DNA from: Mycolicibacterium alvei
GTDB taxonomy: Bacteria > Actinomycetota > Actinomycetes > Mycobacteriales > Mycobacteriaceae
Reading direction: 5' to 3'
Length of the DNA: 64,000 nucleotides
Assembly: GCF_010727325.1 (NCBI RefSeq)
Contig: NZ_AP022565.1
Location: 1,426,001 to 1,490,000, forward strand
Part shown: piece by piece, positions 1 to 64,000 of the stretch
How the letters are laid out: each line of letters opens with the position of its first letter
Numbering within the stretch: the first letter of the stretch is position 1
The notes under the pieces: model-generated
Databases searched by the model: none
The model's input: the letters and a program-made list of their open reading frames with translations, nothing else
What the model was told of the DNA's origin: nothing
Made by a program: the position numbers and the translations under genes

Positions 1-1002
1 CACGATGGTGCCGGTCATCGCCGCCAGCGCATTCCAATTGACTAACGATTCGGGGTGGTCGGGCGCAACATGGCCGCTGACCACCACGAACTCGTGGGTC
101 ATGCCGCGGTGCGTGACCGGAACCCCGGCCAGTGCGGGCACCGATATGGCACTGGTCACACCGGGGACGACGGTGACCGGGACACCGGCCTCGGTGCAGG
201 CCAGGACCTCTTCGTAGCCGCGGGCGAAGACGAACGGATCGCCGCCTTTGAGGCGGACGACGAACTTTCCGGCCCGGGCGCGGTCCACCAGGATCTGGTT
301 GATTGCGTCCTGAGCCATCGCCCGCCCGTACGGGATCTTGGCCGCGTCGATCACCTCGACGTGAGGCCCGAGTTCGGCCAGCAACTCCTGGGGGGCCAGC
401 CGGTCGGCGACCACCACGTCGGCGCGGGCCAGCAGGCGTCGTCCGCGCACGGTGATCAGCTCGGGGTCTCCCGGACCGCCGCCGACGAGGGCCACTCCTC
501 TAGGCGCCTCCCCCGGCTCCGCGCCGGAGTCGGCGGCGAGCAGGCCGCGCTGGAGCGCTTCGTGGATCGCGGTGCGGATGGCCGCCGAGCGGCGGTGCTC
601 ACCGCCGGCGAGGACGCCTACTGACAGGCCGTCGGAGTCGAATGTCGCCGGGGTCACCGCCGACCCTTCGCGCGCCACGTCGGCGCGAACGCAGAAGATG
701 CGCCGCTCGTCGGCTTCGGCGGCGATGGCTGCATTGACCTCGGAGTCGTCGGTGGCGGCGAGCACGTACCAGGCACCGTCGAGATCCCCGGTGCGGAAGT
801 CGCGCAGCTGCAGCGTGATGCCAGGCTCGTCGTGGGACAGCGCCTCCACAGCGGGGCTGGCGGCCCGGGCGATGACGTGTACGTCGGCGCCGTGGGCGAT
901 CAGCAGCGGCAGCCGACGTTGCGCGACGGTTCCGCCGCCGACAACGACGACCTTCTTGCCCGACAGACGCAAGCCGACGAGGTAGGCATTCCCTGAAATC
1001 AC
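1..1002 (-). CDS. cysG: Siroheme synthase / uroporphyrinogen-III C-methyltransferase (CysG-like), 3' end outside window
   Basis: The frame is open from a GTG at 1002 to the left edge, giving 334 codons; the C-terminus is missing. The N-terminal part (about residues 1-155) is a precorrin-2 dehydrogenase/ferrochelatase-type Rossmann domain with VVVVGGGTVAQRR. From about residue 180 a SUMT methyltransferase domain follows, with VGGGPGDPELIT, DRLAP, VRLKGGDPFVFARG and VPGVTSA. Such fusions make precorrin-2 by SAM-dependent methylation and convert it to sirohydrochlorin/siroheme, feeding sulfite/nitrite reductases and B12. M. tuberculosis CysG (Rv2847c, about 405 aa) begins almost identically, which supports the start. 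The overlapping ATG at 1004 runs straight into TGA, so GTG is preferred. A GAGGAGG lies just upstream, with rather short spacing. Confidence 0.93.
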   Translation of the reverse strand, partial: MISGNAYLVGLRLSGKKVVVVGGGTVAQRRLPLLIAHGADVHVIARAASPAVEALSHDEPGITLQLRDFRTGDLDGAWYVLAATDDSEVNAAIAAEADERRIFCVRADVAREGSAVTPATFDSDGLSVGVLAGGEHRRSAAIRTAIHEALQRGLLAADSGAEPGEAPRGVALVGGGPGDPELITVRGRRLLARADVVVADRLAPQELLAELGPHVEVIDAAKIPYGRAMAQDAINQILVDRARAGKFVVRLKGGDPFVFARGYEEVLACTEAGVPVTVVPGVTSAISVPALAGVPVTHRGMTHEFVVVSGHVAPDHPESLVNWNALAAMTGTIV

Positions 1003-1034
1003 ATTCCTCCTCGCGTCCGGATCACCCGCCGAGC

Positions 1035-2408
1035 TTAGTGGTTGCTACCACCGGTCCGTTGTGTCGGCACCGCCGACATGACGAAGCGGGTGATGGCCCG
1101 CGGGTGCGCGGCGGGGTGGGTGTGCAGATACCCGGCGTGCACTCCGCCCCGCACGGCGCCGTCGCGCCGGGCCACCCCCCCGGGGCCGGAAAATACCCAG
1201 GCGGCAGGCAGCTCTTCGGCGAATTCCACTGCGGTTCGGTGGAATTCGTGTCCGGTGACCCGATCGCCTGCGGCGTGCATGCTGGAGTCGACGACCGCGA
1301 CCGCGTCGCGGTACCCCAGCGTGAGGCGTTCGGTGAACCGGGCCGAACCAGCCAGCACACCGCACATCGGCACGCCGTCGAGATCGTCGACCAGGTACGT
1401 CAGGCCCGCACACTCGGCATGCACCGGGGCGCCGCGGGCGGCCAGCTCCCTGATCTGCTGGCGGACAGGATCGTTGGCCGACAGTTCGGCGGAGAACTGT
1501 TCGGGAAATCCCCCGGGCAGTACCAGCGCGTCCGCACCGGCGGGCAGCGGCTCGGACAGCGGGTCGAACTCGGCGACCTGCGCCCCGGCGCCGCGCAGCA
1601 ACTCGGCGTGCTCGGCGTAGCTGAAGCTGAATGCCTTACCGGCGGCCAGGGCCACCGTGACGTTGCTCACCGACTCGGCGACCGGGCACCACGGTTCGGC
1701 GGTGACGTGCGCGGTTGCTGCGGATACCAGCGCCCCGAGATCCACGTGGCGGGCTACCAGCGCGGTCATCGCGGCCACCGCGTCACGGGCCTGGCGGCCG
1801 TGCTCGACCGCGGTGATGAGACCGAGATGTCTGGACGGGACCGATAATTCGTCGGCCCGCGGAATCGCACCGAGCACCGCCACCCCGGCGTGCTCGCACG
1901 CCTGGCGCAACACCGCCTCGTGCCGGTCGGAGCCCACCCGGTTGAGGATCACCCCGGCGATCCGCACCGCCGGGTCGAAGGTGACGAAGCCGTGGATCAG
2001 GGCGGCGATGCTGTGGCTCTGGCCGCGCGCGTCGACCACCAGCACCACCGGGGCCCCCAGCAGCCCGGCGACCTGGGCCGCCGAACCTCGCGGGATACCG
2101 GTCATCTGCCCTTCGATGCGGCCGTCGAACAGGCCCATGACACCCTCGACCACCGCAATGTCGGCACCGGCGCAGCCGTGCCGGTACAGCGGCCCGATCA
2201 GATCCTCGCCGACCAGCACCGGGTCGAGGTTGCGGCCCGGGCGGCCGGCGGCCAACGCGTGGTAGCCGGGGTCGATGAAGTCCGGGCCCACCTTGAACGG
2301 CGCGGGAGTGTGACCGGCCTGACGTAGCGCACCGACCAATCCCGTTGCCACCGTGGTCTTCCCGCTGCCCGATGCCGGTGCCGCGATCACCACCGCCGGG
2401 GTGGTCAC
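1035..2408 (-). CDS. cobB: Cobyrinic acid a,c-diamide synthase CobB
   Basis: A 457-residue protein, the length of Rv2848c. The GTG at 2408 places the P-loop (APASGSGKTTVATGL) at the N-terminus as in the family; an upstream in-frame extension to 2528 looks non-coding. It belongs to the CobB/CbiA family, which amidates the a and c side chains of (hydrogeno)byrinic acid using ATP and glutamine. The C-terminal glutaminase half holds LVLPGGFPEQF and the nucleophile-Cys segment APVHAECAGLTYL near residue 345. It lies between cobO and cysG on the same strand, in a cobalamin gene group. Confidence in function is high; whether the substrate is the hydrogenobyrinate or cobyrinate form is not shown by the sequence. 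Confidence 0.95.
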   Translation of the reverse strand: MTTPAVVIAAPASGSGKTTVATGLVGALRQAGHTPAPFKVGPDFIDPGYHALAAGRPGRNLDPVLVGEDLIGPLYRHGCAGADIAVVEGVMGLFDGRIEGQMTGIPRGSAAQVAGLLGAPVVLVVDARGQSHSIAALIHGFVTFDPAVRIAGVILNRVGSDRHEAVLRQACEHAGVAVLGAIPRADELSVPSRHLGLITAVEHGRQARDAVAAMTALVARHVDLGALVSAATAHVTAEPWCPVAESVSNVTVALAAGKAFSFSYAEHAELLRGAGAQVAEFDPLSEPLPAGADALVLPGGFPEQFSAELSANDPVRQQIRELAARGAPVHAECAGLTYLVDDLDGVPMCGVLAGSARFTERLTLGYRDAVAVVDSSMHAAGDRVTGHEFHRTAVEFAEELPAAWVFSGPGGVARRDGAVRGGVHAGYLHTHPAAHPRAITRFVMSAVPTQRTGGSNH

Positions 2409-2490
2409 GCGTCCCCCAGCACCGCGAGCGTGCGTGTCTGCTGCCCGGCACGCCGTAAAACTGCAGCAGTTTGCGCACGCTCGGTGGTGT

Positions 2491-3105
2491 CTACCACTCG
2501 ATGCCCTTCTGGCCCTTGCGGCCGGCATCCATCGGATGCTTGATCTTGGTCATCTCGGTCACCAGGTCCGCGGCGTCGATCAGGGCCTGCGGGGCATCAC
2601 GCCCGGTGATGACCACGTGCTGGGTTCCCGGACGGCCGGTCAGCACCTCGATCACCTCGTCGACGTCAACCCAGCCCCACTTGAGCGGATAGGTGAACTC
2701 GTCGAGCACGTAGAAGTCGTGACGTTCGTCGGCCAACCGACGTTTGATCTCGGCCCAGCCGTCGGCAGCGGCCGCCGCATGGTCGATGTCGTCGCCGTGC
2801 TTGCGGGTCCAGGACCAGCCCGAGCCCATCTTGTGCCACTCAACCGGGCCGCCGGCCCCGTGCTCGTCGTGCAGCCGACCGAGCTGGCCGAACACGGCCT
2901 CCTCGCCGACCTTCCACTTCGCACTCTTGACGAACTGGAACACCGCCACCGAAAAGCCCTGGTTCCAGGCCCGCAGCGCCATCCCGAAAGCCGCGGTGGA
3001 CTTGCCCTTCCCCGGCCCGGTGTGCACCGCGAGCAGCGGTGCGTTTCGTCGCGCCTTGGTCGTGAGGCCGTCGTCGGGAACGGTCAGCGGCTGTCCCTGT
3101 GGCAT
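2491..3105 (-). CDS. cobO: Cob(I)yrinic acid a,c-diamide adenosyltransferase CobO
   Basis: 204 residues, near the family length. The P-loop is HTGPGKGKSTAAFGMALR (residues 28-45). Further family marks are VAVFQFVKS, the YVLDEFTYPL Walker B-like strand and the VVITGRDAP segment. CobO/BtuR enzymes transfer the 5'-deoxyadenosyl group of ATP to cob(I)alamin or cobyrinate intermediates. The gene sits 82 bp upstream of cobB and 34 bp downstream of the chelatase gene on the same strand, so it is probably part of one cobalamin operon. The order matches Rv2848c-Rv2850c of M. tuberculosis. Confidence 0.95.
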   Translation of the reverse strand: MPQGQPLTVPDDGLTTKARRNAPLLAVHTGPGKGKSTAAFGMALRAWNQGFSVAVFQFVKSAKWKVGEEAVFGQLGRLHDEHGAGGPVEWHKMGSGWSWTRKHGDDIDHAAAAADGWAEIKRRLADERHDFYVLDEFTYPLKWGWVDVDEVIEVLTGRPGTQHVVITGRDAPQALIDAADLVTEMTKIKHPMDAGRKGQKGIEW

Positions 3106-3139
3106 GGGCGATCCTTCCTGCGCAGAGTCTCGGGCCGGG

Positions 3140-5014
3140 CTAGGCGGCGGTCTGGTGCTGCACGAGCCGGGTCAGTTCGGCTGCGCGTAGCTGCTCGAGC
3201 CGGACTGCTGGTGAACCCAGCTGTTCGGCCAGTTGTCCGGCCAATCCCAGTCGCACAAACGATGTTTCACAATCGACCACCACGGCGGCGGCACCCTCGG
3301 CCACCAACGCGGCCGCCGCCTGTCTGGTCCGGCCCAGCGGATCGGGGCCCCCGGTGGCGCGGCCGTCGGTGAGCACCACCACCAGGCTGCGCCGGGCGCG
3401 GTCGCGGGCCTTCTCCCGGATCACCAGATCGCGGGCGGCCAGCAGGCCCTGGGCCAGCGGGGTCTTGCCCCCGGTGTCGAACCGGGCCAGCCGGCGGCTC
3501 GCGATGTGTACCGAGGTGGTGGGCGGGAGCAGCACCCGCGCGTCCTGTTGGCGGAACGTGATCACCGCGACCTTGTCCCGACGTTGATAGGCGTCGCGCA
3601 GCAGTGACAGTGCCGCGCCGGTGACCGCCGACATGCGGTCGCGGGCGGCCATCGATCCGGAGGCGTCGACGACGAAGATCACCAGATTGCCTTCGCGGCC
3701 TTCGCGTACCGCACGCCGGATGTCTTCGGGACGGGGGCGCGGCAGACCCGCACCCGGTTGACGGCCTGCGGTGGCGAGCAGTGTGGCGAACATGTGCAGC
3801 CCATGCCCGACGCCGGGTTCGGCGGTGGCCGCGATCGGGGTACCGGTCCGGTTGCGCGCGCGCGAACGGCGGCCTGGCGCACCCTCGCCGACCCCGGGAA
3901 CCACGAGTGCCTTGGTCCGGAACACCGCCGACGGCGGGGCGCTGGGTCGGGTCGACGGTTGCTTCGAATTACCCTGCGGCGCGGTACCTTCCGAGCCGGC
4001 ATCGGCGCCGCCACCCGGCGGGTCGAAGTCGGGGTCGAAGTCCGGCCCTGGCGGCTCGCTGTCCTGTCGGGCCTGCGCGGCCGACTCCCCCGCCTGTTGC
4101 ATCGCCTCTTCGAGGCGTTCGGGGTCCAGGCCCGGATCATCGAACGGATCACGACGACGACGGTGCGGCAAGGCCAGTTCGGCGGCCACCCGGATGTCAT
4201 CTTCGGCGACCGTGGTGGCGCCGCGCCAGGCGGCATGGGCGACGGCGGTGCGCGCCACCACCAGATCGGCGCGCATTCCGTCGACGTCGAACGCCGCGCA
4301 CAGCGCCGCGATACGCCGTAATTCGATGTCGGGCAGGACCACCGAGCCGATCGCGGCCCGGGCTGCGGTGATCCGGTCGGCCAGTTCGGCGTCGGCGGCC
4401 GCATAGCGATCGACGAAAGCCCGCGCGTCGGCCTCGAACGCCATCCGGGCGCGGATCACCTCGACGCGGACATCGACGTCGCGTGAGGCGGCGACGTCCA
4501 CGGTCAGCCCGAATCGGTCCAGCAGCTGGGGCCGCAGCTCGCCCTCCTCGGGGTTCATGGTGCCGATCAGAACGAACCGGGACTCGTGTGAGTGCGAAAT
4601 CCCTTCCCGCTCAATATGAACCCGACCCATGGCAGCTGCGTCGAGCAGCACGTCGACCAGGTGGTCGTGCAGCAGGTTGACCTCGTCGACGTAGAGGACG
4701 CCGCCGTGAGCGCGGGCCAGCAGACCCGGCGAGAAAGCGTGTTCGCCGTCACGGAGCACCTTCTGCAGGTCCAGCGATCCGACCACCCGGTCCTCGGTCG
4801 CGCCGATCGGCAGTTCCACCAGTCGGGCCTCGTCGTCGACCGCGGACAGCACTGTGGCCAGTCCGCGGACCGCAGTGGATTTCGCGGTCCCCTTCTCACC
4901 GCGGATCAGCACACCGCCGATCTCGGGGTGAACCGCGCACAGCAGCAGCGCCAGGCGCAACCGGTCCTGCCCCACCAGTGCGCTGAAGGGATAGGTGTGG
5001 GTCTCCGCCGTCAT
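3140..5014 (-). CDS. Magnesium/cobalt chelatase-like fusion (ChlI AAA+ plus ChlD VWA domains)
   Basis: 624 residues, similar to Rv2850c. The N-terminal AAA+ domain has Walker [15 protein letters not shown] (about residues 37-50) and a Walker B-like [12 protein letters not shown] proline/acid-rich linker (about 300-385) leads to a von Willebrand A domain with the MIDAS motif [11 protein letters not shown] near 450 and TDGRATGG later. This is the BchI/BchD architecture fused in one chain. Mycobacteria make no bacteriochlorophyll, so placement directly upstream of cobO and cobB suggests a motor subunit for cobalt insertion; that role is inferred. Its ATG overlaps the preceding gene's TGA by one base (TGATG), implying translational coupling. 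Confidence 0.88.
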
Positions 5015-5487
5015 CAGGAGGACTCGCTCTCGCCGCGGGGCCCGGGACGTGCCATCGGCACGTGCGGAATCCCATCATCAAGGAATTCGTCGCCGTCGCG
5101 GACGAATCCGTGCTTGCCGTACATGTCGACCAGGTAGGTCTGGGCGTCGATGCGGCACGGGTAATCGCCGACCTCGGCCAAGGCGGCCTGCATGAGCCGG
5201 GTGGTGTGCCCGCTGCTCCGAGCGCTGCGTTTGGTGCACACCCGGCCGATCCGGAAGGCCTTCTCGCCGCCGGCGTGCTCCTCCATCAACCGCAACGTCG
5301 AAATGACTTCACCGTCAGGGCTTTCCAACCAGAAATGGCGGGTCTCAGCAAGCAGATCCCGGCCGTCGAGCTCCGGATAAGGGGTCGCCTGCTCCACCAC
5401 GAACACCTCGACACGGAGCTTGAGCAGTTCATAAAGCGTGGGTACGTCGAGGTCTTTGGCCCAGCTGCGGCGTAGTGCGACCGTCAT
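5014..5487 (-). CDS. GNAT-family N-acetyltransferase, ElaA-like
   Basis: 157 residues, matching Rv2851c in size and position. The ElaA-type opening is visible ([17 protein letters not shown]), followed by the acetyl-CoA-binding region [25 protein letters not shown] (given in two parts: [15 protein letters not shown], then [10 protein letters not shown]) and a C-terminal [18 protein letters not shown]. The acceptor substrate is unknown for this family. It is transcribed with mqo upstream (13 bp gap) and shares a TGATG junction with the chelatase gene downstream. Confidence 0.85.
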
Positions 5488-5500
5488 CCGCCCGCCTCGG

Positions 5501-7003
5501 TCACGCAGTCACAGGTGCGTCCAGTAGGAGCGCCTTGCTACCCCACGCCCACACTTCCTCGAACAGGCCGGGTTCATCGGACAGCTTGGCGCCGAGTGAG
5601 GGCACCATCTCCTTGAGCTTGGGCACCCAGCCCTGGTAACGATCGGCGAAGCAACGCTCCAGCACATCGAGCATGGCCGGCACCGCGGTCGACGCGCCGG
5701 GCGAGGCGCCGAGCAGACCGGCGATGCTGCCGTCGGCAGCCGCGAGCACGGTGGTGCCGAACTCCAGCACGCCGCCGGCCCCCTTGCGCCGGATCACCTG
5801 CACGCGCTGTCCGGCGATGTCGAGTTCCCAATCGGAATCGACTGCGCTGGGCGCGAATTCGCGCAGTGTTTCGACCCGTGCGGCCTCACTCAGCAGCAGC
5901 TGGCCGACCAGGTAGTTGACCAGACCCATCTCGGTGAGTCCGACCCCCACCATGGACATGATGTTGTTGGGCTTGACCGACAACGGCAGGTCGGTGAACT
6001 TGCCCTGCTTGAGGAACTTCGGCGTCCAGCCGGCGAACGGACCGAACAACAGCCACGACTTGCTGTTGATAACGCGGGTATCCAGGTGGGGTACCGACAT
6101 CGGCGGGGCACCCAGCGGCGGCAGCCCGTACACCTTGGCCTGGTGTCCAGCGGTCAGCGCCTGGTTGTTGGTCCGCAGGAACGCGCCGCCCACCGGGAAA
6201 CCGCCGAAGCCCTTGGCCTCCGGGATACCCGCCTTCTGCAGCAGCGGCAGCGCGCCACCACCGGCGCCCACGAACACGAACTTGGCATTGATCTTGCGCT
6301 TGAGGCCGGTGCGCCGGTTGGTCACCTTGACGGTCCAACTGCCGTCGGACTCCTTGTTCAGATTGCGCACCTCGTGGCCGAACAGGGTGTCCATTCCGCG
6401 CTGCGCGGTGAAGCCGATCAGCTGACGCGAGAGCGCACCGAAGTCGACGTCGGTGCCGTGCTGCGACCAGTTCAGCCCGACCGGATCGGAGAAATCACGC
6501 CCGGCGGCCATGAACGGCAACCGGCGGGCGAATTCGTCCTTGTCGTCGATGAACTCCATCGAGGCGAACAACGGATTGCCGACAAGGGCCTCGCGACGGC
6601 GCTTGAGGTAGTCGACGTTGCCGGCGCCGTGCACGAAACTGACGTGTGGGATCGGATTGAGGAAGCCGCGCACGTCGGGCAGCACGCCGTTCTCGGCCGC
6701 GTAGGCCCAGAATTGCCGCGATACCTGGAACTGCTCGTTGACGTTGATCGCCTTGGTGATATCGATCGAACCATCGGACAGCTCGGGCGTGTAGTTCAGC
6801 TCACACAGCGCCGAGTGCCCGGTGCCCGCGTTGTTCCAAGGATCGCTACTCTCGGCGGCAGCGCCGTCGAGCCGCTCGATCATGGTGATGGACCAGTCCG
6901 GCTCCAGCAAGCGGATCAGAGCGCCGAGGGTTGCGCTCATGATGCCGGCCCCAACCAGCACGACGTCGGTCTTCACGGTCGTACCCACGTTTGCCTCAGA
7001 CAC
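5501..7003 (-). CDS. mqo: Malate:quinone oxidoreductase
   Basis: FAD-dependent, membrane-associated oxidation of malate to oxaloacetate with quinone reduction (TCA cycle). The dinucleotide-binding motif [15 protein letters not shown] is followed by the family signature [18 protein letters not shown], the [15 protein letters not shown] strand, and the C-terminal [20 protein letters not shown] and [15 protein letters not shown]. Length is about 500 aa against 493 for Rv2852c. The start is uncertain. GTG at 7003 gives a short leader before the FAD motif; an ATG at 7060 would add 19 residues. Neither has a strong Shine-Dalgarno. The divergent hydrolase gene begins at 7279, leaving an intergenic promoter region of about 275 bp. 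Confidence 0.92.
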
Positions 7004-7266
7004 CCTGATCGATCGTCCTTCGTATTGAGCGCCCGACGCCGTCGACGGGCTTTCTGTCATGCCAAGGTTATCGCGCGACGAATCGCAGTTGGCCAGGCAT
7101 GGTAGTGCGATCCGTCACCCGTCCGGCCTCGTCAGCCCGACGATGACCGCCACCCGCCCCCGGATCGTGTGCGGGGCGCAGCAACTCCCCAGGTCGTCGG
7201 GCCGGCAACAGACACCCCCATGGCGTTTTCGGAGCCGGTTTCCGGTGCCGGTTTCCGGCTCGCGGC

Positions 7267-7281
7267 TAGGCTGGAACCGTG
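7267..7281 (+). promoter_or_regulatory. Probable leaderless promoter of the hydrolase gene
   Basis: TAGGCT at 7267-7272 fits the mycobacterial -10 pattern TANNNT. It lies six bases before the GTG start at 7279, and no Shine-Dalgarno is present. This spacing is what leaderless mycobacterial transcripts show, so transcription probably starts at the GTG itself. Confidence 0.5.
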
Positions 7282-8307
7282 ACGTCACGGGAGCCCGCCT
7301 GGGAGCCGGATGTATTGCCGGGGTTCTGGCAGCAGACCATCGATGCAGGACCCGATCCCGACGGCGAAGGCGATCTGGTCGCCACGCTGGTACGTCGTGG
7401 ACCCGGGGACGCGGCGGGGCGATCCGCCCACGCCGTGCTGGCCTTGCACGGTTACACCGACTACTTCTTCCACACCGAACTGGCCGAGCGATTCGCCGAC
7501 CGCGGGTTTGCCTTCTACGCGCTGGACCTGCCCAAGTGCGGACGCTCGCGCCATGAGGGCCAGACCGCACATTTCACCACCGACCTGGCGCGGTACGACC
7601 ACGAGCTGCAGCGGGCGCTGGAGGTGATCGCCGCCGACACCGGCGACGCCAAGGTGTGCCTGTACGGGCACTCGGCCGGCGGTTTGATCCTCACCTTGTT
7701 CGCCGACCGACTGCGACGCAGTGGCGGGCTGTCCACTCATCATGTCGGTGGGCTGATACTCAACAGTCCGTTCTTCGATCTGCACGGACCAGCGGTCCTG
7801 CGCACCGCGCCCACGTCGGCTGCTCTGGTCGCCCTGGCGCGGCTGCGGAAGCTGTCGGTGATCCGCAAACCCACCGATGGTGGTTACGGCACCACGCTGC
7901 ATCGCGACTACGGCGGTGAGTTCGACTACAACCTGGAGTGGAAACCGTTGGGCGGCTTCCCCGTCACGCTCGGCTGGATCAATGCGATCCGCCGCGGGCA
8001 AGCCCGCCTGCACCGCGGCCTCGACGTCGGCGTGCCGAATCTGATCCTGCGGTCCGACCGCAGTGTCACCGAATCCTCCGATCCGGCAGCCATGCAACGC
8101 GGTGACGCGGTGCTGGATGTCAGTCAGATCGCCCGATGGTCCGGTTGTGTGGGTAGCCGCACCACGGTCGCCCCGATCTCCGACGCCAAGCACGATGTCT
8201 TCCTGTCGATGGCCGACGTGCGGGAGGCGGCGTACCGCGAGTTGAACCAGTGGCTGGACTACTACCTCAGTCTGCAAACCCGGCCGAGCACCACATCTTC
8301 CGGATAG
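7279..8307 (+). CDS. Alpha/beta hydrolase, lysophospholipase/monoacylglycerol-lipase type
   Basis: 342 residues, corresponding to Rv2854 by position. The fold is indicated by HAVLALHGYTDYFFH (oxyanion region), the nucleophile elbow VCLYGHSAGGLILT (Ser about residue 131), and a late His in ISDAKHDVFLSM with a plausible Asp upstream. Hydrolase_4-type enzymes cleave lysophospholipids or monoacylglycerols; the substrate here is not known. No signal peptide is seen. Start GTG at 7279 is supported by the leaderless -10 element. mtr follows after 9 bp, so the two genes are probably cotranscribed. Confidence 0.85.
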   Translation: MTSREPAWEPDVLPGFWQQTIDAGPDPDGEGDLVATLVRRGPGDAAGRSAHAVLALHGYTDYFFHTELAERFADRGFAFYALDLPKCGRSRHEGQTAHFTTDLARYDHELQRALEVIAADTGDAKVCLYGHSAGGLILTLFADRLRRSGGLSTHHVGGLILNSPFFDLHGPAVLRTAPTSAALVALARLRKLSVIRKPTDGGYGTTLHRDYGGEFDYNLEWKPLGGFPVTLGWINAIRRGQARLHRGLDVGVPNLILRSDRSVTESSDPAAMQRGDAVLDVSQIARWSGCVGSRTTVAPISDAKHDVFLSMADVREAAYRELNQWLDYYLSLQTRPSTTSSG

Positions 8308-8316
8308 GGACAGCGC

Positions 8317-9702
8317 ATGGATCACTACGACCTGACCATCATCGGTACCGGTTCGGGCAACAGCATTCTCGACGATCGCTATGCCGGGATGAAGGTCGCG
8401 ATCTGTGAGCAGGGCACTTTCGGGGGCACCTGTCTCAACGTCGGCTGCATCCCCACCAAGATGTTCGTCTACGCCGCCGAGGTCGCTCACACCGTCACCG
8501 ACAGTGCGCGATTCGGGGTCGACGCACACATCGACAAGGTGCGCTGGTCCGACATCGTCTCCCGGGTGTTCGGTCGAATCGACCCGATCGCGGCCGGCGG
8601 CGAGGATTACCGTCGAAATGATCCACACATCACCGTGTACGCCGGCCACACCCGGTTCGGTCCCACGACTGCCGACGGCCGCTACACGCTGCGCACCGAG
8701 GCCGGTGAAGAATTCAGCAGCGATCAGGTGGTGATCGCTGCGGGCTCACGTTCGTACATCCCGCCGGCCATCCTGGACTGCGGCGTCATGTACTACACCA
8801 GCGACGACATCATGCGGATCCCCGAACTGCCCGAGCATCTGGTGATCGTGGGCGGTGGATTCGTCGCGGCCGAGTTCGCGCACGTGTTCTCGGCGCTGGG
8901 AGTGCGGGTCACCATCGTGGTGCGCGGCGCCGGCATGCTCACCCATTGCGATGAGACGATCTGCCACCGCTTCAGCGCGCTGGCCGCCCAGAAGTGGGAC
9001 CTGCGCACGCATGAGAACGTGATCGGCTCCCACCACGACGGCGAGAAGATCGTCCTGGAACTCGACGATCGCAAGACCCTCACCGCCGACATGCTGCTGG
9101 TGGCCACCGGGCGAGTTCCCAACGGGGATCTACTCGACGCCGAACTCGCCGGGGTCGAGGTGGACGAGGACGGCTTGGTGATCGTCGACGAGTACCAACG
9201 CACAACGGCGCGTGGCATTTTCGCACTCGGCGATGTGTCGTCGGACTATCAGCTCAAGCACGTGGCCAACCACGAGTCGCGGGTGGTCCAGGAGAACCTG
9301 CTGTGCGACTGGGACGACGTCGAGGCGATGGTGCCCAGCGATCACCGGTTCGTACCGTCGGCGGTGTTCACCGAACCACAGATCGCCGCGGTCGGACTGA
9401 CCGAGGCGCAGGCGCGGGACGACGGGTACGACGTCGTCACCAAGGTCCAGGCCTATGGCGACACCGCATACGGCTGGGCCATGGAGGACACCACCGGCGT
9501 CGCCAAGTTGATCGGTGATCGCGAGACCGGGAAGATCCTGGGCGCGCACATCATGGGCCATCAGGCCTCCTCGATCATCCAGCCGCTGATCCAGGCGATG
9601 AGTTTCGGTCAGACCGCAAAAGAGGTTGCCCGTGGCCAGTATTGGATTCACCCGGCATTGCCCGAAGTGATCGAAAATGCCTTGTTGGGCCTGCTCGACT
9701 AG
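8317..9702 (+). CDS. mtr: Mycothione reductase
   Basis: 461 residues (Rv2855 is 459). It is an NADPH-dependent flavoprotein disulfide reductase that keeps mycothiol reduced. Visible are the N-terminal FAD motif TIIGTGSGNSI, the redox-active pair in GGTCLNVGCIPTKM (Cys about 39 and 44), the NADPH-binding LVIVGGGFVAAEFAHV, the second FAD segment GIFALGDVSSDYQLKHVANHE, and the C-terminal HPALPEVIENALLGL with the catalytic His-Glu pair. It follows the hydrolase by 9 bp and ends convergently on nicT, the stop codons overlapping within CTAG at 9699-9702. Confidence 0.96.
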   Translation: MDHYDLTIIGTGSGNSILDDRYAGMKVAICEQGTFGGTCLNVGCIPTKMFVYAAEVAHTVTDSARFGVDAHIDKVRWSDIVSRVFGRIDPIAAGGEDYRRNDPHITVYAGHTRFGPTTADGRYTLRTEAGEEFSSDQVVIAAGSRSYIPPAILDCGVMYYTSDDIMRIPELPEHLVIVGGGFVAAEFAHVFSALGVRVTIVVRGAGMLTHCDETICHRFSALAAQKWDLRTHENVIGSHHDGEKIVLELDDRKTLTADMLLVATGRVPNGDLLDAELAGVEVDEDGLVIVDEYQRTTARGIFALGDVSSDYQLKHVANHESRVVQENLLCDWDDVEAMVPSDHRFVPSAVFTEPQIAAVGLTEAQARDDGYDVVTKVQAYGDTAYGWAMEDTTGVAKLIGDRETGKILGAHIMGHQASSIIQPLIQAMSFGQTAKEVARGQYWIHPALPEVIENALLGLLD

Positions 9703-10805
9703 GCCTGCGCCGACCAGCGCTGCTCGATCCGGCCGAACCGCCAGATCCCCAGGGCCACGCCCCAACTCAGCGCGAAAAGGCCGACGATCGCATAGCCGAC
9801 GAACTTCAGGTCGGCCGATCCGACGAAGGCCAGTGGCCCGGTGGTGATATCGAGGCGCTCCACCAGCAGGCCGGTCAGCACGATCGCCCCGATCCCCAGT
9901 GCCACGATCACCGACAGCACCGTGACGGTCAGGTTGTAGTAGACCTTGCGAACCGGTTGCAGGAACGCCCAGCCGTAGGCCCGCGCCATGAAGATGCCGT
10001 CCGCACTGTCGAAGAGGCTCATGCCCGCCGCGAACAACACCGGTAGCACCAGCATGGCGTACCACGGGAGCGTGAAGGCCGCCGTCCCTGCCGCGAGCAC
10101 CAGCAACGCCACCTGGCTGGCGGTGTCGAACCCCAGCCCCATCAGGAACCCCACCGGGTACAGGTGCCAGGGCTTGTTGACCCGCCGCATGACCCGGCTC
10201 AGCAGCCGGGCTACGAATCCCCGGCTGTTGAGCTGACGCTCGAGCTCCGCCTCGTCGAAATCGCCGGTGCGCATCGCGCGGAATACCTTGGCGATGCCCA
10301 CAGCGGCCACCAAGTTCGTCAGCCCGATCAGGATCAGGAATGTGCCTGCCACCAGCGAGCCGATCAGCCCCAGGGCCTGAAGCGTTGCCGAGTTCTCGTC
10401 CTGTACCGGACCCACGAGCGCCCGTACACCCAGCGCCAGCAGCAGCGCGAGACCGAACACGACGCTGGAATGGCCCAGGGAGAACCAGAAGCCCGCCGAT
10501 ACCGACCGGGTGCCCTCGCCGACCAGCTTTCGCGTGGTGTTGTCGATGACGGCGATGTGATCGGCGTCGAACGCGTGCCGCACGCCCAGCAGATAGGCCG
10601 TGACGCCGAGACCCACCCCGAACACCCCGGCCGAACCCAACGAGATGTGTTGGGGGGCAACACCGAAAATCAGTACACCCCAGCCGATGACGTGGAGGAC
10701 CAGCACCACTGCGGCGACCGCGGCAATCGACGTCCAGTCGGCACGGCCGAAACTGGTGGCCAGTCGGGCGGATCGGGCGGTTGCCGGCGGTGCACCGATG
10801 GTCAT
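9699..10805 (-). CDS. nicT: Nickel/cobalt transporter NicT (NiCoT family)
   Basis: 368 residues with about eight hydrophobic segments. The NiCoT signature RHAFDADHIAVIDN lies in TM2, and the second family motif LGFDTASQVALL is present. A long His-poor loop with acidic runs (RTGDFDEAELERQL) separates the two halves. It imports Ni2+/Co2+, which fits cobalamin genes nearby and mycobacterial urease/hydrogenase needs. Start ATG at 10805 is favoured because TACGCT sits six bases upstream (leaderless spacing) and a palindrome lies just before it. An ArsR-family gene lies immediately upstream on the same strand. Confidence 0.93.
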   Translation of the reverse strand: MTIGAPPATARSARLATSFGRADWTSIAAVAAVVLVLHVIGWGVLIFGVAPQHISLGSAGVFGVGLGVTAYLLGVRHAFDADHIAVIDNTTRKLVGEGTRSVSAGFWFSLGHSSVVFGLALLLALGVRALVGPVQDENSATLQALGLIGSLVAGTFLILIGLTNLVAAVGIAKVFRAMRTGDFDEAELERQLNSRGFVARLLSRVMRRVNKPWHLYPVGFLMGLGFDTASQVALLVLAAGTAAFTLPWYAMLVLPVLFAAGMSLFDSADGIFMARAYGWAFLQPVRKVYYNLTVTVLSVIVALGIGAIVLTGLLVERLDITTGPLAFVGSADLKFVGYAIVGLFALSWGVALGIWRFGRIEQRWSAQA

Positions 10806-10811
10806 TGGTCG

Positions 10812-10851
10812 AGCGTAGGACGAGCACCGATATCTGTCTAGGTGAACAGAT
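10812..10851 (-). promoter_or_regulatory. nicT promoter with palindromic ArsR-type operator
   Basis: Read on the minus strand, ATCTGT-N8-ACAGAT (10832-10851) is a perfect 6-bp inverted repeat, followed by TACGCT (10812-10817) as a leaderless -10 six bases before the nicT ATG. The palindrome would overlap the -35 region, an ideal place for repression. The adjacent ArsR-family gene (10864-11193) is the obvious candidate regulator; binding is inferred. Confidence 0.55.
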
Positions 10852-10863
10852 GAGAGTGTCGCT

Positions 10864-11193
10864 TCAGCCGTGCCGCGCCCCGATCCAGTGCAGCAGATCA
10901 TGCACGGTCTCGTCCTCAAGTCGGTAGTTGACCGTACGGCCGACCCGGGTGGAGGTGACCCAGCCCTGCTCGCGGAGTACCCGTAACGCCTGGGATACGG
11001 AGTTCTCCGAACGGCCGAGAGCCGTAGCCAGGTCACTCACACAGATACCGGGTACCCGGTGCAGGCCGAGGAGGATCTCCAACCGGTGCGGGTCGGACAG
11101 CAGGTCGAAGCGCTGCGCCCATCCCGGGGTGTCGACGTCGGTCAGGGCTGACGATGCGCGCTCGACCTGAACCTCTTTACCGTGCTGGTGCAC
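10864..11193 (-). CDS. ArsR/SmtB-family winged-helix metalloregulator, probable regulator of nicT
   Basis: 109 residues, start GTG at 11193. The winged helix runs from LLSDPHRLEILLGLH through SDLATALGRSENSVSQALRV (helix-turn-helix, split as SDLATALGRSE, NSVSQALRVL) to TRVGRTVNYRLEDE (wing). The N-terminus MHQHGKE and C-terminal HDLLHWIGARHG are His-rich, recalling Ni/Co sensors such as NmtR, although the canonical alpha-5 spacing DxH...HxxH is not exactly kept. It lies 58 bp upstream of nicT and 9 bp downstream of the fadR-like gene. A role in nickel/cobalt-dependent control of nicT is inferred from context. Confidence 0.75.
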   Translation of the reverse strand: MHQHGKEVQVERASSALTDVDTPGWAQRFDLLSDPHRLEILLGLHRVPGICVSDLATALGRSENSVSQALRVLREQGWVTSTRVGRTVNYRLEDETVHDLLHWIGARHG

Positions 11194-11202
11194 AGCTCGA
11201 AT

Positions 11203-11928
11203 CTAGTCCAGAAACCCGTGCAACAACGCCGACGAGCCCCCGACGTGGGCCAGCATGGCTGCGGCGGCCCGTTCACCGTCACCGGCCAGGATCGCCATCA
11301 CGATCGCCTCGTGCTGTTCATCGGAATGAGCGATGTTGCGCGCCAACAGCGGGATCTGGTCCAGCAGGGCGTTGATCCGCATCCGGTTCTCGGCGATCAG
11401 CGGCACCAACGACGGGGATCCCGCCGCGGCCGCGATGGCCAGATGCAGCCGCGAATCAAGGCGACGGTAGTCGGCGGGTTCGGCAGCGCGGACGTCGGCC
11501 AGCCGCGACCACAAACCGTCCCGCTCGGCCGCGCTCAACGTGCGCCCGGCAGCCATCCGCGCCGCCCCGACCTCCAGAATCTCGCGCAATCGCAGCACAT
11601 CGTCGATCTCCTCGCCCGTCGGACTGGGGCCGTCGGCGGTGTGTCGGGGGACTTCGTCGGTGAGGAAGGTGCCGCCGTACCGCCCTCGCTTGGACACCAG
11701 ATAACCGGCGTCGGCCAGCGATTTGATCGCCTCTCGGACCGTGTCACGGCTGACTCCCAGGCGGGTGGCCAGCTCACGTTCGGGCGGCAGTGACTCCCCC
11801 GGACTCAACACTCCCAATCGGATCGTCTCCAGCAACCGGCCGACGGTGTCCTCGAAGGCGTTGCCCAGCCGAACCGGACGCAACAGCGCACCGGCTGCCG
11901 GCTGCTGCGGATCCGGTTCGGCTGTCAT
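11203..11928 (-). CDS. FadR/GntR-family transcriptional regulator (FCD domain)
   Basis: 241 residues. The N-terminal GntR winged helix has LSPGESLPPERELATRLGVS, RDTVREAIKSL and the wing GRYGGTFLTDE (about residues 30-90). The C-terminal all-helical FCD domain (110-235) has LRLREILEVGAARMAAGR and the metal/effector-type DSRLHLAIAAAAGS and SDEQHEAIVMAI histidines. It closes a same-strand run that begins with glnA4 (17 bp after the SDR), so it is the likely local regulator of the gamma-glutamylation cluster. The inverted repeat at 16266-16300 between glnA4 and the permease is a possible target; this is inferred. Confidence 0.82.
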   Translation of the reverse strand: MTAEPDPQQPAAGALLRPVRLGNAFEDTVGRLLETIRLGVLSPGESLPPERELATRLGVSRDTVREAIKSLADAGYLVSKRGRYGGTFLTDEVPRHTADGPSPTGEEIDDVLRLREILEVGAARMAAGRTLSAAERDGLWSRLADVRAAEPADYRRLDSRLHLAIAAAAGSPSLVPLIAENRMRINALLDQIPLLARNIAHSDEQHEAIVMAILAGDGERAAAAMLAHVGGSSALLHGFLD

Positions 11929-11945
11929 GGCTGGCTACCTCGGTG

Positions 11946-12719
11946 TCACAGCGGCGTCACGTACGCGGAGCTGATGCCGCCGTCGACCAGGAACGTGGAA
12001 CCCGTGATGAACGACGCGTCGTCGCTCGCCAGGAACGCCACCGCGGCGGCCAACTCCTCGGGTTCGGCGAAACGGCCGACCGGGATGTGTACCAGCCGCC
12101 GCGCGGCACGCTCGGGATCCTTGGCGAACAACTCCTGCAGCAGCGGGGTGTTCACCGGGCCTGGGCACAGGGCGTTGACCCGGATGCCCTGTCGGGCGTA
12201 CTGCACCCCGAGCTCGCGGGACATCGCCAGCACCCCACCCTTGGAGGCGGTGTAGGAGATCTGGGAGGTGGCCGAACCCATCACCGCGACGAACGAGGCG
12301 GTGTTGATGATCGAGCCCTTGCCCGCCGGCACCATGTGCCGCAACGCGGCCCGGCACGACAGGTACACCGATTTCAGATTGATGTCCTGCACCCGCTGCC
12401 AGGCCGGCAGCTCGGTGGTCTCGATCAGGTCGTCCTCGGGAGGCGAGATCCCGGCGTTGTTGAACGCGATGTCGACCGAGCCGAATGTCGCTGCCGCGGT
12501 GTCGAAGAGATGGTCGACGGCATCCTGGTCGGATACGTCGACACCGATGAACAGCCCGTCGAGTTCCTCGGCGGCGGCCTCGCCGGTGGCAGCGTCGATA
12601 TCTCCCACCACGATCGTGGCGCCCTCGGCGCGCAGCCGCCGTCCGGTGGCCAGGCCGATGCCGCCGGCGCCACCGGTGATGACGGCAACCTTGCCGGCCA
12701 GGCGTTGGGTCAGATCCAT
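11946..12719 (-). CDS. Short-chain dehydrogenase/reductase
   Basis: 257 residues, equivalent to Rv2857c. Motifs are the classical SDR ones: TGGAGGIGLATG (NAD(P) binding), DVSDQDAV, NNAG at about residue 87, the catalytic Ser in ASFVAVMGS and YTASK (Tyr/Lys about 157/161), then CPGPVNTPL. The gene starts directly after the aldC stop (no gap). In a gamma-glutamyl-amine pathway lacking a PuuB-like amine oxidase, this SDR could oxidise an alcohol such as gamma-glutamylethanolamide to the aldehyde consumed by AldC. That role is inferred. Confidence 0.87.
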   Translation of the reverse strand: MDLTQRLAGKVAVITGGAGGIGLATGRRLRAEGATIVVGDIDAATGEAAAEELDGLFIGVDVSDQDAVDHLFDTAAATFGSVDIAFNNAGISPPEDDLIETTELPAWQRVQDINLKSVYLSCRAALRHMVPAGKGSIINTASFVAVMGSATSQISYTASKGGVLAMSRELGVQYARQGIRVNALCPGPVNTPLLQELFAKDPERAARRLVHIPVGRFAEPEELAAAVAFLASDDASFITGSTFLVDGGISSAYVTPL

Positions 12720-14084
12720 CTACAACTCCTCTACTGCGAAAAAGACGTTCTTGGTCTCGGTGAAAGACAGTGGTGCGTCAGGCCCCAACTCGCGCCCCAG
12801 ACCCGACTGTTTGAACCCGCCGAACGGCGTGTTGTAGCGCACCGACGAATGCGAGTTGACGCTGAGATTGCCCGATTCCACCGCCCTCGACACCCGCATC
12901 GCGCGCGAGAGATTGTCGGTCCATACCGAGCCGGACAAACCATAAGGGGTGTCGTTGGCGAGTGCGATGGCGTCGGCTTCGTCCTCGAACGCGAGCACGG
13001 TGACCACCGGCCCGAAGATCTCGTCGGTCACCGTGCGGTCGGTGCGCTGCGGCGTCAACACGGTCGGCGGGAACCAGAACCCGGGCCCTTCGGGGGTGGA
13101 ACCCCGGAAGGCCACCGGGGCGTCGTCGGGCACGTAGGACGACACCGATTCCCAGTGCGGACGGGACACCAGCGGTCCCATCTCGGTGTTGCGCGCCGTG
13201 GGGTCCCCGACGGCCACGCCCTTGACCGCCGGCTCCAGCAATTCCATGAACCGGTCGTAGACACTGCGCTGCACCAGAATCCGGCTGCGTGCACAGCAGT
13301 CCTGGCCGGCGTTGTCGAACACTCCGTACGGTGCGGTGGCCGCAGCCTTCTCCAGATCGCAGTCGTCGAACACGATGTTCGCACTCTTGCCACCCAACTC
13401 CAGGGTCACCCGTTTGACCTGAGCTGCGGCCCCGGCCATCACCCGCTTCCCCACGGTGGTGGACCCGGTGAACACCACCTTGCGCACGCCGGGATGGGTG
13501 ACGAACCTCTCCCCGACCACCGAACCCTTGCCGGGTAGCACCTGGAAAAGCCCGGCCGGCAAACCTGATTCGACGGCGAGCTCACCGAGCCGGATCGAGG
13601 TGAGCGGGGTCCATTCCGCGGGCTTGAGCAGTACCGCGTTACCCGCGGCCAGTGCGGGTGCAAAACCCCAGGCGGCGATCGTCATCGGGAAGTTCCACGG
13701 CGTGATCAGCCCGACCGTGCCCAACGGCTCGTTGAACGTGACGTCCAGGCCGCCGGCCACCGGGATCTGCTTGCCGCTCAACCGCTCCGGAGTAGCAGAG
13801 TAGAACTGCAGGACGTCGCGGACGTGCCCGGCCTCCCATTCGGCCTGGCCGATCGGATGCCCGGAGTTGGCCACCTCGAGGGCGGCCAACTCATCGATGT
13901 GGGCGTCCACGACGGCGGCGAAGGCGCGCAGCGCAGCGGCCCTGTCGGCCGGTGCCAACCGGGCCCAGGCCCGTTGCGCCACGTCCGCACGTGCCACCGC
14001 GTCGTCGACACCGGCCACGTCACAGAGTTGGACCGTGGTCAGCACCTCTTCGGTGGCCGGGTTGATGACCTGGCTGGAAGTCAT
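12720..14084 (-). CDS. aldC: NAD(P)-dependent aldehyde dehydrogenase AldC
   Basis: 454 residues (Rv2858c is 455). ATG at 14084 overlaps the TGA of the preceding gene as ATGA, which fixes the start; an upstream in-frame extension is rejected. The catalytic Glu lies in VTLELGGKSANIV and the Cys in NAGQDCCARSRI, with the cofactor motif GNAVLLKPAEWTPL and FTGSTTVGKRV. The C-terminal NTPFGGFKQSGLGRELG is typical of betaine/aminoaldehyde-type ALDHs. In this cluster it plays the PuuC position, oxidising a gamma-glutamyl aldehyde to the acid. Substrate assignment is inferred from neighbours. Confidence 0.9.
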   Translation of the reverse strand: MTSSQVINPATEEVLTTVQLCDVAGVDDAVARADVAQRAWARLAPADRAAALRAFAAVVDAHIDELAALEVANSGHPIGQAEWEAGHVRDVLQFYSATPERLSGKQIPVAGGLDVTFNEPLGTVGLITPWNFPMTIAAWGFAPALAAGNAVLLKPAEWTPLTSIRLGELAVESGLPAGLFQVLPGKGSVVGERFVTHPGVRKVVFTGSTTVGKRVMAGAAAQVKRVTLELGGKSANIVFDDCDLEKAAATAPYGVFDNAGQDCCARSRILVQRSVYDRFMELLEPAVKGVAVGDPTARNTEMGPLVSRPHWESVSSYVPDDAPVAFRGSTPEGPGFWFPPTVLTPQRTDRTVTDEIFGPVVTVLAFEDEADAIALANDTPYGLSGSVWTDNLSRAMRVSRAVESGNLSVNSHSSVRYNTPFGGFKQSGLGRELGPDAPLSFTETKNVFFAVEEL

Positions 14085-14839
14085 GAAACCCTCTCTGTCG
14101 CATAGATTCTGGCGGCATCCACCACGGCGGTGAACAACCGTAGGTCGTCGAGGCTTTCTTCCGGGTGCCATTGCACGCCGAGCACGAACACATCGCCGGA
14201 CAGTGCCGGATCACGTTCGACGGCCTCGATCACGCCGTCGCTGTCGCGCGCGCTGACCACCAGGCCCGCACCGAGCCGGTCGATGGCCTGATGGTGGTAG
14301 CACTGCGCATCGGATGTCGCGCCGATCAGAGCTGCCAGCCGGGTGTCGGGCACGGTGTGTACCGCCGATGTGCCGAACACCGCGTCGCCCTTCTGATGAT
14401 GACTGTGCCCGATCACCTCGGGCAGGTGCTGGTGCAGGGTGCCGCCGAGCGCCGTGTTCAGGACCTGCGCCCCGCGGCACACACCGAGCACCGGAATATC
14501 GCGTCGCAGGGCGGCTTCCAGCAGAGCGAATTCCCAGGCATCGCGCCCGGTCGCCGGCGCGTTGGTGGCCGGATGCGCCTGCTGTCCGTAGCGCCGTGGA
14601 TCCACGTCCGGACCGCCGGTGATCACCAGCCCGTCGACGCGGTCGAGCACCCGGTCGGCGATCTCATCATCCACCGGTTGCGGCGGTAACAGCAGCGCGA
14701 TACCACCCGCACGGGTGACACCTTCGAAATACACCTGCGGCAGGAAACTGGCCGGCACGTCCCAGACTCCCGTCTGCGCCTGCTGCAGATAGGTCGTCAT
14801 ACCGATCACCGGCCGGGCGCCCGGCTCAGAGCCGCTCAA
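14081..14839 (-). CDS. Class-I glutamine amidotransferase-like gamma-glutamyl hydrolase (PuuD/peptidase C26 family)
   Basis: 252 residues, shorter than Rv2859c (about 308). It opens with RPVIGMTTYLQQAQ and has LVITGGPDVDPRRYGQ. The nucleophile elbow is PVLGVCRGAQVLN (Cys about residue 123). The His/Glu pair is in VLGVQWHPEESLDDL. This is the triad of gamma-glutamyl-GABA hydrolase PuuD, which frees glutamate from gamma-glutamylated amino acids. It overlaps glnA4 by 14 bp upstream and aldC by 4 bp downstream, so it is translationally coupled to both. Confidence 0.87.
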   Translation of the reverse strand: MSGSEPGARPVIGMTTYLQQAQTGVWDVPASFLPQVYFEGVTRAGGIALLLPPQPVDDEIADRVLDRVDGLVITGGPDVDPRRYGQQAHPATNAPATGRDAWEFALLEAALRRDIPVLGVCRGAQVLNTALGGTLHQHLPEVIGHSHHQKGDAVFGTSAVHTVPDTRLAALIGATSDAQCYHHQAIDRLGAGLVVSARDSDGVIEAVERDPALSGDVFVLGVQWHPEESLDDLRLFTAVVDAARIYATERVS

Positions 14840-16193
14840 AACCGCGCACCCTTTCCCAGTCGGTCACCGCGGAATTGAACGCCGCCAGTTCGACCCGGGC
14901 GTTGTTCAGGTAGTGCTCGACGACGTCGTCCCCGAAGGCGGTGCGCGCGACCTCAGACTTCTCGAACAGCTCGGCTGCCTCGGCCAGGGTGGTGGGTAGC
15001 CGTTGCGCCTCACTGGCATAGGCATTGCCCGGCAAGGCTTCGGGCAGTTCCAGCTCATGATCGATGCCGTACAGCCCGCCGGCGATCAGTGCCGACACTG
15101 CCAGGTACTGGTTGACGTCGCCTCCGGGCGCCCGGCATTCCACCCGCATACCGGACCCGTGGCCGACCACCCGCAAGGCGCAGGTGCGGTTGTCCATGCC
15201 CCAGGCAATGGCGGTGGGCGCAAAGCTGCCATCGGAAAATCTCTTGTAGGAGTTGATGTTCGGCGCATGGAACAGGGTCAGCTCGCGCAGGGTGGCCAGT
15301 TGGCCGGCAATGAAACTACGGAACATCGACGACATCCCGTGCGGCCCCGACTCGTCGGCGAATACGAGTGATCCGTCATCGCCGCGCAGCGAGATGTGGA
15401 TATGACAGCTGTTGCCTTCGCGTTCATCGAACTTCGCCATGAAGGTCAGGCTCTTGCCGTGCTGGTCGGCGATCTCCTTGGCGCCGTTCTTGTAGATGGT
15501 GTGGTTGTCGCAGGTGTTGCGGGCGTGGTCGTAGCGGAAGGCGATCTCCTGCTGACCCAGGTTGCACTCCCCCTTGACGCCCTCGCAGTACAGCCCGGCG
15601 CCCTCCATGCCGCGGCGGATGTCCCGCAGGAGCGGTTCCATCCGGCTGGAGGCCATCATCGAGTAGTCGACGTTGTAGTCGCTGGCCGGTGTCAGATCGC
15701 GATAGCCCGCCGCCCACGCCTCGCGGAATGTGTTGTCGAAGACCATGAATTCGAGCTCGGTGCCGACGTAAGGCACCAGTTTCCGCTCGGCCAGACGGTC
15801 GATCTGACGGTTGAGGATGCTGCGCGGCGCCTGCTCGACAGCGCGACCGTCGAGCCGCGACAGATCAGCCATCACGAGCGCGGTGCCGGGCAGCCACGGG
15901 ACGACCCGCAGGGTACTGAAGTCCGCGGTCATCACCATGTCGCCGTATCCGGTATCCCAGCTCGACATCGAGTAGCCGTCGACGGTGTTCATGTCGACGT
16001 CGACGGCGAGCAGGTAGTTACAGCACTCCGCACCGTGCGCGGCCACCTCCTCGACGAACAGCCGTCCCGAGACCCGCTTGCCCGTCAGCCGGCCCTGCAT
16101 ATCGCAGAAGGCGACGATCACGGTGTCGATCTCGCCCGACGCCACCAGGCGCTCCAGGTCGGCCCGTGCCAGCATGCCGGGGTTCTGGCTCAT
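14826..16193 (-). CDS. glnA4: Glutamine synthetase-like gamma-glutamylamine ligase GlnA4
   Basis: 455 residues (Rv2860c is 457). ATG at 16193 has a good AGGAGG seven bases upstream; a longer in-frame extension has no support. GS-type features are GTELEFMVF, EGVKGECNLGQQEIAFRY, NSCHIHISL, SYKRFSDGSFAPTAIAWG and RVECRAPGGDVNQYLA. GlnA4 of Streptomyces coelicolor has been reported as a gamma-glutamylethanolamide synthetase and GlnA3 as a gamma-glutamylpolyamine synthetase, so this is probably not a nitrogen-assimilating GlnA1. It heads the operon glnA4-amidotransferase-aldC-SDR-fadR, diverging from an amino-acid/choline-type permease. Confidence 0.88.
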   Translation of the reverse strand: MSQNPGMLARADLERLVASGEIDTVIVAFCDMQGRLTGKRVSGRLFVEEVAAHGAECCNYLLAVDVDMNTVDGYSMSSWDTGYGDMVMTADFSTLRVVPWLPGTALVMADLSRLDGRAVEQAPRSILNRQIDRLAERKLVPYVGTELEFMVFDNTFREAWAAGYRDLTPASDYNVDYSMMASSRMEPLLRDIRRGMEGAGLYCEGVKGECNLGQQEIAFRYDHARNTCDNHTIYKNGAKEIADQHGKSLTFMAKFDEREGNSCHIHISLRGDDGSLVFADESGPHGMSSMFRSFIAGQLATLRELTLFHAPNINSYKRFSDGSFAPTAIAWGMDNRTCALRVVGHGSGMRVECRAPGGDVNQYLAVSALIAGGLYGIDHELELPEALPGNAYASEAQRLPTTLAEAAELFEKSEVARTAFGDDVVEHYLNNARVELAAFNSAVTDWERVRGFERL

Positions 16194-16265
16194 TGCGCAC
16201 CCTCCTGCCCGTGTGGGACTTGCCGGCCAACCTTCCGGCCTGCCGACCATTACTTCGCCGATGAC

Positions 16266-16300
16266 GTGACGATCGTGCACCGAATTCCCACGATTGTCAC
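16266..16300. promoter_or_regulatory. Inverted repeat in the glnA4/permease divergent promoter
   Basis: GTGACGATCGTG (16266-16277) and CACGATTGTCAC (16289-16300) form 12-bp arms with one mismatch and an 11-bp spacer. The repeat lies 73 bp from the glnA4 start and 82 bp from the permease start, the only sizeable dyad in this 189-bp region. Its position suits control of both operons by the FadR/GntR-type gene at 11203-11928. Regulator assignment is inferred. Confidence 0.5.
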
Positions 16301-16382
16301 CTCAAAAGGTAGGACAGCAGACCAATAACGTTCTAAGGTCCGGGTGGCAGTCCGCCCACCGCCCTGCACACGAGGAGCCGCC

Positions 16383-17972
16383 ATGCCCGAGGGGCACGAA
16401 GAACTCACCGAACACCTCACCGACGACGAAGAACATCTCGCCAAGCTCGGCTACGTCCAGGAACTGCAGCGGTCCTGGTCGGGATTCTCCAACTTCGCCA
16501 TCTCGTTCTCCATCATCTCGATCCTGGCGGGTTGCTTCACCTCGTTCGGGCTAGGTTGGAACAACGGTGGCCCGGCCGCCATCGCCTGGGGCTGGCCGAT
16601 CGTCTCGTGTTTCATCCTGATCATCGGGTTCTGCCTGGCCGAACTCGTCTCCGCATATCCCACGTCCGGTGGAATCTATTGGTGGGCCTCCAAACTCGGC
16701 GGACCCAAGGCCGGCTTCTATACCGGCTGGCTCAACCTGATCGGATTGGTCGCGATCCTGGCGTCGGTGTCCTACGGCAGCGCGACGTTCCTGGACCTCA
16801 CCCTGGGCACCTTCAGCGAATCCTGGCTCGCCGGCTACAGCCTGACCCGGGTGTTCATCATGTTCCTGATCATTCTGGCGGTCTCGGCGGTGATCAACAT
16901 CTTCTCGTCACACCTGCTGGCCGTCATCAACAACGTCTCGGTCTGGTGGCACGTCGCGGGCGCCACCGCGGTGATCGCCATCCTCTGGCTGCTCCCCGAT
17001 CAACACGCCAGCGCCTCCGAGGTTTTCGCCAAGACCATCAACAACTCCGGGATCTTCTCGGGCTCCACCTCCGGGTGGGGCTTCCTGCTGTTCGTCCTGC
17101 CGATCTCGGCAATCCTGACGCAGTACACGATCACCGGCTACGACGCTTCGGCCCATCTGTCCGAGGAGACCAAGAGCGCAGCCAACGCCGCCGCGAAGGG
17201 CATCTGGCAGTCGATCTTCTACTCGGCCATCGGTGGCTGGATCCTGTTGCTGTCGTTCCTGTTTGCGGTGCAGAACTCCGACGAGGTGTCCGCCAACGGT
17301 GGAGCGGTGGCGACGATCTTCACCCAGGCCCTGGGATCGAAGTGGGCCGGCGTCGTGCTGCTGATCGCCACCGCGGGGCAGCTGTTCTGCACCACCGCCT
17401 GCCAGACCAGCGCCTCACGCATGCTGTTCGCCTTCAGCCGGGACCGCGCGGTCCCAGGCCACCAGCTGTGGTCGAAGGTCAGCGCCAGCCGCGTGCCCGC
17501 CAACGCCGTCATCGTCACCGCGGTGATCGCGGCGATCATCACGCTGCCCGCCATCGTGCCGGTGAAGATTCCGGTCAACGGCGTCGACGTGCCGTCACCG
17601 GTGGCGTTCTATGCGGTGGTCTCGATCGGCGTGGTCGGGCTGTACCTGTGCTTCGCGGTACCGATCTACTACCGGAGGAAGGCCGGCGACTCGTTCGAAC
17701 AGGGCCGGTGGAACGTGGGCGACAAGTACAAGTGGATGGCGCCGGTGGCCATCATCGAAATCGTCGTGACCTCGATCATCGCGATGTTCCCGACCTCGCT
17801 GGGCGGCATGCCGTGGGATCCGAGCTTCGAGTGGAAGTTCGTGAACTACACGCCGCTGCTGGTCGGCGGCGTGCTGGTGCTGCTGTTCCTCTACTGGCAC
17901 GTGTCGGTGAAGCACTGGTTCACCGGTCCGATCAAACAGGTGGACACCTCCACCACACCTGTCTCCGGTTGA
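16383..17972 (+). CDS. APC-superfamily amino acid/amine permease (amino acid-choline transporter type)
   Basis: 529 residues with about 12 membrane segments. ATG at 16383 has GAGGAG six bases upstream. The N-terminal part carries LQRSWSGFSNFAISFSIIS and WGWPIVSCFIL, followed by ELVSAYPTSGGIYWWASKLG, a hallmark of the ACT/GabP-like branch, and later ITGYDASAHLSEETKSA. It probably brings in the amine or amino alcohol that GlnA4 glutamylates. It is transcribed away from glnA4 across a shared promoter and ends flush against the convergent helicase gene (no gap between stops). Confidence 0.88.
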   Translation: MPEGHEELTEHLTDDEEHLAKLGYVQELQRSWSGFSNFAISFSIISILAGCFTSFGLGWNNGGPAAIAWGWPIVSCFILIIGFCLAELVSAYPTSGGIYWWASKLGGPKAGFYTGWLNLIGLVAILASVSYGSATFLDLTLGTFSESWLAGYSLTRVFIMFLIILAVSAVINIFSSHLLAVINNVSVWWHVAGATAVIAILWLLPDQHASASEVFAKTINNSGIFSGSTSGWGFLLFVLPISAILTQYTITGYDASAHLSEETKSAANAAAKGIWQSIFYSAIGGWILLLSFLFAVQNSDEVSANGGAVATIFTQALGSKWAGVVLLIATAGQLFCTTACQTSASRMLFAFSRDRAVPGHQLWSKVSASRVPANAVIVTAVIAAIITLPAIVPVKIPVNGVDVPSPVAFYAVVSIGVVGLYLCFAVPIYYRRKAGDSFEQGRWNVGDKYKWMAPVAIIEIVVTSIIAMFPTSLGGMPWDPSFEWKFVNYTPLLVGGVLVLLFLYWHVSVKHWFTGPIKQVDTSTTPVSG

Positions 17973-20900
17973 TCAGCCGAGCAGTTCGCGGATATCGGAG
18001 GCGGTGACGGCCGAGCCGAACAGATCGCCGTCATCGACCACGGCGGCGAACAGGGCCCGCTTGCGGTCCTGCAACGCAACCACTTTCTCCTCGATGGTGT
18101 TCTCCGCGACCAGACGGTAGACGGTGACCGGCCGGGCCTGCCCGATGCGGTGGGCCCGGTCGACCGCCTGCGCCTCGGCGGCCGGGCTCCACCACGGGTC
18201 ACACAGAAAGCAGTAGTCGGCGGCGGTGAGGTTGAGCCCGAATCCACCGGCCTTCAGGCTGATCAGGAACACCTGCTTGCTGCCGGCATCGAATTCCTCG
18301 ATGGCCCTGGCTCTTCCATCGGAGTCGACCGAACCGTCGAGATAGCTGTAGGCGGTCCCCGCGGAATCCAGATGCGCGCGGACGATGCCGAGAAACCCGG
18401 TGAACTGGCTGAACACCAGTGCACTGTGCCCCTCGGCCACCAGCTGATCGAGTTGCTCGACCAGGAAGTCGATCTTGGCCGACCCGATCGAGCGTGCGGA
18501 GTCGTCGACCAACCCCGGATGCAGGCTCAACTGGCGCAGCAGGGTCAGCGACCGGAAGATCTGGAACCGGTTCTTCTCCCAGTCCCCCAGCAGTCCCAAC
18601 ACCTTCTGCCGTTCCCGGGCCAGCCGCGTGTCGTAGATCTTGCGATGCTTGGCGCTCAGCCCGATGGTCAACACCTGCTCACTCTTCGGGGGCAGCTCGG
18701 TCAGTACCTGGCCCTTCGTGCGGCGCAGCAGCACCGGCTTGATCCGCCTGCGCAGCACCGGGAGCAGGTCGTCGGCCTGACCCGATTCGATCGGCTTACG
18801 GAAATACGTCTCGAACACCTTGGGTGACGGGAACAGACCGGGCACCGTGATCGACAGCAGCGACCACAACTCCATCAGGTTGTTCTCCATGGGTGTGCCG
18901 GTGATCGCCAACTTGAACGGCACGTCGAGCAGCCGGGCCGCCTGATGGGTCTTGCTGTGGTGGTTCTTGACGAACTGGGCCTCGTCGAGAACCATTCCGG
19001 CCCATGGGATTTGCGAGTATGCGCCGACGTCCATGCGCAGCAGCGTGTAGGAGGTGACGACGATGTCGGCCGCGGCCACCTGTTCGGCCAACCCGATGGC
19101 CGCCCGGGCATTGGTCGAGGTCACCACCACCGCATTCAGACCAGGGGCGAACTTGCGGCACTCGGCCACCCAGTTGCGCGCCACGCTGGTCGGCGCCACC
19201 ACCAGAAACTTCCCGGCCCCGCCGCTGACGGCCCGCGCGATGAGTGCCAGGGTCTGCACGGTCTTGCCCAGTCCCATGTCGTCGGCGAGGACCCCGCCGA
19301 TCCCGTTGTCCCACAGGAAGGAGAGCCAGTCCAGCCCGTCCCGCTGGTAGTCGCGTAGGTCGGCGTCGAGGCCCACCGGCGGTTCGATCGGCGCCGGCGG
19401 ACGCGCGGCGGCCAAGCGCCCCAGATTGGCCCGCCACCGGGCGAGCTGCTCGTCGACAACGCCGAGCTCCAGCAGTTCGTCCCACAATGTGACGTTGAGC
19501 GATGCGGCGTTGACCCGGTCCCCGTCGATCTCACCGAGCGCACGCGCCTCGTCGAGCAGGGCTCTGAACCGGACCAGCTCCGGCGTGTCGAGCCGGAAGT
19601 AGATACCCGATGGCAGCATCATGTGCGTTGCGCCAGAAGCTAATTCGCGGATGACCTCGGGCAGGGCCACCGTCTCGCCGTCCACGCTCACCGTGACGTT
19701 CAGGTTGAACCAGTCACCCGGAACGGAGGTGTCTCCGGAGAACGACAGCACCGGGTCGGCACCGGCAGCTCGATACCGGCCATCGGCATCGACGATCAGA
19801 TCCGCGTAACAGCTCAGTTGCGGCAGGGTCTGGTCACACAGCACCGCGGCCTCCACAGCGGTGAGAGTGACCCCGCCCAGCAGAGTGCGCTGGGACGCGA
19901 CCGCGACCGCGTCCACAGCGCTCACGGCATTGACGATGGCCCGTAATTCGTGGACCGCCTCGGCGTCGAGCGTCGTGGAAATGCGGCGGTTGACATGCTG
20001 TGTGGCTTGACGTTTCCAGTCCTGCGCGGCCGCTGCGACCACCTGCAACGCCGGCAGCACCCGATGCCAGAGCTCCTCCTCCGCGGCCGGGTCGCGATAC
20101 CCGATCAGCCCGGCCGAAGACAGCGGGTCGAAGTCGTGATGCTGATCGTTGACCTCATATCGGGTGCTCCAGAAGGCCCGTGCACCGCCGTCGACGATCT
20201 TGACGGTCAGCGCGGGCTTCGGGCCGGTGATGGTCGGTGGGACGAAGAGACCGTCGGCGACCTCCATGTCCACACTGCTGGCCAGGCGGGGCAGGATGTC
20301 GACCGCAAGTTCGCGCGCCATGTCGACCGGGATGTGCACCTGCTCGTGATGGCCCAGAAGCTCGGCCATGGTGCGTCCGGGAACCGGATCGAAGGCACCC
20401 AGCCGTAGCACCGAGTCGACAACCTGAAACATCCCGTGCGGCGCCGGCATCCCGATCAGTCCGACGCCGGCGGGGTCGCGTTCCTGCCCGTCGACGATCA
20501 GGGACACCGACATCACGGCACCGCCACCGCCCTCGGCGGCGAAGTCCAACCGGAGGTGGACGTTCTTGGCCAACTCGACCGCACGGATACCCGTTGCGGG
20601 GTCGGCCAGGATGGTCACGCCGGCGTCGAGCACCTCGTCGAGCCGCGGCCACAGGGTGGCGGGCATTCCGTTGAGCATCATCCCTTCGCCGCTGTGCGGC
20701 GCGGAGTACCGCACCATCTCCGACACCAGCGCGCGCACCGCCCGGTACTGCTCACGATCGAACTCGCCGGCATCGGGGTGGTCCGCGAGGCGACGCCAGG
20801 TCAATGCCCGGGTGATCCAAGTGCCCCGTTTACCGAGAGTCAGTGGGCGCAGCATCAGCAGCGTCCCCGGGCGGTAGCGGGTCGGTGCACCGATGGAGAA

Positions 20901-21299
20901 TTCCAGCGCGATCGGTTTGCCGCCCCCGCCGGGGACGGCGACCTCGTCGAGCACCTTGTCGAGCAGGTAGCGCCAGCGCTCCACCGGCTCATGTGCCGCA
21001 TCAGCCGGCGCGGCGGTCAGCACCAGGGCGACCGCATGTTTGCAGAACGACCCCACGGGGCATGAGCACAACGCCCACTCGACGACAGCCCGGCTGCCCG
21101 CCGACAGGCCGACCTCAAGGACGTAGAACTGACCATGCGAACCCACACACCGTCCGCGCAGCACCCGATCGTCGGCATCGAACTCGACGTCGCGGACGCG
21201 GCCCTCGGCCGCATAGCGTTCACCGCGCACGGTCGACTGCGCACCGAAATCGCGAATCAGCTCGTCACGGGCTATGCCGAAGCCGAATCCAGGCCCCAT
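17973..21299 (-). CDS. SNF2-family DNA helicase/translocase with SWIM zinc finger
   Basis: 1108 residues. Near the N-terminus ALCSCPVGSFCKHAVALV is a SWIM finger (CxC...CxH, about residues 78-92). A helicase-associated region follows, then the SNF2 ATPase from about 660. It has LADDMGLGKTVQTLALI (Walker A), MVLDEAQFVKN (DEAQ box), AITGTPMENNLMELWSL (motif III), and the helicase-C part with LVFSQFTGFLG, ISLKAGGFGLNLT and VDRAHRIGQARPVTVYRL. Mycobacterial HelZ (Rv2101) is the closest named type. Its cellular role is unknown, presumably chromatin/DNA remodelling or repair. The start at 21299 lacks an evident ribosome site. Confidence 0.9.
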   Translation of the reverse strand: MGPGFGFGIARDELIRDFGAQSTVRGERYAAEGRVRDVEFDADDRVLRGRCVGSHGQFYVLEVGLSAGSRAVVEWALCSCPVGSFCKHAVALVLTAAPADAAHEPVERWRYLLDKVLDEVAVPGGGGKPIALEFSIGAPTRYRPGTLLMLRPLTLGKRGTWITRALTWRRLADHPDAGEFDREQYRAVRALVSEMVRYSAPHSGEGMMLNGMPATLWPRLDEVLDAGVTILADPATGIRAVELAKNVHLRLDFAAEGGGGAVMSVSLIVDGQERDPAGVGLIGMPAPHGMFQVVDSVLRLGAFDPVPGRTMAELLGHHEQVHIPVDMARELAVDILPRLASSVDMEVADGLFVPPTITGPKPALTVKIVDGGARAFWSTRYEVNDQHHDFDPLSSAGLIGYRDPAAEEELWHRVLPALQVVAAAAQDWKRQATQHVNRRISTTLDAEAVHELRAIVNAVSAVDAVAVASQRTLLGGVTLTAVEAAVLCDQTLPQLSCYADLIVDADGRYRAAGADPVLSFSGDTSVPGDWFNLNVTVSVDGETVALPEVIRELASGATHMMLPSGIYFRLDTPELVRFRALLDEARALGEIDGDRVNAASLNVTLWDELLELGVVDEQLARWRANLGRLAAARPPAPIEPPVGLDADLRDYQRDGLDWLSFLWDNGIGGVLADDMGLGKTVQTLALIARAVSGGAGKFLVVAPTSVARNWVAECRKFAPGLNAVVVTSTNARAAIGLAEQVAAADIVVTSYTLLRMDVGAYSQIPWAGMVLDEAQFVKNHHSKTHQAARLLDVPFKLAITGTPMENNLMELWSLLSITVPGLFPSPKVFETYFRKPIESGQADDLLPVLRRRIKPVLLRRTKGQVLTELPPKSEQVLTIGLSAKHRKIYDTRLARERQKVLGLLGDWEKNRFQIFRSLTLLRQLSLHPGLVDDSARSIGSAKIDFLVEQLDQLVAEGHSALVFSQFTGFLGIVRAHLDSAGTAYSYLDGSVDSDGRARAIEEFDAGSKQVFLISLKAGGFGLNLTAADYCFLCDPWWSPAAEAQAVDRAHRIGQARPVTVYRLVAENTIEEKVVALQDRKRALFAAVVDDGDLFGSAVTASDIRELLG

Positions 21300-21334
21300 G
21301 TGAGGAGGATAGGGCCACTCCCCGACAGCTCCTG

Positions 21335-21396
21335 GTCACACCCCCGACACACCGCGTGTGACACGCCGCCGCCAGATCCTGTGTAGGGTCGAACTG
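21335..21396 (+). promoter_or_regulatory. Probable leaderless promoter and dyad upstream of the amidotransferase gene
   Basis: TAGGGT at 21384-21389 is a TANNNT -10 element seven bases before the ATG at 21397, with no Shine-Dalgarno, so a leaderless transcript is likely. Just upstream, GTCACAC (21335-21341) and GTGTGAC (21356-21362) form a perfect 7-bp inverted repeat with a 14-bp spacer next to the expected -35 position. It could bind an osmotic-stress regulator; nothing in the sequence names one. Confidence 0.45.
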
Positions 21397-23202
21397 ATGT
21401 GTGGAGCCGCCGGGGAGGTGCGTCTCGATGGCCGGACACCGGATATTTCAGCGGTGTCGGCCATGGCAGACGCGATGGCACCCAGGGGTCCGGATGCGGC
21501 CGGTGTGTGGTCGCAAGGCCGGGTCGCGCTGGGTCACCGCCGCCTGAAAATCATTGACCTGACCGAAGCGGGCGCCCAGCCCATGGTCGATCCCGAACTC
21601 GGATTGACCGTTTGCTGGAACGGCTGCATCTACAACTACCAGGAGCTGCGCCGGGAACTGTCCGGGCACGGTTACCGGTTCTTCTCCCACAGCGACACCG
21701 AGGTGCTGCTCAAGGCCTATCACCACTGGGGCGACCGGTTCGTCGAGCATCTGATGGGGATGTTCGCCTTCGCGATCGTGGAGCGCGACACCGGGCGGGT
21801 GCTGCTGGGCCGCGATCGGCTGGGCATCAAGCCGCTCTACATCACCGAGGACAGCCACCGGATCCGGTTCGCGTCGTCGCTGCCCGCACTGCTGGCGGGC
21901 GGCGGGGTCGACACCCGGATCGACCCGATCGCACTGCACCACTACCTCACCTTCCATTCGGTGGTACCGCCCCCGTTGACGATCTTGCAGGGCATCAAGA
22001 AGGTGCCGCCCGCTTCGGTGGTCGCGATCGAACCCGACGGCAGCCGGCACACCACCGTCTACTGGTCGCCGGACTTCACCCGGCACTCCGACCGGGCCGA
22101 CTGGTCGGAAAAGGATTGGGAGGACGCGGTACTGGAGTCGCTGCGGCGCGCTGTCGAGCGACGCCTGGTGGCCGACGTGCCCGTCGGATGTCTACTGTCC
22201 GGCGGGGTCGATTCTTCTCTGATCGTCGGCCTGCTCGCCGAGGCCGGCCAGCACGGGCTGTCCACGTTCTCCATCGGTTTCGAGTCGGTGGGCGGGGTGG
22301 CCGGAGACGAGTTCAAATACTCCGACATCATCGCCGAGCACTTCGAAACCGATCACCACCAGATCCGGATCGGCACCGACCGCATGCTGCCCGCCCTCGA
22401 CGGAGCGATCAGCGCGATGAGCGAACCGATGGTCAGCCATGACTGTGTGGCCTTCTATCTGCTCAGCCAGGAAGTGTCCAAACACGTCAAGGTGGTGCAG
22501 TCCGGGCAGGGTGCCGATGAAGTCTTCGCCGGTTACCACTGGTATCCGCCGATGGCCGAGCCAGGTGCGGCCGGCCTGGACGGCTCGGTGGCCAGCTACC
22601 GGGGCGCGTTCTTCGACCGGGACAGCACCGGGGTGAGCGCGCTGATCAGCGAGAGCTACCTGGCTGACGGGGACCCCAGCGGCGCGTTCGTGACCGATCA
22701 CTTCGCCGCGGCGGGCGCCGGGACCGGGGTGGACCGGGCGTTGCGCCTGGACACCACGGTGATGTTGGTCGATGACCCGGTCAAGCGGGTCGACAACATG
22801 ACCATGGCGTGGGGGCTGGAAGGCCGAGTGCCATTCCTCGATCACGAACTCGTCGAGTTGGCCGCCACCTGCCCGCCCGGTCTCAAGATCGCTCACGGGG
22901 GCAAGGGTGTGCTCAAACAGGCTGCGCGCCGGGTGGTCCCGGCAGCGGTGATCGACCGGCCCAAAGGGTACTTCCCGGTCCCGGCGTTGACTCACCTCGA
23001 AGGTCCGTATCTGGATCTGGTCCGCGACGCGCTGTACGCGCCAGAGGCCAAGGAGCGCGGCCTGTTTCGTCCCGAGGCCGTCGACCGGCTGTTGGCCGAT
23101 CCGAACGGCAGGCTGACTCCTCTGCGTGGCAACGAGTTATGGCAAATCGCACTGCTCGAGTTGTGGCTGCAGCGCCACGGCGTGACGGGAGCCTCGGCAT
23201 GA
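21397..23202 (+). CDS. N-acetylglutaminylglutamine amidotransferase (asparagine synthase family, NAGGN pathway)
   Basis: 601 residues. ATG at 21397 puts the nucleophile Cys at position 2 (MCGAAGEVRLDG), as glutamine-hydrolysing class-II amidotransferases require. The N-terminal glutaminase domain has APRGPDAAGVW, LGHRRLKIIDL and GRDRLGIKPLY. The synthetase domain has the PP-loop VGCLLSGGVDSSLIVGLL (about residue 267) and SGQGADEVFAGYHWYP. Taken with the next gene, a GNAT/ATP-grasp fusion, it matches the pair that makes the osmoprotectant N-acetylglutaminylglutamine amide in Sinorhizobium and Pseudomonas (asnO/ngg). This enzyme would amidate the dipeptide. Ordinary asparagine synthetase is less likely given the neighbour. 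Confidence 0.82.
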   Translation: MCGAAGEVRLDGRTPDISAVSAMADAMAPRGPDAAGVWSQGRVALGHRRLKIIDLTEAGAQPMVDPELGLTVCWNGCIYNYQELRRELSGHGYRFFSHSDTEVLLKAYHHWGDRFVEHLMGMFAFAIVERDTGRVLLGRDRLGIKPLYITEDSHRIRFASSLPALLAGGGVDTRIDPIALHHYLTFHSVVPPPLTILQGIKKVPPASVVAIEPDGSRHTTVYWSPDFTRHSDRADWSEKDWEDAVLESLRRAVERRLVADVPVGCLLSGGVDSSLIVGLLAEAGQHGLSTFSIGFESVGGVAGDEFKYSDIIAEHFETDHHQIRIGTDRMLPALDGAISAMSEPMVSHDCVAFYLLSQEVSKHVKVVQSGQGADEVFAGYHWYPPMAEPGAAGLDGSVASYRGAFFDRDSTGVSALISESYLADGDPSGAFVTDHFAAAGAGTGVDRALRLDTTVMLVDDPVKRVDNMTMAWGLEGRVPFLDHELVELAATCPPGLKIAHGGKGVLKQAARRVVPAAVIDRPKGYFPVPALTHLEGPYLDLVRDALYAPEAKERGLFRPEAVDRLLADPNGRLTPLRGNELWQIALLELWLQRHGVTGASA

Positions 23203-23305
23203 CCGCCACGGACCACGACGCCCCGCCCCGGAGCGGGAGCCCGATCACACCGAGGCGATCACGCTCAGCCTGCATGATGTCTCACCTCAGCACCTCGTCG
23301 ACGCC

Positions 23306-24985
23306 ATGGCCAATGATGTGGTACTCGAATTAGGATGGGGCCGACTGATTTTCGGGCAGACGTTCGCCGACCCCGAGCAGCTCGCAGAGGTGCTGCAGCA
23401 GGAGGGTCCGGGCCGCCGCGACATCTGTATCTACGCCCGCGAATCGCACGTGTTGATCGCCCGCTCCCCCGCGGAGCTGTTCATCGACCCGAGCCACACC
23501 TACCGGTTGCGGTTCACCGACAAACTGGATGGCGTAGAGCCGGTCGGCTTCACCGTGCGCACGCTGCAGACACCGGCCGATGCCGACGCGATGAACCGCG
23601 TGTACGTCCGGTGCGGAATGGTCCCCGCACCCGTCGACGTCATCTGGCACAACCACACCCTGACCCCGGCGGTCGTCTACCTCGTCGCGGTGCGCGACGA
23701 CGACGGCGCGGTGGTGGGAACGGTCACCGGCGTCGACCACAAGCGGTTGTTCGCCGACCCCGAGGGCGGGGCGAGCCTGTGGAGCCTGGCGGTGGATCCA
23801 GCGGCCGGCCTGCCCGGTGTCGGCGACGCGCTGACCCGGACCCTGGCCGGGATCTTCCGCGAACGGGCCCGGGCCTACCTGGACCTCTCGGTGGCCCATG
23901 ACAATTCAGCCGCGATCGCACTGTACGAGAAGCTGGGTTTCCAGCGGGTCCCGGTGCTTGCGGTCAAACGCAAGAACGCGATCAACGAACCGTTGTTCAC
24001 CCATCCGCCGGAGACGGTCGACGATCTGAATCCGTATGCCCGCATCATCGCCGACGAGGCGATGCGTCGGGGCATCCGGGTCGAGGTGCTCGATGCGGGT
24101 GCCGGAGAGATGCGTCTGTCGCACGGTGGCCGCAGCGTCATCACCCGGGAGTCGCTCTCGGAGTTCACTTCTGCGGTGGCCATGGCCCGCTGCGACGACA
24201 AACGCCAGACCCGACGGATCGTCTCCGATGCCGGTATTTCGGTCCCCAGGGGCCGGCTGGCCAGCTTCGATAGCGAGGATCACGAGTTTCTGGCCGAGGT
24301 CGGCGATGTGGTGGTCAAGCCCACCCGTGGCGAGCAGGGCAAGGGCATCACCGTCGGGGTGGACGGCAGCGAAGAACTCGACGCCGCGCTGCACCGGGCC
24401 CGCGAGCAGTACCCGGAGGTGCTGATCGAGCAACGCGCCGCCGGCGACGATCTTCGGTTGGTGGTGATCGACGGCAAGGTGGTGGCTTCGGCGATTCGCA
24501 AGCCCGCCGAAGTGGTCGGCACCGGAAAGCACACGGTGCGTGAGCTCATCGACACGCAGTCGCGGCGCCGCGCGGCTGCCACCGGCGGGGAATCGCGCAT
24601 CCCGATGGACGACGTCACCATGGGCACGGTGGCCGACGCCGGCTGGTCATTGGACGATGTGCTGCCCGAGGGCGAGCGCCTGCGGGTGCGGCGCACGGCG
24701 AATCTGCATCAGGGCGGGACAATTCACGACGTCACCGCGGAGGTGAACCCCGAACTGTGCCGGGTCGCGGTGACCGCAGCCGAGGCGCTCGGTATTCCGG
24801 TGACGGGAATCGACCTGCTGGTGCCCGATGTGACGGGCCGTGACTACGTCTTCATCGAAGCCAACGAGCGCCCGGGGCTGGCGAATCACGAGCCGCAGCC
24901 CACCGCCGCGGCGTTCGTGGATTTCCTGTTCCCGCAGCAGCCGGGGTTGCCGCAAGCCTGGAAGCCTTCGGAGGCGGCTGACTGA
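23306..24985 (+). CDS. N-acetylglutaminylglutamine synthetase (GNAT plus ATP-grasp fusion), 5' end uncertain
   Basis: 559 residues from the first in-frame ATG. The N-terminal third is a GNAT acetyltransferase (LWSLAVDPAAGLPGVGDAL, LDLSVAHDNSAAIALYEKLG). The C-terminal half is an ATP-grasp ligase (GDVVVKPTRGEQGKGITVG, EQRAAGDDLRLVVIDGKVV, FIEANERPGLANHE). The fusion is characteristic of the NAGGN synthetase that acetylates glutamine and joins a second glutamine. Coding character continues upstream of 23306 in the same frame for about 35 codons (TEAITLSLHDVSPQHLVDAM), but no ATG, GTG or TTG occurs there before a stop at 23183. An ATG at 23199 overlaps the previous stop (ATGA) in a frame one base off. 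A one-base deletion near 23221-23240 is the likely explanation. Confidence 0.82.
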   Translation: MANDVVLELGWGRLIFGQTFADPEQLAEVLQQEGPGRRDICIYARESHVLIARSPAELFIDPSHTYRLRFTDKLDGVEPVGFTVRTLQTPADADAMNRVYVRCGMVPAPVDVIWHNHTLTPAVVYLVAVRDDDGAVVGTVTGVDHKRLFADPEGGASLWSLAVDPAAGLPGVGDALTRTLAGIFRERARAYLDLSVAHDNSAAIALYEKLGFQRVPVLAVKRKNAINEPLFTHPPETVDDLNPYARIIADEAMRRGIRVEVLDAGAGEMRLSHGGRSVITRESLSEFTSAVAMARCDDKRQTRRIVSDAGISVPRGRLASFDSEDHEFLAEVGDVVVKPTRGEQGKGITVGVDGSEELDAALHRAREQYPEVLIEQRAAGDDLRLVVIDGKVVASAIRKPAEVVGTGKHTVRELIDTQSRRRAAATGGESRIPMDDVTMGTVADAGWSLDDVLPEGERLRVRRTANLHQGGTIHDVTAEVNPELCRVAVTAAEALGIPVTGIDLLVPDVTGRDYVFIEANERPGLANHEPQPTAAAFVDFLFPQQPGLPQAWKPSEAAD

Positions 24986-25052
24986 GCGCTCGCGCGAAGG
25001 CAGGCCGCCGACCCGACAACACCGCGGCGGCTGACTGAGCGCTCGCGCGAAG
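24974..25052 (+). repeat. 26-bp direct repeat downstream of the synthetase gene
   Basis: Identical 26-base copies occur at 24974-24999 and 25027-25052, both starting GCGGCTGACTGAGCGC and ending GCGCGAAG. The first copy contains the last codons and the TGA (24983-24985) of the synthetase gene. The second is purely intergenic and duplicates the gene tail, stop codon included. GC-rich, partly self-complementary GAGCGCTCGCGC segments could fold as weak hairpins. It may be a tandem duplication or a mycobacterial 3'-end element. Confidence 0.7.
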
Positions 25053-25067
25053 CGGGACGAAGCGCAG

Positions 25068-25631
25068 TCACCAACTACTGGTGCGCAGCACGATCTCGGC
25101 CGCCAGCTGTGCGGTCGAGTCGCCGGCATTGCGCCGGCCCGGCATCTCCACCAAGCGGAAGTCACCGTAGACGTAGCGCTGGCTGGCCTTGGCCACGGCC
25201 CGGGCGGCGGGGTTGCTGACCAGCACGGTGGTGTTCATCTCCACCGGGGGGCATTCGTCGTCGCGAATCACGCCGGTGGAGTCGGCGACGCGTGGGTGGC
25301 CGCGATCCACGACGACCAGGCCGATGAACTTGTCCAGCCGGGTGGCGGCCAGTTCCCAGGCGAGTTCTCCGCCGAGCCGGTCACCGACCAGCAGCGCCCA
25401 TTTGATGTCGAGCGAATCGAGAATGCCGACCACGGACTTGGCGGTCAGGCGCGGATCGGGACCGATGATCACCGTGCGCAATGACGCGGTGTGCAACCGT
25501 CGGCAGATCTGTTCGTAGGCGGCCGGACCGTGATGGCCCGCGCTCAGCACCACCACGGTGGAACCCTTCTCGGGTCCCGAGACGTCGACGGGTGTGGTGA
25601 ATCCGTCGATCGTGGCGACGGTGGTAAGCAT
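25068..25631 (-). CDS. Small alpha/beta-hydrolase-fold protein, possibly non-catalytic
   Basis: 187 residues. The pattern of alternating strands and helices (TVVVLSAGHHGPAAYEQICR, LRTVIIGPD, KWALLVGDRLGGELAWELAA, GLVVVDRGHP, NTTVLVSNP) resembles an alpha/beta hydrolase. However, the nucleophile elbow position reads GDRLGG instead of G-x-S-x-G, so the catalytic Ser seems absent, and the protein is short for the family. No close named relative is recognised. It is transcribed away from the lipoprotein gene direction-wise in parallel, with a 64-bp gap upstream of nothing obvious. Confidence 0.6.
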   Translation of the reverse strand: MLTTVATIDGFTTPVDVSGPEKGSTVVVLSAGHHGPAAYEQICRRLHTASLRTVIIGPDPRLTAKSVVGILDSLDIKWALLVGDRLGGELAWELAATRLDKFIGLVVVDRGHPRVADSTGVIRDDECPPVEMNTTVLVSNPAARAVAKASQRYVYGDFRLVEMPGRRNAGDSTAQLAAEIVLRTSSW

Positions 25632-25695
25632 TCGGACAAACTACCCGTCCAGTAGCGATGCGCGGGCCGGAATCACCATTGTCCTGACGCCTACG

Positions 25696-26370
25696 TCAGC
25701 GCGCATCCAGGCGCCGGGCCTGAATCCCGAAAACGTCCAGAAATGTCTGCGGCAATGCACCTTTGGCGACGATCGAAGGATTCTGGGTCGGGAATGCGAT
25801 GCCGAAAACCGCCCAGTTGCCGACGTTTTCGAAGGCGAAGAAGATGCTGTGCTCAACACCGCCCAGACGCATGGTCTGTTGATAGGCCAAGGCCGACGTA
25901 CGCGGCGTGGCCAGCTTGGTGGTGGTCATCGGGATGCCCTGGTCCGACGGATCGAAGTAGGTCGAGAACTGCGCACAGCGCTGCGCGGTGGCTGCCAGAC
26001 GGTCCAGCGGCAACGGCGCGGTCATCACGGTCAGCACCATGCGTGCCCCGTCGTAGGCGGCAATGAACTGCGCGGCACTACCGGGACCGCGCTCGGCGGA
26101 TTCGGCGATCACCCGCGTCAGCCCGTCACTGCATCCGGCCGGGGTGGACAGCATCGGAGCCGGCCCACCCGATCCGCCCGGACCGGAACCGTCGGCGGAC
26201 ACCCGGTCGAACTGGACGCCGGGCGGGAAGTCGGCGGCCGTCAGCAACACCTGCTCCAGGATGGCGCCGGGCCACGTGGGCGACCCGGCGACCACGGGCG
26301 AGCAGCCGGACACCGTCACCAGGGCGACCAGCCCGACCAAACCTGCCACCAGCCGATGGCGCCGACTCAT
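25696..26370 (-). CDS. Putative secreted lipoprotein
   Basis: 224 residues. A positively charged start MSRRHR is followed by a hydrophobic stretch and the lipobox VTVSGCSPVVAG (acylated Cys at about 23), so it is predicted to be exported and lipid-anchored. The mature part has three further cysteines in TPAGCSDGL and TAQRCAQFS regions and a C-terminal beta-rich half resembling mycobacterial sensor-like lipoproteins (LpqN/PknH-ectodomain style), a tentative likeness only. It follows cobQ by 9 bp on the same strand and may be cotranscribed. Function is unknown. Confidence 0.7.
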   Translation of the reverse strand: MSRRHRLVAGLVGLVALVTVSGCSPVVAGSPTWPGAILEQVLLTAADFPPGVQFDRVSADGSGPGGSGGPAPMLSTPAGCSDGLTRVIAESAERGPGSAAQFIAAYDGARMVLTVMTAPLPLDRLAATAQRCAQFSTYFDPSDQGIPMTTTKLATPRTSALAYQQTMRLGGVEHSIFFAFENVGNWAVFGIAFPTQNPSIVAKGALPQTFLDVFGIQARRLDAR

Positions 26371-26379
26371 CTGTCCAGG

Positions 26380-27885
26380 TTACCGGGGTGGTCCTACGAG
26401 CGCGGTGGTCATGGCGGGCCGCGGCGGCGGTCCATGCTGCACCAAGTCCATCACGGCCGCGATGTCGAGATGCGCGGCCAACAGGTCGGCCATGAGGTCC
26501 AGCTGGGCGTCCCGCCGGCCTTGCACGTCGATGTCGTCGGCGACCACGAACCCGACGCGACCGGCGTCGGCGGCGATCTCGGTGAGCCAGGCACGGCGCA
26601 CATGGTCATTGTCGAGCAGGCCGTGCCAGTGCGTGCCGTAGACCGCCCCGCAGCGCAACCCGACGCCGAGCCAGTCATCGGCCGCCGTACGGGTCACCTG
26701 CCCATGATGAATCTCATAGCCCCACAAGGGGTTTTCCCAGTGCCGCAGAGTTTTGTCGGGGGCGAATTCGATGTCGGCGTCGAGCAGACCGAGCCCCTCG
26801 ACGGATGCCCCTCCGGCCGCTCCGGCCTCGACGGCGTCGTCGATGCGGCGGCACAACATCTGGAACCCGCCGCACACCCCGAGCACCGGCCGTCCCTGGG
26901 CGGCGTGATCGAGAATGGCCGCGGCCAGACCGCGTTGACGCAGCCACGCCAGGTCGCTGACGGTGGCCTTGCTGCCGGGGATCACCACAAGGTCGACGCC
27001 GGCCAGGTCGGCGGCATCGGCGACCCAGCGCACCACAACGCCTGGTTCGCAGGCCAGGGCCTCGATGTCGGTCGAGTTGGAGATACGCGGCAGCCTGAGG
27101 GCGGCGACCGTGAGCGTCTGCGCCCCACGGGGTGGCTGCGGTGTGCCCACCAGGCCGCCGGGTCGGACCGACACCGAATCCTCGGTGTCGAGCCAGATTC
27201 CGTCATCGAACGGGATCACGCCGTAGTTGGGGCGGCCGGTCAGCTCGAGTAGCTGACGCAGGCCCGGCTCCAGCAGGGACGGGTCGCCGCGGAACTTGTT
27301 GACGACGAATCCCGCGATGAGCGCCTGGTCCTCGGGGGCCAGGACGGCCACGGTGCCGTGCAGGTGGGCCAGCAGCCCGCCGCGGTCGATGTCCCCCACC
27401 ACGATGACCGGCAGATCTGCTGCGCGGGCCAGCCCCATGTTGGCCAGGTCGGTGGCACGCAGGTTGATCTCGGCCGGTGACCCGGCCCCTTCACAGATCA
27501 CCACGTCGAATTCGGATCGAAGCGTTGCCAATTCATCGGCGACGACCGCGGCGAGCCGGTCCCGGTGGGTGAAGTAGTCGCCCGCGGCAACCGTTCCGGC
27601 CACCTGGCCGCGGATCACCAACTGCGAGGTCCGGTCCCCGCCGGGCTTGAGCAGGATGGGGTTGAACCGGATGCTGGGTGCCAGCCCTGACGCCCTGGCC
27701 TGCATGGCCTGAGCGCGGCCGATCTCGCCGCCGTCGACGGTGACCGCCGAGTTGTTCGACATGTTCTGCGCCTTGAACGGCGCCACGGACACACCCGTGC
27801 GGGCCAACAACCGGCACAGGCCCGCCACGACCATCGACTTGCCGGCATCGGAGGTCGTGCCGGCGACGAGCAGCGCGCCGCTCAC
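26380..27885 (-). CDS. cobQ: Cobyric acid synthase CobQ
   Basis: 501 residues. The N-terminal ATP-binding half begins [19 protein letters not shown] and includes [12 protein letters not shown] and [12 protein letters not shown], diagnostic of CobQ/CbiP. The middle has [14 protein letters not shown]. The glutaminase half has [12 protein letters not shown], the nucleophile Cys in [13 protein letters not shown] (about residue 335), and a late His in [13 protein letters not shown]. The enzyme amidates side chains b, d, e and g of adenosylcobyrinate diamide. It lies next to mapB rather than with cobB/cobO. In M. tuberculosis cobQ1 is Rv0255c, a different locus. Confidence 0.95.
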
Positions 27886-27895
27886 GGTGCGTGAT

Positions 27896-28753
27896 TCACG
27901 GCAGGGTCAGGATCTCGGCGCCGTCCTCGGTGACCACCAGGGTGTGCTCGAACTGTGCGGTCCACTTGCCGTCCTTGGTCACCACGGTCCAGTCATCGCC
28001 CCAGATCTCGTAGTCCAGCGACCCGAGGTTGATCATCGGTTCGATGGTGAAGGTCATGCCCGGTTCCAGGACGGTCTCGACAGCAGGTTGATCGTAGTGC
28101 AGTACCACCAGCCCGTTGTGGAACGTCGTGCCGATGCCGTGCCCGGTGAAATCGCGAACAACGTTGTAGCCGAAGCGGTTTGCGTAGGCCTCGATCACCC
28201 GGCCGACGATCGACAGGGCACGCCCCGGCTTGACCGCCTTGATGGCGCGCATGGTCGCCTCGTGGGTGCGCTCGACGAGCAACCGGTGTTCCTCGGAGAC
28301 GTCGCCGGCGAGAAAGGTGGCGTTGGTATCACCGTGTACGCCGTTGATGTAGGCGGTCACGTCGATGTTGACGATGTCACCGTCCTCGATCACGGTCGAG
28401 TCCGGGATACCGTGGCAAATCACCTCATTCAGCGAGGTGCAACAGGATTTGGGAAATGACTTGTAGCCCAAGGTCGACGGATAGGCACCGTGATCGATCA
28501 TGTAGTCGTGAGCGATGCGGTCCAGCTCATCGGTGGTGACCCCGGGCGCCACGGCCTTGCCGGCCTCGGCCAGGGCGGCCGCCGCGATCCGTCCCGCCAC
28601 GCGCATCTTCTCGATCACCTCGGGCGTCTGCACCCAGGGCTCGCTCCCCTCCTGCACGGTCGACTTCCACGCGTACTCCGGTCGCGGGATCGACTTGGGA
28701 ACCGGCAGGGTCGGTGACTGGACGCCGGGGCGCAAGGCGGTACGAACTGGCAT
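27896..28753 (-). CDS. mapB: Methionine aminopeptidase MapB (type Ic)
   Basis: 285 residues, the same as Rv2861c. The proline-rich N-terminal extension ([14 protein letters not shown]) is typical of actinobacterial type Ic enzymes. The pita-bread metal ligands are visible: the two Asp in [20 protein letters not shown], His in [14 protein letters not shown], and Glu residues in [12 protein letters not shown] and near the C-terminus ([10 protein letters not shown]). It removes initiator methionine from nascent proteins. cobQ follows 10 bp downstream. The divergent thioesterase gene starts 116 bp upstream. Confidence 0.95.
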
Positions 28754-28828
28754 GTGGACAGCTTAATCGTCGGCCCGGCGGCGACGCCTGTCGCGGTGAC
28801 ACCACAGGAGAGCGCCCCTCTCGGGAAC

Positions 28829-28873
28829 CGGTAATGGTGTTACCGTACGGGGATGATGGAGGGCCGGCGATGA
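28829..28873 (+). promoter_or_regulatory. Promoter with dyad and leaderless mini-ORF before the thioesterase gene
   Basis: CGGTAA (28829-28834) and TTACCG (28840-28845) form a perfect inverted repeat overlapping the -10 TACCGT (28841-28846). Six bases later ATG at 28853 opens a seven-codon frame, including the stop (MMEGRR), that ends at 28873. Its TGA overlaps the gene's ATG as ATGA (28870-28873). GGAGGG at 28858-28863 also serves the main start. The layout suggests a leaderless short upstream ORF coupled to the gene. Confidence 0.5.
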
Positions 28874-29250
28874 CCGAAACCGCTCATGTGCTGCAACTGC
28901 TGGACTACCGCGAGGTGGAGTCGAGCGCTGACCGGCTGGTGCTGGAAATGGACAACCGGCCCGACCTCGCCAACGTCCGCGGCGCCCTGCAAGGCGGGTT
29001 GGTGGCCACCCTGATCGATATCGCGGCGGGCATGCTGGCCGGCAATGCCAGCGGTGTGGGCTACGACGTGACGACCGCCGACCTCAATATCCACTTCCTG
29101 GCCCCGATCATGGGCACTGCCCGCGCGGAGGCGAAGGTGGTGCGGGCCGGAAGAAGGCTCATCGTGACGTCGGTCGATGTCACCGACATCGACCGGGACC
29201 GGCTCGCGGCTCGGGCGACGCTGACGTTCGCGGTGCTCGAGCCGCGTTGA
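28870..29250 (+). CDS. PaaI-type hotdog-fold acyl-CoA thioesterase
   Basis: 126 residues from ATG 28870, which has GGAGGG six bases upstream. The PaaI/4HBT core is RGALQGGLVATLIDIAAGML (catalytic Gly/Asp region), then TTADLNIHFLAPIMGTARAE and the strand RRLIVTSVDVTD. These enzymes hydrolyse aryl- or acyl-CoA esters; the substrate is unknown. It is the only plus-strand gene between mapB and the conserved PBP block and faces the convergent DUF1707 gene 13 bp away. Confidence 0.83.
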   Translation: MTETAHVLQLLDYREVESSADRLVLEMDNRPDLANVRGALQGGLVATLIDIAAGMLAGNASGVGYDVTTADLNIHFLAPIMGTARAEAKVVRAGRRLIVTSVDVTDIDRDRLAARATLTFAVLEPR

Positions 29251-29263
29251 GCAACGCTGCAGT

Positions 29264-29851
29264 TCAGGACCGGCGCAGCGTCAGCTTCCAGTTGCGGCGC
29301 GGCCCACGGATATCGACCGAACCGCACACCACCTTGCCGGTGAGGATGATGTGCGGGGCGCCGTCGGCGGGTGCGTCACGGCGGTGATCGTCGGCGCTGC
29401 CCACGATCACCTCGACATCGTCGATCGAGGCGCTGGCCCCTTCGGGCAGCCTGATCTCCAGCGATCCGAATTTCATGTCCAGCTCGATGACCACCATCGG
29501 ACCGGCGAACCGAGCCCGGGTCAGGTCCAGCTCGACCGAACCCATCCGGCGCACCAGTGCAAGCCGGGTCGGCACCGTCCATTCACCCTGGCGTTTCAGC
29601 GAACCGAGCACACCACGCAACTCGACGCGGTCGGTGGCGGTGGTGACGATCGCACCAGGCCCGGGCAGGTCCCCCACCAACGCATCCAGGTCCGAATGCA
29701 GCCGGGCCAGCGACACCATTGCCGAACGCTCCTCGAACTCAGCGATATCAATCAGGCCGAGTGCAACCGCGTTGTGCAGCCGACGCATCGTCCCGTTGCG
29801 ATCGGCATCGGAGACGCGCAGGTCCACGGATTGTTCATTGATCCCTGTCAT
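29264..29851 (-). CDS. DUF1707 (SHOCT-like) domain protein
   Basis: 195 residues, the size and position of Rv2862c. DUF1707 occupies about residues 10-60, with LRVSDADRNGTMRRLHNAVALG and EFEERSAM (given in parts LRVSDADRNGTMRRLHN, AVALGLIDIAEFEER). The C-terminal part is a beta-rich cell-wall-active-antibiotics-response-like region (MGSVELDLTRARF, MKFGSLEIRLPEGASAS, VCGSVDIRGP). No membrane segment is visible. ATG at 29851 is favoured because the upstream extension is non-family. The penicillin-binding lipoprotein gene ends 23 bp upstream. Role unknown; the domain is common in actinobacteria. Confidence 0.78.
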   Translation of the reverse strand: MTGINEQSVDLRVSDADRNGTMRRLHNAVALGLIDIAEFEERSAMVSLARLHSDLDALVGDLPGPGAIVTTATDRVELRGVLGSLKRQGEWTVPTRLALVRRMGSVELDLTRARFAGPMVVIELDMKFGSLEIRLPEGASASIDDVEVIVGSADDHRRDAPADGAPHIILTGKVVCGSVDIRGPRRNWKLTLRRS

Positions 29852-29874
29852 GGCAGGTTCAACGGTACCGCCGT

Positions 29875-31698
29875 TCAGGCCAGGTAGGCCGGGGGTAGGC
29901 CGTCGAACATGGTCTTGCACATCCGCACCGCGTACTCCGAACTGCCGCCGCCCACGATCAGCGCCGCAAATGCCATGTCCCCGCGATAACCGGCGAACCA
30001 GGAATGCGAGCCGCCCATGAACTCGGCCTCACCGGTCTTCCCCCGTACATCGCCGAGCCCGTTGAGATCCTTGGCCGTGCCGTTTGTCACCACCAGCCGC
30101 ATCATCGGCCGCAGTCCGTCCACCATCTTGGGGGTGATCGGTGCGCCCGCACCGTCGACCATGGTCTGGCGTCCTTCGATGAGTCGAGGCACCGGCGTCC
30201 GGCCCGCTGCGACCGTCGCGGCCGCCAGCGCCATGCCGAACGGGCTGACCAGCACCTTGCCCTGCCCGAAACCGTCCTCGGTGCGCTCGGCCAGGTCCAC
30301 AGTCGGCGGCACCGAGCCGGTCAGCGTGGTGATGCCGTCCACCTGGTAATCGGTGCCGATGCCATAGCGTGCGGCAGCCTGGGTGAGGCCACGCGGGGGC
30401 ATCCGGCTGGCGAGCTCACCGAACGTGGTGTTGCACGAATTGGCGAACGCTCGCGACATCGGCACCGCGCCCAGGTCGAATGCGTCGTAGTTGGTGACGG
30501 TCCGGTGCCCGATGTCCAGGGTGCCCGGGCAACCCAAAAGAGTGTTGGGCGTTGCCATGTCACGCTCGATGGCCGCCCCGGCGGTGACCATCTTGAAGGT
30601 CGATCCTGGGGGAAACTGCCCCATGGTCGCGAGCGGTCCGGCGGCGTCGGCAGCCGCGTTCTGCGCGACCGCCAGGATCTCGCCGGTGGACGGTTTGAGC
30701 GCGACGATCATCGCCTGCTTGCCCGTGGTGTTGACCGCGTTCTGTGCGGCGTCCTGCACGGCGCGGTCCAGGCTGATGGTGATCGACGGTGCCGGATCGC
30801 CTGCCACCTCGTTGAGCACTTCGACGTCGACGCCGTTCTGGTTGACGCTGACCACCCGCCAGCCCGGCTGCCCGTCGAGTTGGCCGGCCACTGAATTCTT
30901 GACCTCGTTGACGATCGCGGGGGCGAAAGTCTCGTCGGTGGGCAACATTTCAGGCTGCGGGGTGATGACGACGCCGGGCAGCCGGCCGATGGCGGGCGCG
31001 ATCCGGTCGTTGTCGGATTGGCGCAACGTGATCAGGCTCATCGGCTGTGCCGATGAGCTGGCCTGCTCGGCGAGTCGCTGGGGGTCCCCCAGGGCGGGGT
31101 CGAAGCCCCGCAGTGTGTCGGCGACCGCCCGGGCCGTCGGCATCAACGCGGAACCGGCTGCCCTGGCATCCAGTCCGTACGCATAGATGTAGCCGGGCAC
31201 CAGCACATCGGTACCGCCACGCTCGTTGACCGATGCCCGTCGCGGTGCGTCGGCCCGCAACGCGAATGTCTGGTGCTCGCCCAGTTTCGGGTGCAGCCCG
31301 GTCGCACTCCAGCGCACTTCCCAGCGGCCCTCCTCACGGATCAGGTTGAGCTGCCCGTCGTAGGTCCAGGTGCGGTTCTTCGGCAGGTGCCAGGTGTAGC
31401 GGTAGGCGACGCTGCCGGTGTCCCCGGTGTACTTCGAACCCAGGATCTGCGCGTCCAGTCGGGTGGCCTGCACACCGCTCCACGCTTCACTGAGGGCGGT
31501 CTTGGCCTCGTCGGGCCGGTCGGCCAGCGCCGCGGCGGCGGCGGTGTCACCGGTAGCCAGTGCCGCGAAGAACTGTTCGGCGGCGGACTCGGGGCCGTCA
31601 GGCCGCGGGGTGCAGGCGCTGAGCGCCGTTGCCCCGGCGACCGCGATGACCATCAACAAGCCTGTGGTCCGTGTGACTGATGATGTTTGAGTTGCCAT
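29875..31698 (-). CDS. Penicillin-binding lipoprotein (class B PBP, MecA-N-like domain)
   Basis: 607 residues (Rv2864c is 603). A signal peptide with lipobox GATALSACTPRP places the acylated Cys near 29. An NTF2/MecA-N-like domain (40-150) and a dimerisation region precede the transpeptidase domain. The catalytic motifs are SxxK in PPGSTFKM (about 380), SxN in FANSCNTTFGE, and KTG in VRGKTGEAEF (about 540). It should act as a periplasmic D,D-transpeptidase in peptidoglycan cross-linking. A DUF1707 gene lies just downstream on the same strand. ATG at 31698 directly precedes the signal peptide; a longer frame upstream is spurious. Confidence 0.92.
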   Translation of the reverse strand: MATQTSSVTRTTGLLMVIAVAGATALSACTPRPDGPESAAEQFFAALATGDTAAAAALADRPDEAKTALSEAWSGVQATRLDAQILGSKYTGDTGSVAYRYTWHLPKNRTWTYDGQLNLIREEGRWEVRWSATGLHPKLGEHQTFALRADAPRRASVNERGGTDVLVPGYIYAYGLDARAAGSALMPTARAVADTLRGFDPALGDPQRLAEQASSSAQPMSLITLRQSDNDRIAPAIGRLPGVVITPQPEMLPTDETFAPAIVNEVKNSVAGQLDGQPGWRVVSVNQNGVDVEVLNEVAGDPAPSITISLDRAVQDAAQNAVNTTGKQAMIVALKPSTGEILAVAQNAAADAAGPLATMGQFPPGSTFKMVTAGAAIERDMATPNTLLGCPGTLDIGHRTVTNYDAFDLGAVPMSRAFANSCNTTFGELASRMPPRGLTQAAARYGIGTDYQVDGITTLTGSVPPTVDLAERTEDGFGQGKVLVSPFGMALAAATVAAGRTPVPRLIEGRQTMVDGAGAPITPKMVDGLRPMMRLVVTNGTAKDLNGLGDVRGKTGEAEFMGGSHSWFAGYRGDMAFAALIVGGGSSEYAVRMCKTMFDGLPPAYLA

Positions 31699-31783
31699 TG
31701 AGGCTGATGTTAGAAACGTGGACGCCGATTTCGTTGGAGGCGCACCGATACCGAACCGAGACTGTGGCGAGACCGACCGGTTG

Positions 31784-32638
31784 TCAGTCCAGCAAAATGG
31801 TGGCGAACGTGCCGACTTGCTCGAATCCGATGCGCGCGTACGTTGCCCGGGCCACCGTGTTGTAGCTGTTGACGTACAGGCTCGCGATCCGGCCCGAGGC
31901 CACCACGGCGGCTGCCATCGCCGCTGTCCCCGAGACGCCCAGCCCGCGGCCACGCCACTCCGGATGCACCCACACCCCCTGGATCTGGCCGACCGTGGGT
32001 GACTGCGACCCGACCTCGGCCTTGAACACCACCTCGCCGTGCTCGAACCGGGCCCACGCCCGTCCCGCGGCGATCAGGCCGGCAATCCGACGCCGGTAAC
32101 CGGTGCCGCCGTCACCGAGGCGTGGATCGACCCCCACCTCTCCGATGAACATGTCGATCGCCGCAACCAGGTAGGTGTCGAGCTCGTCCATCCGCACCGG
32201 GCGGACGGCCGGGTCGATCGGACACTCCGGCATCGAGTTCAGCGCCATCAGAGGCTGCTGCTCGCGGACGTCACGGGCGGTACCCCACACCGTTTCCAGC
32301 CGCCGCCACATCGGCAACACGAGTTCGGCACGGCCGACCACCGACGAGCAGCGCCGCGCGGAGCTCATCGCCTTGTCCGAGAATGCCTTGAGATCTTCGG
32401 TGTCACCGCGCAGCGGGATCAGATTGGGCCCGGCGTAGCACAGCGACTCGGTGACACCGCGTCGCGTCCAGAGTTCCCCGCCGATCGCACCGTGTTCGAC
32501 ACCGAACTCTGCGACGCGCGCGGCAACCATGCACGACCCCACCGGGTCCTCGTCGAACACCTGCAGACAGGGGGTGGCGTCACGCACCACGGAAACCCGT
32601 CGCTCGTCGACGAGTCGGAACAGCGGCGGTGCCGACAT
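31784..32638 (-). CDS. GNAT-family acetyltransferase with DUF4081 domain
   Basis: 284 residues from ATG 32638, exactly the length of Rv2867c. An N-terminal DUF4081-like half (LGPx-type acetyltransferase partner) leads to the C-terminal GNAT fold. This has IQGVWVHPEWRGRGLGVSG (acetyl-CoA loop, about residues 218-236) and LYVNSYNTVARATYARIGFE. The acceptor is not known. It follows ispG by 55 bp in the conserved dxr-rip1-ispG-GNAT series. Confidence 0.85.
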   Translation of the reverse strand: MSAPPLFRLVDERRVSVVRDATPCLQVFDEDPVGSCMVAARVAEFGVEHGAIGGELWTRRGVTESLCYAGPNLIPLRGDTEDLKAFSDKAMSSARRCSSVVGRAELVLPMWRRLETVWGTARDVREQQPLMALNSMPECPIDPAVRPVRMDELDTYLVAAIDMFIGEVGVDPRLGDGGTGYRRRIAGLIAAGRAWARFEHGEVVFKAEVGSQSPTVGQIQGVWVHPEWRGRGLGVSGTAAMAAAVVASGRIASLYVNSYNTVARATYARIGFEQVGTFATILLD

Positions 32639-32693
32639 TGGCGAATCCCTCTGCTCAAGCCAAGGCTGGGTGACCCCGCTCACAGGGTCCCTA

Positions 32694-33860
32694 TCAGCTT
32701 ACGGTCACCACTGGCGAACCGCTGGCATCATCTGAACCCGCTTCGGTTCCCATCTCGGCGGCCAGGCGCATGGCCTCTTCGATCAGAGTCTCGACGATCT
32801 GCGCCTCGGGCACGGTCTTGATGACCTCACCCTTGACGAAGATCTGGCCTTTACCGTTGCCCGAGGCAACCCCGAGATCAGCCTCCCGCGCCTCACCCGG
32901 ACCGTTGACCACACAGCCCATGACGGCCACCCGCAGCGGGACGTCGAGCCCGTCGAGGCCCGCACTGACCGCGTTGGCCAGCGTGTATACGTCGACCTGA
33001 GCCCGTCCGCATGACGGGCAGGACACGATCTCCAGGCCACGCGGGCGCAGGTTCAGCGACTCCAGGATCTGATTGCCGACCTTGACCTCTTCGGCCGGCG
33101 GCGCCGACAGGGAGACCCGGATGGTGTCGCCGATGCCCTGCGACAGCAATGCGCCGAACGCCACCGCGGACTTGATCGTGCCCTGAAACGCCGGTCCGGC
33201 TTCGGTGACACCGAGGTGAAGCGGATAGTCGCACTGGGCGGCCAGTTGGCGGTATGCCTCGACCATGATCACCGGATCGTTGTGCTTGACGCTGATCTTG
33301 ATGTCGCCGTAGCCGTGCTCCTCGAACAGCGACGCCTCCCACAGCGCGGATTCGACCAGCGCCTCGGGGGTGGCCTTGCCGTACTTCTGCATCAACCGTG
33401 GATCCAGTGAGCCGGCGTTGACGCCGATCCGGATCGGGATACCCGCGTCACCGGCGGCCTTGGCCACCTCTTTGACCCGGCCGTCGAACTCCTTGATGTT
33501 GCCGGGGTTGACCCGCACGGCCGCGCAGCCGGCGTCGATCGCGGCGAAGATGTACTTGGGCTGGAAGTGGATGTCGGCGATCACCGGGATCTGGCTGTGC
33601 CGGGCGATCTCGGCGAGCGCATCGGCATCCTCCTGCCGGGGGCAGGCCACCCGCACGATGTCGCAGCCCGACGCGGTGAGCTCTGCGATCTGCTGCAGCG
33701 TCGCATTGACGTCGTGCGTCTTGGTGGTGCACATGGACTGCACCGCGATCGGGTGTTCGCTGCCGACGCCGACACCACCCACGTCGAGCTGGCGGGTCTT
33801 GCGTCGCGGTGCCAGGGTCGGCGCCGGGGGCGCGGGCATTCCCAAACCGATGGACGTCAT
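32694..33860 (-). CDS. ispG: 4-hydroxy-3-methylbut-2-enyl diphosphate synthase (flavodoxin), IspG/GcpE
   Basis: 388 residues (Rv2868c is 387). It is the penultimate MEP-pathway enzyme, an iron-sulfur reductase converting MEcPP to HMBPP. The TIM-barrel half has [19 protein letters not shown] and [14 protein letters not shown]. The [4Fe-4S] ligands are in [13 protein letters not shown] and [16 protein letters not shown]. It lies 12 bp downstream of rip1, which overlaps dxr, so two MEP-pathway genes flank a site-2 protease in one operon, as in M. tuberculosis. Confidence 0.96.
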
Positions 33861-33872
33861 GAGATGGATCTC

Positions 33873-35093
33873 CTAGTCGAAGATGCTGAGCGGGTTGACC
33901 AGATCGGCGGTCACGGTCAACAACATGTAGCTGACCACCACCAGCAACACCACATAGGTGGCGGGCATGAGTTTCAGGTAGTTGACCGGGCCCGCGGCGA
34001 CTTTGCCGCGGGCGGCACGGATCATGTTGCGGATCTTCTCGTACGTCGCGACCGCGATGTGACCGCCGTCGAAGGGCAGCAGCGGCACCAGGTTGATCGC
34101 GCCGAGCACGAAGTTCAACTGCGCCAGGAAGAACCAGAACGCCACCCACAGCCCGGCCTCGACCGTTTCGCCGCCGATGATGCTGGCGCCGACGACGCTG
34201 ATCGGGGTTTCCTTGTCCCGCTCACCGCCGCCGATCGCCTCCACGAGCGCACCGATCTTGGTCGGGATCTTGGCCAACGACTTGCCGAGCTCAACGGCGA
34301 GGTCGCCGGTGAACGAGACCGTCGCGGGCACCGCGGTGATCGCGTTGTACGGCGTCGGCGGCTCACCCCGGGCCTCACTGACGCCGATCGCGCCGACGGT
34401 GGTCGGCTCGGTGGCCTCCGTGCTGGTGAACCGCTTGGTCTGGGTCACGTCGACCACGGTCGTGATGGTCTGACCGTCGCGCTTGAGTTCGATCGACACC
34501 GGACCGTTGAGTTTGCGGATCTCGGTGGCCATCTGCTTGAAATCCGAGACCGGAGTGTCGCCAACTTTGACGATCTCGTCGCCGGCCTGGATACCGGCCA
34601 GCGCCGCAGGACCGGGCCCGGTGCACTCACCCATTTTGTCGAGGCTCAGTTGTGCTGCCACACAACCGGTTTCGCCGACCTTTGCGGTGATGGGCTGATT
34701 GATGTTGGGCAGGCCCCACATGATCGCGACCGCGTAGAGGAGCACAAACCCGAGGATGAAGTTCATCGCGGGCCCGGCGAACAACACCGCGACGCGCTTC
34801 CACACCTTCTGCTTGTACATCGCATACGGCCGGTCTTCGGGTGCGATCTCATCGACCGAGGTCATACCGGCGATATCGCAGAACCCGCCCAGCGGGATGG
34901 CCTTGATGCCGTACTCGGTCTCCCCCAACCGGTTGGGGCGCCGCGTCGACCACAGCGTCGGGCCGAAGCCCACGAAGTAGCGACGCACCTTCATCCCGGT
35001 GGCGCGCGCCACCCACATGTGCCCGCATTCGTGCAGGGCCACCGATACCAGGATGGCCAGCGCGAACAGCGCGATGCCGATAGCGAACATCAT
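33873..35093 (-). CDS. rip1: Site-2 intramembrane metalloprotease Rip1 (RseP family)
   Basis: 406 residues (Rv2869c is 404). ATG at 35093 forms ATGA with the dxr stop, which fixes the start. The zinc motif is HECGH (about residues 21-25) in the first membrane segment. A PDZ domain spans about 125-220 ([20 protein letters not shown]). The third metal ligand lies in [13 protein letters not shown] late in the protein, and further hydrophobic segments follow. Rip1 cleaves anti-sigma factors (RskA, RsdA types) and affects cell-envelope composition and virulence in M. tuberculosis. Confidence 0.94.
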
Positions 35094-36262
35094 TTGGTGA
35101 CGAGCCCTTTTCTCGTGGATTTCTCCTCGACGATGCGACGCGCCCGTTGTTTGGCCCACCGCTGCGCGTCGAGTACTTCTTCCACGGTAGCGGGTTCGGC
35201 AGCCCACTGGTCGGCAGCGTGCAACACGTCACCGACGGTGTCGACGATCGCCGGGAACGGGATCCGCTCCCGGAGGAAGGCTGCTGCCGATTCCTCGTTG
35301 GCCGCGTTGTAGACCGCGGTCAGGCAGCCGCCGCGCGTTCCGGCCGCCCGCGCCAGATTCACCGCGGGGAACACCTCGTTGTCCAGCGGCAGGAATTCCC
35401 AGGTCGAGGCGGTGGTGAAGTCACAGGCCAGGGCCGCCCCGGCCACCCGCTCCGGCCAGCCCAGGGCCAGCGCAATCGGCAGTTTCATGTCGGGTGGGCT
35501 GGCCTGAGCCAGTGTCGAGCCATCGGTGAAGGTGGCCATCGAGTGCACGATCGACTGCGGATGCACGACGACCTCGATGCGGTCGTAGTCGATGCCGAAC
35601 AGGAGATGGGTTTCGATCAACTCCAGCCCCTTGTTGATCAGAGTGGCCGAGTTCAGCGTGTTCATCGGGCCCATCGACCAGGTCGGATGCTTGCCGGCCT
35701 GCTCCGGGGTGACCGATTCCAGGTCGGCGGCCGACCATCCGAGGAACGGCCCGCCGGACGCGGTGAGGACGATCTTGGCGACCTCGTCGGCGGTGCCGCC
35801 GCGCAGGCACTGGGCCATCGCGGAATGTTCGGAATCCACCGGGACGATCTGTCCTGGTGCGGCCGCCTTGAGCACCAGGGGGCCGCCCGCGACCAGTGAC
35901 TCCTTGTTGGCCAGGGCCAGACGCGCACCGGTGGCCAGCGCGGCCAGCGTCGGCGTCAGCCCCAACGCCCCGACCAGCGCGTTGAGCACCACGTCGGCTT
36001 CGGTGTTCTCGACCAGGCGGGTTGCCGCGTCGGGCCCGGTATAGGTCACGTCGCCGACCTGCTCCGCGGCGGCCGCGTCGGCCACCGCGATGTTGGTGAC
36101 GCCGGTTGCGGCGCGCTGGGCGGCGAGCAGGTCGGGGTTGCCCCCACCGGCAGCCAGGCCGACGACCTCGAAACGGTCCGGATTGGCCGCGATGACGTCG
36201 AGCGCCTGCGTGCCGATGGATCCGGTGCTTCCGAGGATCAGCACGCGCATTCTGTCGCTCAC
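35090..36262 (-). CDS. dxr: 1-deoxy-D-xylulose 5-phosphate reductoisomerase
   Basis: 390 residues. NADPH binding is at [17 protein letters not shown] (about residues 7-23). Family segments include [11 protein letters not shown], the metal/substrate region [43 protein letters not shown] (split [20 protein letters not shown]), and [16 protein letters not shown]. It catalyses the committed step of the MEP isoprenoid pathway and is the fosmidomycin target. The stop overlaps the rip1 start by 4 bp. Upstream lies only a sigma-factor relic. Confidence 0.96.
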
Positions 36263-36295
36263 CGGTCCATTGTGCCGCGCTGTGACGGGCGTTCC

Positions 36296-36720
36296 CTAAT
36301 GCATGCTGGCCGACGGATCGGCGGTGGCCTCGATCTTGAGCACCAGCCCGTCGCGGATGGTCAGTACCACGCCGGCGAACAGCCGGCGCCGGTCATAGGC
36401 CAGCAGCACCGGCTCGGCCGCGCGCACCACCGTCGCCCCCGGCCCGAGATAACGGAGCAGGTTTGTCGCGACGTCCTGCCGACCGTGGTTGACCTGACGC
36501 AGGACCGGGTCGGTGAGCACCGCACCGACACCCCAGACGCTCGGGTCGCACCGAGGCCAACGCCTGCAGATCGCCGTTGGCGCACGCCGCGATGAATGCA
36601 TCGGTGACCTGTCGGTGTTCGTCGGCGCTGACCTCATCCAGCGTCGGTGCGGCGCCGGCCACCTTCGTCCGGGCCCGGCGCGCCAGCTGACGGCACGTCC
36701 CGACCGGGAATCGGCCCCGA
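36296..36720 (-). pseudogene. Truncated, frameshifted C-terminus of an ECF sigma factor with SnoaL-like domain (SigJ/SigI type)
   Basis: Two consecutive minus-strand frames join into one recognisable protein tail. The first frame, near 36710-36551, reads GTCRQLARRARTKV (sigma region 4.2) and ADEHRQVTDAFIAACANGDL. The second, near 36549-36296, reads DPSVWGVGAVLTDPVL, LLRYLGPGATVVRAAEPVLL and LTIRDGLVLKIEATAD, a SnoaL-like domain. The junction near 36550 fits a small indel, about two bases lost between the GTG and GAC codons. Regions 2 to 4.1 are missing; the fragment starts right at the stop of the LLM gene. It is probably a deletion relic. Confidence 0.65.
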
Positions 36721-37590
36721 CTAACAGACCTTCGCGATGACCGTCTCGGCGAACTGTTCGATGGGACCCCGGAAACGATCCGTGCCCGTGGCACCGTTGG
36801 GCATTGCGAGCCACGGCGCGCACATCACTGCGGTGATGCCGTGTTCCTCGGCCCGCTTGTACAGGTCCGGTGTGGGCGAGTCCAGCAGCGCCAGGATGAT
36901 CTCGAACGGCTCGTGCTCCCGGCCGTATTCACGTCGAAGTTCGGCCAGTCGGGCGGTGTAGCGGGTCGCCTGCTCCAGGGTGTAGGCGTAGCCGATCCAG
37001 CCCTCGCAGGTACGGGCCGCACGCCGCAGCGCCGTCTCGGATTCACCGCCGCACAGGATCGGCACCGGTGCGGGCGGGTGCGGTTCGATCATCATCTCGG
37101 GAACCGAGTAGTAGCGCCCTTCGTAGGACACCCAGCCGCCGCGCCAGATCTCGCGCAGTGCCGGGATCATCTCGTCCAGCCGTTTCCCGCGTGTGTCGAA
37201 ATCCTGACCCATGAGCTCGAACTCCTCGCGCATCCAGCCCACGCCCACCCCGAGCGACACTCGCCCACCGGAGATCACCGCGGCCGTCGCCACCTGCTTG
37301 GCCACTTCGAGCAGCGGACGCGCCGGCGCCACGTAGACGGCGTTGGAGAAGCGCAGCCGACGGGTGAGCGCCGCCATTGCCCCGATCAGAACCCAGGAGT
37401 CCGGCCAGGCCGTCTCCGGTGCCCACGGCGGCTTACCTGTCGGCGAATCCGGGTACGGCGAGGACAGCTCACGCGGATAGATCATGTGATCCGAGCAGAC
37501 CATGCCGTGATATCCGGCATCGTCGAGCAACGGAGCAACCGTCAGTGCGTCGGTGGTATCCATGAATGCCGTACCGCTCCAAAACTGCAT
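36721..37590 (-). CDS. LLM-class F420-dependent oxidoreductase (TIGR03619-like)
   Basis: 289 residues from ATG 37590, which has GAAGGT upstream; an extension to 37647 is unsupported. The luciferase-like TIM barrel is indicated by DDAGYHGMVCSDHMIYP, TRRLRFSNAVYVAPARPLLE, the segment GGRVSLGVGVGWMREEFE, and PVPILCGGESETALRRAAR. Mycobacteria have many such F420-H2 dependent enzymes; the substrate is unknown. It diverges from the photolyase gene with only 49 bp between starts, and photolyase chromophores can include F420-like deazaflavins, a loose connection. Confidence 0.82.
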   Translation of the reverse strand: MQFWSGTAFMDTTDALTVAPLLDDAGYHGMVCSDHMIYPRELSSPYPDSPTGKPPWAPETAWPDSWVLIGAMAALTRRLRFSNAVYVAPARPLLEVAKQVATAAVISGGRVSLGVGVGWMREEFELMGQDFDTRGKRLDEMIPALREIWRGGWVSYEGRYYSVPEMMIEPHPPAPVPILCGGESETALRRAARTCEGWIGYAYTLEQATRYTARLAELRREYGREHEPFEIILALLDSPTPDLYKRAEEHGITAVMCAPWLAMPNGATGTDRFRGPIEQFAETVIAKVC

Positions 37591-37639
37591 CTGCAGACCT
37601 TCCGTGTGTGTCCGGTGTGTGCACGGGCAGCATGGACAC

Positions 37640-38974
37640 ATGCCCACGCTGCTCTGGTTTCGGCGAGACCTGCGCCTTCACGACCATCCCGCCTTGTTGG
37701 AGGCCGCCCGACTCGACGGCGCAGTGATGGCCTGCTACGTGCTCGATCCGCGACTGGAGGCCTCCTCGGGTGCGCGTCGCCTCCAGTACCTGTACCGGGC
37801 GTTGCGCGACCTGTCCGAGCGCCTCGACGGAAATCTGCTGGTGACTCGCGGCCGACCCGAACAGCGGATTCCGGCGCTGGCCCGGGCCATCAGCGCCACT
37901 TCGGTACACGTCTCGCAGGACCACTCGCCGTTCGGTCGGCGGCGCGACGACACGGTCCGGGCGGCTCTCGGCGAGATCGACCTGTGCGCAACAGGATCGG
38001 GCTACCTGGTGTCGCCCGGCCGGATAACCAAATCGGATGGTGCGCCGTATCGGGTCTTCACGCCGTTCTTCCGCGCCTGGCGCGGGCACGGTTGGCGTCC
38101 TCCTGCCGATTCCGGGCCCGATTCGGCGCGCTGGATCGACCCCGCAGATATCTCCGACGACATCGCCGACCGAGCCGAAATTCCTTCTGTCACAGATGAA
38201 CTGATGGTCGATGCGGGCGAGCGCGCGGCCGTGTCGCAGTGGCGGGATTTCGTGGCGAAGGGATTGGCCGACTACCCGACCGGGCGCGACCGCCCCGACC
38301 TCGACGCCACCAGCCGGATGTCGGCGCACCTCAAGTTCGGCGCCATCCACCCACGAACCATGGCCGTTGACCTCGGCTCCGGCGACGAGGCCTACCTGCG
38401 GGAGCTGGCCTTCCGCGACTTCTATGCCGCGGTGCTGCATCACTGGCCCGACAGTGCGTGGCGAAACTGGAACCGCGATTTCGACGCAATCGAACTGGAC
38501 GATGACGAGGCGGCCCGGCAGGCATTCGCGGCGTGGAAGTCCGGCCGGACCGGCTTTCCGATCGTCGATGCCGGAATGCGTCAGCTGGCCGCGACCGGGT
38601 TCATGCACAACCGGGTGCGCATGATCGTGGCGTCGTTCCTCGTCAAGGACCTGCACCTGCCGTGGCAATGGGGGGCACGCTGGTTTCTCGACCAGCTGAT
38701 CGACGGCGATCTGGCCAACAACCAACACGGGTGGCAGTGGGCGGCCGGCTGCGGCACCGACGCCGCGCCGTACTTCCGTGTCTTCAATCCGGGCCTGCAG
38801 GGCGCGAAGTTCGACCCCGACGGCGCCTACATCCGACGCTGGGTGCCGGAATTGGCCGATGTCGTCGACGTGCACAAACTCGGTGCCGATCGACCGGGGT
38901 CGTATCCGGAACCGATCGCCGACCACGCCGAGGAGCGGCTGGAGGCGCTGCGGAGGTACCGGCGCCTGGGTTGA
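37640..38974 (+). CDS. phr: Deoxyribodipyrimidine photolyase (class I CPD, cryptochrome/photolyase family)
   Basis: 444 residues from ATG 37640. The N-terminal antenna domain starts LLWFRRDLRLHDHPALLEA. The C-terminal FAD domain has GAIHPRTMAVDL, FRDFYAAVLHHWP, FPIVDAGMRQLAATGFMHNR (split FPIVDAGMRQL, AATGFMHNRVRM), ASFLVKDLHLPWQWG and ANNQHGWQWAAGCGTDAAPY (split DLANNQHGWQW, AAGCGTDAAPY). It repairs UV pyrimidine dimers in light. M. tuberculosis lacks a photolyase, so its presence fits a sunlit environmental mycobacterium. Longer upstream in-frame sequence overlaps the divergent promoter and is rejected. Confidence 0.93.
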   Translation: MPTLLWFRRDLRLHDHPALLEAARLDGAVMACYVLDPRLEASSGARRLQYLYRALRDLSERLDGNLLVTRGRPEQRIPALARAISATSVHVSQDHSPFGRRRDDTVRAALGEIDLCATGSGYLVSPGRITKSDGAPYRVFTPFFRAWRGHGWRPPADSGPDSARWIDPADISDDIADRAEIPSVTDELMVDAGERAAVSQWRDFVAKGLADYPTGRDRPDLDATSRMSAHLKFGAIHPRTMAVDLGSGDEAYLRELAFRDFYAAVLHHWPDSAWRNWNRDFDAIELDDDEAARQAFAAWKSGRTGFPIVDAGMRQLAATGFMHNRVRMIVASFLVKDLHLPWQWGARWFLDQLIDGDLANNQHGWQWAAGCGTDAAPYFRVFNPGLQGAKFDPDGAYIRRWVPELADVVDVHKLGADRPGSYPEPIADHAEERLEALRRYRRLG

Positions 38975-39061
38975 CCCCCCAGGGCTGGCGTACGACGCAG
39001 CGTCGTATGTCAGAATGTCCGCAAGCCAAGCCTGAAGCCAGTTCGATCCGGAGGAGCAACC

Positions 39062-39316
39062 GTGGCCAGCACCGAAGTGGAGCGCAACAACGGCGTCGAC
39101 GTCGAGGAAGTGCCGTCCGCAGCGTGGGGCTGGTCGGATCTGAACATCAAGGTGATCCACCTCGGCGGCATCCTGTCCGCGCTCTTCCTGCTGGTCATGA
39201 TGCACGGCAACCACGTCGGGAAGGTCGAGGACTGGTTCCTCATCACATTCGCGGCGCTGATCTTCCTGGCCGTGGGGCGCAACATCTGGATGCGTCGCCG
39301 CGGCTGGATTCGCTAG
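39062..39316 (+). CDS. DUF2631 small membrane protein
   Basis: 84 residues. GTG at 39062 has GGAGGAG six bases upstream. The sequence has an acidic cytoplasmic start, then two hydrophobic segments ([16 protein letters not shown] and [15 protein letters not shown]) separated by a short [10 protein letters not shown] loop, ending in a basic [12 protein letters not shown] tail. It resembles Rv2876 in type and synteny. Function is unknown. Confidence 0.82.
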
Positions 39317-39338
39317 CCGCACATCGCCCCTGCCGACC

Positions 39339-40205
39339 CTACAACCGGGCCGGCACATCGATCGAGGTATCCACCGGTCGCATCGGCCGAATCAGCCCTT
39401 CCTGGGCGAATGACGCCACCATCTCGCCGTCCTCGGTGTGTATCTGACCGCGGACATACGACATCCCCTGTCCGGCCGCGGTGCTCTCATGGCTGTAGAG
39501 CAGCCAGCCGTCCCACTCCGCCGGCTCGTGGAAACTGACCGACGTCGACATCACGGCTGTCGATATTGTCTCGTGCGCCTGGGCGGTACCGACCCCGCGA
39601 TGTGGTCGCATCGTGGTCGAGATGCCAAGTTGCCCGGTGAAATACGCCAGCAGCGCCTTGGCGAGATCGTCACGTTCGGGGATCGGGTCATAGCGCAGCC
39701 AGGCATGGAGCTCGGGAGGCCCCACCTCGTCGGGACTGTTGACGTCCACCACATCGAACAGGCGCAACTCGTGACCGACCATGGCCTGCCCGGCCGGGTT
39801 GGCGTCGTCGGGCGTTTCGACGTCGGGTCGCAATGCGTGGTGACGGACCACGTCGCCCGTCGGCACATCGGCCAGGACCGTCACCGTCGCGCACAGCCGT
39901 GAATCCTGGTCGACGGCCACCACCGCGGTCGCGGTCGAACGACCCTCGTGCACCACGTTGACACACAGCTCGACGGTGGAGTCGATCTCGACCGGTCGGG
40001 TGAACACCGCATGCGCCGATCGAATTGTCTTGTCCGGGAATCGCTTTGCCGCTGCCACAATGGCCTGGCCCAACGCTTGTGCACCCTTGGCCACCTGCCT
40101 GCCGTCGGTTCCGGCCGGCCCAGTGCGCCCGGCGAACCGATCCGTCCCGACGGGCGTCACGTCGAACACCTCGAGCAGGCCCGCGACCGAGGCCGGTTCC
40201 GGCAT
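39339..40205 (-). CDS. TesB-like acyl-CoA thioesterase
   Basis: 288 residues. The double-hotdog thioesterase II family shows in GGQ-like VAKGAQALGQAIVAAAKRFPD, IRSAHAVFTRPVEI (first hotdog) and STSVSFHEPAEWDGWLLYSH with ESTAAGQGMSYVRGQIHTEDG (split STAAGQGMSYV, RGQIHTEDG). ATG at 40205 overlaps the previous stop as TGATG, so the two genes are coupled; a GTG at 40211 is an alternative start. The pair is read away from a promoter carrying the shared 26-bp element at 40882. Confidence 0.85.
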   Translation of the reverse strand: MPEPASVAGLLEVFDVTPVGTDRFAGRTGPAGTDGRQVAKGAQALGQAIVAAAKRFPDKTIRSAHAVFTRPVEIDSTVELCVNVVHEGRSTATAVVAVDQDSRLCATVTVLADVPTGDVVRHHALRPDVETPDDANPAGQAMVGHELRLFDVVDVNSPDEVGPPELHAWLRYDPIPERDDLAKALLAYFTGQLGISTTMRPHRGVGTAQAHETISTAVMSTSVSFHEPAEWDGWLLYSHESTAAGQGMSYVRGQIHTEDGEMVASFAQEGLIRPMRPVDTSIDVPARL

Positions 40206-40798
40206 CAACACCCCGAAACCAGGTCGGCGTCGAGCAGACCCGCAGAACGCTCACCGCGGAACAGCGTTTCCACCCCGTCTGCCGACCCCGGATCCGCGCC
40301 GGTCACTACCAGCGCATGGGACTTGAAGGCCAACGCCGCCGCGCTCGGCCGGTACTGCACGCGTTCCATCGCCCCGCCGAGGCCATCGGCGCCGTGCGCC
40401 CCGGCAAAGACCACGTCGGCCCTGGCGCTGCGCCAGAAGAGCCCGTGGTCATCGGATTCGAGCCGGGAGGCGCAGATCACCGTCATCGCGACCGAGTCCG
40501 CGTCCGCCGGCTGCCACAGCCCTTCCAGGCCAACGGCTTTCAGCCCGAGGATGCGCAGCGCACGCTGATCTCCGTCCTCACCGGCGGCGACGCTGACCTG
40601 CCAGCCCGCCATCGCCCGGTCGAACAACCACCCGCCGATGCCCGACACCACTTCGGCGACATCGCCGGCCACCACGTTCAGCTGGTACTGCAGGGCCTTC
40701 TCGGGACGCGCCCGTGGCCGGGCGAACGGGACCACGAGCGTATTGCCGTCGCCGCGCACCTCAGACAATTGCGCGGACATTCCTGACTGTCGGGACAT
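40205..40798 (-). CDS. Hypothetical protein, coupled to TesB-like gene
   Basis: 197 residues from ATG 40798; ATG 40780 is an alternative. No family is recognised. Composition is mixed, with strands such as NTLVVPFARP, YQLNVVAGDVAEVV, GWQVSVAAGED, ADSVAMTVICASRL and ALAFKSHALVVTGADPG. There are no membrane segments and no signal peptide. An in-frame extension up to 41083 runs through the promoter region and is unlikely. It shares a TGATG junction with the thioesterase gene, so it probably joins the same lipid/CoA-ester process. Confidence 0.6.
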   Translation of the reverse strand: MSRQSGMSAQLSEVRGDGNTLVVPFARPRARPEKALQYQLNVVAGDVAEVVSGIGGWLFDRAMAGWQVSVAAGEDGDQRALRILGLKAVGLEGLWQPADADSVAMTVICASRLESDDHGLFWRSARADVVFAGAHGADGLGGAMERVQYRPSAAALAFKSHALVVTGADPGSADGVETLFRGERSAGLLDADLVSGC

Positions 40799-40881
40799 AG
40801 GGCATCCAATCCGGGTCCAAAGGGCTATCGGTCGGCACTCTCGACGGGGGCGCTGCGGTGTGTCCCGCCTCACCCAACAGC

Positions 40882-40907
40882 GTGACATTCTCAAGAGAAT
40901 CTGTAAA
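40882..40907. promoter_or_regulatory. Shared 26-bp operator, copy 1
   Basis: Plus strand reads GTGACATTC, ten bases, then CTGTAAA. It sits between the divergent hypothetical/thioesterase pair (start 40798) and the DUF427/SRPBCC pair (start 41007). The ten-base spacer sits within a second dyad, ATTCTC-AA-GAGAAT (40887-40900). Two positions differ from the three other copies found near 50607, 58946 and 61591. It is probably the site of the TetR-type regulator encoded at 61626. Confidence 0.6.
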
Positions 40908-41006
40908 GCTTCTGTTTTGAGGCAGCGATCGACCACGCCAATGGCCACCGCTGCGTCGAGCAGACGCGCCCGCGTCCGGAAAGTTGTCCAAAATGGAGGT
41001 GCTGCA

Positions 41007-41714
41007 ATGAGTCTCGTCGCAGGGCGGGGTCCGTTGGGTACACAACCGGCCGGTTGGTTCACTCCCCCGCTCACTGACGGCACGGTCTACGTCGAACCGC
41101 ACCCGCGCCGTATTCAAGCTTTCCGCGGCGAAGTCGCGGTACTCGACACCGAGCACGCCCTGATGGTGCACCGCGCCGGTCACCCACTCAGCTACGCATT
41201 CCGCAGCGATGAGGTCGGTGACCTCCCGCACGAGCCGGTGGCCGAGGCAGCGGGATATGTGGCGGTGCCCTGGGACGCCGTCGACACGTGGGTCGAAGAG
41301 GGCCGCCAGCTCGTGCACTACCCGCCGAATCCCTACCACCGGGTCGACTGCCGGACGACCCGCCGCGGCCTGCGGGTGACGGCCGCCGAGACCGTGCTGG
41401 TCGACACCGACGACACGGTGATCGTCTTCGAAACCGCCTTGGAACCGCGGCTGTACGTCAACCCCGCCCTGGTCCGTACCGATCTCCTACAGATCAGCCC
41501 GACCACGTCGTACTGCAACTACAAGGGCACCGCCACCTACTGGTCGGCGGTCGTCGGCGACACCGTCATCGCCGACGTGGCGTGGAGTTACCCCGACACC
41601 CCACCGGAATCCCTGCCCATCCAGGGATTCCTCAGCTTCGACGACACCCGCGTGGACGTGCTCGCCGAACTCCCCTCGTCGGGGACGTCGGCGTCCTGCG
41701 GCTGCGAAGTGTGA
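41007..41714 (+). CDS. DUF427 domain protein
   Basis: 235 residues from ATG 41007, with GGAGG seven bases upstream. Two DUF427-like repeats can be seen: one around VYVEPHPRRIQAFRGEVAVL and one around LVDTDDTVIVFETALEPRLY. The second repeat continues with SYCNYKGTATYWSAVVGD and DVAWSYPDTPPESLPIQGFL (split DVAWSYPDTPPE, SLPIQGFLSF). DUF427 proteins are small beta-barrel proteins of unknown function, often near catabolic genes. It ends in a Cys-rich tail SCGCEV. The SRPBCC gene follows after 31 bp. Confidence 0.8.
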   Translation: MSLVAGRGPLGTQPAGWFTPPLTDGTVYVEPHPRRIQAFRGEVAVLDTEHALMVHRAGHPLSYAFRSDEVGDLPHEPVAEAAGYVAVPWDAVDTWVEEGRQLVHYPPNPYHRVDCRTTRRGLRVTAAETVLVDTDDTVIVFETALEPRLYVNPALVRTDLLQISPTTSYCNYKGTATYWSAVVGDTVIADVAWSYPDTPPESLPIQGFLSFDDTRVDVLAELPSSGTSASCGCEV

Positions 41715-41745
41715 CCACCAGAAATATCGAGGAAGGCGAACAGCA

Positions 41746-42219
41746 GTGGGCATCGTGACCACCAGTTCCGAGACGGCTTTCACGCAATCAGCGGAGGAGG
41801 TCTACGATTTCGTCACCAATCCAGCGAACTGGGTGAAGACCTACCCGGGCAGCGCGCACATCGGCGGATTACCCGAGCGGCTACCGCTGCAGGTCGGCGA
41901 CACCTGGTCCGAGGCCGGACCCGACGGAACCCAGATCTACACCTGGCACCTGGCGATCGCCATGCGACCGCGCATGTGGGTGTTCAACTCGGCGGGCCGG
42001 CTCGGCCACGATCGTGACGGCAACGGCGGCATGGAAGGTCGTATCACCGTTCAGTATCAGTTCACCCGCCCGGGCAACGACATCACGCTGTTCAGCCGCA
42101 CGATGACCATCGAGGCCTATAAAGATGCCCCGCTGCCGGATGCACTGTTCCGCGTGGTCAATCCGGCCAACATCGACAAGTATCACGCCGCGGTGGCCCG
42201 GGAGCTGGCGCTCGGCTGA
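41746..42219 (+). CDS. SRPBCC (polyketide cyclase/START-like) ligand-binding protein
   Basis: 157 residues, start GTG 41746 with GAGGAAGG upstream. The fold is indicated by the opening helix-strand pattern TTSSETAFTQSAEEVYDFVT, NPANWVKTYPGSAHIGG, strands LQVGDTWSEAGPDG, WHLAIAMRPRMWVFNS and VQYQFTRPGNDITLFSRTMT, and a long C-terminal helix FRVVNPANIDKYHAAVARE. SRPBCC proteins bind hydrophobic ligands or help cyclise them. Paired with DUF427, it probably handles an intermediate of the local catabolic pathway; that is inference. Confidence 0.78.
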   Translation: MGIVTTSSETAFTQSAEEVYDFVTNPANWVKTYPGSAHIGGLPERLPLQVGDTWSEAGPDGTQIYTWHLAIAMRPRMWVFNSAGRLGHDRDGNGGMEGRITVQYQFTRPGNDITLFSRTMTIEAYKDAPLPDALFRVVNPANIDKYHAAVARELALG

Positions 42220-42227
42220 GCCGCGAA

Positions 42228-43466
42228 TCAGGGCACCGCGGCCGAGCCCTCGAAATCGTCGGACAGCGCCGCCGCCAGCTGCAGGGTGCGGCGCCGGAAA
42301 GCGGGCCGCAGCAGGTCGAAATGGATCTCGGTGCCCGCGGCGATGTGCTTATCCCACGGCAACACGAACACTCGGCCCGGAGCCACATGCTTCTGGAACT
42401 GATGCACCAGATCGCCGGTGTTCACGTTGGGTTTGCGGGGCCCGACGTGGTTGACCACCACGCAGGAGCGGTTCAGCAGATCCTGGTAACCGTTGTGTCG
42501 CAGCCAGTCCATGGTCACCGCTGCCTGACGGGCACCGTCGATCGAGGCGCTGGCCACGATGACCGCGCTCGAAACCGTCGCCAGTACGCCGCGGCCCGCC
42601 GGCGCGAACATGTCGGCCGCGCAGTCGGCCAGCACCAGGTTGTAGTGCTTGGAGACCGCAGCGGTGGCCGCGTTCCAGTCCTCGTCGTTGAAGGCCCGGC
42701 CAGCTCCGCTGTATTCGTCGCTGGACAGCACCTCGAGCTTCGACTCGTTCATGCTGGTGTAGGCCCGGACATCGTTGTAACGCGACAGGTCCTTGGCGGC
42801 CAGCAGGTCGCTCACCGTCGCTGAGGACTGCCGACCGACCCGGTCGGCCAGGTTGCCGCTGGCCGGGTCGGCGTCGACGGCCAAGATCCGATCGCCCCGA
42901 ACCGCGCTCAGGACCGAACCGAGCGCCACGGTGACGGCGGTCTTGCCCACGCCACCCTTCAAGCCGAAGACACCGATCTGATGGGACTCGCGCGCCGTAC
43001 GGCGCACTCTGGCGTAGAGATCCAGTTCGTACAGTTCGTCGCGGGAAAGCCCCGGGTTGAGGCGGGTGGTGGCGAAAACCACCCGTCGCCAGCCGCGTCG
43101 CGGCTGCATCTTGACCGAGGAGCGCACGCCGACGCGGGAGAGGTTGTCGATGGCGCGCGGCTCGCCCGGTGCGGCCGCCGGGATCGGCTGCTCCAGGATC
43201 CAGCTCCCGGCCGAGGACGACCCGCTGATCGGGCGGCCGGGGACCGGCGGAAGTTTGGCGGTGATCTCGGCTTCGCGGGGAGCAGCGAAATTCGAGGTCA
43301 ACACGACCGGAGGGGTCGACACCCTGGCGTCGCCGTGCCGGGACCGCCCGTTGGGCAATGCCGCGACCGGTCCGCCCAGGAGGGCGTCAAGTCCGCCGTA
43401 TGCCAGCGGATCTCTGGCGTGTCTGGCATCTCCCGAGTACATGAGCCGGTCGTCGTCGGCCGACAT
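42228..43466 (-). CDS. MinD/ParA-like P-loop ATPase of the EspI type
   Basis: 412 residues. A variable, proline-rich N-terminal 120 residues precede GWRRVVFATTRLNPGLSRDE and LYELDLYARVRRTARESHQI, the conserved lead-in of mycobacterial EspI-type ATPases. The deviant Walker A is GVFGLKGGVGKTAVTVALG (about residues 163-181), with Asp-rich ILAVDADPASGNLADRVG and LVLADCAADMFAPAG later. EspI (Rv3876) modulates ESX-1 secretion under low ATP; several paralogues lie outside ESX loci. No ESX core gene is in this window, but an EspC-like gene lies about 9 kb away. The role is not established. Confidence 0.8.
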   Translation of the reverse strand: MSADDDRLMYSGDARHARDPLAYGGLDALLGGPVAALPNGRSRHGDARVSTPPVVLTSNFAAPREAEITAKLPPVPGRPISGSSSAGSWILEQPIPAAAPGEPRAIDNLSRVGVRSSVKMQPRRGWRRVVFATTRLNPGLSRDELYELDLYARVRRTARESHQIGVFGLKGGVGKTAVTVALGSVLSAVRGDRILAVDADPASGNLADRVGRQSSATVSDLLAAKDLSRYNDVRAYTSMNESKLEVLSSDEYSGAGRAFNDEDWNAATAAVSKHYNLVLADCAADMFAPAGRGVLATVSSAVIVASASIDGARQAAVTMDWLRHNGYQDLLNRSCVVVNHVGPRKPNVNTGDLVHQFQKHVAPGRVFVLPWDKHIAAGTEIHFDLLRPAFRRRTLQLAAALSDDFEGSAAVP

Positions 43467-43641
43467 AGTTACCTCTCAATCGCTCATTCGCTCCCGACGT
43501 ACCGGGTGGCCCACTCGGGCGTGCCGCGGCGATCGTCGCACCGGCCGCACCGATTTGTCCGTGCGAGACCCGGGTAGAACAGACCTGCATTATTGCCCAC
43601 AACGTCGACCACAACCACCGCCGAGGTGACCAGCTACCGCA

Positions 43642-44565
43642 TCATCCGTGCAGGGCACGGCGCAGTGCCGCACCTTGCAATGCGAAAAGTTGCTGGCTGA
43701 CCTCGCACTCGGGAAGCAACGAATCGAATCCGTGGCACGTCCCGGGAAACAGGTGCAATTCGGTGGCAACGCCCTCGATCAGCAGGCGGCGCGCATAGTC
43801 GAGCGCCTCGTCGCGCAGCGGATCGAGTTCCGAACACGTGATCAGTGCCGGCGCCACACCGGTCAGATTCACGGCCCGCGCGGGCACGGCCGCCTCGGGA
43901 ACGTCCCGACCGCCCGCATAGTGTCGCCACATCGCTGCGCTCGCCGGGCCGTCGAAGCCCGGGGTGTCGGAGAACTCCTGCTTGGACCGGGTGGGACGGT
44001 CGTCGAGCACCGGCTGGTGCAGCGACTGGAACACGATGGGGGGCGCGGAGCCGGCCGCGGCATGCTGCGCCAGCAGCGCGGCCAGAGAGCCGCCCGCGCT
44101 GTTGCCGGCCACCGCGATGCGGCCCGGGTCGATGTCGAGTTCGCCGGCCAGCGTGGCCGCCCAGTTGAGCACCACCATCGCGTCATCGAAGCCGGCCGGA
44201 TAGGGATACTCGGGTGCGAGCCGGTAGTCCATCGCGATCACGGTGCACCGGGCACGGCGGGCCAACTCCACACATTGGATCTGGTCGGTGTCGAGGTTGC
44301 CCAGGACGAAGGCACCCGAATGGCAGTACACCACCGCGGGCGACGGTGAGGGTCCACCGCGGTAGATCCGCACCGGGATGGTGCGTCGTCCGAGCGCGAC
44401 GCGCGCCCCGACGATCTCCACCCCCGGGGTGTCCAGGACCTGCGCAGCATCGCGGCGACGCTGATCCAGAGAGGTACGCACCACGCCCAGCTGATCAGTG
44501 GTCAGATCGGTCCGGGCCTCGGCAAACCCGTGCAACGCGGGGTCGAGGCGCTCCAGCCAGGGCAT
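43642..44565 (-). CDS. Alpha/beta hydrolase/esterase, LipH/HSL family
   Basis: 307 residues. The HSL-type oxyanion motif appears as VVYCHSGAFVLGNLDTD (HSGA where HGGG is usual). The nucleophile elbow is VAGNSAGGSLAALL (Ser about 153). The acid and His are in CSELDPLRDEALDYAR and FPGTCHGFDSL. It is the last gene of a seven-gene operon, 3 bp after the Baeyer-Villiger monooxygenase gene, so it may hydrolyse the ester or lactone that enzyme makes. No signal peptide is visible. Confidence 0.85.
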   Translation of the reverse strand: MPWLERLDPALHGFAEARTDLTTDQLGVVRTSLDQRRRDAAQVLDTPGVEIVGARVALGRRTIPVRIYRGGPSPSPAVVYCHSGAFVLGNLDTDQIQCVELARRARCTVIAMDYRLAPEYPYPAGFDDAMVVLNWAATLAGELDIDPGRIAVAGNSAGGSLAALLAQHAAAGSAPPIVFQSLHQPVLDDRPTRSKQEFSDTPGFDGPASAAMWRHYAGGRDVPEAAVPARAVNLTGVAPALITCSELDPLRDEALDYARRLLIEGVATELHLFPGTCHGFDSLLPECEVSQQLFALQGAALRRALHG

Positions 44566-44568
44566 GGC

Positions 44569-46098
44569 TCAGCCGTCCGTCCGATCGGCGGCCGCGGAGA
44601 CCGGGGCCGGGTAGTTGGTGGGCGGTTGGAAAGTGTAGTCCGCGGACCGGAATCGGCGGGTCATCGACCAGAATGCGCGGGCGCTGCGTGGCCACTGGGT
44701 GACCACCCGCCCGCTGGGTGCCCGGAAGTAACTGCTGCACCGGGTCAACCACACCGTGCCCTGCATCCACCGGTCGATGTCGGCCAGAAACGCGGCCATG
44801 GCGCTGGGACGCACCGCCACGTAGGACTTACGTTTGCGCCGAAGGTGTTTGAGTGCCCGGACCACGTAGCGGGCCTGTGCCTCCAGGATGAAGATGACGC
44901 TGTTGGAGCCGACGTTGGTATTGGGCCCGTAGAGCATGAAGAAGTTCGGGAAACCCGGCACGGTCATTCCCAGGTAGGCAAAAGCCCCGTCACTCCACGT
45001 ATCGTGCAGCGACGCCCCGTCTTCGCCGGTGACCTCGATCTGCCCGAGATAGTCGGCGGCCGCATAACCGGTGGCGCACACCACCACATCGACGTCGAGT
45101 TCTCGCCCGTCCTCGGTGACCAGCGACCGGGCCCGCAGCGCGCGGGCCGGGCTCGACACCACCTCGACGTTGGGCTTCGTCAGGGTGGCGATGAAATCCG
45201 GGGAGAACACCAGCCTCTTGCACCCCAGCGGGTGGTCCGGGGTCAACCGGGCCCGCAGTTCCTCGTCGGCCACGGTCGATTCGAGGAGGTTGAGCGCAAC
45301 CGCCTTGAACTCCTGGGTCTTGTCGCTGCCGTCCTCGATGACGGCGATGTTGGACTCGCTGCGCAGCCACAGCCGGGTCCGGTAGACCTTCTTCGCGAAC
45401 GGCACATGAGCAAACAGCCAGCGTTCCCGCTCGGTGTAGCGGCGGTCCGGTTTCGGCAACACCCAGGTCGGCGAGCGCTGCACCGAATACACCTTCTCGG
45501 CGACCTTCGCTATCTCCGGAACCACCTGGGAGGCAGTAGATCCGGTACCGAGTACGGCCACCCTGGCGCCGTCGACCGCGACGGTGTGATCCCAGTTCGC
45601 GGTGTGCATGACCGTGCCGGCGAAAGGCTCCTCGGCCGGCAGGTCCGGTAGCAGCGGCTGGGTGAACAGGCCGATCGCCGACACCACGATGTCGAATCGG
45701 TGCTGCACACCGGCCCCGGTGGTCAGCACCCACTTGTTGGCATCGGCGTCCCACCGCGCCGCGGTGATCTCGGTGTTCAGCTGCAGATGCGGACCCAGCC
45801 GGTAGCGCTCGGCACAGCGCTCGAAGTACTCCAGGATCTCCGGTTGTCCTGCCCACAACCTGCTCCAGTCCGCGTTGAGATCGAACGAGTAGGAGTACAG
45901 GTGCGACTTCACGTCGCAGGCCAGGCCCGGATAGGTGTTGATCCGCCACGTCCCACCGACCCCGTCTTCGCGGTCGAAGATCGTGAAGACGTCGAAACCC
46001 GCCTTTTTCAGGAAGATTCCGAGTGCCAGCCCACCCGGACCGGCGCCGATGATTCCCACTGAGAGTTTCGGTGATCTGGCACTCGACACCTGTGTCAT
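44569..46098 (-). CDS. Baeyer-Villiger-type flavin monooxygenase
   Basis: 509 residues from ATG 46098, which overlaps the SDR stop as ATGA; ATG 46113 is an alternative. FAD binding is VGIIGAGPGGLALGIFLKKA near the N-terminus. The BVMO fingerprint FxGxxxHTxxW is met by FAGTVMHTANW (about 155-165), followed by the NADPH motif VAVLGTGSTASQVVPEIAK. Late segments are VVVCATGYAAADYLG and FFMLYGPNTNVGSNSVIF. It should insert oxygen next to a ketone to give an ester or lactone. Its place between dehydrogenases and an esterase supports that. Confidence 0.88.
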   Translation of the reverse strand: MTQVSSARSPKLSVGIIGAGPGGLALGIFLKKAGFDVFTIFDREDGVGGTWRINTYPGLACDVKSHLYSYSFDLNADWSRLWAGQPEILEYFERCAERYRLGPHLQLNTEITAARWDADANKWVLTTGAGVQHRFDIVVSAIGLFTQPLLPDLPAEEPFAGTVMHTANWDHTVAVDGARVAVLGTGSTASQVVPEIAKVAEKVYSVQRSPTWVLPKPDRRYTERERWLFAHVPFAKKVYRTRLWLRSESNIAVIEDGSDKTQEFKAVALNLLESTVADEELRARLTPDHPLGCKRLVFSPDFIATLTKPNVEVVSSPARALRARSLVTEDGRELDVDVVVCATGYAAADYLGQIEVTGEDGASLHDTWSDGAFAYLGMTVPGFPNFFMLYGPNTNVGSNSVIFILEAQARYVVRALKHLRRKRKSYVAVRPSAMAAFLADIDRWMQGTVWLTRCSSYFRAPSGRVVTQWPRSARAFWSMTRRFRSADYTFQPPTNYPAPVSAAADRTDG

Positions 46099-46826
46099 CC
46101 GATCTGCAGACATTGGCCGCCGTCGACAAGGAGCTCGGAACCGGTGATGAACGCCGCCTGCCCGGACAGCAGAAACGCCACCGCATCGGCGATTTCGTTC
46201 GGCTTTCCCAGGCGACCCAGGGTGGCCCGGTCGACCAGTCGGGCCTGGGTCGACTCGTCGAGCATCGGCGTCTCGACCGGTCCCGGGAACACCGCATTGA
46301 CGCGGATCCCGTCGCGGCCCAGTTCGGCGGCCGCCAACTGGGTGAGCCCACGCAGCGCCCACTTGGACGACCCGTAGGCCGCGTGGTGCGGGAACGGGCG
46401 GACAGCGCCGGTGCTGCAGGTGTTCACCACGGCAGCGCCCTCGGCCTGCCGTAGCGGCTCAAGGGCCGCCTGAAGTCCGAGGAACGGGCCCAGACAGTTG
46501 ACCCGCCAAGCACTCTCGAACCCTGCCGGCGTCTCCTCGGGGATAGATGCCCGGTGCAGCACCCCGGCGTTGTTGACCAGCGCGTTGAGCCCACCGAACC
46601 GGTCGACGGTAGCCTGCACCGCGGCCTGCCACTGCTCAGCCGACGTCACGTCCAGCTGAACGCCCAGCACCTGATCACCGAATTCAGCTGTACCGGAGTT
46701 CAGTTCGTCGATCAGCAGATCGGCCGCGGTCACCCGGTAGCCATCGGCCACCAACCTTCGCACGATGGCCGCGCCCTGGCCGCGTGCAGCACCGGTCACC
46801 AACGCGACCCGGTTACCGCTCGGCAC
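46095..46826 (-). CDS. Short-chain dehydrogenase/reductase of the P450 operon
   Basis: 243 residues. Classical SDR motifs are VTGAARGQGAAIVRRL, VNNAGVLHRASI, a catalytic Ser in NTCSTGAVRP, and YGSSKWALRG (Tyr/Lys). The C-terminal SGQAAFITGSELLVDGG is typical. It follows the aldolase gene by 11 bp and overlaps the monooxygenase gene by 4 bp. It probably oxidises a secondary alcohol made by the P450 to the ketone used by the monooxygenase; the substrate is inferred from gene order. Confidence 0.87.
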   Translation of the reverse strand: MPSGNRVALVTGAARGQGAAIVRRLVADGYRVTAADLLIDELNSGTAEFGDQVLGVQLDVTSAEQWQAAVQATVDRFGGLNALVNNAGVLHRASIPEETPAGFESAWRVNCLGPFLGLQAALEPLRQAEGAAVVNTCSTGAVRPFPHHAAYGSSKWALRGLTQLAAAELGRDGIRVNAVFPGPVETPMLDESTQARLVDRATLGRLGKPNEIADAVAFLLSGQAAFITGSELLVDGGQCLQIG

Positions 46827-46837
46827 TGCTCCTGCGT

Positions 46838-47650
46838 TCAGTTGTAGCCTCCTCGTTCGGTGCCGGTCGTAGCCTGCCCGGGTGTGGACGAACCGCCGGC
46901 ATTTCCTATTGCCTCGTTGAGGTGCTCGACGGCACCGCGGCGTAGCGCCTGAGATTCCGAGGCGAGGGTGATCATCTGGAAACCCCAGTCGGCCGCGACC
47001 TTTCCGAGCTTGCCTGCCCCGGCATGGATTCCGGTGATCAGCCCGGCGGCGCGGGCGGCGCTCTGGGCCGCGATGATCGCCGCCTGTATCTCGGGGTGCG
47101 TCCAGGCGTCGGAGAGTTGGTATCCCATCGAGATGGCCAGGTCCGCCGGGCCCACGTAGATCCCGGTGAGGCCGGGCACCGCGCAGATCTCCTCGGCGGC
47201 GGCCAGACCCCGCGCCGTCTCGATCATCACGAACACACTGACCCGGGACTCCAACTCGGCGGTGTCCTGTCCCAGGCCGGCCCGCAGCGGTCCGAAGCTG
47301 CGCACCCCGGCCGGCGCGTACCGGGTGGCCGCGACGGCAGCGGCGGCCTGCTCGGCCGTTTCCACCATCGCGATGATCACCCCGTCCGCGCCGGCATCGA
47401 GGACCCGGCCGATCGGTGCGGGGTCGGGCGACGGCAACCGCACCGCGGTGGCGATCGGCACATGTTCGAGCCGACGCAACAGCAGGGCCACGTCGGCATC
47501 ATCGAGATATCCGTGCTGGACGTCGAATCCGACGTAGTGGTAGCCGGCCGCGGCGAACTCCTCGGGGCCGAGGATCGTCGGCCCGACCACCCAGCCGCCC
47601 CAGACCCGGGCGTTGGCCGCCAGTGCATCCTGCAATCTGCTGGTGCTCAT
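46838..47650 (-). CDS. HpcH/HpaI-family class II aldolase
   Basis: 270 residues. ATG at 47650 overlaps the alcohol dehydrogenase stop as ATGA. Motifs are GGWVVGPTILGPEEFAAAG, YVGFDVQHGYLDD, TAVRLPSPDPAPIGRVLDAG, the metal-ligand Glu in FVMIETARGLAAAEEI, and GIYVGPADLAISMGY. The family cleaves 2-keto-4-hydroxy acids to pyruvate (or oxaloacetate) plus an aldehyde. It would act late, on an opened-ring acid. The C-terminal 25 residues are low-complexity. Confidence 0.86.
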   Translation of the reverse strand: MSTSRLQDALAANARVWGGWVVGPTILGPEEFAAAGYHYVGFDVQHGYLDDADVALLLRRLEHVPIATAVRLPSPDPAPIGRVLDAGADGVIIAMVETAEQAAAAVAATRYAPAGVRSFGPLRAGLGQDTAELESRVSVFVMIETARGLAAAEEICAVPGLTGIYVGPADLAISMGYQLSDAWTHPEIQAAIIAAQSAARAAGLITGIHAGAGKLGKVAADWGFQMITLASESQALRRGAVEHLNEAIGNAGGSSTPGQATTGTERGGYN

Positions 47651-48615
47651 CGGGTGATCGCGATCTTGACGCGTTCGGGCACCGGGCGGCAGGCGAGTTC
47701 GAATGCCGCCTGCACATCGTCGGAACCGAAGGTGTGGGTCACGTAGCCGGGTAACAGGTCCGGATGCTCCCGGGCGAATTCGTCGGCCCGGCGCAACACC
47801 CGCTGACGGTCCAGGGTGACACCGGATTTCAGGGTGAGGTTGTTGCGGAGCATGGTGCGCATGCTGATCGGATAGCTGTCGTCGTCGGGCACCCCGAAGT
47901 AGAACACCGTGCCCCCGAACGCGGCCGCTTCCAATGCGTGGTTCAGCGTGGCGACCTGATGTCCGACGGCCTCGATGACGACATCGGGCTTGCCCGTCGG
48001 TTCCAGGTGCCTGACCCAACGATCGCTCGTGGCCCGGATGGGATGATCAACCCCGAACCGGGCGCTGACCGAAGAACGGTCCACCGGATCGACACCGGTG
48101 ACCCGAGCGGCACCGAACGCCTTTGCCACATAGGCGAACAACAATCCGATCGAGCCCTGGCCGATGATCGCCACGTGGCGGCCTTCCAGATCCGGCAGCT
48201 GCTCGAGCGCGTAGAGGACACAGGCCAGCGGTTGCAGACCGACCGCCAGCTCCGGGGTCAGAGTCGGGTCGTAGGACACCAACCCGTGGCCGCCGGCGAC
48301 CACGCGGCCCATCAGACCGTCGAAGCCCGAAGCCCAACCCACCACACGCTCCCCCGGTCGGTGGTCCGGATGGCGACTGGCCAGCACCTCGCCGGCGATC
48401 TCGTGGATCGGGAATCCGGTCATCTCCGCCGCGCAGCATCCGGTATCCCCCGGCAACTTGCCCTGGGTGCCGCGAAATCCCGGGAGATCGCTGCCGCAGA
48501 TCCCGGCGGCCAGAAAATCCAGCAGCACCTGGCCGTCGGTCAGCGACTCCGGTGACGGCTCTGAAATATCCTGCCGCTCAAATGTATACGGAGCGACGAG
48601 CCGGTATGACCACAC
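47647..48615 (-). CDS. Zinc-type medium-chain alcohol dehydrogenase
   Basis: 322 residues, slightly short. The catalytic zinc region is seen in LAAGICGSDLPGF and FPIHEIAGEVLASRH. The Rossmann motif is VAIIGQGSIGLLFAYVAKAFG (split VAIIGQGSIGLL, FAYVAKAFG), then TGVDPVDRSS. The four-Cys structural zinc loop is missing. It starts 1 bp after the P450 stop and overlaps the aldolase gene by 4 bp. Likely role: oxidation of a P450-generated alcohol. Confidence 0.85.
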   Translation of the reverse strand: MWSYRLVAPYTFERQDISEPSPESLTDGQVLLDFLAAGICGSDLPGFRGTQGKLPGDTGCCAAEMTGFPIHEIAGEVLASRHPDHRPGERVVGWASGFDGLMGRVVAGGHGLVSYDPTLTPELAVGLQPLACVLYALEQLPDLEGRHVAIIGQGSIGLLFAYVAKAFGAARVTGVDPVDRSSVSARFGVDHPIRATSDRWVRHLEPTGKPDVVIEAVGHQVATLNHALEAAAFGGTVFYFGVPDDDSYPISMRTMLRNNLTLKSGVTLDRQRVLRRADEFAREHPDLLPGYVTHTFGSDDVQAAFELACRPVPERVKIAITR

Positions 48616-48616
48616 G

Positions 48617-49855
48617 TCACACCTCCACGGGGATGTTGTTCCAGCCCCACTGGAAACTCGAGGGCGGGCGGGATGCCGCAGCCTCGTCGATGTGGTAGTC
48701 GGGCACCCGTTTGAGGAATTCCTGGATCAGGATCGTGATCTCCAACCGGGCCACATGGACACCGAGGCAGAAGTGCTGACCATGGCCGAACGACAACAGT
48801 CGTTCGATGGGCCGGTTCCATACGAAGTCGTCTGGGTTGTCGTATTCCCGTTCGTCGCGGGCCGCCGAGGCCAACAACGTGATGACGCGTTGACCGGGGT
48901 TGATGGTGGTGCCGTGGACGGTGTAGGGCCTCCGGACGGTGCGGGCGAACCACTGCGCAGGTGCACTGTGCCGGATGATCTCCTCACGGGCGACCGGGAC
49001 GTTCCCGTCGAGATCGGAACGTACCGCGGCCAATTGGGCGGGGTGCCGCAGCAGCTGCCAGAGTCCGGTCGCGGTGATCTTGGGCACGGTTTCGGTACCG
49101 CCGATGAAGACGCCGAGCATCTGCACGGCGGCTTCCATGTCCCCGAAGGCCGATCCGTCGGGCAGCCGGAAATCGATCAGGGCATCGGCGATCGGGACAC
49201 TGCCGTCATGACCTTCTGCCCGCCGGCGCTCGATGATCGGCGTGAGGTAGGACAGGTAGCCAGGGCGGGCGTTACCGACCTCGACGCCTTCCCCGGGTTG
49301 AGCCAGGTTGCCAGCGTTGACCGTCTCCAGTACTTCTGACGCGAGATCGACTGGCAGTCCGACGAATTCGCAGACCATCGAGGCGGCGACGATACCGCCA
49401 TAATCCTGCGTCAGGTCGAACTTGCCGCGCGGCAACAGCTCATCGAGACGCTCGTTGGCCAGCGTTCGGATCCTGTCGGCCAGCTTGGCCGCCGACCGCG
49501 GCCGGAACTGCGCCGACGTACACCGCCGCACGTCCTCGTAGATCGGCGAATCGAAGTTGGCGTGGAAGGGCATGGGGTGCAACGGCGGATCCTGCACCGC
49601 GCTGTCGTTGTGGTGCGCGAGGACGGTGGCGGCGGGCAGCGTCCCCTCGGAGGCAACGAAAGTTCCATCGTTGATCCCGAGCATGTTCCAGATGTCGTCG
49701 AACCGGGACAGCGCATAGGTGTCCCACTTGTCGATGTAGTACACCGGGTACTCGTCGCGCAGGGTCCGGTAGTACGGCAGAGGGTTGGCCATCACGTCCG
49801 GATCGAACGGGTCGTAGGTGAAATCCTGCAGCACGCGCTGATTCATCGAGTTCAT
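48617..49855 (-). CDS. Cytochrome P450
   Basis: 412 residues; ATG 49855 or 49846 (MNSMNQ) are equally placed. The I-helix oxygen-binding segment is LGVFIGGTETVPKI. The ExxR pair is in VAREEIIRHSAP, and the heme-Cys loop is LLSFGHGQHFCLGVHVARLE (Cys about 360). No membrane anchor is seen, so it is a soluble bacterial class I enzyme needing external ferredoxin; none is encoded nearby. It follows the NIPSNAP-like gene by 8 bp. It probably hydroxylates the substrate that starts the pathway. Confidence 0.93.
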   Translation of the reverse strand: MNSMNQRVLQDFTYDPFDPDVMANPLPYYRTLRDEYPVYYIDKWDTYALSRFDDIWNMLGINDGTFVASEGTLPAATVLAHHNDSAVQDPPLHPMPFHANFDSPIYEDVRRCTSAQFRPRSAAKLADRIRTLANERLDELLPRGKFDLTQDYGGIVAASMVCEFVGLPVDLASEVLETVNAGNLAQPGEGVEVGNARPGYLSYLTPIIERRRAEGHDGSVPIADALIDFRLPDGSAFGDMEAAVQMLGVFIGGTETVPKITATGLWQLLRHPAQLAAVRSDLDGNVPVAREEIIRHSAPAQWFARTVRRPYTVHGTTINPGQRVITLLASAARDEREYDNPDDFVWNRPIERLLSFGHGQHFCLGVHVARLEITILIQEFLKRVPDYHIDEAAASRPPSSFQWGWNNIPVEV

Positions 49856-49863
49856 CTCGGCCT

Positions 49864-50568
49864 CTACTTCAGCGGCGACGGCGGCAGGGCCGACAGGATG
49901 GAGTCCTCCCAGCCGTCGCGAAGCGCGGGGGCCACGCTCATCCAGGTCACGATCTCCACGGGCGGGTCCCCCTTCCACGACGGGTAGTGGTTCTCGAAGC
50001 AGTCCCAGTCGTCGTCGAGCGCCCAGTAGTGGATCACCTCGTTGAACCGGAAAGTCGTGATGAACGAGCCCAGCCAGCGCTTGCCCGTGCTCTCCGACCA
50101 CGGTACATACAGCCGTTCCAGCTCCCGGATGTAATCGTCCTGACGCCCGGGCTTGGTCTCCATGATCTCCTGGATCACCAGGCCCGCACCGAAGTTTGCC
50201 TCTCGGAGCTGCGCCAGTGTCCGGTTGTACTTGCCGGCGTACATGATTCGACCCTCACCGCGGGCCCCGATCTCGGACAGGTAGGCAGCCCACTGCAGTG
50301 CGGGCTTCTCATGACTGCCGCCGACCGCCTGCGCCTTGCCGATCCGGGCATAGTCGGCGAATGCGTCGATCTCCCAGATGATCGTCACCTGCGGCCAGTG
50401 CCCGTTGTAAGGCGTGGTTTCCCAGATCGAGAACAGACGGGCACCGAGGTCCTCCATCATCGGCTGATAGACCTCGCCGAACATTTCCGTGAACCGATCG
50501 GTCCGACCCGACCCCAGGTCGATGGTCTCGTGCAGATACAGCAGCGTGTGGCCGTAGAACTTCTTCAT
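49864..50568 (-). CDS. NIPSNAP-like protein, first gene of the P450 operon (tentative family)
   Basis: 234 residues from ATG 50568, with GGAG six bases upstream; a longer start at 50613 would cross the operator. Two similar halves are suggested by YGHTLLYLHETIDLG, LFSIWETTPYNGHWPQVTII and FGAGLVIQEIMETKPGRQDD, FRFNEVIHYWALDDDWDCFE. These recall ferredoxin-like dimeric alpha-beta-barrel (NIPSNAP/EthD-type) domains. Function is unknown. It lies downstream of the shared 26-bp element at 50607. Confidence 0.65.
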   Translation of the reverse strand: MKKFYGHTLLYLHETIDLGSGRTDRFTEMFGEVYQPMMEDLGARLFSIWETTPYNGHWPQVTIIWEIDAFADYARIGKAQAVGGSHEKPALQWAAYLSEIGARGEGRIMYAGKYNRTLAQLREANFGAGLVIQEIMETKPGRQDDYIRELERLYVPWSESTGKRWLGSFITTFRFNEVIHYWALDDDWDCFENHYPSWKGDPPVEIVTWMSVAPALRDGWEDSILSALPPSPLK

Positions 50569-50606
50569 CACGACGCTCCGGTGGTTGACAGTGACACCCA
50601 GCGAGC

Positions 50607-50632
50607 GTGACACTTAAGGCGTGTTTTGTAAA
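50607..50632. promoter_or_regulatory. Shared 26-bp operator, copy 2
   Basis: Plus strand reads GTGACACTT, ten bases, then TTGTAAA. It lies in the 75-bp gap between the divergent P450 operon (start 50568) and SMP-30 gene (start 50644), 11 bp before the latter. A second GTGACAC occurs 16 bp upstream at 50591. The same arms and the same ten-base spacing recur at 40882, 58946 (reverse orientation) and 61591. Confidence 0.65.
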
Positions 50633-50643
50633 GGTGCGCGAAC

Positions 50644-51504
50644 ATGACGGCCGGAACCGAGCAGACGGGGACATCCGAACTGGCACATGGTTTCTGTTTC
50701 GGTGAGGGGCCCCGCTGGTTCGAAGGCCTGCTGTGGTTCTCCGACATGCTGGGCGAGGCCGTCCACACGGTCACGCTGTCAGGCTCCATGACCACCCTGC
50801 CCGTCCCCGGACACTCCCCGTCCGGGTTGGGTTTTCGGCCCGACGGCACCCTGCTGATCGCATCGACCGAGCGCCGCCAGGTACTGCGCTACGACGGCGA
50901 CACCGTCGTAGTCCTGGCCGATCTCAGCGACCTGGTCCCCGCAGCCCTCGGCGACATGGTGATCGACGAGCACGGCCGCGCCTATGTCGGGTCCCAGGCC
51001 CGGACCAACGGGGTGATCGTGCGCATCGACCCCGATGACCGAGTGACGGTGGTGGCCGAGCACCTCGACTTTCCGAACGGCATGGTGATCACGCCCGACG
51101 GCAGCACCCTGATTGTCGCGGAGTCGACGGCGCGACGGCTCAGCGCGTTCACAATCCGCCCTGACGGCAGCCTCACCGACCGACGGGTGTTCGCCGATGG
51201 TCTCGACGGCCCTCCCGACGGTCTCGCGATCGACGCCGAGGGCGGGGTGTGGGCGGCGTTGACCCTGGCCGAAGAGTTCCAGCGGATCGCTCCCGACGGT
51301 TCTGCGATCACGCACCGGATCGACGCCGGGCAACGCACCGCCATCGCGTGCGCCCTGGGCGGTACCGAGGGACGCACCCTGTTTCTGGTCACCACCACCG
51401 ACGCCTATCCGGAGCGTCTCATCGGCACCAAGCTGTCGCGGGTCGACGCGCTGACGGTCGAAACGCCCGCACCGGGCGATCACGACTCTCATCATCACCA
51501 CTGA
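50644..51504 (+). CDS. SMP-30/gluconolactonase-family lactonase
   Basis: 286 residues. The six-bladed beta-propeller with its metal site is indicated by CFGEGPRWFEGLLWFSDM (Glu ligand near residue 20), HLDFPNGMVITPDGSTLIVA (Asn ligand, split HLDFPNGMVI, TPDGSTLIVA), and GPPDGLAIDAEGGVW (Asp ligand). The family opens lactones, so it fits downstream of a Baeyer-Villiger monooxygenase that makes them. The protein ends in DHDSHHHH, a natural His run. The thioesterase-like gene follows after 26 bp. Confidence 0.88.
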   Translation: MTAGTEQTGTSELAHGFCFGEGPRWFEGLLWFSDMLGEAVHTVTLSGSMTTLPVPGHSPSGLGFRPDGTLLIASTERRQVLRYDGDTVVVLADLSDLVPAALGDMVIDEHGRAYVGSQARTNGVIVRIDPDDRVTVVAEHLDFPNGMVITPDGSTLIVAESTARRLSAFTIRPDGSLTDRRVFADGLDGPPDGLAIDAEGGVWAALTLAEEFQRIAPDGSAITHRIDAGQRTAIACALGGTEGRTLFLVTTTDAYPERLIGTKLSRVDALTVETPAPGDHDSHHHH

Positions 51505-51530
51505 CGACCACCAACACCCGAACGGTAGAT

Positions 51531-52361
51531 ATGTCTGACTCTTACTACGAGCTGATCGACGAGAACGACCCGACCGGTGAGAAATTCGCTGCGACCGATA
51601 TGGCGCGCGGAACCTGGTCGGCGGCCATCCAGCATGGCGCCCCGGTGTCGGCGTTGCTGGTGCGGGCACTGGAACGCTGCGAGCACCGCGCCGACACCCG
51701 GTTGAGCCGGGTGGCCATCGATCTGATGGGCGGGGTGCCCTCCGACGGTGACCTGTGGGTGCGGGCGCAGCTGGAACGGCCGGGCAAGCAGATCGAACTG
51801 GTCAGCGCCGAGATGCTGGCCCCCGGGCCGGACGGCACGCCGCGAGTGGTGGCGCGGGCCAGCGGGTGGCGGATGCTGCAGATGGACACCACCGCGGTCG
51901 CGCACACCGGTGTCGAGCCCCTTCCGCCGCTGGAGCAGGCCCGCAGCCGCGACATGGCCAAGAACTGGGAGACCAACTACGTGCACAGCGTGGATTGGCG
52001 CTGGCTGACCGTGCCGCAAGCCCCGGGTCCCGGTGAGTCATGGCTCAAGCCGACGGTCGACGTGGTCAAGGGTGAGGCGATGACACCGCTGCAGCGGTTG
52101 TTCGCGGTTGCCGATGACGCCAACGGCATCGGCTCCAAGATCGACATCCGCAAGTGGACATTCCTGAACACCGATCTGGTGGTGCACATCCACCGTGTTC
52201 CCGATGGGGAGTGGATCGGCATCCGCGCCGATACCAACTACGGGCCCGACGGGATCGGCGCCACGGTCGGGACATTGTTCGACCAGACCGGCGCGGTGGG
52301 CGCGATCCAGCAGTCGGTGCTGGTGCGGCCCCGCCCTTCGAAGCGCTCCCAGCGCGCCTAG
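51531..52361 (+). CDS. Thioesterase-family protein (TesB-like acyl-CoA thioesterase)
   Basis: 276 residues from ATG 51531; longer in-frame sequence overlaps the lactonase and is rejected. The first hotdog shows TWSAAIQHGAPVSALLVRAL and RLSRVAIDLMGGVPSDGDLW (split RLSRVAIDLMGG, VPSDGDLW). The second shows FLNTDLVVHIHRVPDGEWIG and FDQTGAVGAIQQSVLVRP. These match acyl-CoA thioesterase domain-containing proteins of actinobacteria. It probably handles CoA esters of the same catabolic pathway. Confidence 0.8.
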   Translation: MSDSYYELIDENDPTGEKFAATDMARGTWSAAIQHGAPVSALLVRALERCEHRADTRLSRVAIDLMGGVPSDGDLWVRAQLERPGKQIELVSAEMLAPGPDGTPRVVARASGWRMLQMDTTAVAHTGVEPLPPLEQARSRDMAKNWETNYVHSVDWRWLTVPQAPGPGESWLKPTVDVVKGEAMTPLQRLFAVADDANGIGSKIDIRKWTFLNTDLVVHIHRVPDGEWIGIRADTNYGPDGIGATVGTLFDQTGAVGAIQQSVLVRPRPSKRSQRA

Positions 52362-52362
52362 C

Positions 52363-52378
52363 CACGGTTGAACGTGGT
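52363..52378 (+). terminator. Small hairpin after the thioesterase gene
   Basis: CCACG-N6-CGTGG forms a perfect 5-bp stem two bases after the stop codon at 52361. There is no U-tract, as is usual in mycobacteria, so its role as a terminator is only suggested by position. The rest of the interval to 52596 holds no gene that I can support. Confidence 0.3.
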
Positions 52379-52596
52379 AGCCGAGCACGGCCTGACCATC
52401 GCCGGAACACGATCGTCGTTGAATAAGCAGCTCCGCCCGATCGGCAATGCGAGGAAGCCCTGATGGCAGACGCACGCGGTTGCAATTCGGCTGTCATTGC
52501 GGGACGCCTATCCAAGGCCTGTGTCGGGTCCAGATCCTTCCGACGAGGCTGCGGGTAACCTACACGCAGCAAGATCTGGCCGGTTGGGGGATTGGC

Positions 52597-52872
52597 ATGG
52601 CAAACGAACTGAACGTGAACACGAGCGATCTTCGTGCTGCCGCTGCCAGCAGTGATGCTGCTGCGTCGGTGTTGACGGGCACGGGTACCGGTACGACGTT
52701 GGGTTCGCGGTCAAGCGGTATTGGTATCGCGGCCCTAGACATGGCGATCAGTTCGGTGCGTGGCCGCCAGTCGACTCGAATGTCCGGGCATGCCGACAGC
52801 ATGCGGGGCGGTGGTCAACGCTATGACGATACCGACGGCGGGAGCGCCGAGAACATCGCGGTGACTGTGTGA
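52597..52872 (+). CDS. EspC-like type VII secretion target (DUF2580-like)
   Basis: 91 residues from ATG 52597. The start is MANELNVNTSDLRAAAAS, then a Ser/Gly/Thr-rich middle and a C-terminal GHADSMRGGGQRYDDTDGG. YDDTD near residue 78 fits the YxxxD secretion motif of mycobacterial EspC/ESX substrates. Size and helix-break-helix layout match EspC-family proteins. It overlaps the amidase gene by 4 bp (GTGA), so the two are coupled and may be secreted as a pair. Codon use is visibly more T-rich than in neighbouring genes, suggesting transfer. Confidence 0.65.
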   Translation: MANELNVNTSDLRAAAASSDAAASVLTGTGTGTTLGSRSSGIGIAALDMAISSVRGRQSTRMSGHADSMRGGGQRYDDTDGGSAENIAVTV

Positions 52873-53838
52873 GCGTTGCCGCGGACTCGTCGGGCGGATT
52901 GCCGACGCGTTCGGAGATCGAGATGTGGGACACGCGTGACCTGGACGATGCGGCGGAACGCTGGCATGCGATGGCGGCAGAGTCCGAGACGGCCTTCGCT
53001 CAACACCGCGCCAACATCGTCAATACCGACTGGCTCGGGGATGCCAAAGACGCCGTGGTCAATCGGGCTTCCGCCGATACCGTCGTCGTCGGCAACCAGG
53101 GCGCGGTGCAACGTGAAGGTGCGCAGATCGCCCAGGATGGAAGCGCTGGGATTCAGGCGGCCAAACGCGAAGCGCTGGAAGCGATCACAGAAGCTGAAGC
53201 GAACGGGTTCAAGGTTGGCCAAGATCTCGCTGTGCGCGACACCCGCCGAATAGATGTGACCACTATGGCCGCCCGGACGATGGCAGCCCGCGAGCACGCC
53301 GACGACATCCGCTGGTTCGCCGAACGGTTGGTGCAAGCCGATGATTTCGTCGGTCAGCGACTCCAAGAGAAAGCTGTCGAACTGGCGGAAATTCGGTTCG
53401 AAGGTGAGGGTGACGGACGAGACAGCCCGGTCCAGCTGGTGAATAGCGAGTTCAAGCAGACCCCAGCACTGCTTCCCGGACCGCAGTTGTCGGAAAGTCG
53501 TCGCGCCGCAGTGGAGTATGCGGAGCAGTGGGCAGAGGGTTTCAACCCCGAGTACGAATCACTCGGGGGCGGAGATCTGGATTGCACGAACTTCGCATCA
53601 CAGGTGATGCGGGCTGGTGGATTCGGTGACGTGGGCAACGGCATCGATGACTGGCGTCGCGGAGACAGTGACGACTGGTACTACCAGAACGATGGATTGG
53701 CGTTCCCAGGAAACACCTCATCGAAAACGTGGACACTGGCGAAAGAGAATCATAATTTCGTTACCCAGCATTCCGGCAGGGGCGAAATCGTGGGAGTGGT
53801 TGCCACTCCGAGTCGTGACGGCCTCGACCCGTTAGCGC
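52869..53838 (+). pseudogene. WXG-containing protein with amidase_6-type domain, 5' part, interrupted by IS4 element
   Basis: Start GTG at 52869. The helical N-terminal region carries a WXG-like TDWLGDAKDAV near residue 57, followed by long amphipathic helices (about 60-180), as in large T7SS effectors. The catalytic domain begins near 215 with AVEYAEQWAEGFNPEYE, then the nucleophile motif LDCTNFASQVMRAGGFGD. The frame then runs into the IS and stops at 53855. Removing the IS and one 10-bp target copy rejoins the frame exactly to 55358-55593, giving 401 residues. This part alone lacks the catalytic His. Confidence 0.78.
53829..53838 (+). repeat. IS4 target-site duplication, left copy
   Basis: CCGTTAGCGC lies immediately before the left inverted repeat, and the same ten bases follow the right repeat at 55348-55357. 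Intact duplications point to a direct insertion with no later rearrangement, probably recent. Confidence 0.88.
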
Positions 53839-53894
53839 CAATGCCGCGCAGTTAAGCGTGTGACTGGTGTGGCAATTGTGACACGCCGTGTGGG

Positions 53895-55314
53895 ATGCCG
53901 GTAGGACAGCGGAACTCCCGGTATCGATGGATTGTCCGTCCAAAGACACCATCTCACCAGGGAGTTCCGCTGTCTGTTCAGTCTGTCATCTGTCCTGGGC
54001 CACCGGGTCGTCAGGGCCGGTTCGCGCCGGGCCATCTGGGCGAGTTGACCCGGATCGTGTCCGCCGATCTTGTAGATGCCGCCTTGGAGAACACCGGCCG
54101 CGTACAGCGCCGTGTTCGGGTGCTGCCCTCGCGGGTCGTGGTCTACCTGCTGCTGGCCGGGGCGTTGTTCGCCGAGATCGGATACCAGCAGGTCTGGGCG
54201 CGGCTGGTCGCCGGCCTGGATCCGGTCACCGTGGCCGCACCGGGTTCTTCGGCACTGTCACAAGCATTGCGACGTGTCGGAGTTGCCCCCGCTGCGCGAA
54301 TTGTTCACCCTGGTACGCGGCCCGGCTGTCGGCGCGACGCGCTGGCATGGGCTGTTGGTCTGCGCGATCGACGGCACCTCGATGTTCGTGCCCAACAGTG
54401 CAGCCAACGCCGCAGCGTTCGGCCGCCAAACCGGCCGCCCCGACGCCGAGTCCGGGTATCCGATGCTGCGCATGCTGACGGTCGTGGCGTGTGGCACCCG
54501 CACCGTCGTCGATGCCGTGTTCGGCGCCTACGGAGTAGGCGAAACCACCTATGCACCAACGCTGCTGCGGTGCCTGAAACCAGACATGCTGCTGTTGGCT
54601 GACCGCAACTTCGCCGTCACAGCTCTCGTGGAAAAGATCGCCTCGACCCATGCCGAGTTGCTGATCCGCTGCAAAGACGCCCGTGTGCTGCCCCCGATCA
54701 AGACGCTGGCGGACCGGACGTGGCTGGCACGGATGGGCGCGGTGACCGTGCGGGTGATCGACGCCCGCATCAGCGTGCGGCTCGACGGCGGGGCGACCCG
54801 CTACGGTCACTACCGCCTGGTCACCACCCTGCTAGACGAAAAGCAATATCCCGCAGACGAACTGGTCGAGCTCTACCATCAACGGTGGGAGATTGAAACC
54901 AGCTACCTGGAATTGAAATCGACCATTCTGGGCGGACGAGTGCTGCGCGCGGGTACCCCCGCCGGCATCACCCAAGAGGTCTACGCACTGCTGATCACCT
55001 ACCAGGCCCTGCGCACCGCCCTGGCCGATACCGCACTGGCCCGTCCCGACATCGGCCCCGACCGGCTGAGCCTCACCGTCGCCCTGAACACCGCCCGCGA
55101 CCAAGTCATTCACGCCGCCGCAACGATCGCCGACGCCACCATCGACCTGATCGGCTGCATCGGAGCCGCCGCCCTCAACCAGCCGCTACCAGCGCGGCGA
55201 TCACGCTCGAGTCCCCGAGTGGTCAAACGCGCCATTTCCAAGCACCGGGCTAAAGGCGCCATCGACCGCACCAACTACACAACCGCCATCACCATCGAAA
55301 TCCTCGACGGTTGA
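53895..55314 (+). pseudogene. IS4-family transposase, frameshifted
   Basis: The N-terminal part (53895 to about 54290) reads HLGELTRIVSADLVDAALE, RVLPSRVVVYLLLAGALFAE and LSQALRRVGVAP. The rest, in the +1 frame to 55314, reads PLRELFTLVRGPAVGATRW, the first catalytic Asp in VCAIDGTSMFVPNS, the second in LLLADRNFAVT, and Y-R-E-K in YHQRWEIETSYLELKS. The two join cleanly at a run of five C (54286-54290), where dropping one base restores VAPLRELFT. IS4 transposases are normally one frame, so this copy is probably inactive unless the run is a sequencing error or a slippage site. The start codon is uncertain. Confidence 0.82.
53905..53974 (+). repeat. Internal 15-bp inverted repeat in the IS4 leader
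   Basis: GACAGCGGAACTCCC (53905-53919) and GGGAGTTCCGCTGTC (53960-53974) pair perfectly around a 40-base loop. The right arm holds GGGAG close to where transposase translation would begin. In several IS elements such leader hairpins hide the start region in transcripts entering from outside. That role is inferred here. Confidence 0.7.
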
Positions 55315-55347
55315 CAACAGGGCGCGGACCTTAACTGCGCGGCATTG

Positions 55348-55357
55348 CCGTTAGCGC
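55348..55357 (+). repeat. IS4 target-site duplication, right copy
   Basis: CCGTTAGCGC, identical to 53829-53838, follows the right inverted repeat directly. Confidence 0.88.
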
Positions 55358-55593
55358 CGTCTCGGGCCGGACTGCTTCCTGGCGACTTGATCTACTACAA
55401 GGACGCCGACGGCGGCATCAACCACGTGGCGGTGTACACAGGCCAAACGATGATCAAGGGGGTGCCCACCGACGTGATCAACCAACACTCCGGCGGCGTG
55501 AAGACGCACGGTGACTGGATGCCGGATTCGGCGGAGTACACCCGCGCTCCCGCGCAGGTCGAGTTCGTTCATCTGAGATACCCAGGAGAATGA
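55358..55593 (+). pseudogene. Amidase_6-type domain, 3' part separated by the IS4 element
   Basis: Continuing the frame of 52869-53838, this segment reads PSRAGLLPGDLIYYKDADGG, INHVAVYTGQTMIKG, VINQHSGGVKTHGDWMPDSA and ends at 55593. The His in INHVAVYTG is the expected partner of the Cys in DCTNFASQ on the other side of the IS, so the insertion parts the catalytic dyad. An internal start could give a short peptide, but it would have no active site. The next gene begins at 55590, overlapping by 4 bp (ATGA). Confidence 0.78.
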
Positions 55594-56087
55594 TCGGGAT
55601 GGCCGATTGGTTCAGCACCCACCGCAACATCGCCGTGATCTTGGCGCTACTCATCGCAGCTGTGGTCGGAGTTGTGGTGTGGGCATGGACAGCGCCGTCG
55701 AGCAGCGACGACTTGGCGATGGGTGATTACGGTCCCGCAAAACAGCGTGAGTGGGCAGAGCGGCTGACTACGGGGTTGAACACCCATGATGTAAACAAGG
55801 TTCCGCTCCTGCGGGCCAACGGTGTGCTGTCGGTCGAACAGGGCCAGACGATCGCGACCGTCATGCCCGCACCCGGGTGCGGGTATCGATTGGTGTCGGT
55901 CGAGGATCGGGGCGAGCAAGGCAGTCAGCTAGTGCCCGGACTGTCAACTGAGAGCTCGACCTACCGCTTTGATATGACCGTCGAGGAGCGCTGTCCTGAC
56001 AAACAACCACGTAACCGTACGATCGGTGTCGTCGCAATCGCGGAAATGAGCTACTGGGAGCCCTTCTACTTCGTGCCACAGCCGTGA
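55590..56087 (+). CDS. Small membrane-anchored protein downstream of the amidase gene, possible partner or immunity protein
   Basis: 165 residues. A short cytoplasmic start MIGMADWFSTHRN is followed by one hydrophobic helix (IAVILALLIAAVVGVVVWAW, residues about 14-33) and a soluble extracytoplasmic domain of about 130 residues. That domain holds two Cys (APGCGYRL and VEERCPDK) that could form a disulfide. No family is recognised. The ATGA overlap with the amidase gene shows they were one operon. A membrane-anchored protein facing outside and coupled to a secreted amidase is the layout expected of an immunity or chaperone partner; this is inference. Confidence 0.65.
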   Translation: MIGMADWFSTHRNIAVILALLIAAVVGVVVWAWTAPSSSDDLAMGDYGPAKQREWAERLTTGLNTHDVNKVPLLRANGVLSVEQGQTIATVMPAPGCGYRLVSVEDRGEQGSQLVPGLSTESSTYRFDMTVEERCPDKQPRNRTIGVVAIAEMSYWEPFYFVPQP

Positions 56088-56286
56088 TGGCACCGCGGCG
56101 AAACTGCTCGCCGGCCTAGACCATCCCGGCCGCACACCGTCGCAGCAGCACCTTCCCGACTTGCCAGCGTTCCCGTTGCCAATGTGCTCGCGGCACACAG
56201 AGACCATTGACTTGATGCAGTTCGTCCAGCGCAGCGTGCGCGCCAGCGTAGGTGACACACCGAGGCGTGGCACGTCGCTGACGCCC
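56088..56286. other. No gene recognised
   Basis: This stretch has no convincing coding pattern on either strand and no clear dyad. It separates the membrane-protein gene from the decayed remnant at 56287-56781 and may be the scar of the deletion that made that remnant. Confidence 0.4.
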
Positions 56287-56781
56287 TCAGCGTTGAGCCG
56301 ACATGCGGAAGCTGACCTGTTCAGCAAGCACCCGCGTCGCGTGCTCCGCATCGGCAACCCGTACAGACAGGGTCCGGCGGGCCAGCTCCTCGGGTAATGC
56401 GATCGAGAATTTCAAACCGTCGAGCGCACGCCGGTCCGCAGTCGGCAGCGACCGGTCACCAGTCGCGCGCACGGCCGCCAAACCGGCTGAGATGGCATCG
56501 ACGGTCAGATCCGAGTGCAGCCGGATCGACTCGGCCCCGATTCGTTGTCTTTGTGGCGCAAGGTCCCTCACTCAGCGGCCCAGGACCAGGGCGTCGACCT
56601 CGTTCCACCCGCCGTGGTTGTCCATGAACTCGAAGTTGGTCCAGACCCGGTAGGGCGCCGCCATCGGAATGATTGCCCGCAGTAGCTCCAAACCGTCAGC
56701 TTCGTGGGCATAGGCCGACTTGGAAACCTCGATCCACCGGTCCACCGCCGTCACGCCGCCCCCGCTCACCCTTGCCGCCAC
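56287..56781 (-). pseudogene. Decayed remnant: NERD/PglW-like N-terminus joined in frame to a helicase-like C-terminal piece
   Basis: From 56781 the minus strand reads VDRWIEVSKSAYAHEADGLE, PYRVWTNFEFMDNHGGWNEV, DALVLGR and then a stop (56572-56574). The pattern resembles the NERD-containing start of PglW-type kinases of BREX/Pgl systems. In the same frame after the stop (56571-56287) it reads LTVDAISAGLAAVRATGDRS, RRALDGLKFSIALPEELARR and RTLSVRVADAEHATRVLAEQ, recalling C-terminal parts of large defence-island helicases. Neither piece is near full length. The family assignments are tentative. Confidence 0.45.
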
Positions 56782-56862
56782 CTGCGGCTACCGAGGCTAT
56801 CAACCGGGGGTGACTGCGACGCGCCACCTCGACATCCTGTGTGGCGAACCGGGCGAATTGGA

Positions 56863-58038
56863 TCACGCTGCTCGGCGAAGAACTGAGCGGTCCAGGTCGG
56901 CCATGCTCGCCACACCCATCAGCGTCAGCGTCGAACGGACCTCGGCGGCCAGGATGTCGAGTACCGCGCCCACCCCGGCGCCGCCGGCCACGGCCAGCCC
57001 GTAGATATAGGGCCTGCCGATCATCACCGCGTCGGCGCCAAGGGCCAGGGCCGTGACGATGTCGGTGCCGGTCCGCACACCACTGTCAAGCAAGACGGTG
57101 GCACGCTCGCCGACCGCGTCGGCGACATCGGGCAGCGCATCGACCGAGGCACGTGCACCATTCAGTTGGCGCCCACCATGATTGGACACCACCACTCCGG
57201 TTGCCCCCACCTCGTCGACCGCGCGGACCGCGTCCTCGGGTTCCAGCACGCCTTTGACGACGAACGGGCCGTCCCAGCGCTCGCGGAGCGCCGCCACATC
57301 ACGCCAACTCAGGTCGGGCCGGATTCGGCGGTTCTGGATGCTCACGGATTCCACCGCGCCCTTCGCACCTGCGGTGTGGGTGAGGCTGCGCATCGTCATC
57401 CGCTGGTGCCGCAGCAGTCCGTACCACCAGTGCGGCCGGATCGCGGCGTCGGCGATGCGGCGTGGGGTGAGGATCGGCGGGTGGCCCATGCCGGTGCGCC
57501 GCTCGCCGGTGCGGTTGCCCTGCACCGGAACGTCGACGGTCACCACCAGGGTGCGATACCCGGCGTCACGGGCCCGACTCAGCATGGAATCCGAGAACGG
57601 GCCATCGCCCCAGGGATACAGCTGAAACCAGTGATCCGCCGAGGTGCCTTCGGCGACTTCCTCGATGGAGTACGACGACGCGGTCGACAGTGTCAGTCGG
57701 GTGCCGGCCCGTTCGGCCGCCTGCGCGGCAGCGAGTTCACCGGACCAGTGCGCCAGGCCGGTGAGCCCGGTGGGCGCCAGCACCAAGGGCAGCTCGAGCT
57801 GTTGCCCGCCGATCGTCACACCGATGTCCGCGCCGGCGTGGCCAGATAGAACACGTTGGCGCAGGTACCAATTCGCGAAGGCACTGCGGTTAGCCCGCAA
57901 GGTCCGCTCATCCTCGGCGCCCCCGTCCAGATACGCCCACACCATGGCGGGCAGGGCCCGCCGCGCCGCCGTGCGGTAGTCCTCGACGCTGACCAGCGGG
58001 GCCGGAGTGCGCAGCCGGTACTGGAAGGCCGGGCTCAT
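56863..58038 (-). CDS. FMN-dependent alpha-hydroxy acid dehydrogenase/oxidase (LldD/lactate oxidase family)
   Basis: 391 residues from ATG 58038, which overlaps the cyclase stop as ATGA. Family marks are the opening YRTAARRALPAMVWAYLDGG and ERTLRANRSAF, then PLVLAPTGLTGLAHWSGE, TLSTASSYSIEEVAEG, WFQLYPWGD, the Lys in FVVKGVLEPEDAVRA, the active-site His in GVVVSNHGGRQLNGA, and LLDSGVRTGTDIVTALALGA (FMN phosphate). It oxidises a 2-hydroxy acid to the keto acid. Its exact substrate is unknown, but coupling to a cyclase and nearby P450s points to catabolism of an organic ring compound. Confidence 0.87.
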   Translation of the reverse strand: MSPAFQYRLRTPAPLVSVEDYRTAARRALPAMVWAYLDGGAEDERTLRANRSAFANWYLRQRVLSGHAGADIGVTIGGQQLELPLVLAPTGLTGLAHWSGELAAAQAAERAGTRLTLSTASSYSIEEVAEGTSADHWFQLYPWGDGPFSDSMLSRARDAGYRTLVVTVDVPVQGNRTGERRTGMGHPPILTPRRIADAAIRPHWWYGLLRHQRMTMRSLTHTAGAKGAVESVSIQNRRIRPDLSWRDVAALRERWDGPFVVKGVLEPEDAVRAVDEVGATGVVVSNHGGRQLNGARASVDALPDVADAVGERATVLLDSGVRTGTDIVTALALGADAVMIGRPYIYGLAVAGGAGVGAVLDILAAEVRSTLTLMGVASMADLDRSVLRRAA

Positions 58039-58943
58039 TTGATCGCGATGGGCGTGACGGGTGAACCCACGGCATTGCTGATGTGCAGCGGCGGCGCCAC
58101 GAACAGGAAACTCCACACTCCGTCGCCGGCACAGTCGGCGCTCAGTGCGTCGAGGTCGAGGATCTCGGCCAGCGGCATGCCCATGTCGCGGATCAGGATG
58201 CAGTGCAGCGGCAGCGTCTCCCCCGTCTCACTGGGGATGACCTCGATGGCCCAGTTGTCGCTGCCCACCGCCGCGACACCGCGGTCACGTAACCAGCGCG
58301 CACAGTCGATACCCAGTCCCGGCTCGGTGGACATCCAGTCGTCGCGGCCGTGGGCCAGCAGCCGGCCCCGCCAACCGGTGCGCACCAGCAGGAAGTCGGC
58401 CTCTCCGACGGTCACGCCCTGGGCCTGTTCGGCCGCCTCCAGGTCGGCCGGGGTGATCGCGGTGCCGCCTTCGAGCCAGTCCACCCCGTGCAACCGGGCG
58501 ATGTCGAGCAGCACCCCGCGCCCCACGATCCGATCGGTGAAGGCGTCGACGGCCAGTTGACGGGCTCCGGCGCGGGTGCGGACCTGGTTTGTGGAGTAGC
58601 CGTTGTACAGCTTGCCGTCGTAGGCGACGTGCGACAGCGCGTCCCACTGGGTACCGGACTGCAACGGCATGATGATCCAGTCGTCGGCGACCTGCAGCCC
58701 GTGCGGTTCCCAGTCGTCGGGCTGCATGGACATCAGGTGAACCGGGTTGAGCCGGCCGCCGATACCGCTCTGCGGGCCGTCCTTGCCCACCGGGATGCTC
58801 AGCTGAAACACCTTGCCCGAACGGACTTCACCTGCTGCGGCCTGCACGTGACGCGGCTCGACGAGGTTGAGGGTCCCGATCTGGTCGTCGGGCCCCCATC
58901 GGCCCCAGTTGGACAGTTCGCGGCCCAGATCCTTGAAACTCAC
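58035..58943 (-). CDS. Cyclase-family metal-dependent hydrolase (kynurenine formamidase-like, PF04199)
   Basis: 302 residues; GTG at 58943 is the only start after the compact promoter. TATTGT lies five bases before it (leaderless style). The family opening WGRWGPDDQIGTLNLV and the metal motif region MPLQSGTQWDALSHVAYDGK are present. The usual HxGTHxD reads QSGTQWD, so one metal His may be replaced by Gln. Also visible are VGEADFLLVRTGWRGR, AAVGSDNWAIEVIPSE and LPLHCILIRDMGMPLAE. The family hydrolyses amides or lactones. The 4-bp overlap couples it to the hydroxyacid oxidase. Confidence 0.85.
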   Translation of the reverse strand: MSFKDLGRELSNWGRWGPDDQIGTLNLVEPRHVQAAAGEVRSGKVFQLSIPVGKDGPQSGIGGRLNPVHLMSMQPDDWEPHGLQVADDWIIMPLQSGTQWDALSHVAYDGKLYNGYSTNQVRTRAGARQLAVDAFTDRIVGRGVLLDIARLHGVDWLEGGTAITPADLEAAEQAQGVTVGEADFLLVRTGWRGRLLAHGRDDWMSTEPGLGIDCARWLRDRGVAAVGSDNWAIEVIPSETGETLPLHCILIRDMGMPLAEILDLDALSADCAGDGVWSFLFVAPPLHISNAVGSPVTPIAIK

Positions 58944-58945
58944 GC

Positions 58946-58971
58946 TTTACAATATTGCACAAAATTGTCAA
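58946..58971. promoter_or_regulatory. Shared 26-bp operator, copy 3, in a 29-bp divergent promoter
   Basis: Plus strand reads TTTACAA, ten bases, then AATTGTCAA, the reverse orientation of the other copies. Here the dyad is best developed, with 12-bp arms TTTACAATATTG and CAAAATTGTCAA around CA, matching at 10 of 12 positions. The site fills nearly all of the 29 bp between the cyclase GTG (58943) and the P450 ATG (58973), so a bound regulator would block both. Confidence 0.7.
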
Positions 58972-58972
58972 C

Positions 58973-60202
58973 ATGACAGCCATGGTCGCCACCCATTTTC
59001 CGCTGCTGTCCTTCGATACCACCGATCCGGCGTTCGTCGCCGCTCCGTGGGCGCGCTACCGCGAGATCAGGGATTTGGGCGGAGTGGTCTTCAACGAGCG
59101 AATCAACCGGTGGATGGTCGGCGAATTCGACCTGGTCAAGCAGATCCTCAGTGCGCCTTCACAGTTCGGCTCCGAGCGCGGGCAGGTCGAGCACGCCGCG
59201 GTGTTCGGCGGGCCGACGATGGAGTTCTACGACGGACCGCACCATGACCAGATCAGGTCGATCTGGTCGGGCGATTTCCGGCCCAGGATGCTGGCGCGGT
59301 TGCGCCCGGTGATCACCGAGATCGTGCGGGCCAGGCTGGCGCCGGTCGCCGCCCGGCTGCGCGACGGGGAAACCGTCGAGGTGGTCTCGGAACTGACCCG
59401 GGGTATCCCGACCGAGGTGATCGCGCACATGCTCGGTGTGGAACCGGACATGGTCGGCCAGTTCACCGCGTGGAGTGACGCGATGGGCGCCTCCGCGGAG
59501 GGCTACAGCATGCCCGGCGAACACGGTGCCGAGTTGATCGCGGCCGGCAAAAGCGCCACAGCCCAGATGAATACCTACATTCGTGAACAGCTGCCCAGCC
59601 GGGGCTGCCCGGCGGACGGCAGTTGGGATCTGATCGGCACGATGGTCGGCCACGAGTATGCCTGTGAGCACATGACCGAACAGGAGATCGTCGCGAGCAA
59701 CACCCAATTGGTGTTCGCCGGCAACGAGACCACCGCCAAGCTGCTCGCCCAGATCGTTGCCACTCTGGCCGTCCATCCGGATCAGCGCCGACTCCTCCAG
59801 GCCGATCGCACCTTGGCGCTCGATGCGGTGGAGGAAGTACACCGCCTGGAAACGGTGTCGCACTCCATCTTCCGCGACGTGGTCGGCGAATCTGTCACTG
59901 TCGGTGACATTGCCATGGCCGACGGTGAACGGATCACCCTGCTACTGGGCGCGGCCAACCGCGATCCAAGACGCTGGGAGCGTCCCGACGACTTCGACAT
60001 CACCCGGCGCAAGTTGTCGCATCTGGGATTCGCCTTCGGCCTGCACAGCTGCCTGGGCATGAACCTGGCTCGCCTGGAGGCCCAGATCTTCCTCGAGGAA
60101 CTGATCGACGCCGTGGGCGACTGGCGACTGGCCGGCCCCCTGGACTACGGCACCAACTACACCGTCCGCGGGCCGAGTCAGGTACTCGTCGCAGCGGTGT
60201 AG
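58973..60202 (+). CDS. Cytochrome P450
   Basis: 409 residues from ATG 58973; ATG 58982 and an upstream TTG at 58955 are alternatives. The I-helix segment is TQLVFAGNETTAKLLAQIV. ExxR appears as EEVHRLETVSHS, and the heme loop as HLGFAFGLHSCLGMNLARLE (Cys about 351). No membrane anchor is present. It shares a 29-bp divergent promoter with the cyclase gene and converges on a second P450 gene 80 bp downstream. No ferredoxin gene is in the window, so the redox partner must be encoded elsewhere. Confidence 0.92.
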   Translation: MTAMVATHFPLLSFDTTDPAFVAAPWARYREIRDLGGVVFNERINRWMVGEFDLVKQILSAPSQFGSERGQVEHAAVFGGPTMEFYDGPHHDQIRSIWSGDFRPRMLARLRPVITEIVRARLAPVAARLRDGETVEVVSELTRGIPTEVIAHMLGVEPDMVGQFTAWSDAMGASAEGYSMPGEHGAELIAAGKSATAQMNTYIREQLPSRGCPADGSWDLIGTMVGHEYACEHMTEQEIVASNTQLVFAGNETTAKLLAQIVATLAVHPDQRRLLQADRTLALDAVEEVHRLETVSHSIFRDVVGESVTVGDIAMADGERITLLLGAANRDPRRWERPDDFDITRRKLSHLGFAFGLHSCLGMNLARLEAQIFLEELIDAVGDWRLAGPLDYGTNYTVRGPSQVLVAAV

Positions 60203-60211
60203 CTGCCCAAC

Positions 60212-60258
60212 GGCCACTTATCGCACGGATTTTCGCGATTCGCGTGCAACAAGTGGCC
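60212..60258. terminator. Bidirectional hairpin between convergent P450 genes
   Basis: GGCCACTT (60212-60219) pairs with AAGTGGCC (60251-60258), and an inner GCACG (60223-60227) with CGTGC (60243-60247). It stands midway between stops at 60202 and 60283, as expected for a shared terminator; there is no clear U-tract. Confidence 0.6.
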
Positions 60259-60282
60259 ACTGGGCCGAGTTCAGGCCCCGAC

Positions 60283-61539
60283 CTACGCGACGTGCGCAGG
60301 CACGCGCTTGATGCCGTGCACGAAGCTGCTGTACAGCATCTCGGGCTCGCCGAATTCGATCGTCTTGAGCCGGGTCAGCAACTCGTGGAACAGGTGTCGC
60401 AACTCGGTCTTGGCCAGCTGGTTGCCCAGACAGAAGTGCGGACCGCCACCACCGAATCCGATCTGCGGGTTGGGCGAACGGCTCAGGTCGAAGCGTTGCG
60501 GATCGGTGAACACCGACTCGTCCCGGTTGGCCGAGCAGTAGAACATGCCCACCTTGTCACCCGCGCTGATCAGTTGACCGCCGACCTCGACGTCCTCGGT
60601 GGCGTGCCGGGCGAACTGCATCACCGGAGTGGCCCACCGCACGAATTCCTCAGTGGCCATGCCGATTCGGTTGTCGAAATCTTCCAGCAGCCAATCTCTT
60701 TGGTCAGGGTTGGCGGCCAGTGCCATCATCGCGTGGGTGGTGGTCTGCTTGGTGGTGTCATTGCCGGCCGAGGCCAGCAGGATCAGGAACGCCCCGATCT
60801 CCTCGTCGGTCAGCCGGTGACCGTCAACCTCGGCGTTGACGATGCTGGTCATCAGGTCGTCACCGGGATTGGCCCGCCGGAACTTGGCCAGCTCCACCCC
60901 GGTGTTCGAGATCAGCATGATCTCGTTGATGGTGGCCATGGCCCGTTCTTCAAGTGACGAGTACTCGTCATCGCTCATGCTGAACAGCTTTTCGGCGGCC
61001 TTGGCCAGCGCCGGCTGATCGGCGGTCGGCACGCCGAGCATGTCCGAGATCGTCCGCATCGGCAGATGCGCCGAGCACGCCTCGACGAAGTCGACATCAC
61101 CGGCACCGATCAGGTCATCGACGACGGCGACGGCGTTGCGGTGAATCTGCTCTTCGATCTTGCGCACGTTGCGCGGGGTGAACGCCGAGCTGATCAGGCG
61201 GCGGTACGTGGTGTGCTCAGGTGGATCCATCATCAGGAAGAACGTGGCGAACTTCTGCACGTCAGCCGGCATCGGATCCAGTGCGACACCCTTGGTCGAG
61301 GTGAACAGTTCGGGGTGCTGACTGACGAACTGGATGTCCGCCCGGCGGGTGATGGCCCAGAAGCCGGGTTCTTCCACATCGAACAGCGACGACAGCGGCT
61401 GATGCCAACTCAAGCCGTCGGCGGCGCGCAGTTGCGCGAACGTCTCGTCACGCTGAGCGAACGTCTGGCTCCAGAAATCGTGTGACGTGATGTCGAATGG
61501 GCTGTATTCGCGTGCCTGCGGTGAGCTGGCAACTGTCAC
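60283..61539 (-). CDS. Cytochrome P450
   Basis: 418 residues; GTG 61539 has AGGAGG seven bases upstream. Family segments are FFLMMDPPEHTTYRRLISSA (C-helix), ILLASAGNDTTKQTTTHAMM (I-helix), ATEEFVRWATPVMQFARHA (ExxR) and PQIGFGGGGPHFCLGNQLAK (heme Cys about 362). The FGGGGPHFCLG loop is of the type seen in mycobacterial CYP124/125/142 and related sterol- or terpenoid-acting P450s, though I cannot name its subfamily. It is divergent from the tetR gene across operator copy 4. Confidence 0.92.
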   Translation of the reverse strand: MTVASSPQAREYSPFDITSHDFWSQTFAQRDETFAQLRAADGLSWHQPLSSLFDVEEPGFWAITRRADIQFVSQHPELFTSTKGVALDPMPADVQKFATFFLMMDPPEHTTYRRLISSAFTPRNVRKIEEQIHRNAVAVVDDLIGAGDVDFVEACSAHLPMRTISDMLGVPTADQPALAKAAEKLFSMSDDEYSSLEERAMATINEIMLISNTGVELAKFRRANPGDDLMTSIVNAEVDGHRLTDEEIGAFLILLASAGNDTTKQTTTHAMMALAANPDQRDWLLEDFDNRIGMATEEFVRWATPVMQFARHATEDVEVGGQLISAGDKVGMFYCSANRDESVFTDPQRFDLSRSPNPQIGFGGGGPHFCLGNQLAKTELRHLFHELLTRLKTIEFGEPEMLYSSFVHGIKRVPAHVA

Positions 61540-61590
61540 GGTATTCCCTCCTGCACGGCGCTCGACGACAGTGTCGAGCCACGAAATAGC

Positions 61591-61616
61591 GTGACAGTTC
61601 GTCGATAGTTTGTAAA
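61591..61616. promoter_or_regulatory. Shared 26-bp operator, copy 4, at the tetR start
   Basis: Plus strand reads GTGACAGTT, ten bases, then TTGTAAA, with the same arms and spacing as copies 1 to 3. It ends nine bases before the tetR ATG (61626) and covers its likely -10 TAGTTT (61606-61611). It also lies 52 bp upstream of the divergent P450 start. The position suggests autoregulation by the TetR protein. Confidence 0.7.
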
Positions 61617-61625
61617 GCTGTGGGC

Positions 61626-62162
61626 ATGGCGGAAATATCGTCGGTCGACGACGAGAGCAGTACCCGTGGACGCATCCTGGCCGCCACCGCAGAGGTTCTC
61701 GGGGCCAACGGGATGGCCAAGCTCAGCTTGTCCGAGGTTGCCCTGCATGCCGGAGTGTCCCGGCCCACGCTCTACCGCTGGTTCGCCTCCAAACAGGAAC
61801 TGCTCGACGCATTCACGGAGTGGGAGCGCAAGTCCTACGAACAGGCCGTGGCCCGGGCCTCCGCCGACCTGCCGGAGAACGAACACCTGGGCGCCGCGCT
61901 TCGCACGGTCGTCGAATATCAGCAGTCCTACCCGGGTCTGCGCATGGTCGACATCGAGCCCGAACACGTCATCAAGCGGCTCGCCCAGGTGATCCCGCTG
62001 ATGCGGGACCGCCTGCAACGCCTGACGACCGGGCCCGACGCCGACATCGCCGCGGCCACCGCGGTGCGGGTGGCGGTCTGCCACTATCTGGTGCGCAGTG
62101 ACGATGCCGACGATTTCCTCGCGCAGCTGCGCCATGCCGCCGGGGTGAAACCCCAACGTTGA
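61626..62162 (+). CDS. TetR-family transcriptional regulator, candidate regulator of the catabolic regulon
   Basis: 178 residues from ATG 61626; GTG 61620 in the same frame is possible. The DNA-binding domain is RILAATAEVLGANGMAKLSL, SEVALHAGVSRPTLYRWFAS and KQELLDAFTEW (about residues 16-60). The C-terminal ligand domain is short and helical, with HVIKRLAQVIPLMRDRLQRL and AVRVAVCHYLVRSDDADDFL. It lies directly downstream of operator copy 4 and is the only TetR-type gene in the window, so it is the best candidate to bind all four copies. The effector is unknown. Confidence 0.85.
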   Translation: MAEISSVDDESSTRGRILAATAEVLGANGMAKLSLSEVALHAGVSRPTLYRWFASKQELLDAFTEWERKSYEQAVARASADLPENEHLGAALRTVVEYQQSYPGLRMVDIEPEHVIKRLAQVIPLMRDRLQRLTTGPDADIAAATAVRVAVCHYLVRSDDADDFLAQLRHAAGVKPQR

Positions 62163-62185
62163 CCGGAGGAAATCGCGCCCGGGGT

Positions 62186-62201
62186 TACGCTGGCGACGGT
62201 G
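62186..62201 (+). promoter_or_regulatory. Probable leaderless promoter of the GH3 gene
   Basis: TACGCT (62186-62191) stands seven bases before the GTG at 62199, without a Shine-Dalgarno near the start. This fits a leaderless transcript separate from tetR, whose stop is at 62162. Confidence 0.45.
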
Positions 62202-64000
62202 ACCCACTCTCCAGATCCCATCGCCGGACTCGACCTGACCGACCAGGCCGCGCTGGGCAGCGGTGCGAGCTTCTGGACCACCAAGCCGATCGGCACGGTG
62301 CCGGCCATCATGCTGACCGACGGACCACATGGTGTTCGTCGTCAATCCGGCAGTGCCACAGATCATCTGGGTATCTCCGGCAGTGAACCGGCGACCTGCT
62401 TTCCGCCCGCGGTCGGGCTCAGCCAGACCTGGGATCCCGAGTTGGTGGAACGGGTCGGTCAGGCGCTGGGTGAGGAAAGCCGCGCGCTGGGTGTGCAGGT
62501 GCTGCTCGGTCCCGGAGTCAACATCAAGCGCGACCCACGCTGCGGGCGCAACTTCGAGTACTTCTCAGAAGATCCGCTCCTGTCGGGGGCGCTCGGCGCG
62601 GCCTGGGTGCGCGGCGTGCAGAGCCGTGGCGTCGGCGCGTCACTGAAACATTTCGCGGCCAACAACGCCGAACACGATCGGATGCGCGCCAGTTCCGACA
62701 TCGATCTGCGTACATTGCGTGAGATCTACCTGCGTAGTTTCGAGATCGTGGTGCGCCAGGCCCACCCGTGGACGGTGATGTGCTCCTACAACCGGATCAA
62801 CGGGGTGTACGCGGCCGAGAACGCCTGGCTGCTGACCACGGTGCTCCGCGACGAATGGGGCTTCGACGGCGTGGTGGTCAGCGACTGGGGCGCGGTGGCC
62901 GACCGACCGGCCGCAGTGGCGGCGGGCCTGGATCTGGAGATGCCGACGACCGGCGGGATCTCCGATGCCGAGGTGGTGCGCGCGGTCCGGGCCGGCAACC
63001 TGGACGCGGCTGCTGTCACGCGGGCCGCCGGCCGGGTGGCACAGCTGGTCGGCCGGGTCACCCAAACCGATACCTCGGCAGCATCATTCGATATCGATGT
63101 GCATCACGAGCTGGCCCGCGAGGCGGCCCGGCGAGCGATCGTGTTGTTGAAGAACGAGGGCGATCTGCTGCCATTGGCACCGGCACCGCTGGCGGTCATC
63201 GGCGGGTTCGCCGAAGAACCCAGGTACCAGGGTGGCGGCAGTTCCCATGTGAACCCGACCCGCGTCGACGTTCCCCTCGACGAGATCCGAAGGCTCGCCG
63301 GCGATCAGCCGGTCCGCTTTTGCTCCGGAACCGATACGGCCGCCGCGGCTGCGGCCGCCGAATCTGCCGAAACCGCGATCGTATTCCTCGGCCTCACCGC
63401 CGACGAGGAGTCCGAGGGCTACGACCGCGAGCACATCGACCTGCCCACCGCACAACTGGACCTGCTGCGTGCCGTGGTCGAAGTACAGCCGCGCACCGTG
63501 GCGGTGCTGGCCCACGGCGGCGCGGTGTGCCTCGACGCCGTCGCGGCTCTGGCTCCGGCGATCCTCGACGGGGCGCTACTCGGGCAGGCCGGCGGCGGCG
63601 CACTCGCCGATGTGCTGTTCGGTGTGGCAAATCCCTCGGGCCGGCTGGCCGAGACGGTGCCGCAGCGACTCCAGGATTCCCCGGCCTACCTGAACTTTCC
63701 GTCCGAATCCGGCCACACCGTCTACGGCGAACGGATGTTCGTCGGCTACCGCTGGTATGACTCCCGCGAAATCCCGGTGACGTTCCCGTTCGGCCATGGC
63801 CTGTCGTACACCCGGTTCGACTACTCGGATCTTGATCTCACCAGCACCGGTGCGGGTGTGGCCGTGCGTGTGACGGTCACCAACACCGGCGACCGACCGG
63901 GCCGGGAGGTGGTGCAGGTCTATGCCGGACTCCCCGACTCCCACGTCGGCCGACCCATGCAGTGGTTGGCCGGATTCGCTTCGGTCACCATCGAACCAGG
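62199..64000 (+). CDS. Glycoside hydrolase family 3 beta-glucosidase-like enzyme, 3' end outside window
   Basis: Open from GTG 62199 to the right edge (600 codons seen). The N-terminal barrel has IMLTDGPHGVRRQSGSATDH, CFPPAVGLSQTWDPEL, VQVLLGPGVNIKRDPRCGRN and FEYFSEDPLLSG. It continues with ASLKHFAANNAEHDR, a substrate-binding and sugar-contact region. The nucleophile Asp is in FDGVVVSDWGAVADRP (about residue 230). The C-terminal domain includes IVLLKNEGDLLPLA, FVGYRWYDSREIPVTFPFGH and GLSYTRFDYSDLDL, and the start of a fibronectin-III-like domain (TVTNTGDRPGREVVQVY). No signal peptide is visible, so it is probably cytoplasmic. It would split beta-glycosides. Confidence 0.9.
   Translation, partial: MTHSPDPIAGLDLTDQAALGSGASFWTTKPIGTVPAIMLTDGPHGVRRQSGSATDHLGISGSEPATCFPPAVGLSQTWDPELVERVGQALGEESRALGVQVLLGPGVNIKRDPRCGRNFEYFSEDPLLSGALGAAWVRGVQSRGVGASLKHFAANNAEHDRMRASSDIDLRTLREIYLRSFEIVVRQAHPWTVMCSYNRINGVYAAENAWLLTTVLRDEWGFDGVVVSDWGAVADRPAAVAAGLDLEMPTTGGISDAEVVRAVRAGNLDAAAVTRAAGRVAQLVGRVTQTDTSAASFDIDVHHELAREAARRAIVLLKNEGDLLPLAPAPLAVIGGFAEEPRYQGGGSSHVNPTRVDVPLDEIRRLAGDQPVRFCSGTDTAAAAAAAESAETAIVFLGLTADEESEGYDREHIDLPTAQLDLLRAVVEVQPRTVAVLAHGGAVCLDAVAALAPAILDGALLGQAGGGALADVLFGVANPSGRLAETVPQRLQDSPAYLNFPSESGHTVYGERMFVGYRWYDSREIPVTFPFGHGLSYTRFDYSDLDLTSTGAGVAVRVTVTNTGDRPGREVVQVYAGLPDSHVGRPMQWLAGFASVTIEP

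Follow-up and report, generated by a model that had tools for sequence, protein, structure and literature searches.

KstR and KstR2 are TetR repressors of mycobacterial steroid catabolism that act at many dispersed sites, and their operators, as generally described, are short and different from the motif considered here. The mymA operon encodes similar enzymes (a Baeyer-Villiger monooxygenase, an esterase, a short-chain dehydrogenase and an alcohol dehydrogenase) under an AraC-type regulator, VirS; no AraC-type match was found among the cluster proteins that we scanned. TetR proteins can also be activators, and FasR activates transcription. Longer TetR operators are described in several articles. 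That of MAB_4384 in Mycobacterium abscessus is 27 bp long with two 13-nt inverted repeats 1 nt apart, sits in a divergent gap and is proposed to hold two dimers, the protein repressing its own gene and one efflux operon (PMC5895659). Two dimers are likewise described on the 22-bp consensus element of CprB (PMC4150764) and on the 28-bp palindrome of QacR (cited in PMC4482099), and Mce3R, a fused double TetR protein of mycobacterial lipid catabolism, is described with non-palindromic operators and long sites of 25 bp (PMC11667970).

The window analysed here, 64,000 nucleotides of Mycolicibacterium alvei, contains copies of a repeat which, judging from sequence comparisons, is very probably the operator read by a mycobacterial TetR subfamily that has no name as yet and would repress oxidative lipid or terpenoid catabolism. 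It resembles the MAB_4384 system in combining a TetR regulator, a divergent gap and a long operator, but the arms there are 1 nt apart whereas the spacer here is 14 bases. As on the CprB and QacR elements, two dimers per operator would be expected in our case from the length of about 32 bp and the 19-bp arm spacing. Mce3R differs in that the proposed reader here, TetR1, is a single domain of 178 aa with one TetR_N stretch, on which grounds a fused double TetR of the Mce3R type was rejected, and in that the present operator is quasi-palindromic. The initial annotation took the operator to be undescribed, and this agrees with the literature matches listed, none of which gives an earlier description, the logos of 30 TetR proteins in a 2015 survey (PMC4482099) standing outside the comparison; the available portions of that survey and of PMC11667970, PMC5895659, PMC4150764, PMC9655578, PMC13254585 and PMC8521596 do not describe the motif.

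The consensus GTGACANTY-N10-YTGTAAA has three exact matches in the window, at 40882, 50607 and 61591, all on the forward strand, and none in 100 dinucleotide-preserving shuffles of it; with up to three mismatches allowed there are five matches, against 1.07 expected. Four copies had been claimed for this consensus, of which these three are exact and the reverse copy at 58946-58971 is one letter off, with TTGACA for GTGACA. The fifth match, at 59904, has three mismatches; it falls within P450b and seems to be a chance occurrence. A re-derived core, TKACA-N14-TGTMA, fits all four copies and nothing else in the window, and is embedded in a quasi-palindrome of about 32 bp, AGCGTGACACTT...ATTTGTAAAGCT. 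All four copies do lie in divergent gaps, the distances from core to start codons being, in order, 84/100, 39/12, 3/2 and 52/10 nt. No Rfam element reached its gathering score between 40 and 64 kb, and no copy of the gap holding the second operator was found in a plasmid collection.

Copy 1 (40879..40910, forward; AGCGTGACATTCTC...CTGTAAAGCT) separates a hypothetical protein without a Pfam match (40208..40798) and an acyl-CoA thioesterase (39342..40208; domain match, 4HBT_3C / Acyl_CoA_thio), both on the reverse strand, from forward-strand genes for a DUF427 protein (41007..41711; domain match, NTP_transf_9) and an SRPBCC-like protein (41764..42216), the latter name coming from the initial annotation, with no NCBIfam or Pfam match. 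Copy 2 (50604..50635, forward) lies at the head of a reverse-strand operon encoding a NIPSNAP-like protein (49867..50568; 22.2 bits, just below the Pfam cut-off of 22.3), used here as the operon's marker gene, P450a (48620..49846; CYP130 is the only PDB sequence match at E<=1e-40), a zinc alcohol dehydrogenase (47650..48612), an HpcH/HpaI-type aldolase (46841..47650), a short-chain dehydrogenase (46098..46823), a Baeyer-Villiger-type flavin monooxygenase (44572..46098) and, as the esterase, an alpha/beta hydrolase (43645..44565; domain match, Abhydrolase_3); on its other side are forward-strand genes for an SMP-30/gluconolactonase-like lactonase (50644..51501) and a 4HBT_3 acyl-CoA thioesterase (51531..52358). 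Copy 3, the TTGACA variant (58946..58971, reverse), is 3 nt from the start of a putative cyclase (58038..58943, reverse; PF04199, in a scan of 58038-58940), beyond which lies an FMN-dependent 2-hydroxyacid dehydrogenase/oxidase gene (56866..58038, reverse), and 2 nt from the start of P450b (58973..60199, forward). Copy 4 (61588..61619, forward) occupies the gap between P450c (60286..61539, reverse) and tetR1 (61626..62159, forward), its core 10 nt before the tetR1 ATG. The closest solved structure to P450c is CYP268A2 (E 1.3e-134, searched with 60286-61536), reportedly the subject of a paper by Child in 2018. A GH3 beta-glucosidase-type gene (62202..64000, forward, running past the window end) follows tetR1 and adjoins it in 17 named loci. 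The cluster also includes a gene for a ParA-like protein (42231-43466) and, at about 52.4-56.7 kb, a block with an Amidase_6 gene and, by eye, a transposase-like ORF, neither of them pathway-like in appearance.

Two further cores lie 1.6 and 3.5 kb beyond the window end (window-equivalent 65605 and 67484), together with tetR2, a paralogue of tetR1 (window-equivalent 66824-67378), and two more sites counted as part of the regulon are about 0.25 and 1.8 Mb away. In this extended cluster the core is 2-12 nt from a start codon (those of SMP30, P450b, cyclase, TetR1, APH and ALDH) at five of six sites, the sixth being at 84 and 100 nt. The whole genome holds five exact consensus matches, three in the window and two elsewhere, one preceding a P450 gene and the other an acyl-CoA dehydrogenase gene; the second of these matches overlaps the 3′ end of an upstream transporter ORF, and the core lies 10 nt 5′ of the distal acyl-CoA dehydrogenase start in four genomes, at loci picked for holding a match. 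With two mismatches allowed there are 13 matches against six for a reversed control, and eight of the 16 core sites in the genome have no assignment, about the number given by the reversed pattern (seven). The two-mismatch matches L008-L013 were left out of the regulon; only two of them looked promoter-placed, L011, before what by eye is a carotenoid-oxygenase-like gene, and L013, where another TetR ORF begins, and both lack the AGC flanks. The initial annotation had drawn about 23 kb of the window into a single catabolic regulon with one TetR protein; the repeat is real, but some genes in the stretch seem foreign to the pathway, and the set extends past 61616 and beyond the window and has two TetR paralogues.

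The spacing is strictly kept. In 77 named mycobacterial loci the 14-base spacer yields 276 core sites and each other spacer from 8 to 21 only zero to two, while scrambled-arm controls give 0, 2, 0 and 0. Just one of the 276 lies inside a matched gene, and equally good matches in coding sequence, whose abundance had been raised as a check on the motif, are thus few. The site is present at the NIPSNAP|SMP-30 gap in 50/50 named loci, at P450|tetR in 50/50, at CoA-transferase|APH in 50/52, at tetR2|ALDH in 48/49 and at cyclase|P450 in 9/9, and no operator stands between operon-internal gene pairs. It is often missing between CoA transferase and tetR2 (2/6), CoA transferase and DUF427 (0/4), and SRPBCC and SMP30 (1/3). 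Locus counts excluded tblastn matches shorter than half the query, and gene-pair counts also those below 45% identity and neighbours separated by over 600 bases. Relatives retaining the genes also retain the sites, a point likewise raised at the outset: all 76 genomes that have the NIPSNAP-operon gene contain the exact motif. That the repeat arose by chance or by recent copying of DNA is exceedingly improbable given the empty shuffles, the spacer specificity and the variable middle letters between conserved arms across 232 distinct sites.

Having been selected by TetR similarity, the 77 loci are unable alone to test dependence on TetR. Among 118 genomes, 89 have both the motif and a close TetR, eight the TetR only, none the motif only and 21 neither (p=4.5e-17), and in 42 genomes without the NIPSNAP gene the association still holds (p=1.6e-5), although these p-values overstate independence since the genomes are related. 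Three of the eight genomes with a close TetR and no exact 26-mer have exact cores at the TetR locus examined, and five have none. A diverged TetR paralogue in another neighbourhood (loci L190-L196 and L260-L267; 48-55% identity to the nearer of TetR1 and TetR2) has a core within 50 nt upstream of its aligned start, or overlapping it by 4 nt, in 15/15 loci listed. These loci were taken from listed tblastn matches at 45-54% identity plus two more distant ones, with a core in L269 and none in L268; the 17 loci hold 37 core sites in 165 kb. A pth gene was matched in eight of the 15, and the locus is not always pth-adjacent. In the M. alvei genome, of 150 TetR_N matches scored, only TetR1 and TetR2 are within 3.8 kb of a core. 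The occurrence of the motif thus parallels that of the TetR subfamily, both from genome to genome and in an unrelated neighbourhood, which points to the TetR-linked regulon initially proposed.

It could be argued that the motif belongs to some other regulator with its gene elsewhere and that the tetR genes are common neighbours, as the pairing of TetR with operator is deduced from sequence and five of the eight exceptional genomes keep the TetR at the examined locus without exact sites. We regard this as very improbable, in view of the identical core before the diverged paralogue and the lack of the exact motif in every TetR-less genome of the 118; no further regulator common to the ORFs listed for seven of the diverged-paralogue loci was noticed.

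TetR1 has a TetR_N helix-turn-helix (PF00440, 53.0 bits against a cut-off of 24) and no Pfam match in its C-terminal part. Its AF2 model (pLDDT 82.8) has nine helices in a TetR fold, and the best 50 of 841 Foldseek matches are all TetR-type, with TM-scores (query) up to 0.72. The best PDB sequence match is the second helix-turn-helix of Mce3R (E 2.7e-8); CprB (1ui5, E 1.1e-6) matches in the helix-turn-helix only, as does MAB_4384 (5ovy, 9.3e-05, residues 9-64), which ranks 47th by Foldseek. TetR1 fails as KstR (23.6 bits against an equivalog cut-off of 280) and as a ScbR/gamma-butyrolactone receptor (36.6 against 150). FasR (6o6n) is the top Foldseek match (E 4.5e-5), which favours proteins that bind the motif and activate transcription as FasR does; the resemblance is generic, though, at 31.5 bits against an NCBIfam equivalog cut-off of 330, by which TetR1 was rejected as FasR, and with start codons 2-12 nt away the operators are better placed for occlusion than for activation, so that we think activation unlikely.

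Comparison of 263 distinct sites, each with 10 flanking bases per side, shows outer flanks, AGC...GCT, that are symmetric by consensus around a consistently asymmetric operator, with GTGACA on one arm and TTTACA on the other. This asymmetry is not required by a plain homodimer operator. A TetR1-TetR2 heterodimer as its cause was set aside because genome G072, with one TetR among the matches listed, still has asymmetric sites. The arms can also be laid out as a promoter, with GTGACA/TTTACA as -35 and TAAAGC/TAAACT as -10 elements at a fixed 16-nt spacing, the motif then being the core promoter element of an alternative or housekeeping sigma factor to which TetR is merely linked. Fixed spacing is usual for ECF sigma promoters, orientation and site type are constant for each well-sampled promoter, many TT-type sites read TTTACA-N16-TAAACT, and start codons are often 9-12 nt downstream. 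A promoter does not, however, need the symmetric flanks, and the cyclase|P450b site is kept in all nine loci although in the window the core is 2-3 nt away from each of the two start codons, which leaves no room for a start site. A sigma-70 consensus scan of 50500-62200 predicted no promoter at any of the three sites in that interval, and motif presence follows the TetR subfamily; we consider a sigma factor quite improbable as the explanation. Operator and promoter may overlap.

A joint reading, which we put forward tentatively and think doubtful as a whole, supposes that the operator is itself the core promoter, RNA polymerase using the TetR arms, 14 bases apart, as -35 and -10; every promoter would then keep one orientation, as the same arms would serve both proteins. 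It supposes further that the TetR subfamily multiplied across mycobacteria with the core kept and the flanks changed (AGC versus AGT/TCC), giving parallel, partly insulated regulons, and that the main regulon might break down a plant or host terpenoid or steroid glycoside, by a pathway not yet named, with the beta-glucosidase, an ecdysteroid-kinase-like enzyme, CYP268, the Baeyer-Villiger monooxygenase and the lactonase.

In the repressor reading that we prefer, TetR1 and TetR2 would bind the quasi-palindrome through arms AGCKTKACA, whose TKACA cores, exactly 14 bases apart, are 19 bp centre to centre, or about 1.8 helical turns. One ordinary TetR dimer could not span this distance, and a second dimer or an unusual geometry must therefore be assumed; the operator is probably occupied by a pair of dimers. 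At most targets the operator overlaps or adjoins the start site, so that neither the divergent genes nor the tetR genes themselves would be transcribed while repressor is bound. A substrate or a CoA-thioester intermediate would release the repressor and turn on an oxidative pathway of P450s (one CYP268-like), alcohol and short-chain dehydrogenases, Baeyer-Villiger monooxygenase, esterase/lactonase, aldolase, aldehyde dehydrogenase (ALDH), CoA transferase, APH-type kinase, acyl-CoA dehydrogenase and thioesterases, acting perhaps on a cyclic or branched isoprenoid- or steroid-like lipid.

TetR-operator circuits as such are already known, and what is new is the regulon: a catabolic one for which a candidate operator, two possible regulators and a delimited set of genes can be named, and whose exact motif is found in the majority of the mycobacterial genomes examined (89/118). 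Several P450s, one of them CYP268-like, are joined with a Baeyer-Villiger monooxygenase, lactonase, thioesterases and acyl-CoA dehydrogenase in one proposed pathway, so that substrate discovery can begin from a reporter-based inducer screen. The paralogous TetR proteins, whose operators share a core but differ in the flanks, would offer a natural set for studying how specificity diverges.

The exact motif GTGACANTY-N10-YTGTAAA occurs in the window at 40882, 50607 and 61591, each time on the + strand, and in none of 100 dinucleotide-preserving shuffles of it. The initial annotation had described four copies of one 26-bp operator, and these three are exact; the fourth, at 58946-58971 on the - strand, begins TTGACA and misses that consensus by one letter. 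A core of TKACA-N14-TGTMA matches all four and nowhere else in the window, and is present in 2 of 20 first-order random sequences of the same composition. All four do lie in divergent gaps, as had been proposed, the core being 84/100, 39/12, 3/2 and 52/10 nt from the start codons on its two sides.

The proposed regulon of four sites holds as to the sites themselves, but further cores lie outside the window, at positions 1491605, 1493484, 1734645 and 3247153 of the contig (C1, of which the window is C1:1426001-1490000). The first is flanked by a class III CoA transferase gene on one side and a gene for an APH/ecdysteroid-kinase-like protein on the other, and the second lies between tetR2 and an aldehyde dehydrogenase (ALDH) gene. 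The product of tetR2 (about C1:1492860-1493366, window-equivalent 66824-67378) is 65% identical to that of tetR1 (window 61626-62159); the gene is part of an APH-tetR2 unit, 4.7 kb beyond tetR1, with one core site before the unit and one after it. The other two are exact 26-mers, C1:1734645 upstream of a P450 gene and C1:3247153 immediately before an acyl-CoA dehydrogenase gene, overlapping the 3′ end of an upstream transporter ORF. By eye, the P450 gene (C1:1733416-1734498; L258:2417-3499) is apparently decayed, with an in-frame stop codon close to the N-terminus and an internal stretch absent. Four genomes, chosen because each contained a match (L248, L249, L250 and L259), have an acyl-CoA dehydrogenase gene with a core 10 nt before its start; in three of the four this core extends into the 3′ end of the preceding ORF.

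The 6.02 Mb genome contains 16 cores, of which we take eight as the regulon; the remaining eight are about background, since a reversed-pattern control gives seven. Among the others, C1:4153244 (L011) has G on both arms and lies directly before what by eye is a carotenoid-oxygenase-like gene, without AGC flanks; the TT-type core at C1:5385874 (L013), where a further TetR-like ORF starts, may be a chance match. In other genomes there are further sites near genes named by eye as SnoaL-like, nitroreductase/APH and SDR (L251-L253, L254, L015, L256), which are possible species-specific members.

Conservation was followed in 77 loci (1.41 Mb) from a named-genome scan with TetR alignment, drawn from the best 80 of 315 relatives as chosen by TetR similarity, the M. 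alvei genome possibly not among them. There are 276 cores with a spacer of 14 and 0-2 for each spacer of 8-13 and 15-21, and scrambled-arm controls gave 0, 2, 0 and 0. The regulon reading had been made to depend on the scarcity of matches within coding sequence and on conservation in relatives that keep the genes, and both are borne out: one of the 276 sites is inside a matched gene, and sites are present in the NIPSNAP/SMP30 gap in 50 of 50 loci, P450c/tetR1 in 50 of 50, CoA transferase/APH in 50 of 52, tetR2/ALDH in 48 of 49, cyclase/P450b in 9 of 9 and P450c/tetR2 in 4 of 4. Operon-internal pairs of the same set have none (P450a/NIPSNAP 0/57, SMP30/thioesterase 0/56, APH/tetR2 0/53, ADH/P450a 0/49, ALDH/SnoaL 0/47), and where a site is possible it is mostly absent from CoA transferase/tetR2 (2/6), CoA transferase/DUF427 (0/4) and SRPBCC/SMP30 (1/3). 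The sites keep to the same promoters although gene order varies among species. Across the family, 22 of 251 genomes carry the 32-mer, outer flanks included, when up to one mismatch is allowed (19/21 in the window's genus, 2/2 in genus g20 and one single match in genus g23); its reversed control gives single matches in 4 of 251.

The motif also travels with the candidate regulator. Among 118 genomes of the genus, sampled evenly from a larger group, 89 contain the exact motif (reversed control, none) and 97 a close TetR (E below 1e-40). Both are present in 89, TetR only in eight, the motif only in none and neither in 21 (Fisher p=4.5e-17), and in the 42 genomes that lack a NIPSNAP gene the counts are 13, 8, 0 and 21 (p=1.6e-5), both values overstating independence because the genomes are related. 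Three of the eight genomes with TetR only have exact cores at the fetched TetR locus (L180-L182) and five do not (L183-L187). In M. alvei, TetR1 and TetR2 alone are within 3.8 kb of a core among 150 TetR_N matches scored from 274 first-look candidates; the ORF at C1:5385874 is not one of these 150.

The consensus of 176 distinct asymmetric sites is AGCGTGACACTT, a variable middle, and ATTTGTAAAGCT. The outer AGC/GCT and the arm bases T, A, C and A are symmetric, and positions 2, 6 and 7 are consistently asymmetric. The CoA transferase/APH promoter has the symmetric TTTACA...TGTAAA type (50/50); the G/T type, in one fixed orientation per promoter, is found at tetR2/ALDH (48/48), NIPSNAP/SMP30 (50/50), P450c/tetR1 (50/50) and cyclase/P450b (9/9). 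From centre to centre the arms are separated by 19 bp, a distance too long for a single ordinary TetR dimer. Among TetR proteins, QacR (PMC4482099) and CprB (PMC4150764) have operators bound by two dimers, as proposed also for MAB_4384 (PMC5895659). From the spacing and these precedents we infer that each operator would bind two dimers.

Cores lie 2-12 nt from six start codons, which fits repression by a bound TetR that would block polymerase; autoregulation would involve tetR1 (core 10 nt from the start) and the APH-tetR2 unit (9 nt). We conjecture that the right arm and its flank (TGTAAAGCT or TGTAAACT) may also serve as a -10 region, which would account for the constant orientation; a sigma-70 scan did not show the right arm as such.

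Comparison of the cluster proteins with Pfam and PDB gives two acyl-CoA thioesterases, DUF427, Abhydrolase_3, a BVMO, an SDR, an HpcH-type aldolase, a zinc ADH, a NIPSNAP-like protein, an SMP-30 lactonase, an FMN dehydrogenase, a cyclase, P450b and GH3, together with CoA transferase III, APH/EcKL, ALDH, SnoaL and, at its distal site, the acyl-CoA dehydrogenase. CYP130 is the only PDB match of P450a at E<=1e-40, and P450c matches CYP268A2 (E 1.3e-134), an enzyme active on branched and isoprenoid lipids. The enzyme set suggests a pathway that breaks down a cyclic or branched lipid by oxidation, in which hydroxylation, oxidation to a ketone and Baeyer-Villiger insertion would be followed by ester or lactone opening, oxidation to an acid, CoA activation and dehydrogenation. 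The APH gene (L073:3639-4778) also matches EcKL (55.5 bits versus a cut-off of 22), which may point to a substrate resembling a steroid. Within the cluster there is also a ParA/MinD-like ATPase gene (window 42231-43466), present in genomes G020 and G048 as well, and at 52.4-56.7 kb an Amidase_6 gene seemingly interrupted, by eye, by a transposase-like ORF (54076-55311). Operators 2 and 3 are 8.34 kb apart here versus 3.86 kb in G020, about 4.5 kb longer.

The motif had been called undescribed, and among the matches listed in the open-licence PMC literature we likewise found no description of it or of the regulon (the motif logos of a 2015 TetR survey aside). TetR1 has 2101 homologues at E<=1e-15; among the 120 listed, the named ones carry either generic annotations (TetR/AcrR or AcrR family, helix-turn-helix or hypothetical protein) or the automatically assigned 'repressor of uid operon', and its PDB matches are generic TetR matches. 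The motif and regulon are ones for which we found no earlier description, with a putative regulator of the familiar TetR kind.

A stronger test of who reads the motif, being independent of the main cluster, is offered by diverged TetR paralogues at 15 loci among the matches listed (L190-L196, L260-L267; G077 and a G048 contig-5 locus are not counted). These are 45-54% identical in the TetR search and 48-55% when compared with TetR1 or TetR2, whichever is nearer, and their neighbours encode a metal-dependent hydrolase (PF10118), an alpha/beta hydrolase, an APH-type kinase and an unknown protein; pth adjoins the locus in eight of the 15. In all 15 a core precedes the aligned start of TetR by at most 50 nt or overlaps it by 4 nt. 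Two more distant TetR loci differ, L269 (42%) having a core before TetR and L268 (48%) none. Together these 17 loci have 37 core sites in 165 kb, against ∼0.2 predicted from the eight unassigned cores in 6 Mb of the M. alvei genome. Some diverged loci have two core sites about 36 bp apart. The G048 contig-5 locus (L188-L189, 1-38 kb) is P450-rich; it encodes another three TetR paralogues (40-52%) and contains three exact 26-mers, of which two are within the 38 kb fetched. At the first seven diverged loci one arm of the site before tetR is AGTGTGACAT... and the other mostly TCCTTTACAT or TACTTTACAT, flanks that differ from those of the main cluster, in agreement with the expectation for a diverged reader. 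These loci, where the shared core stands in different flanks, would make up a second regulon, parallel to the first.
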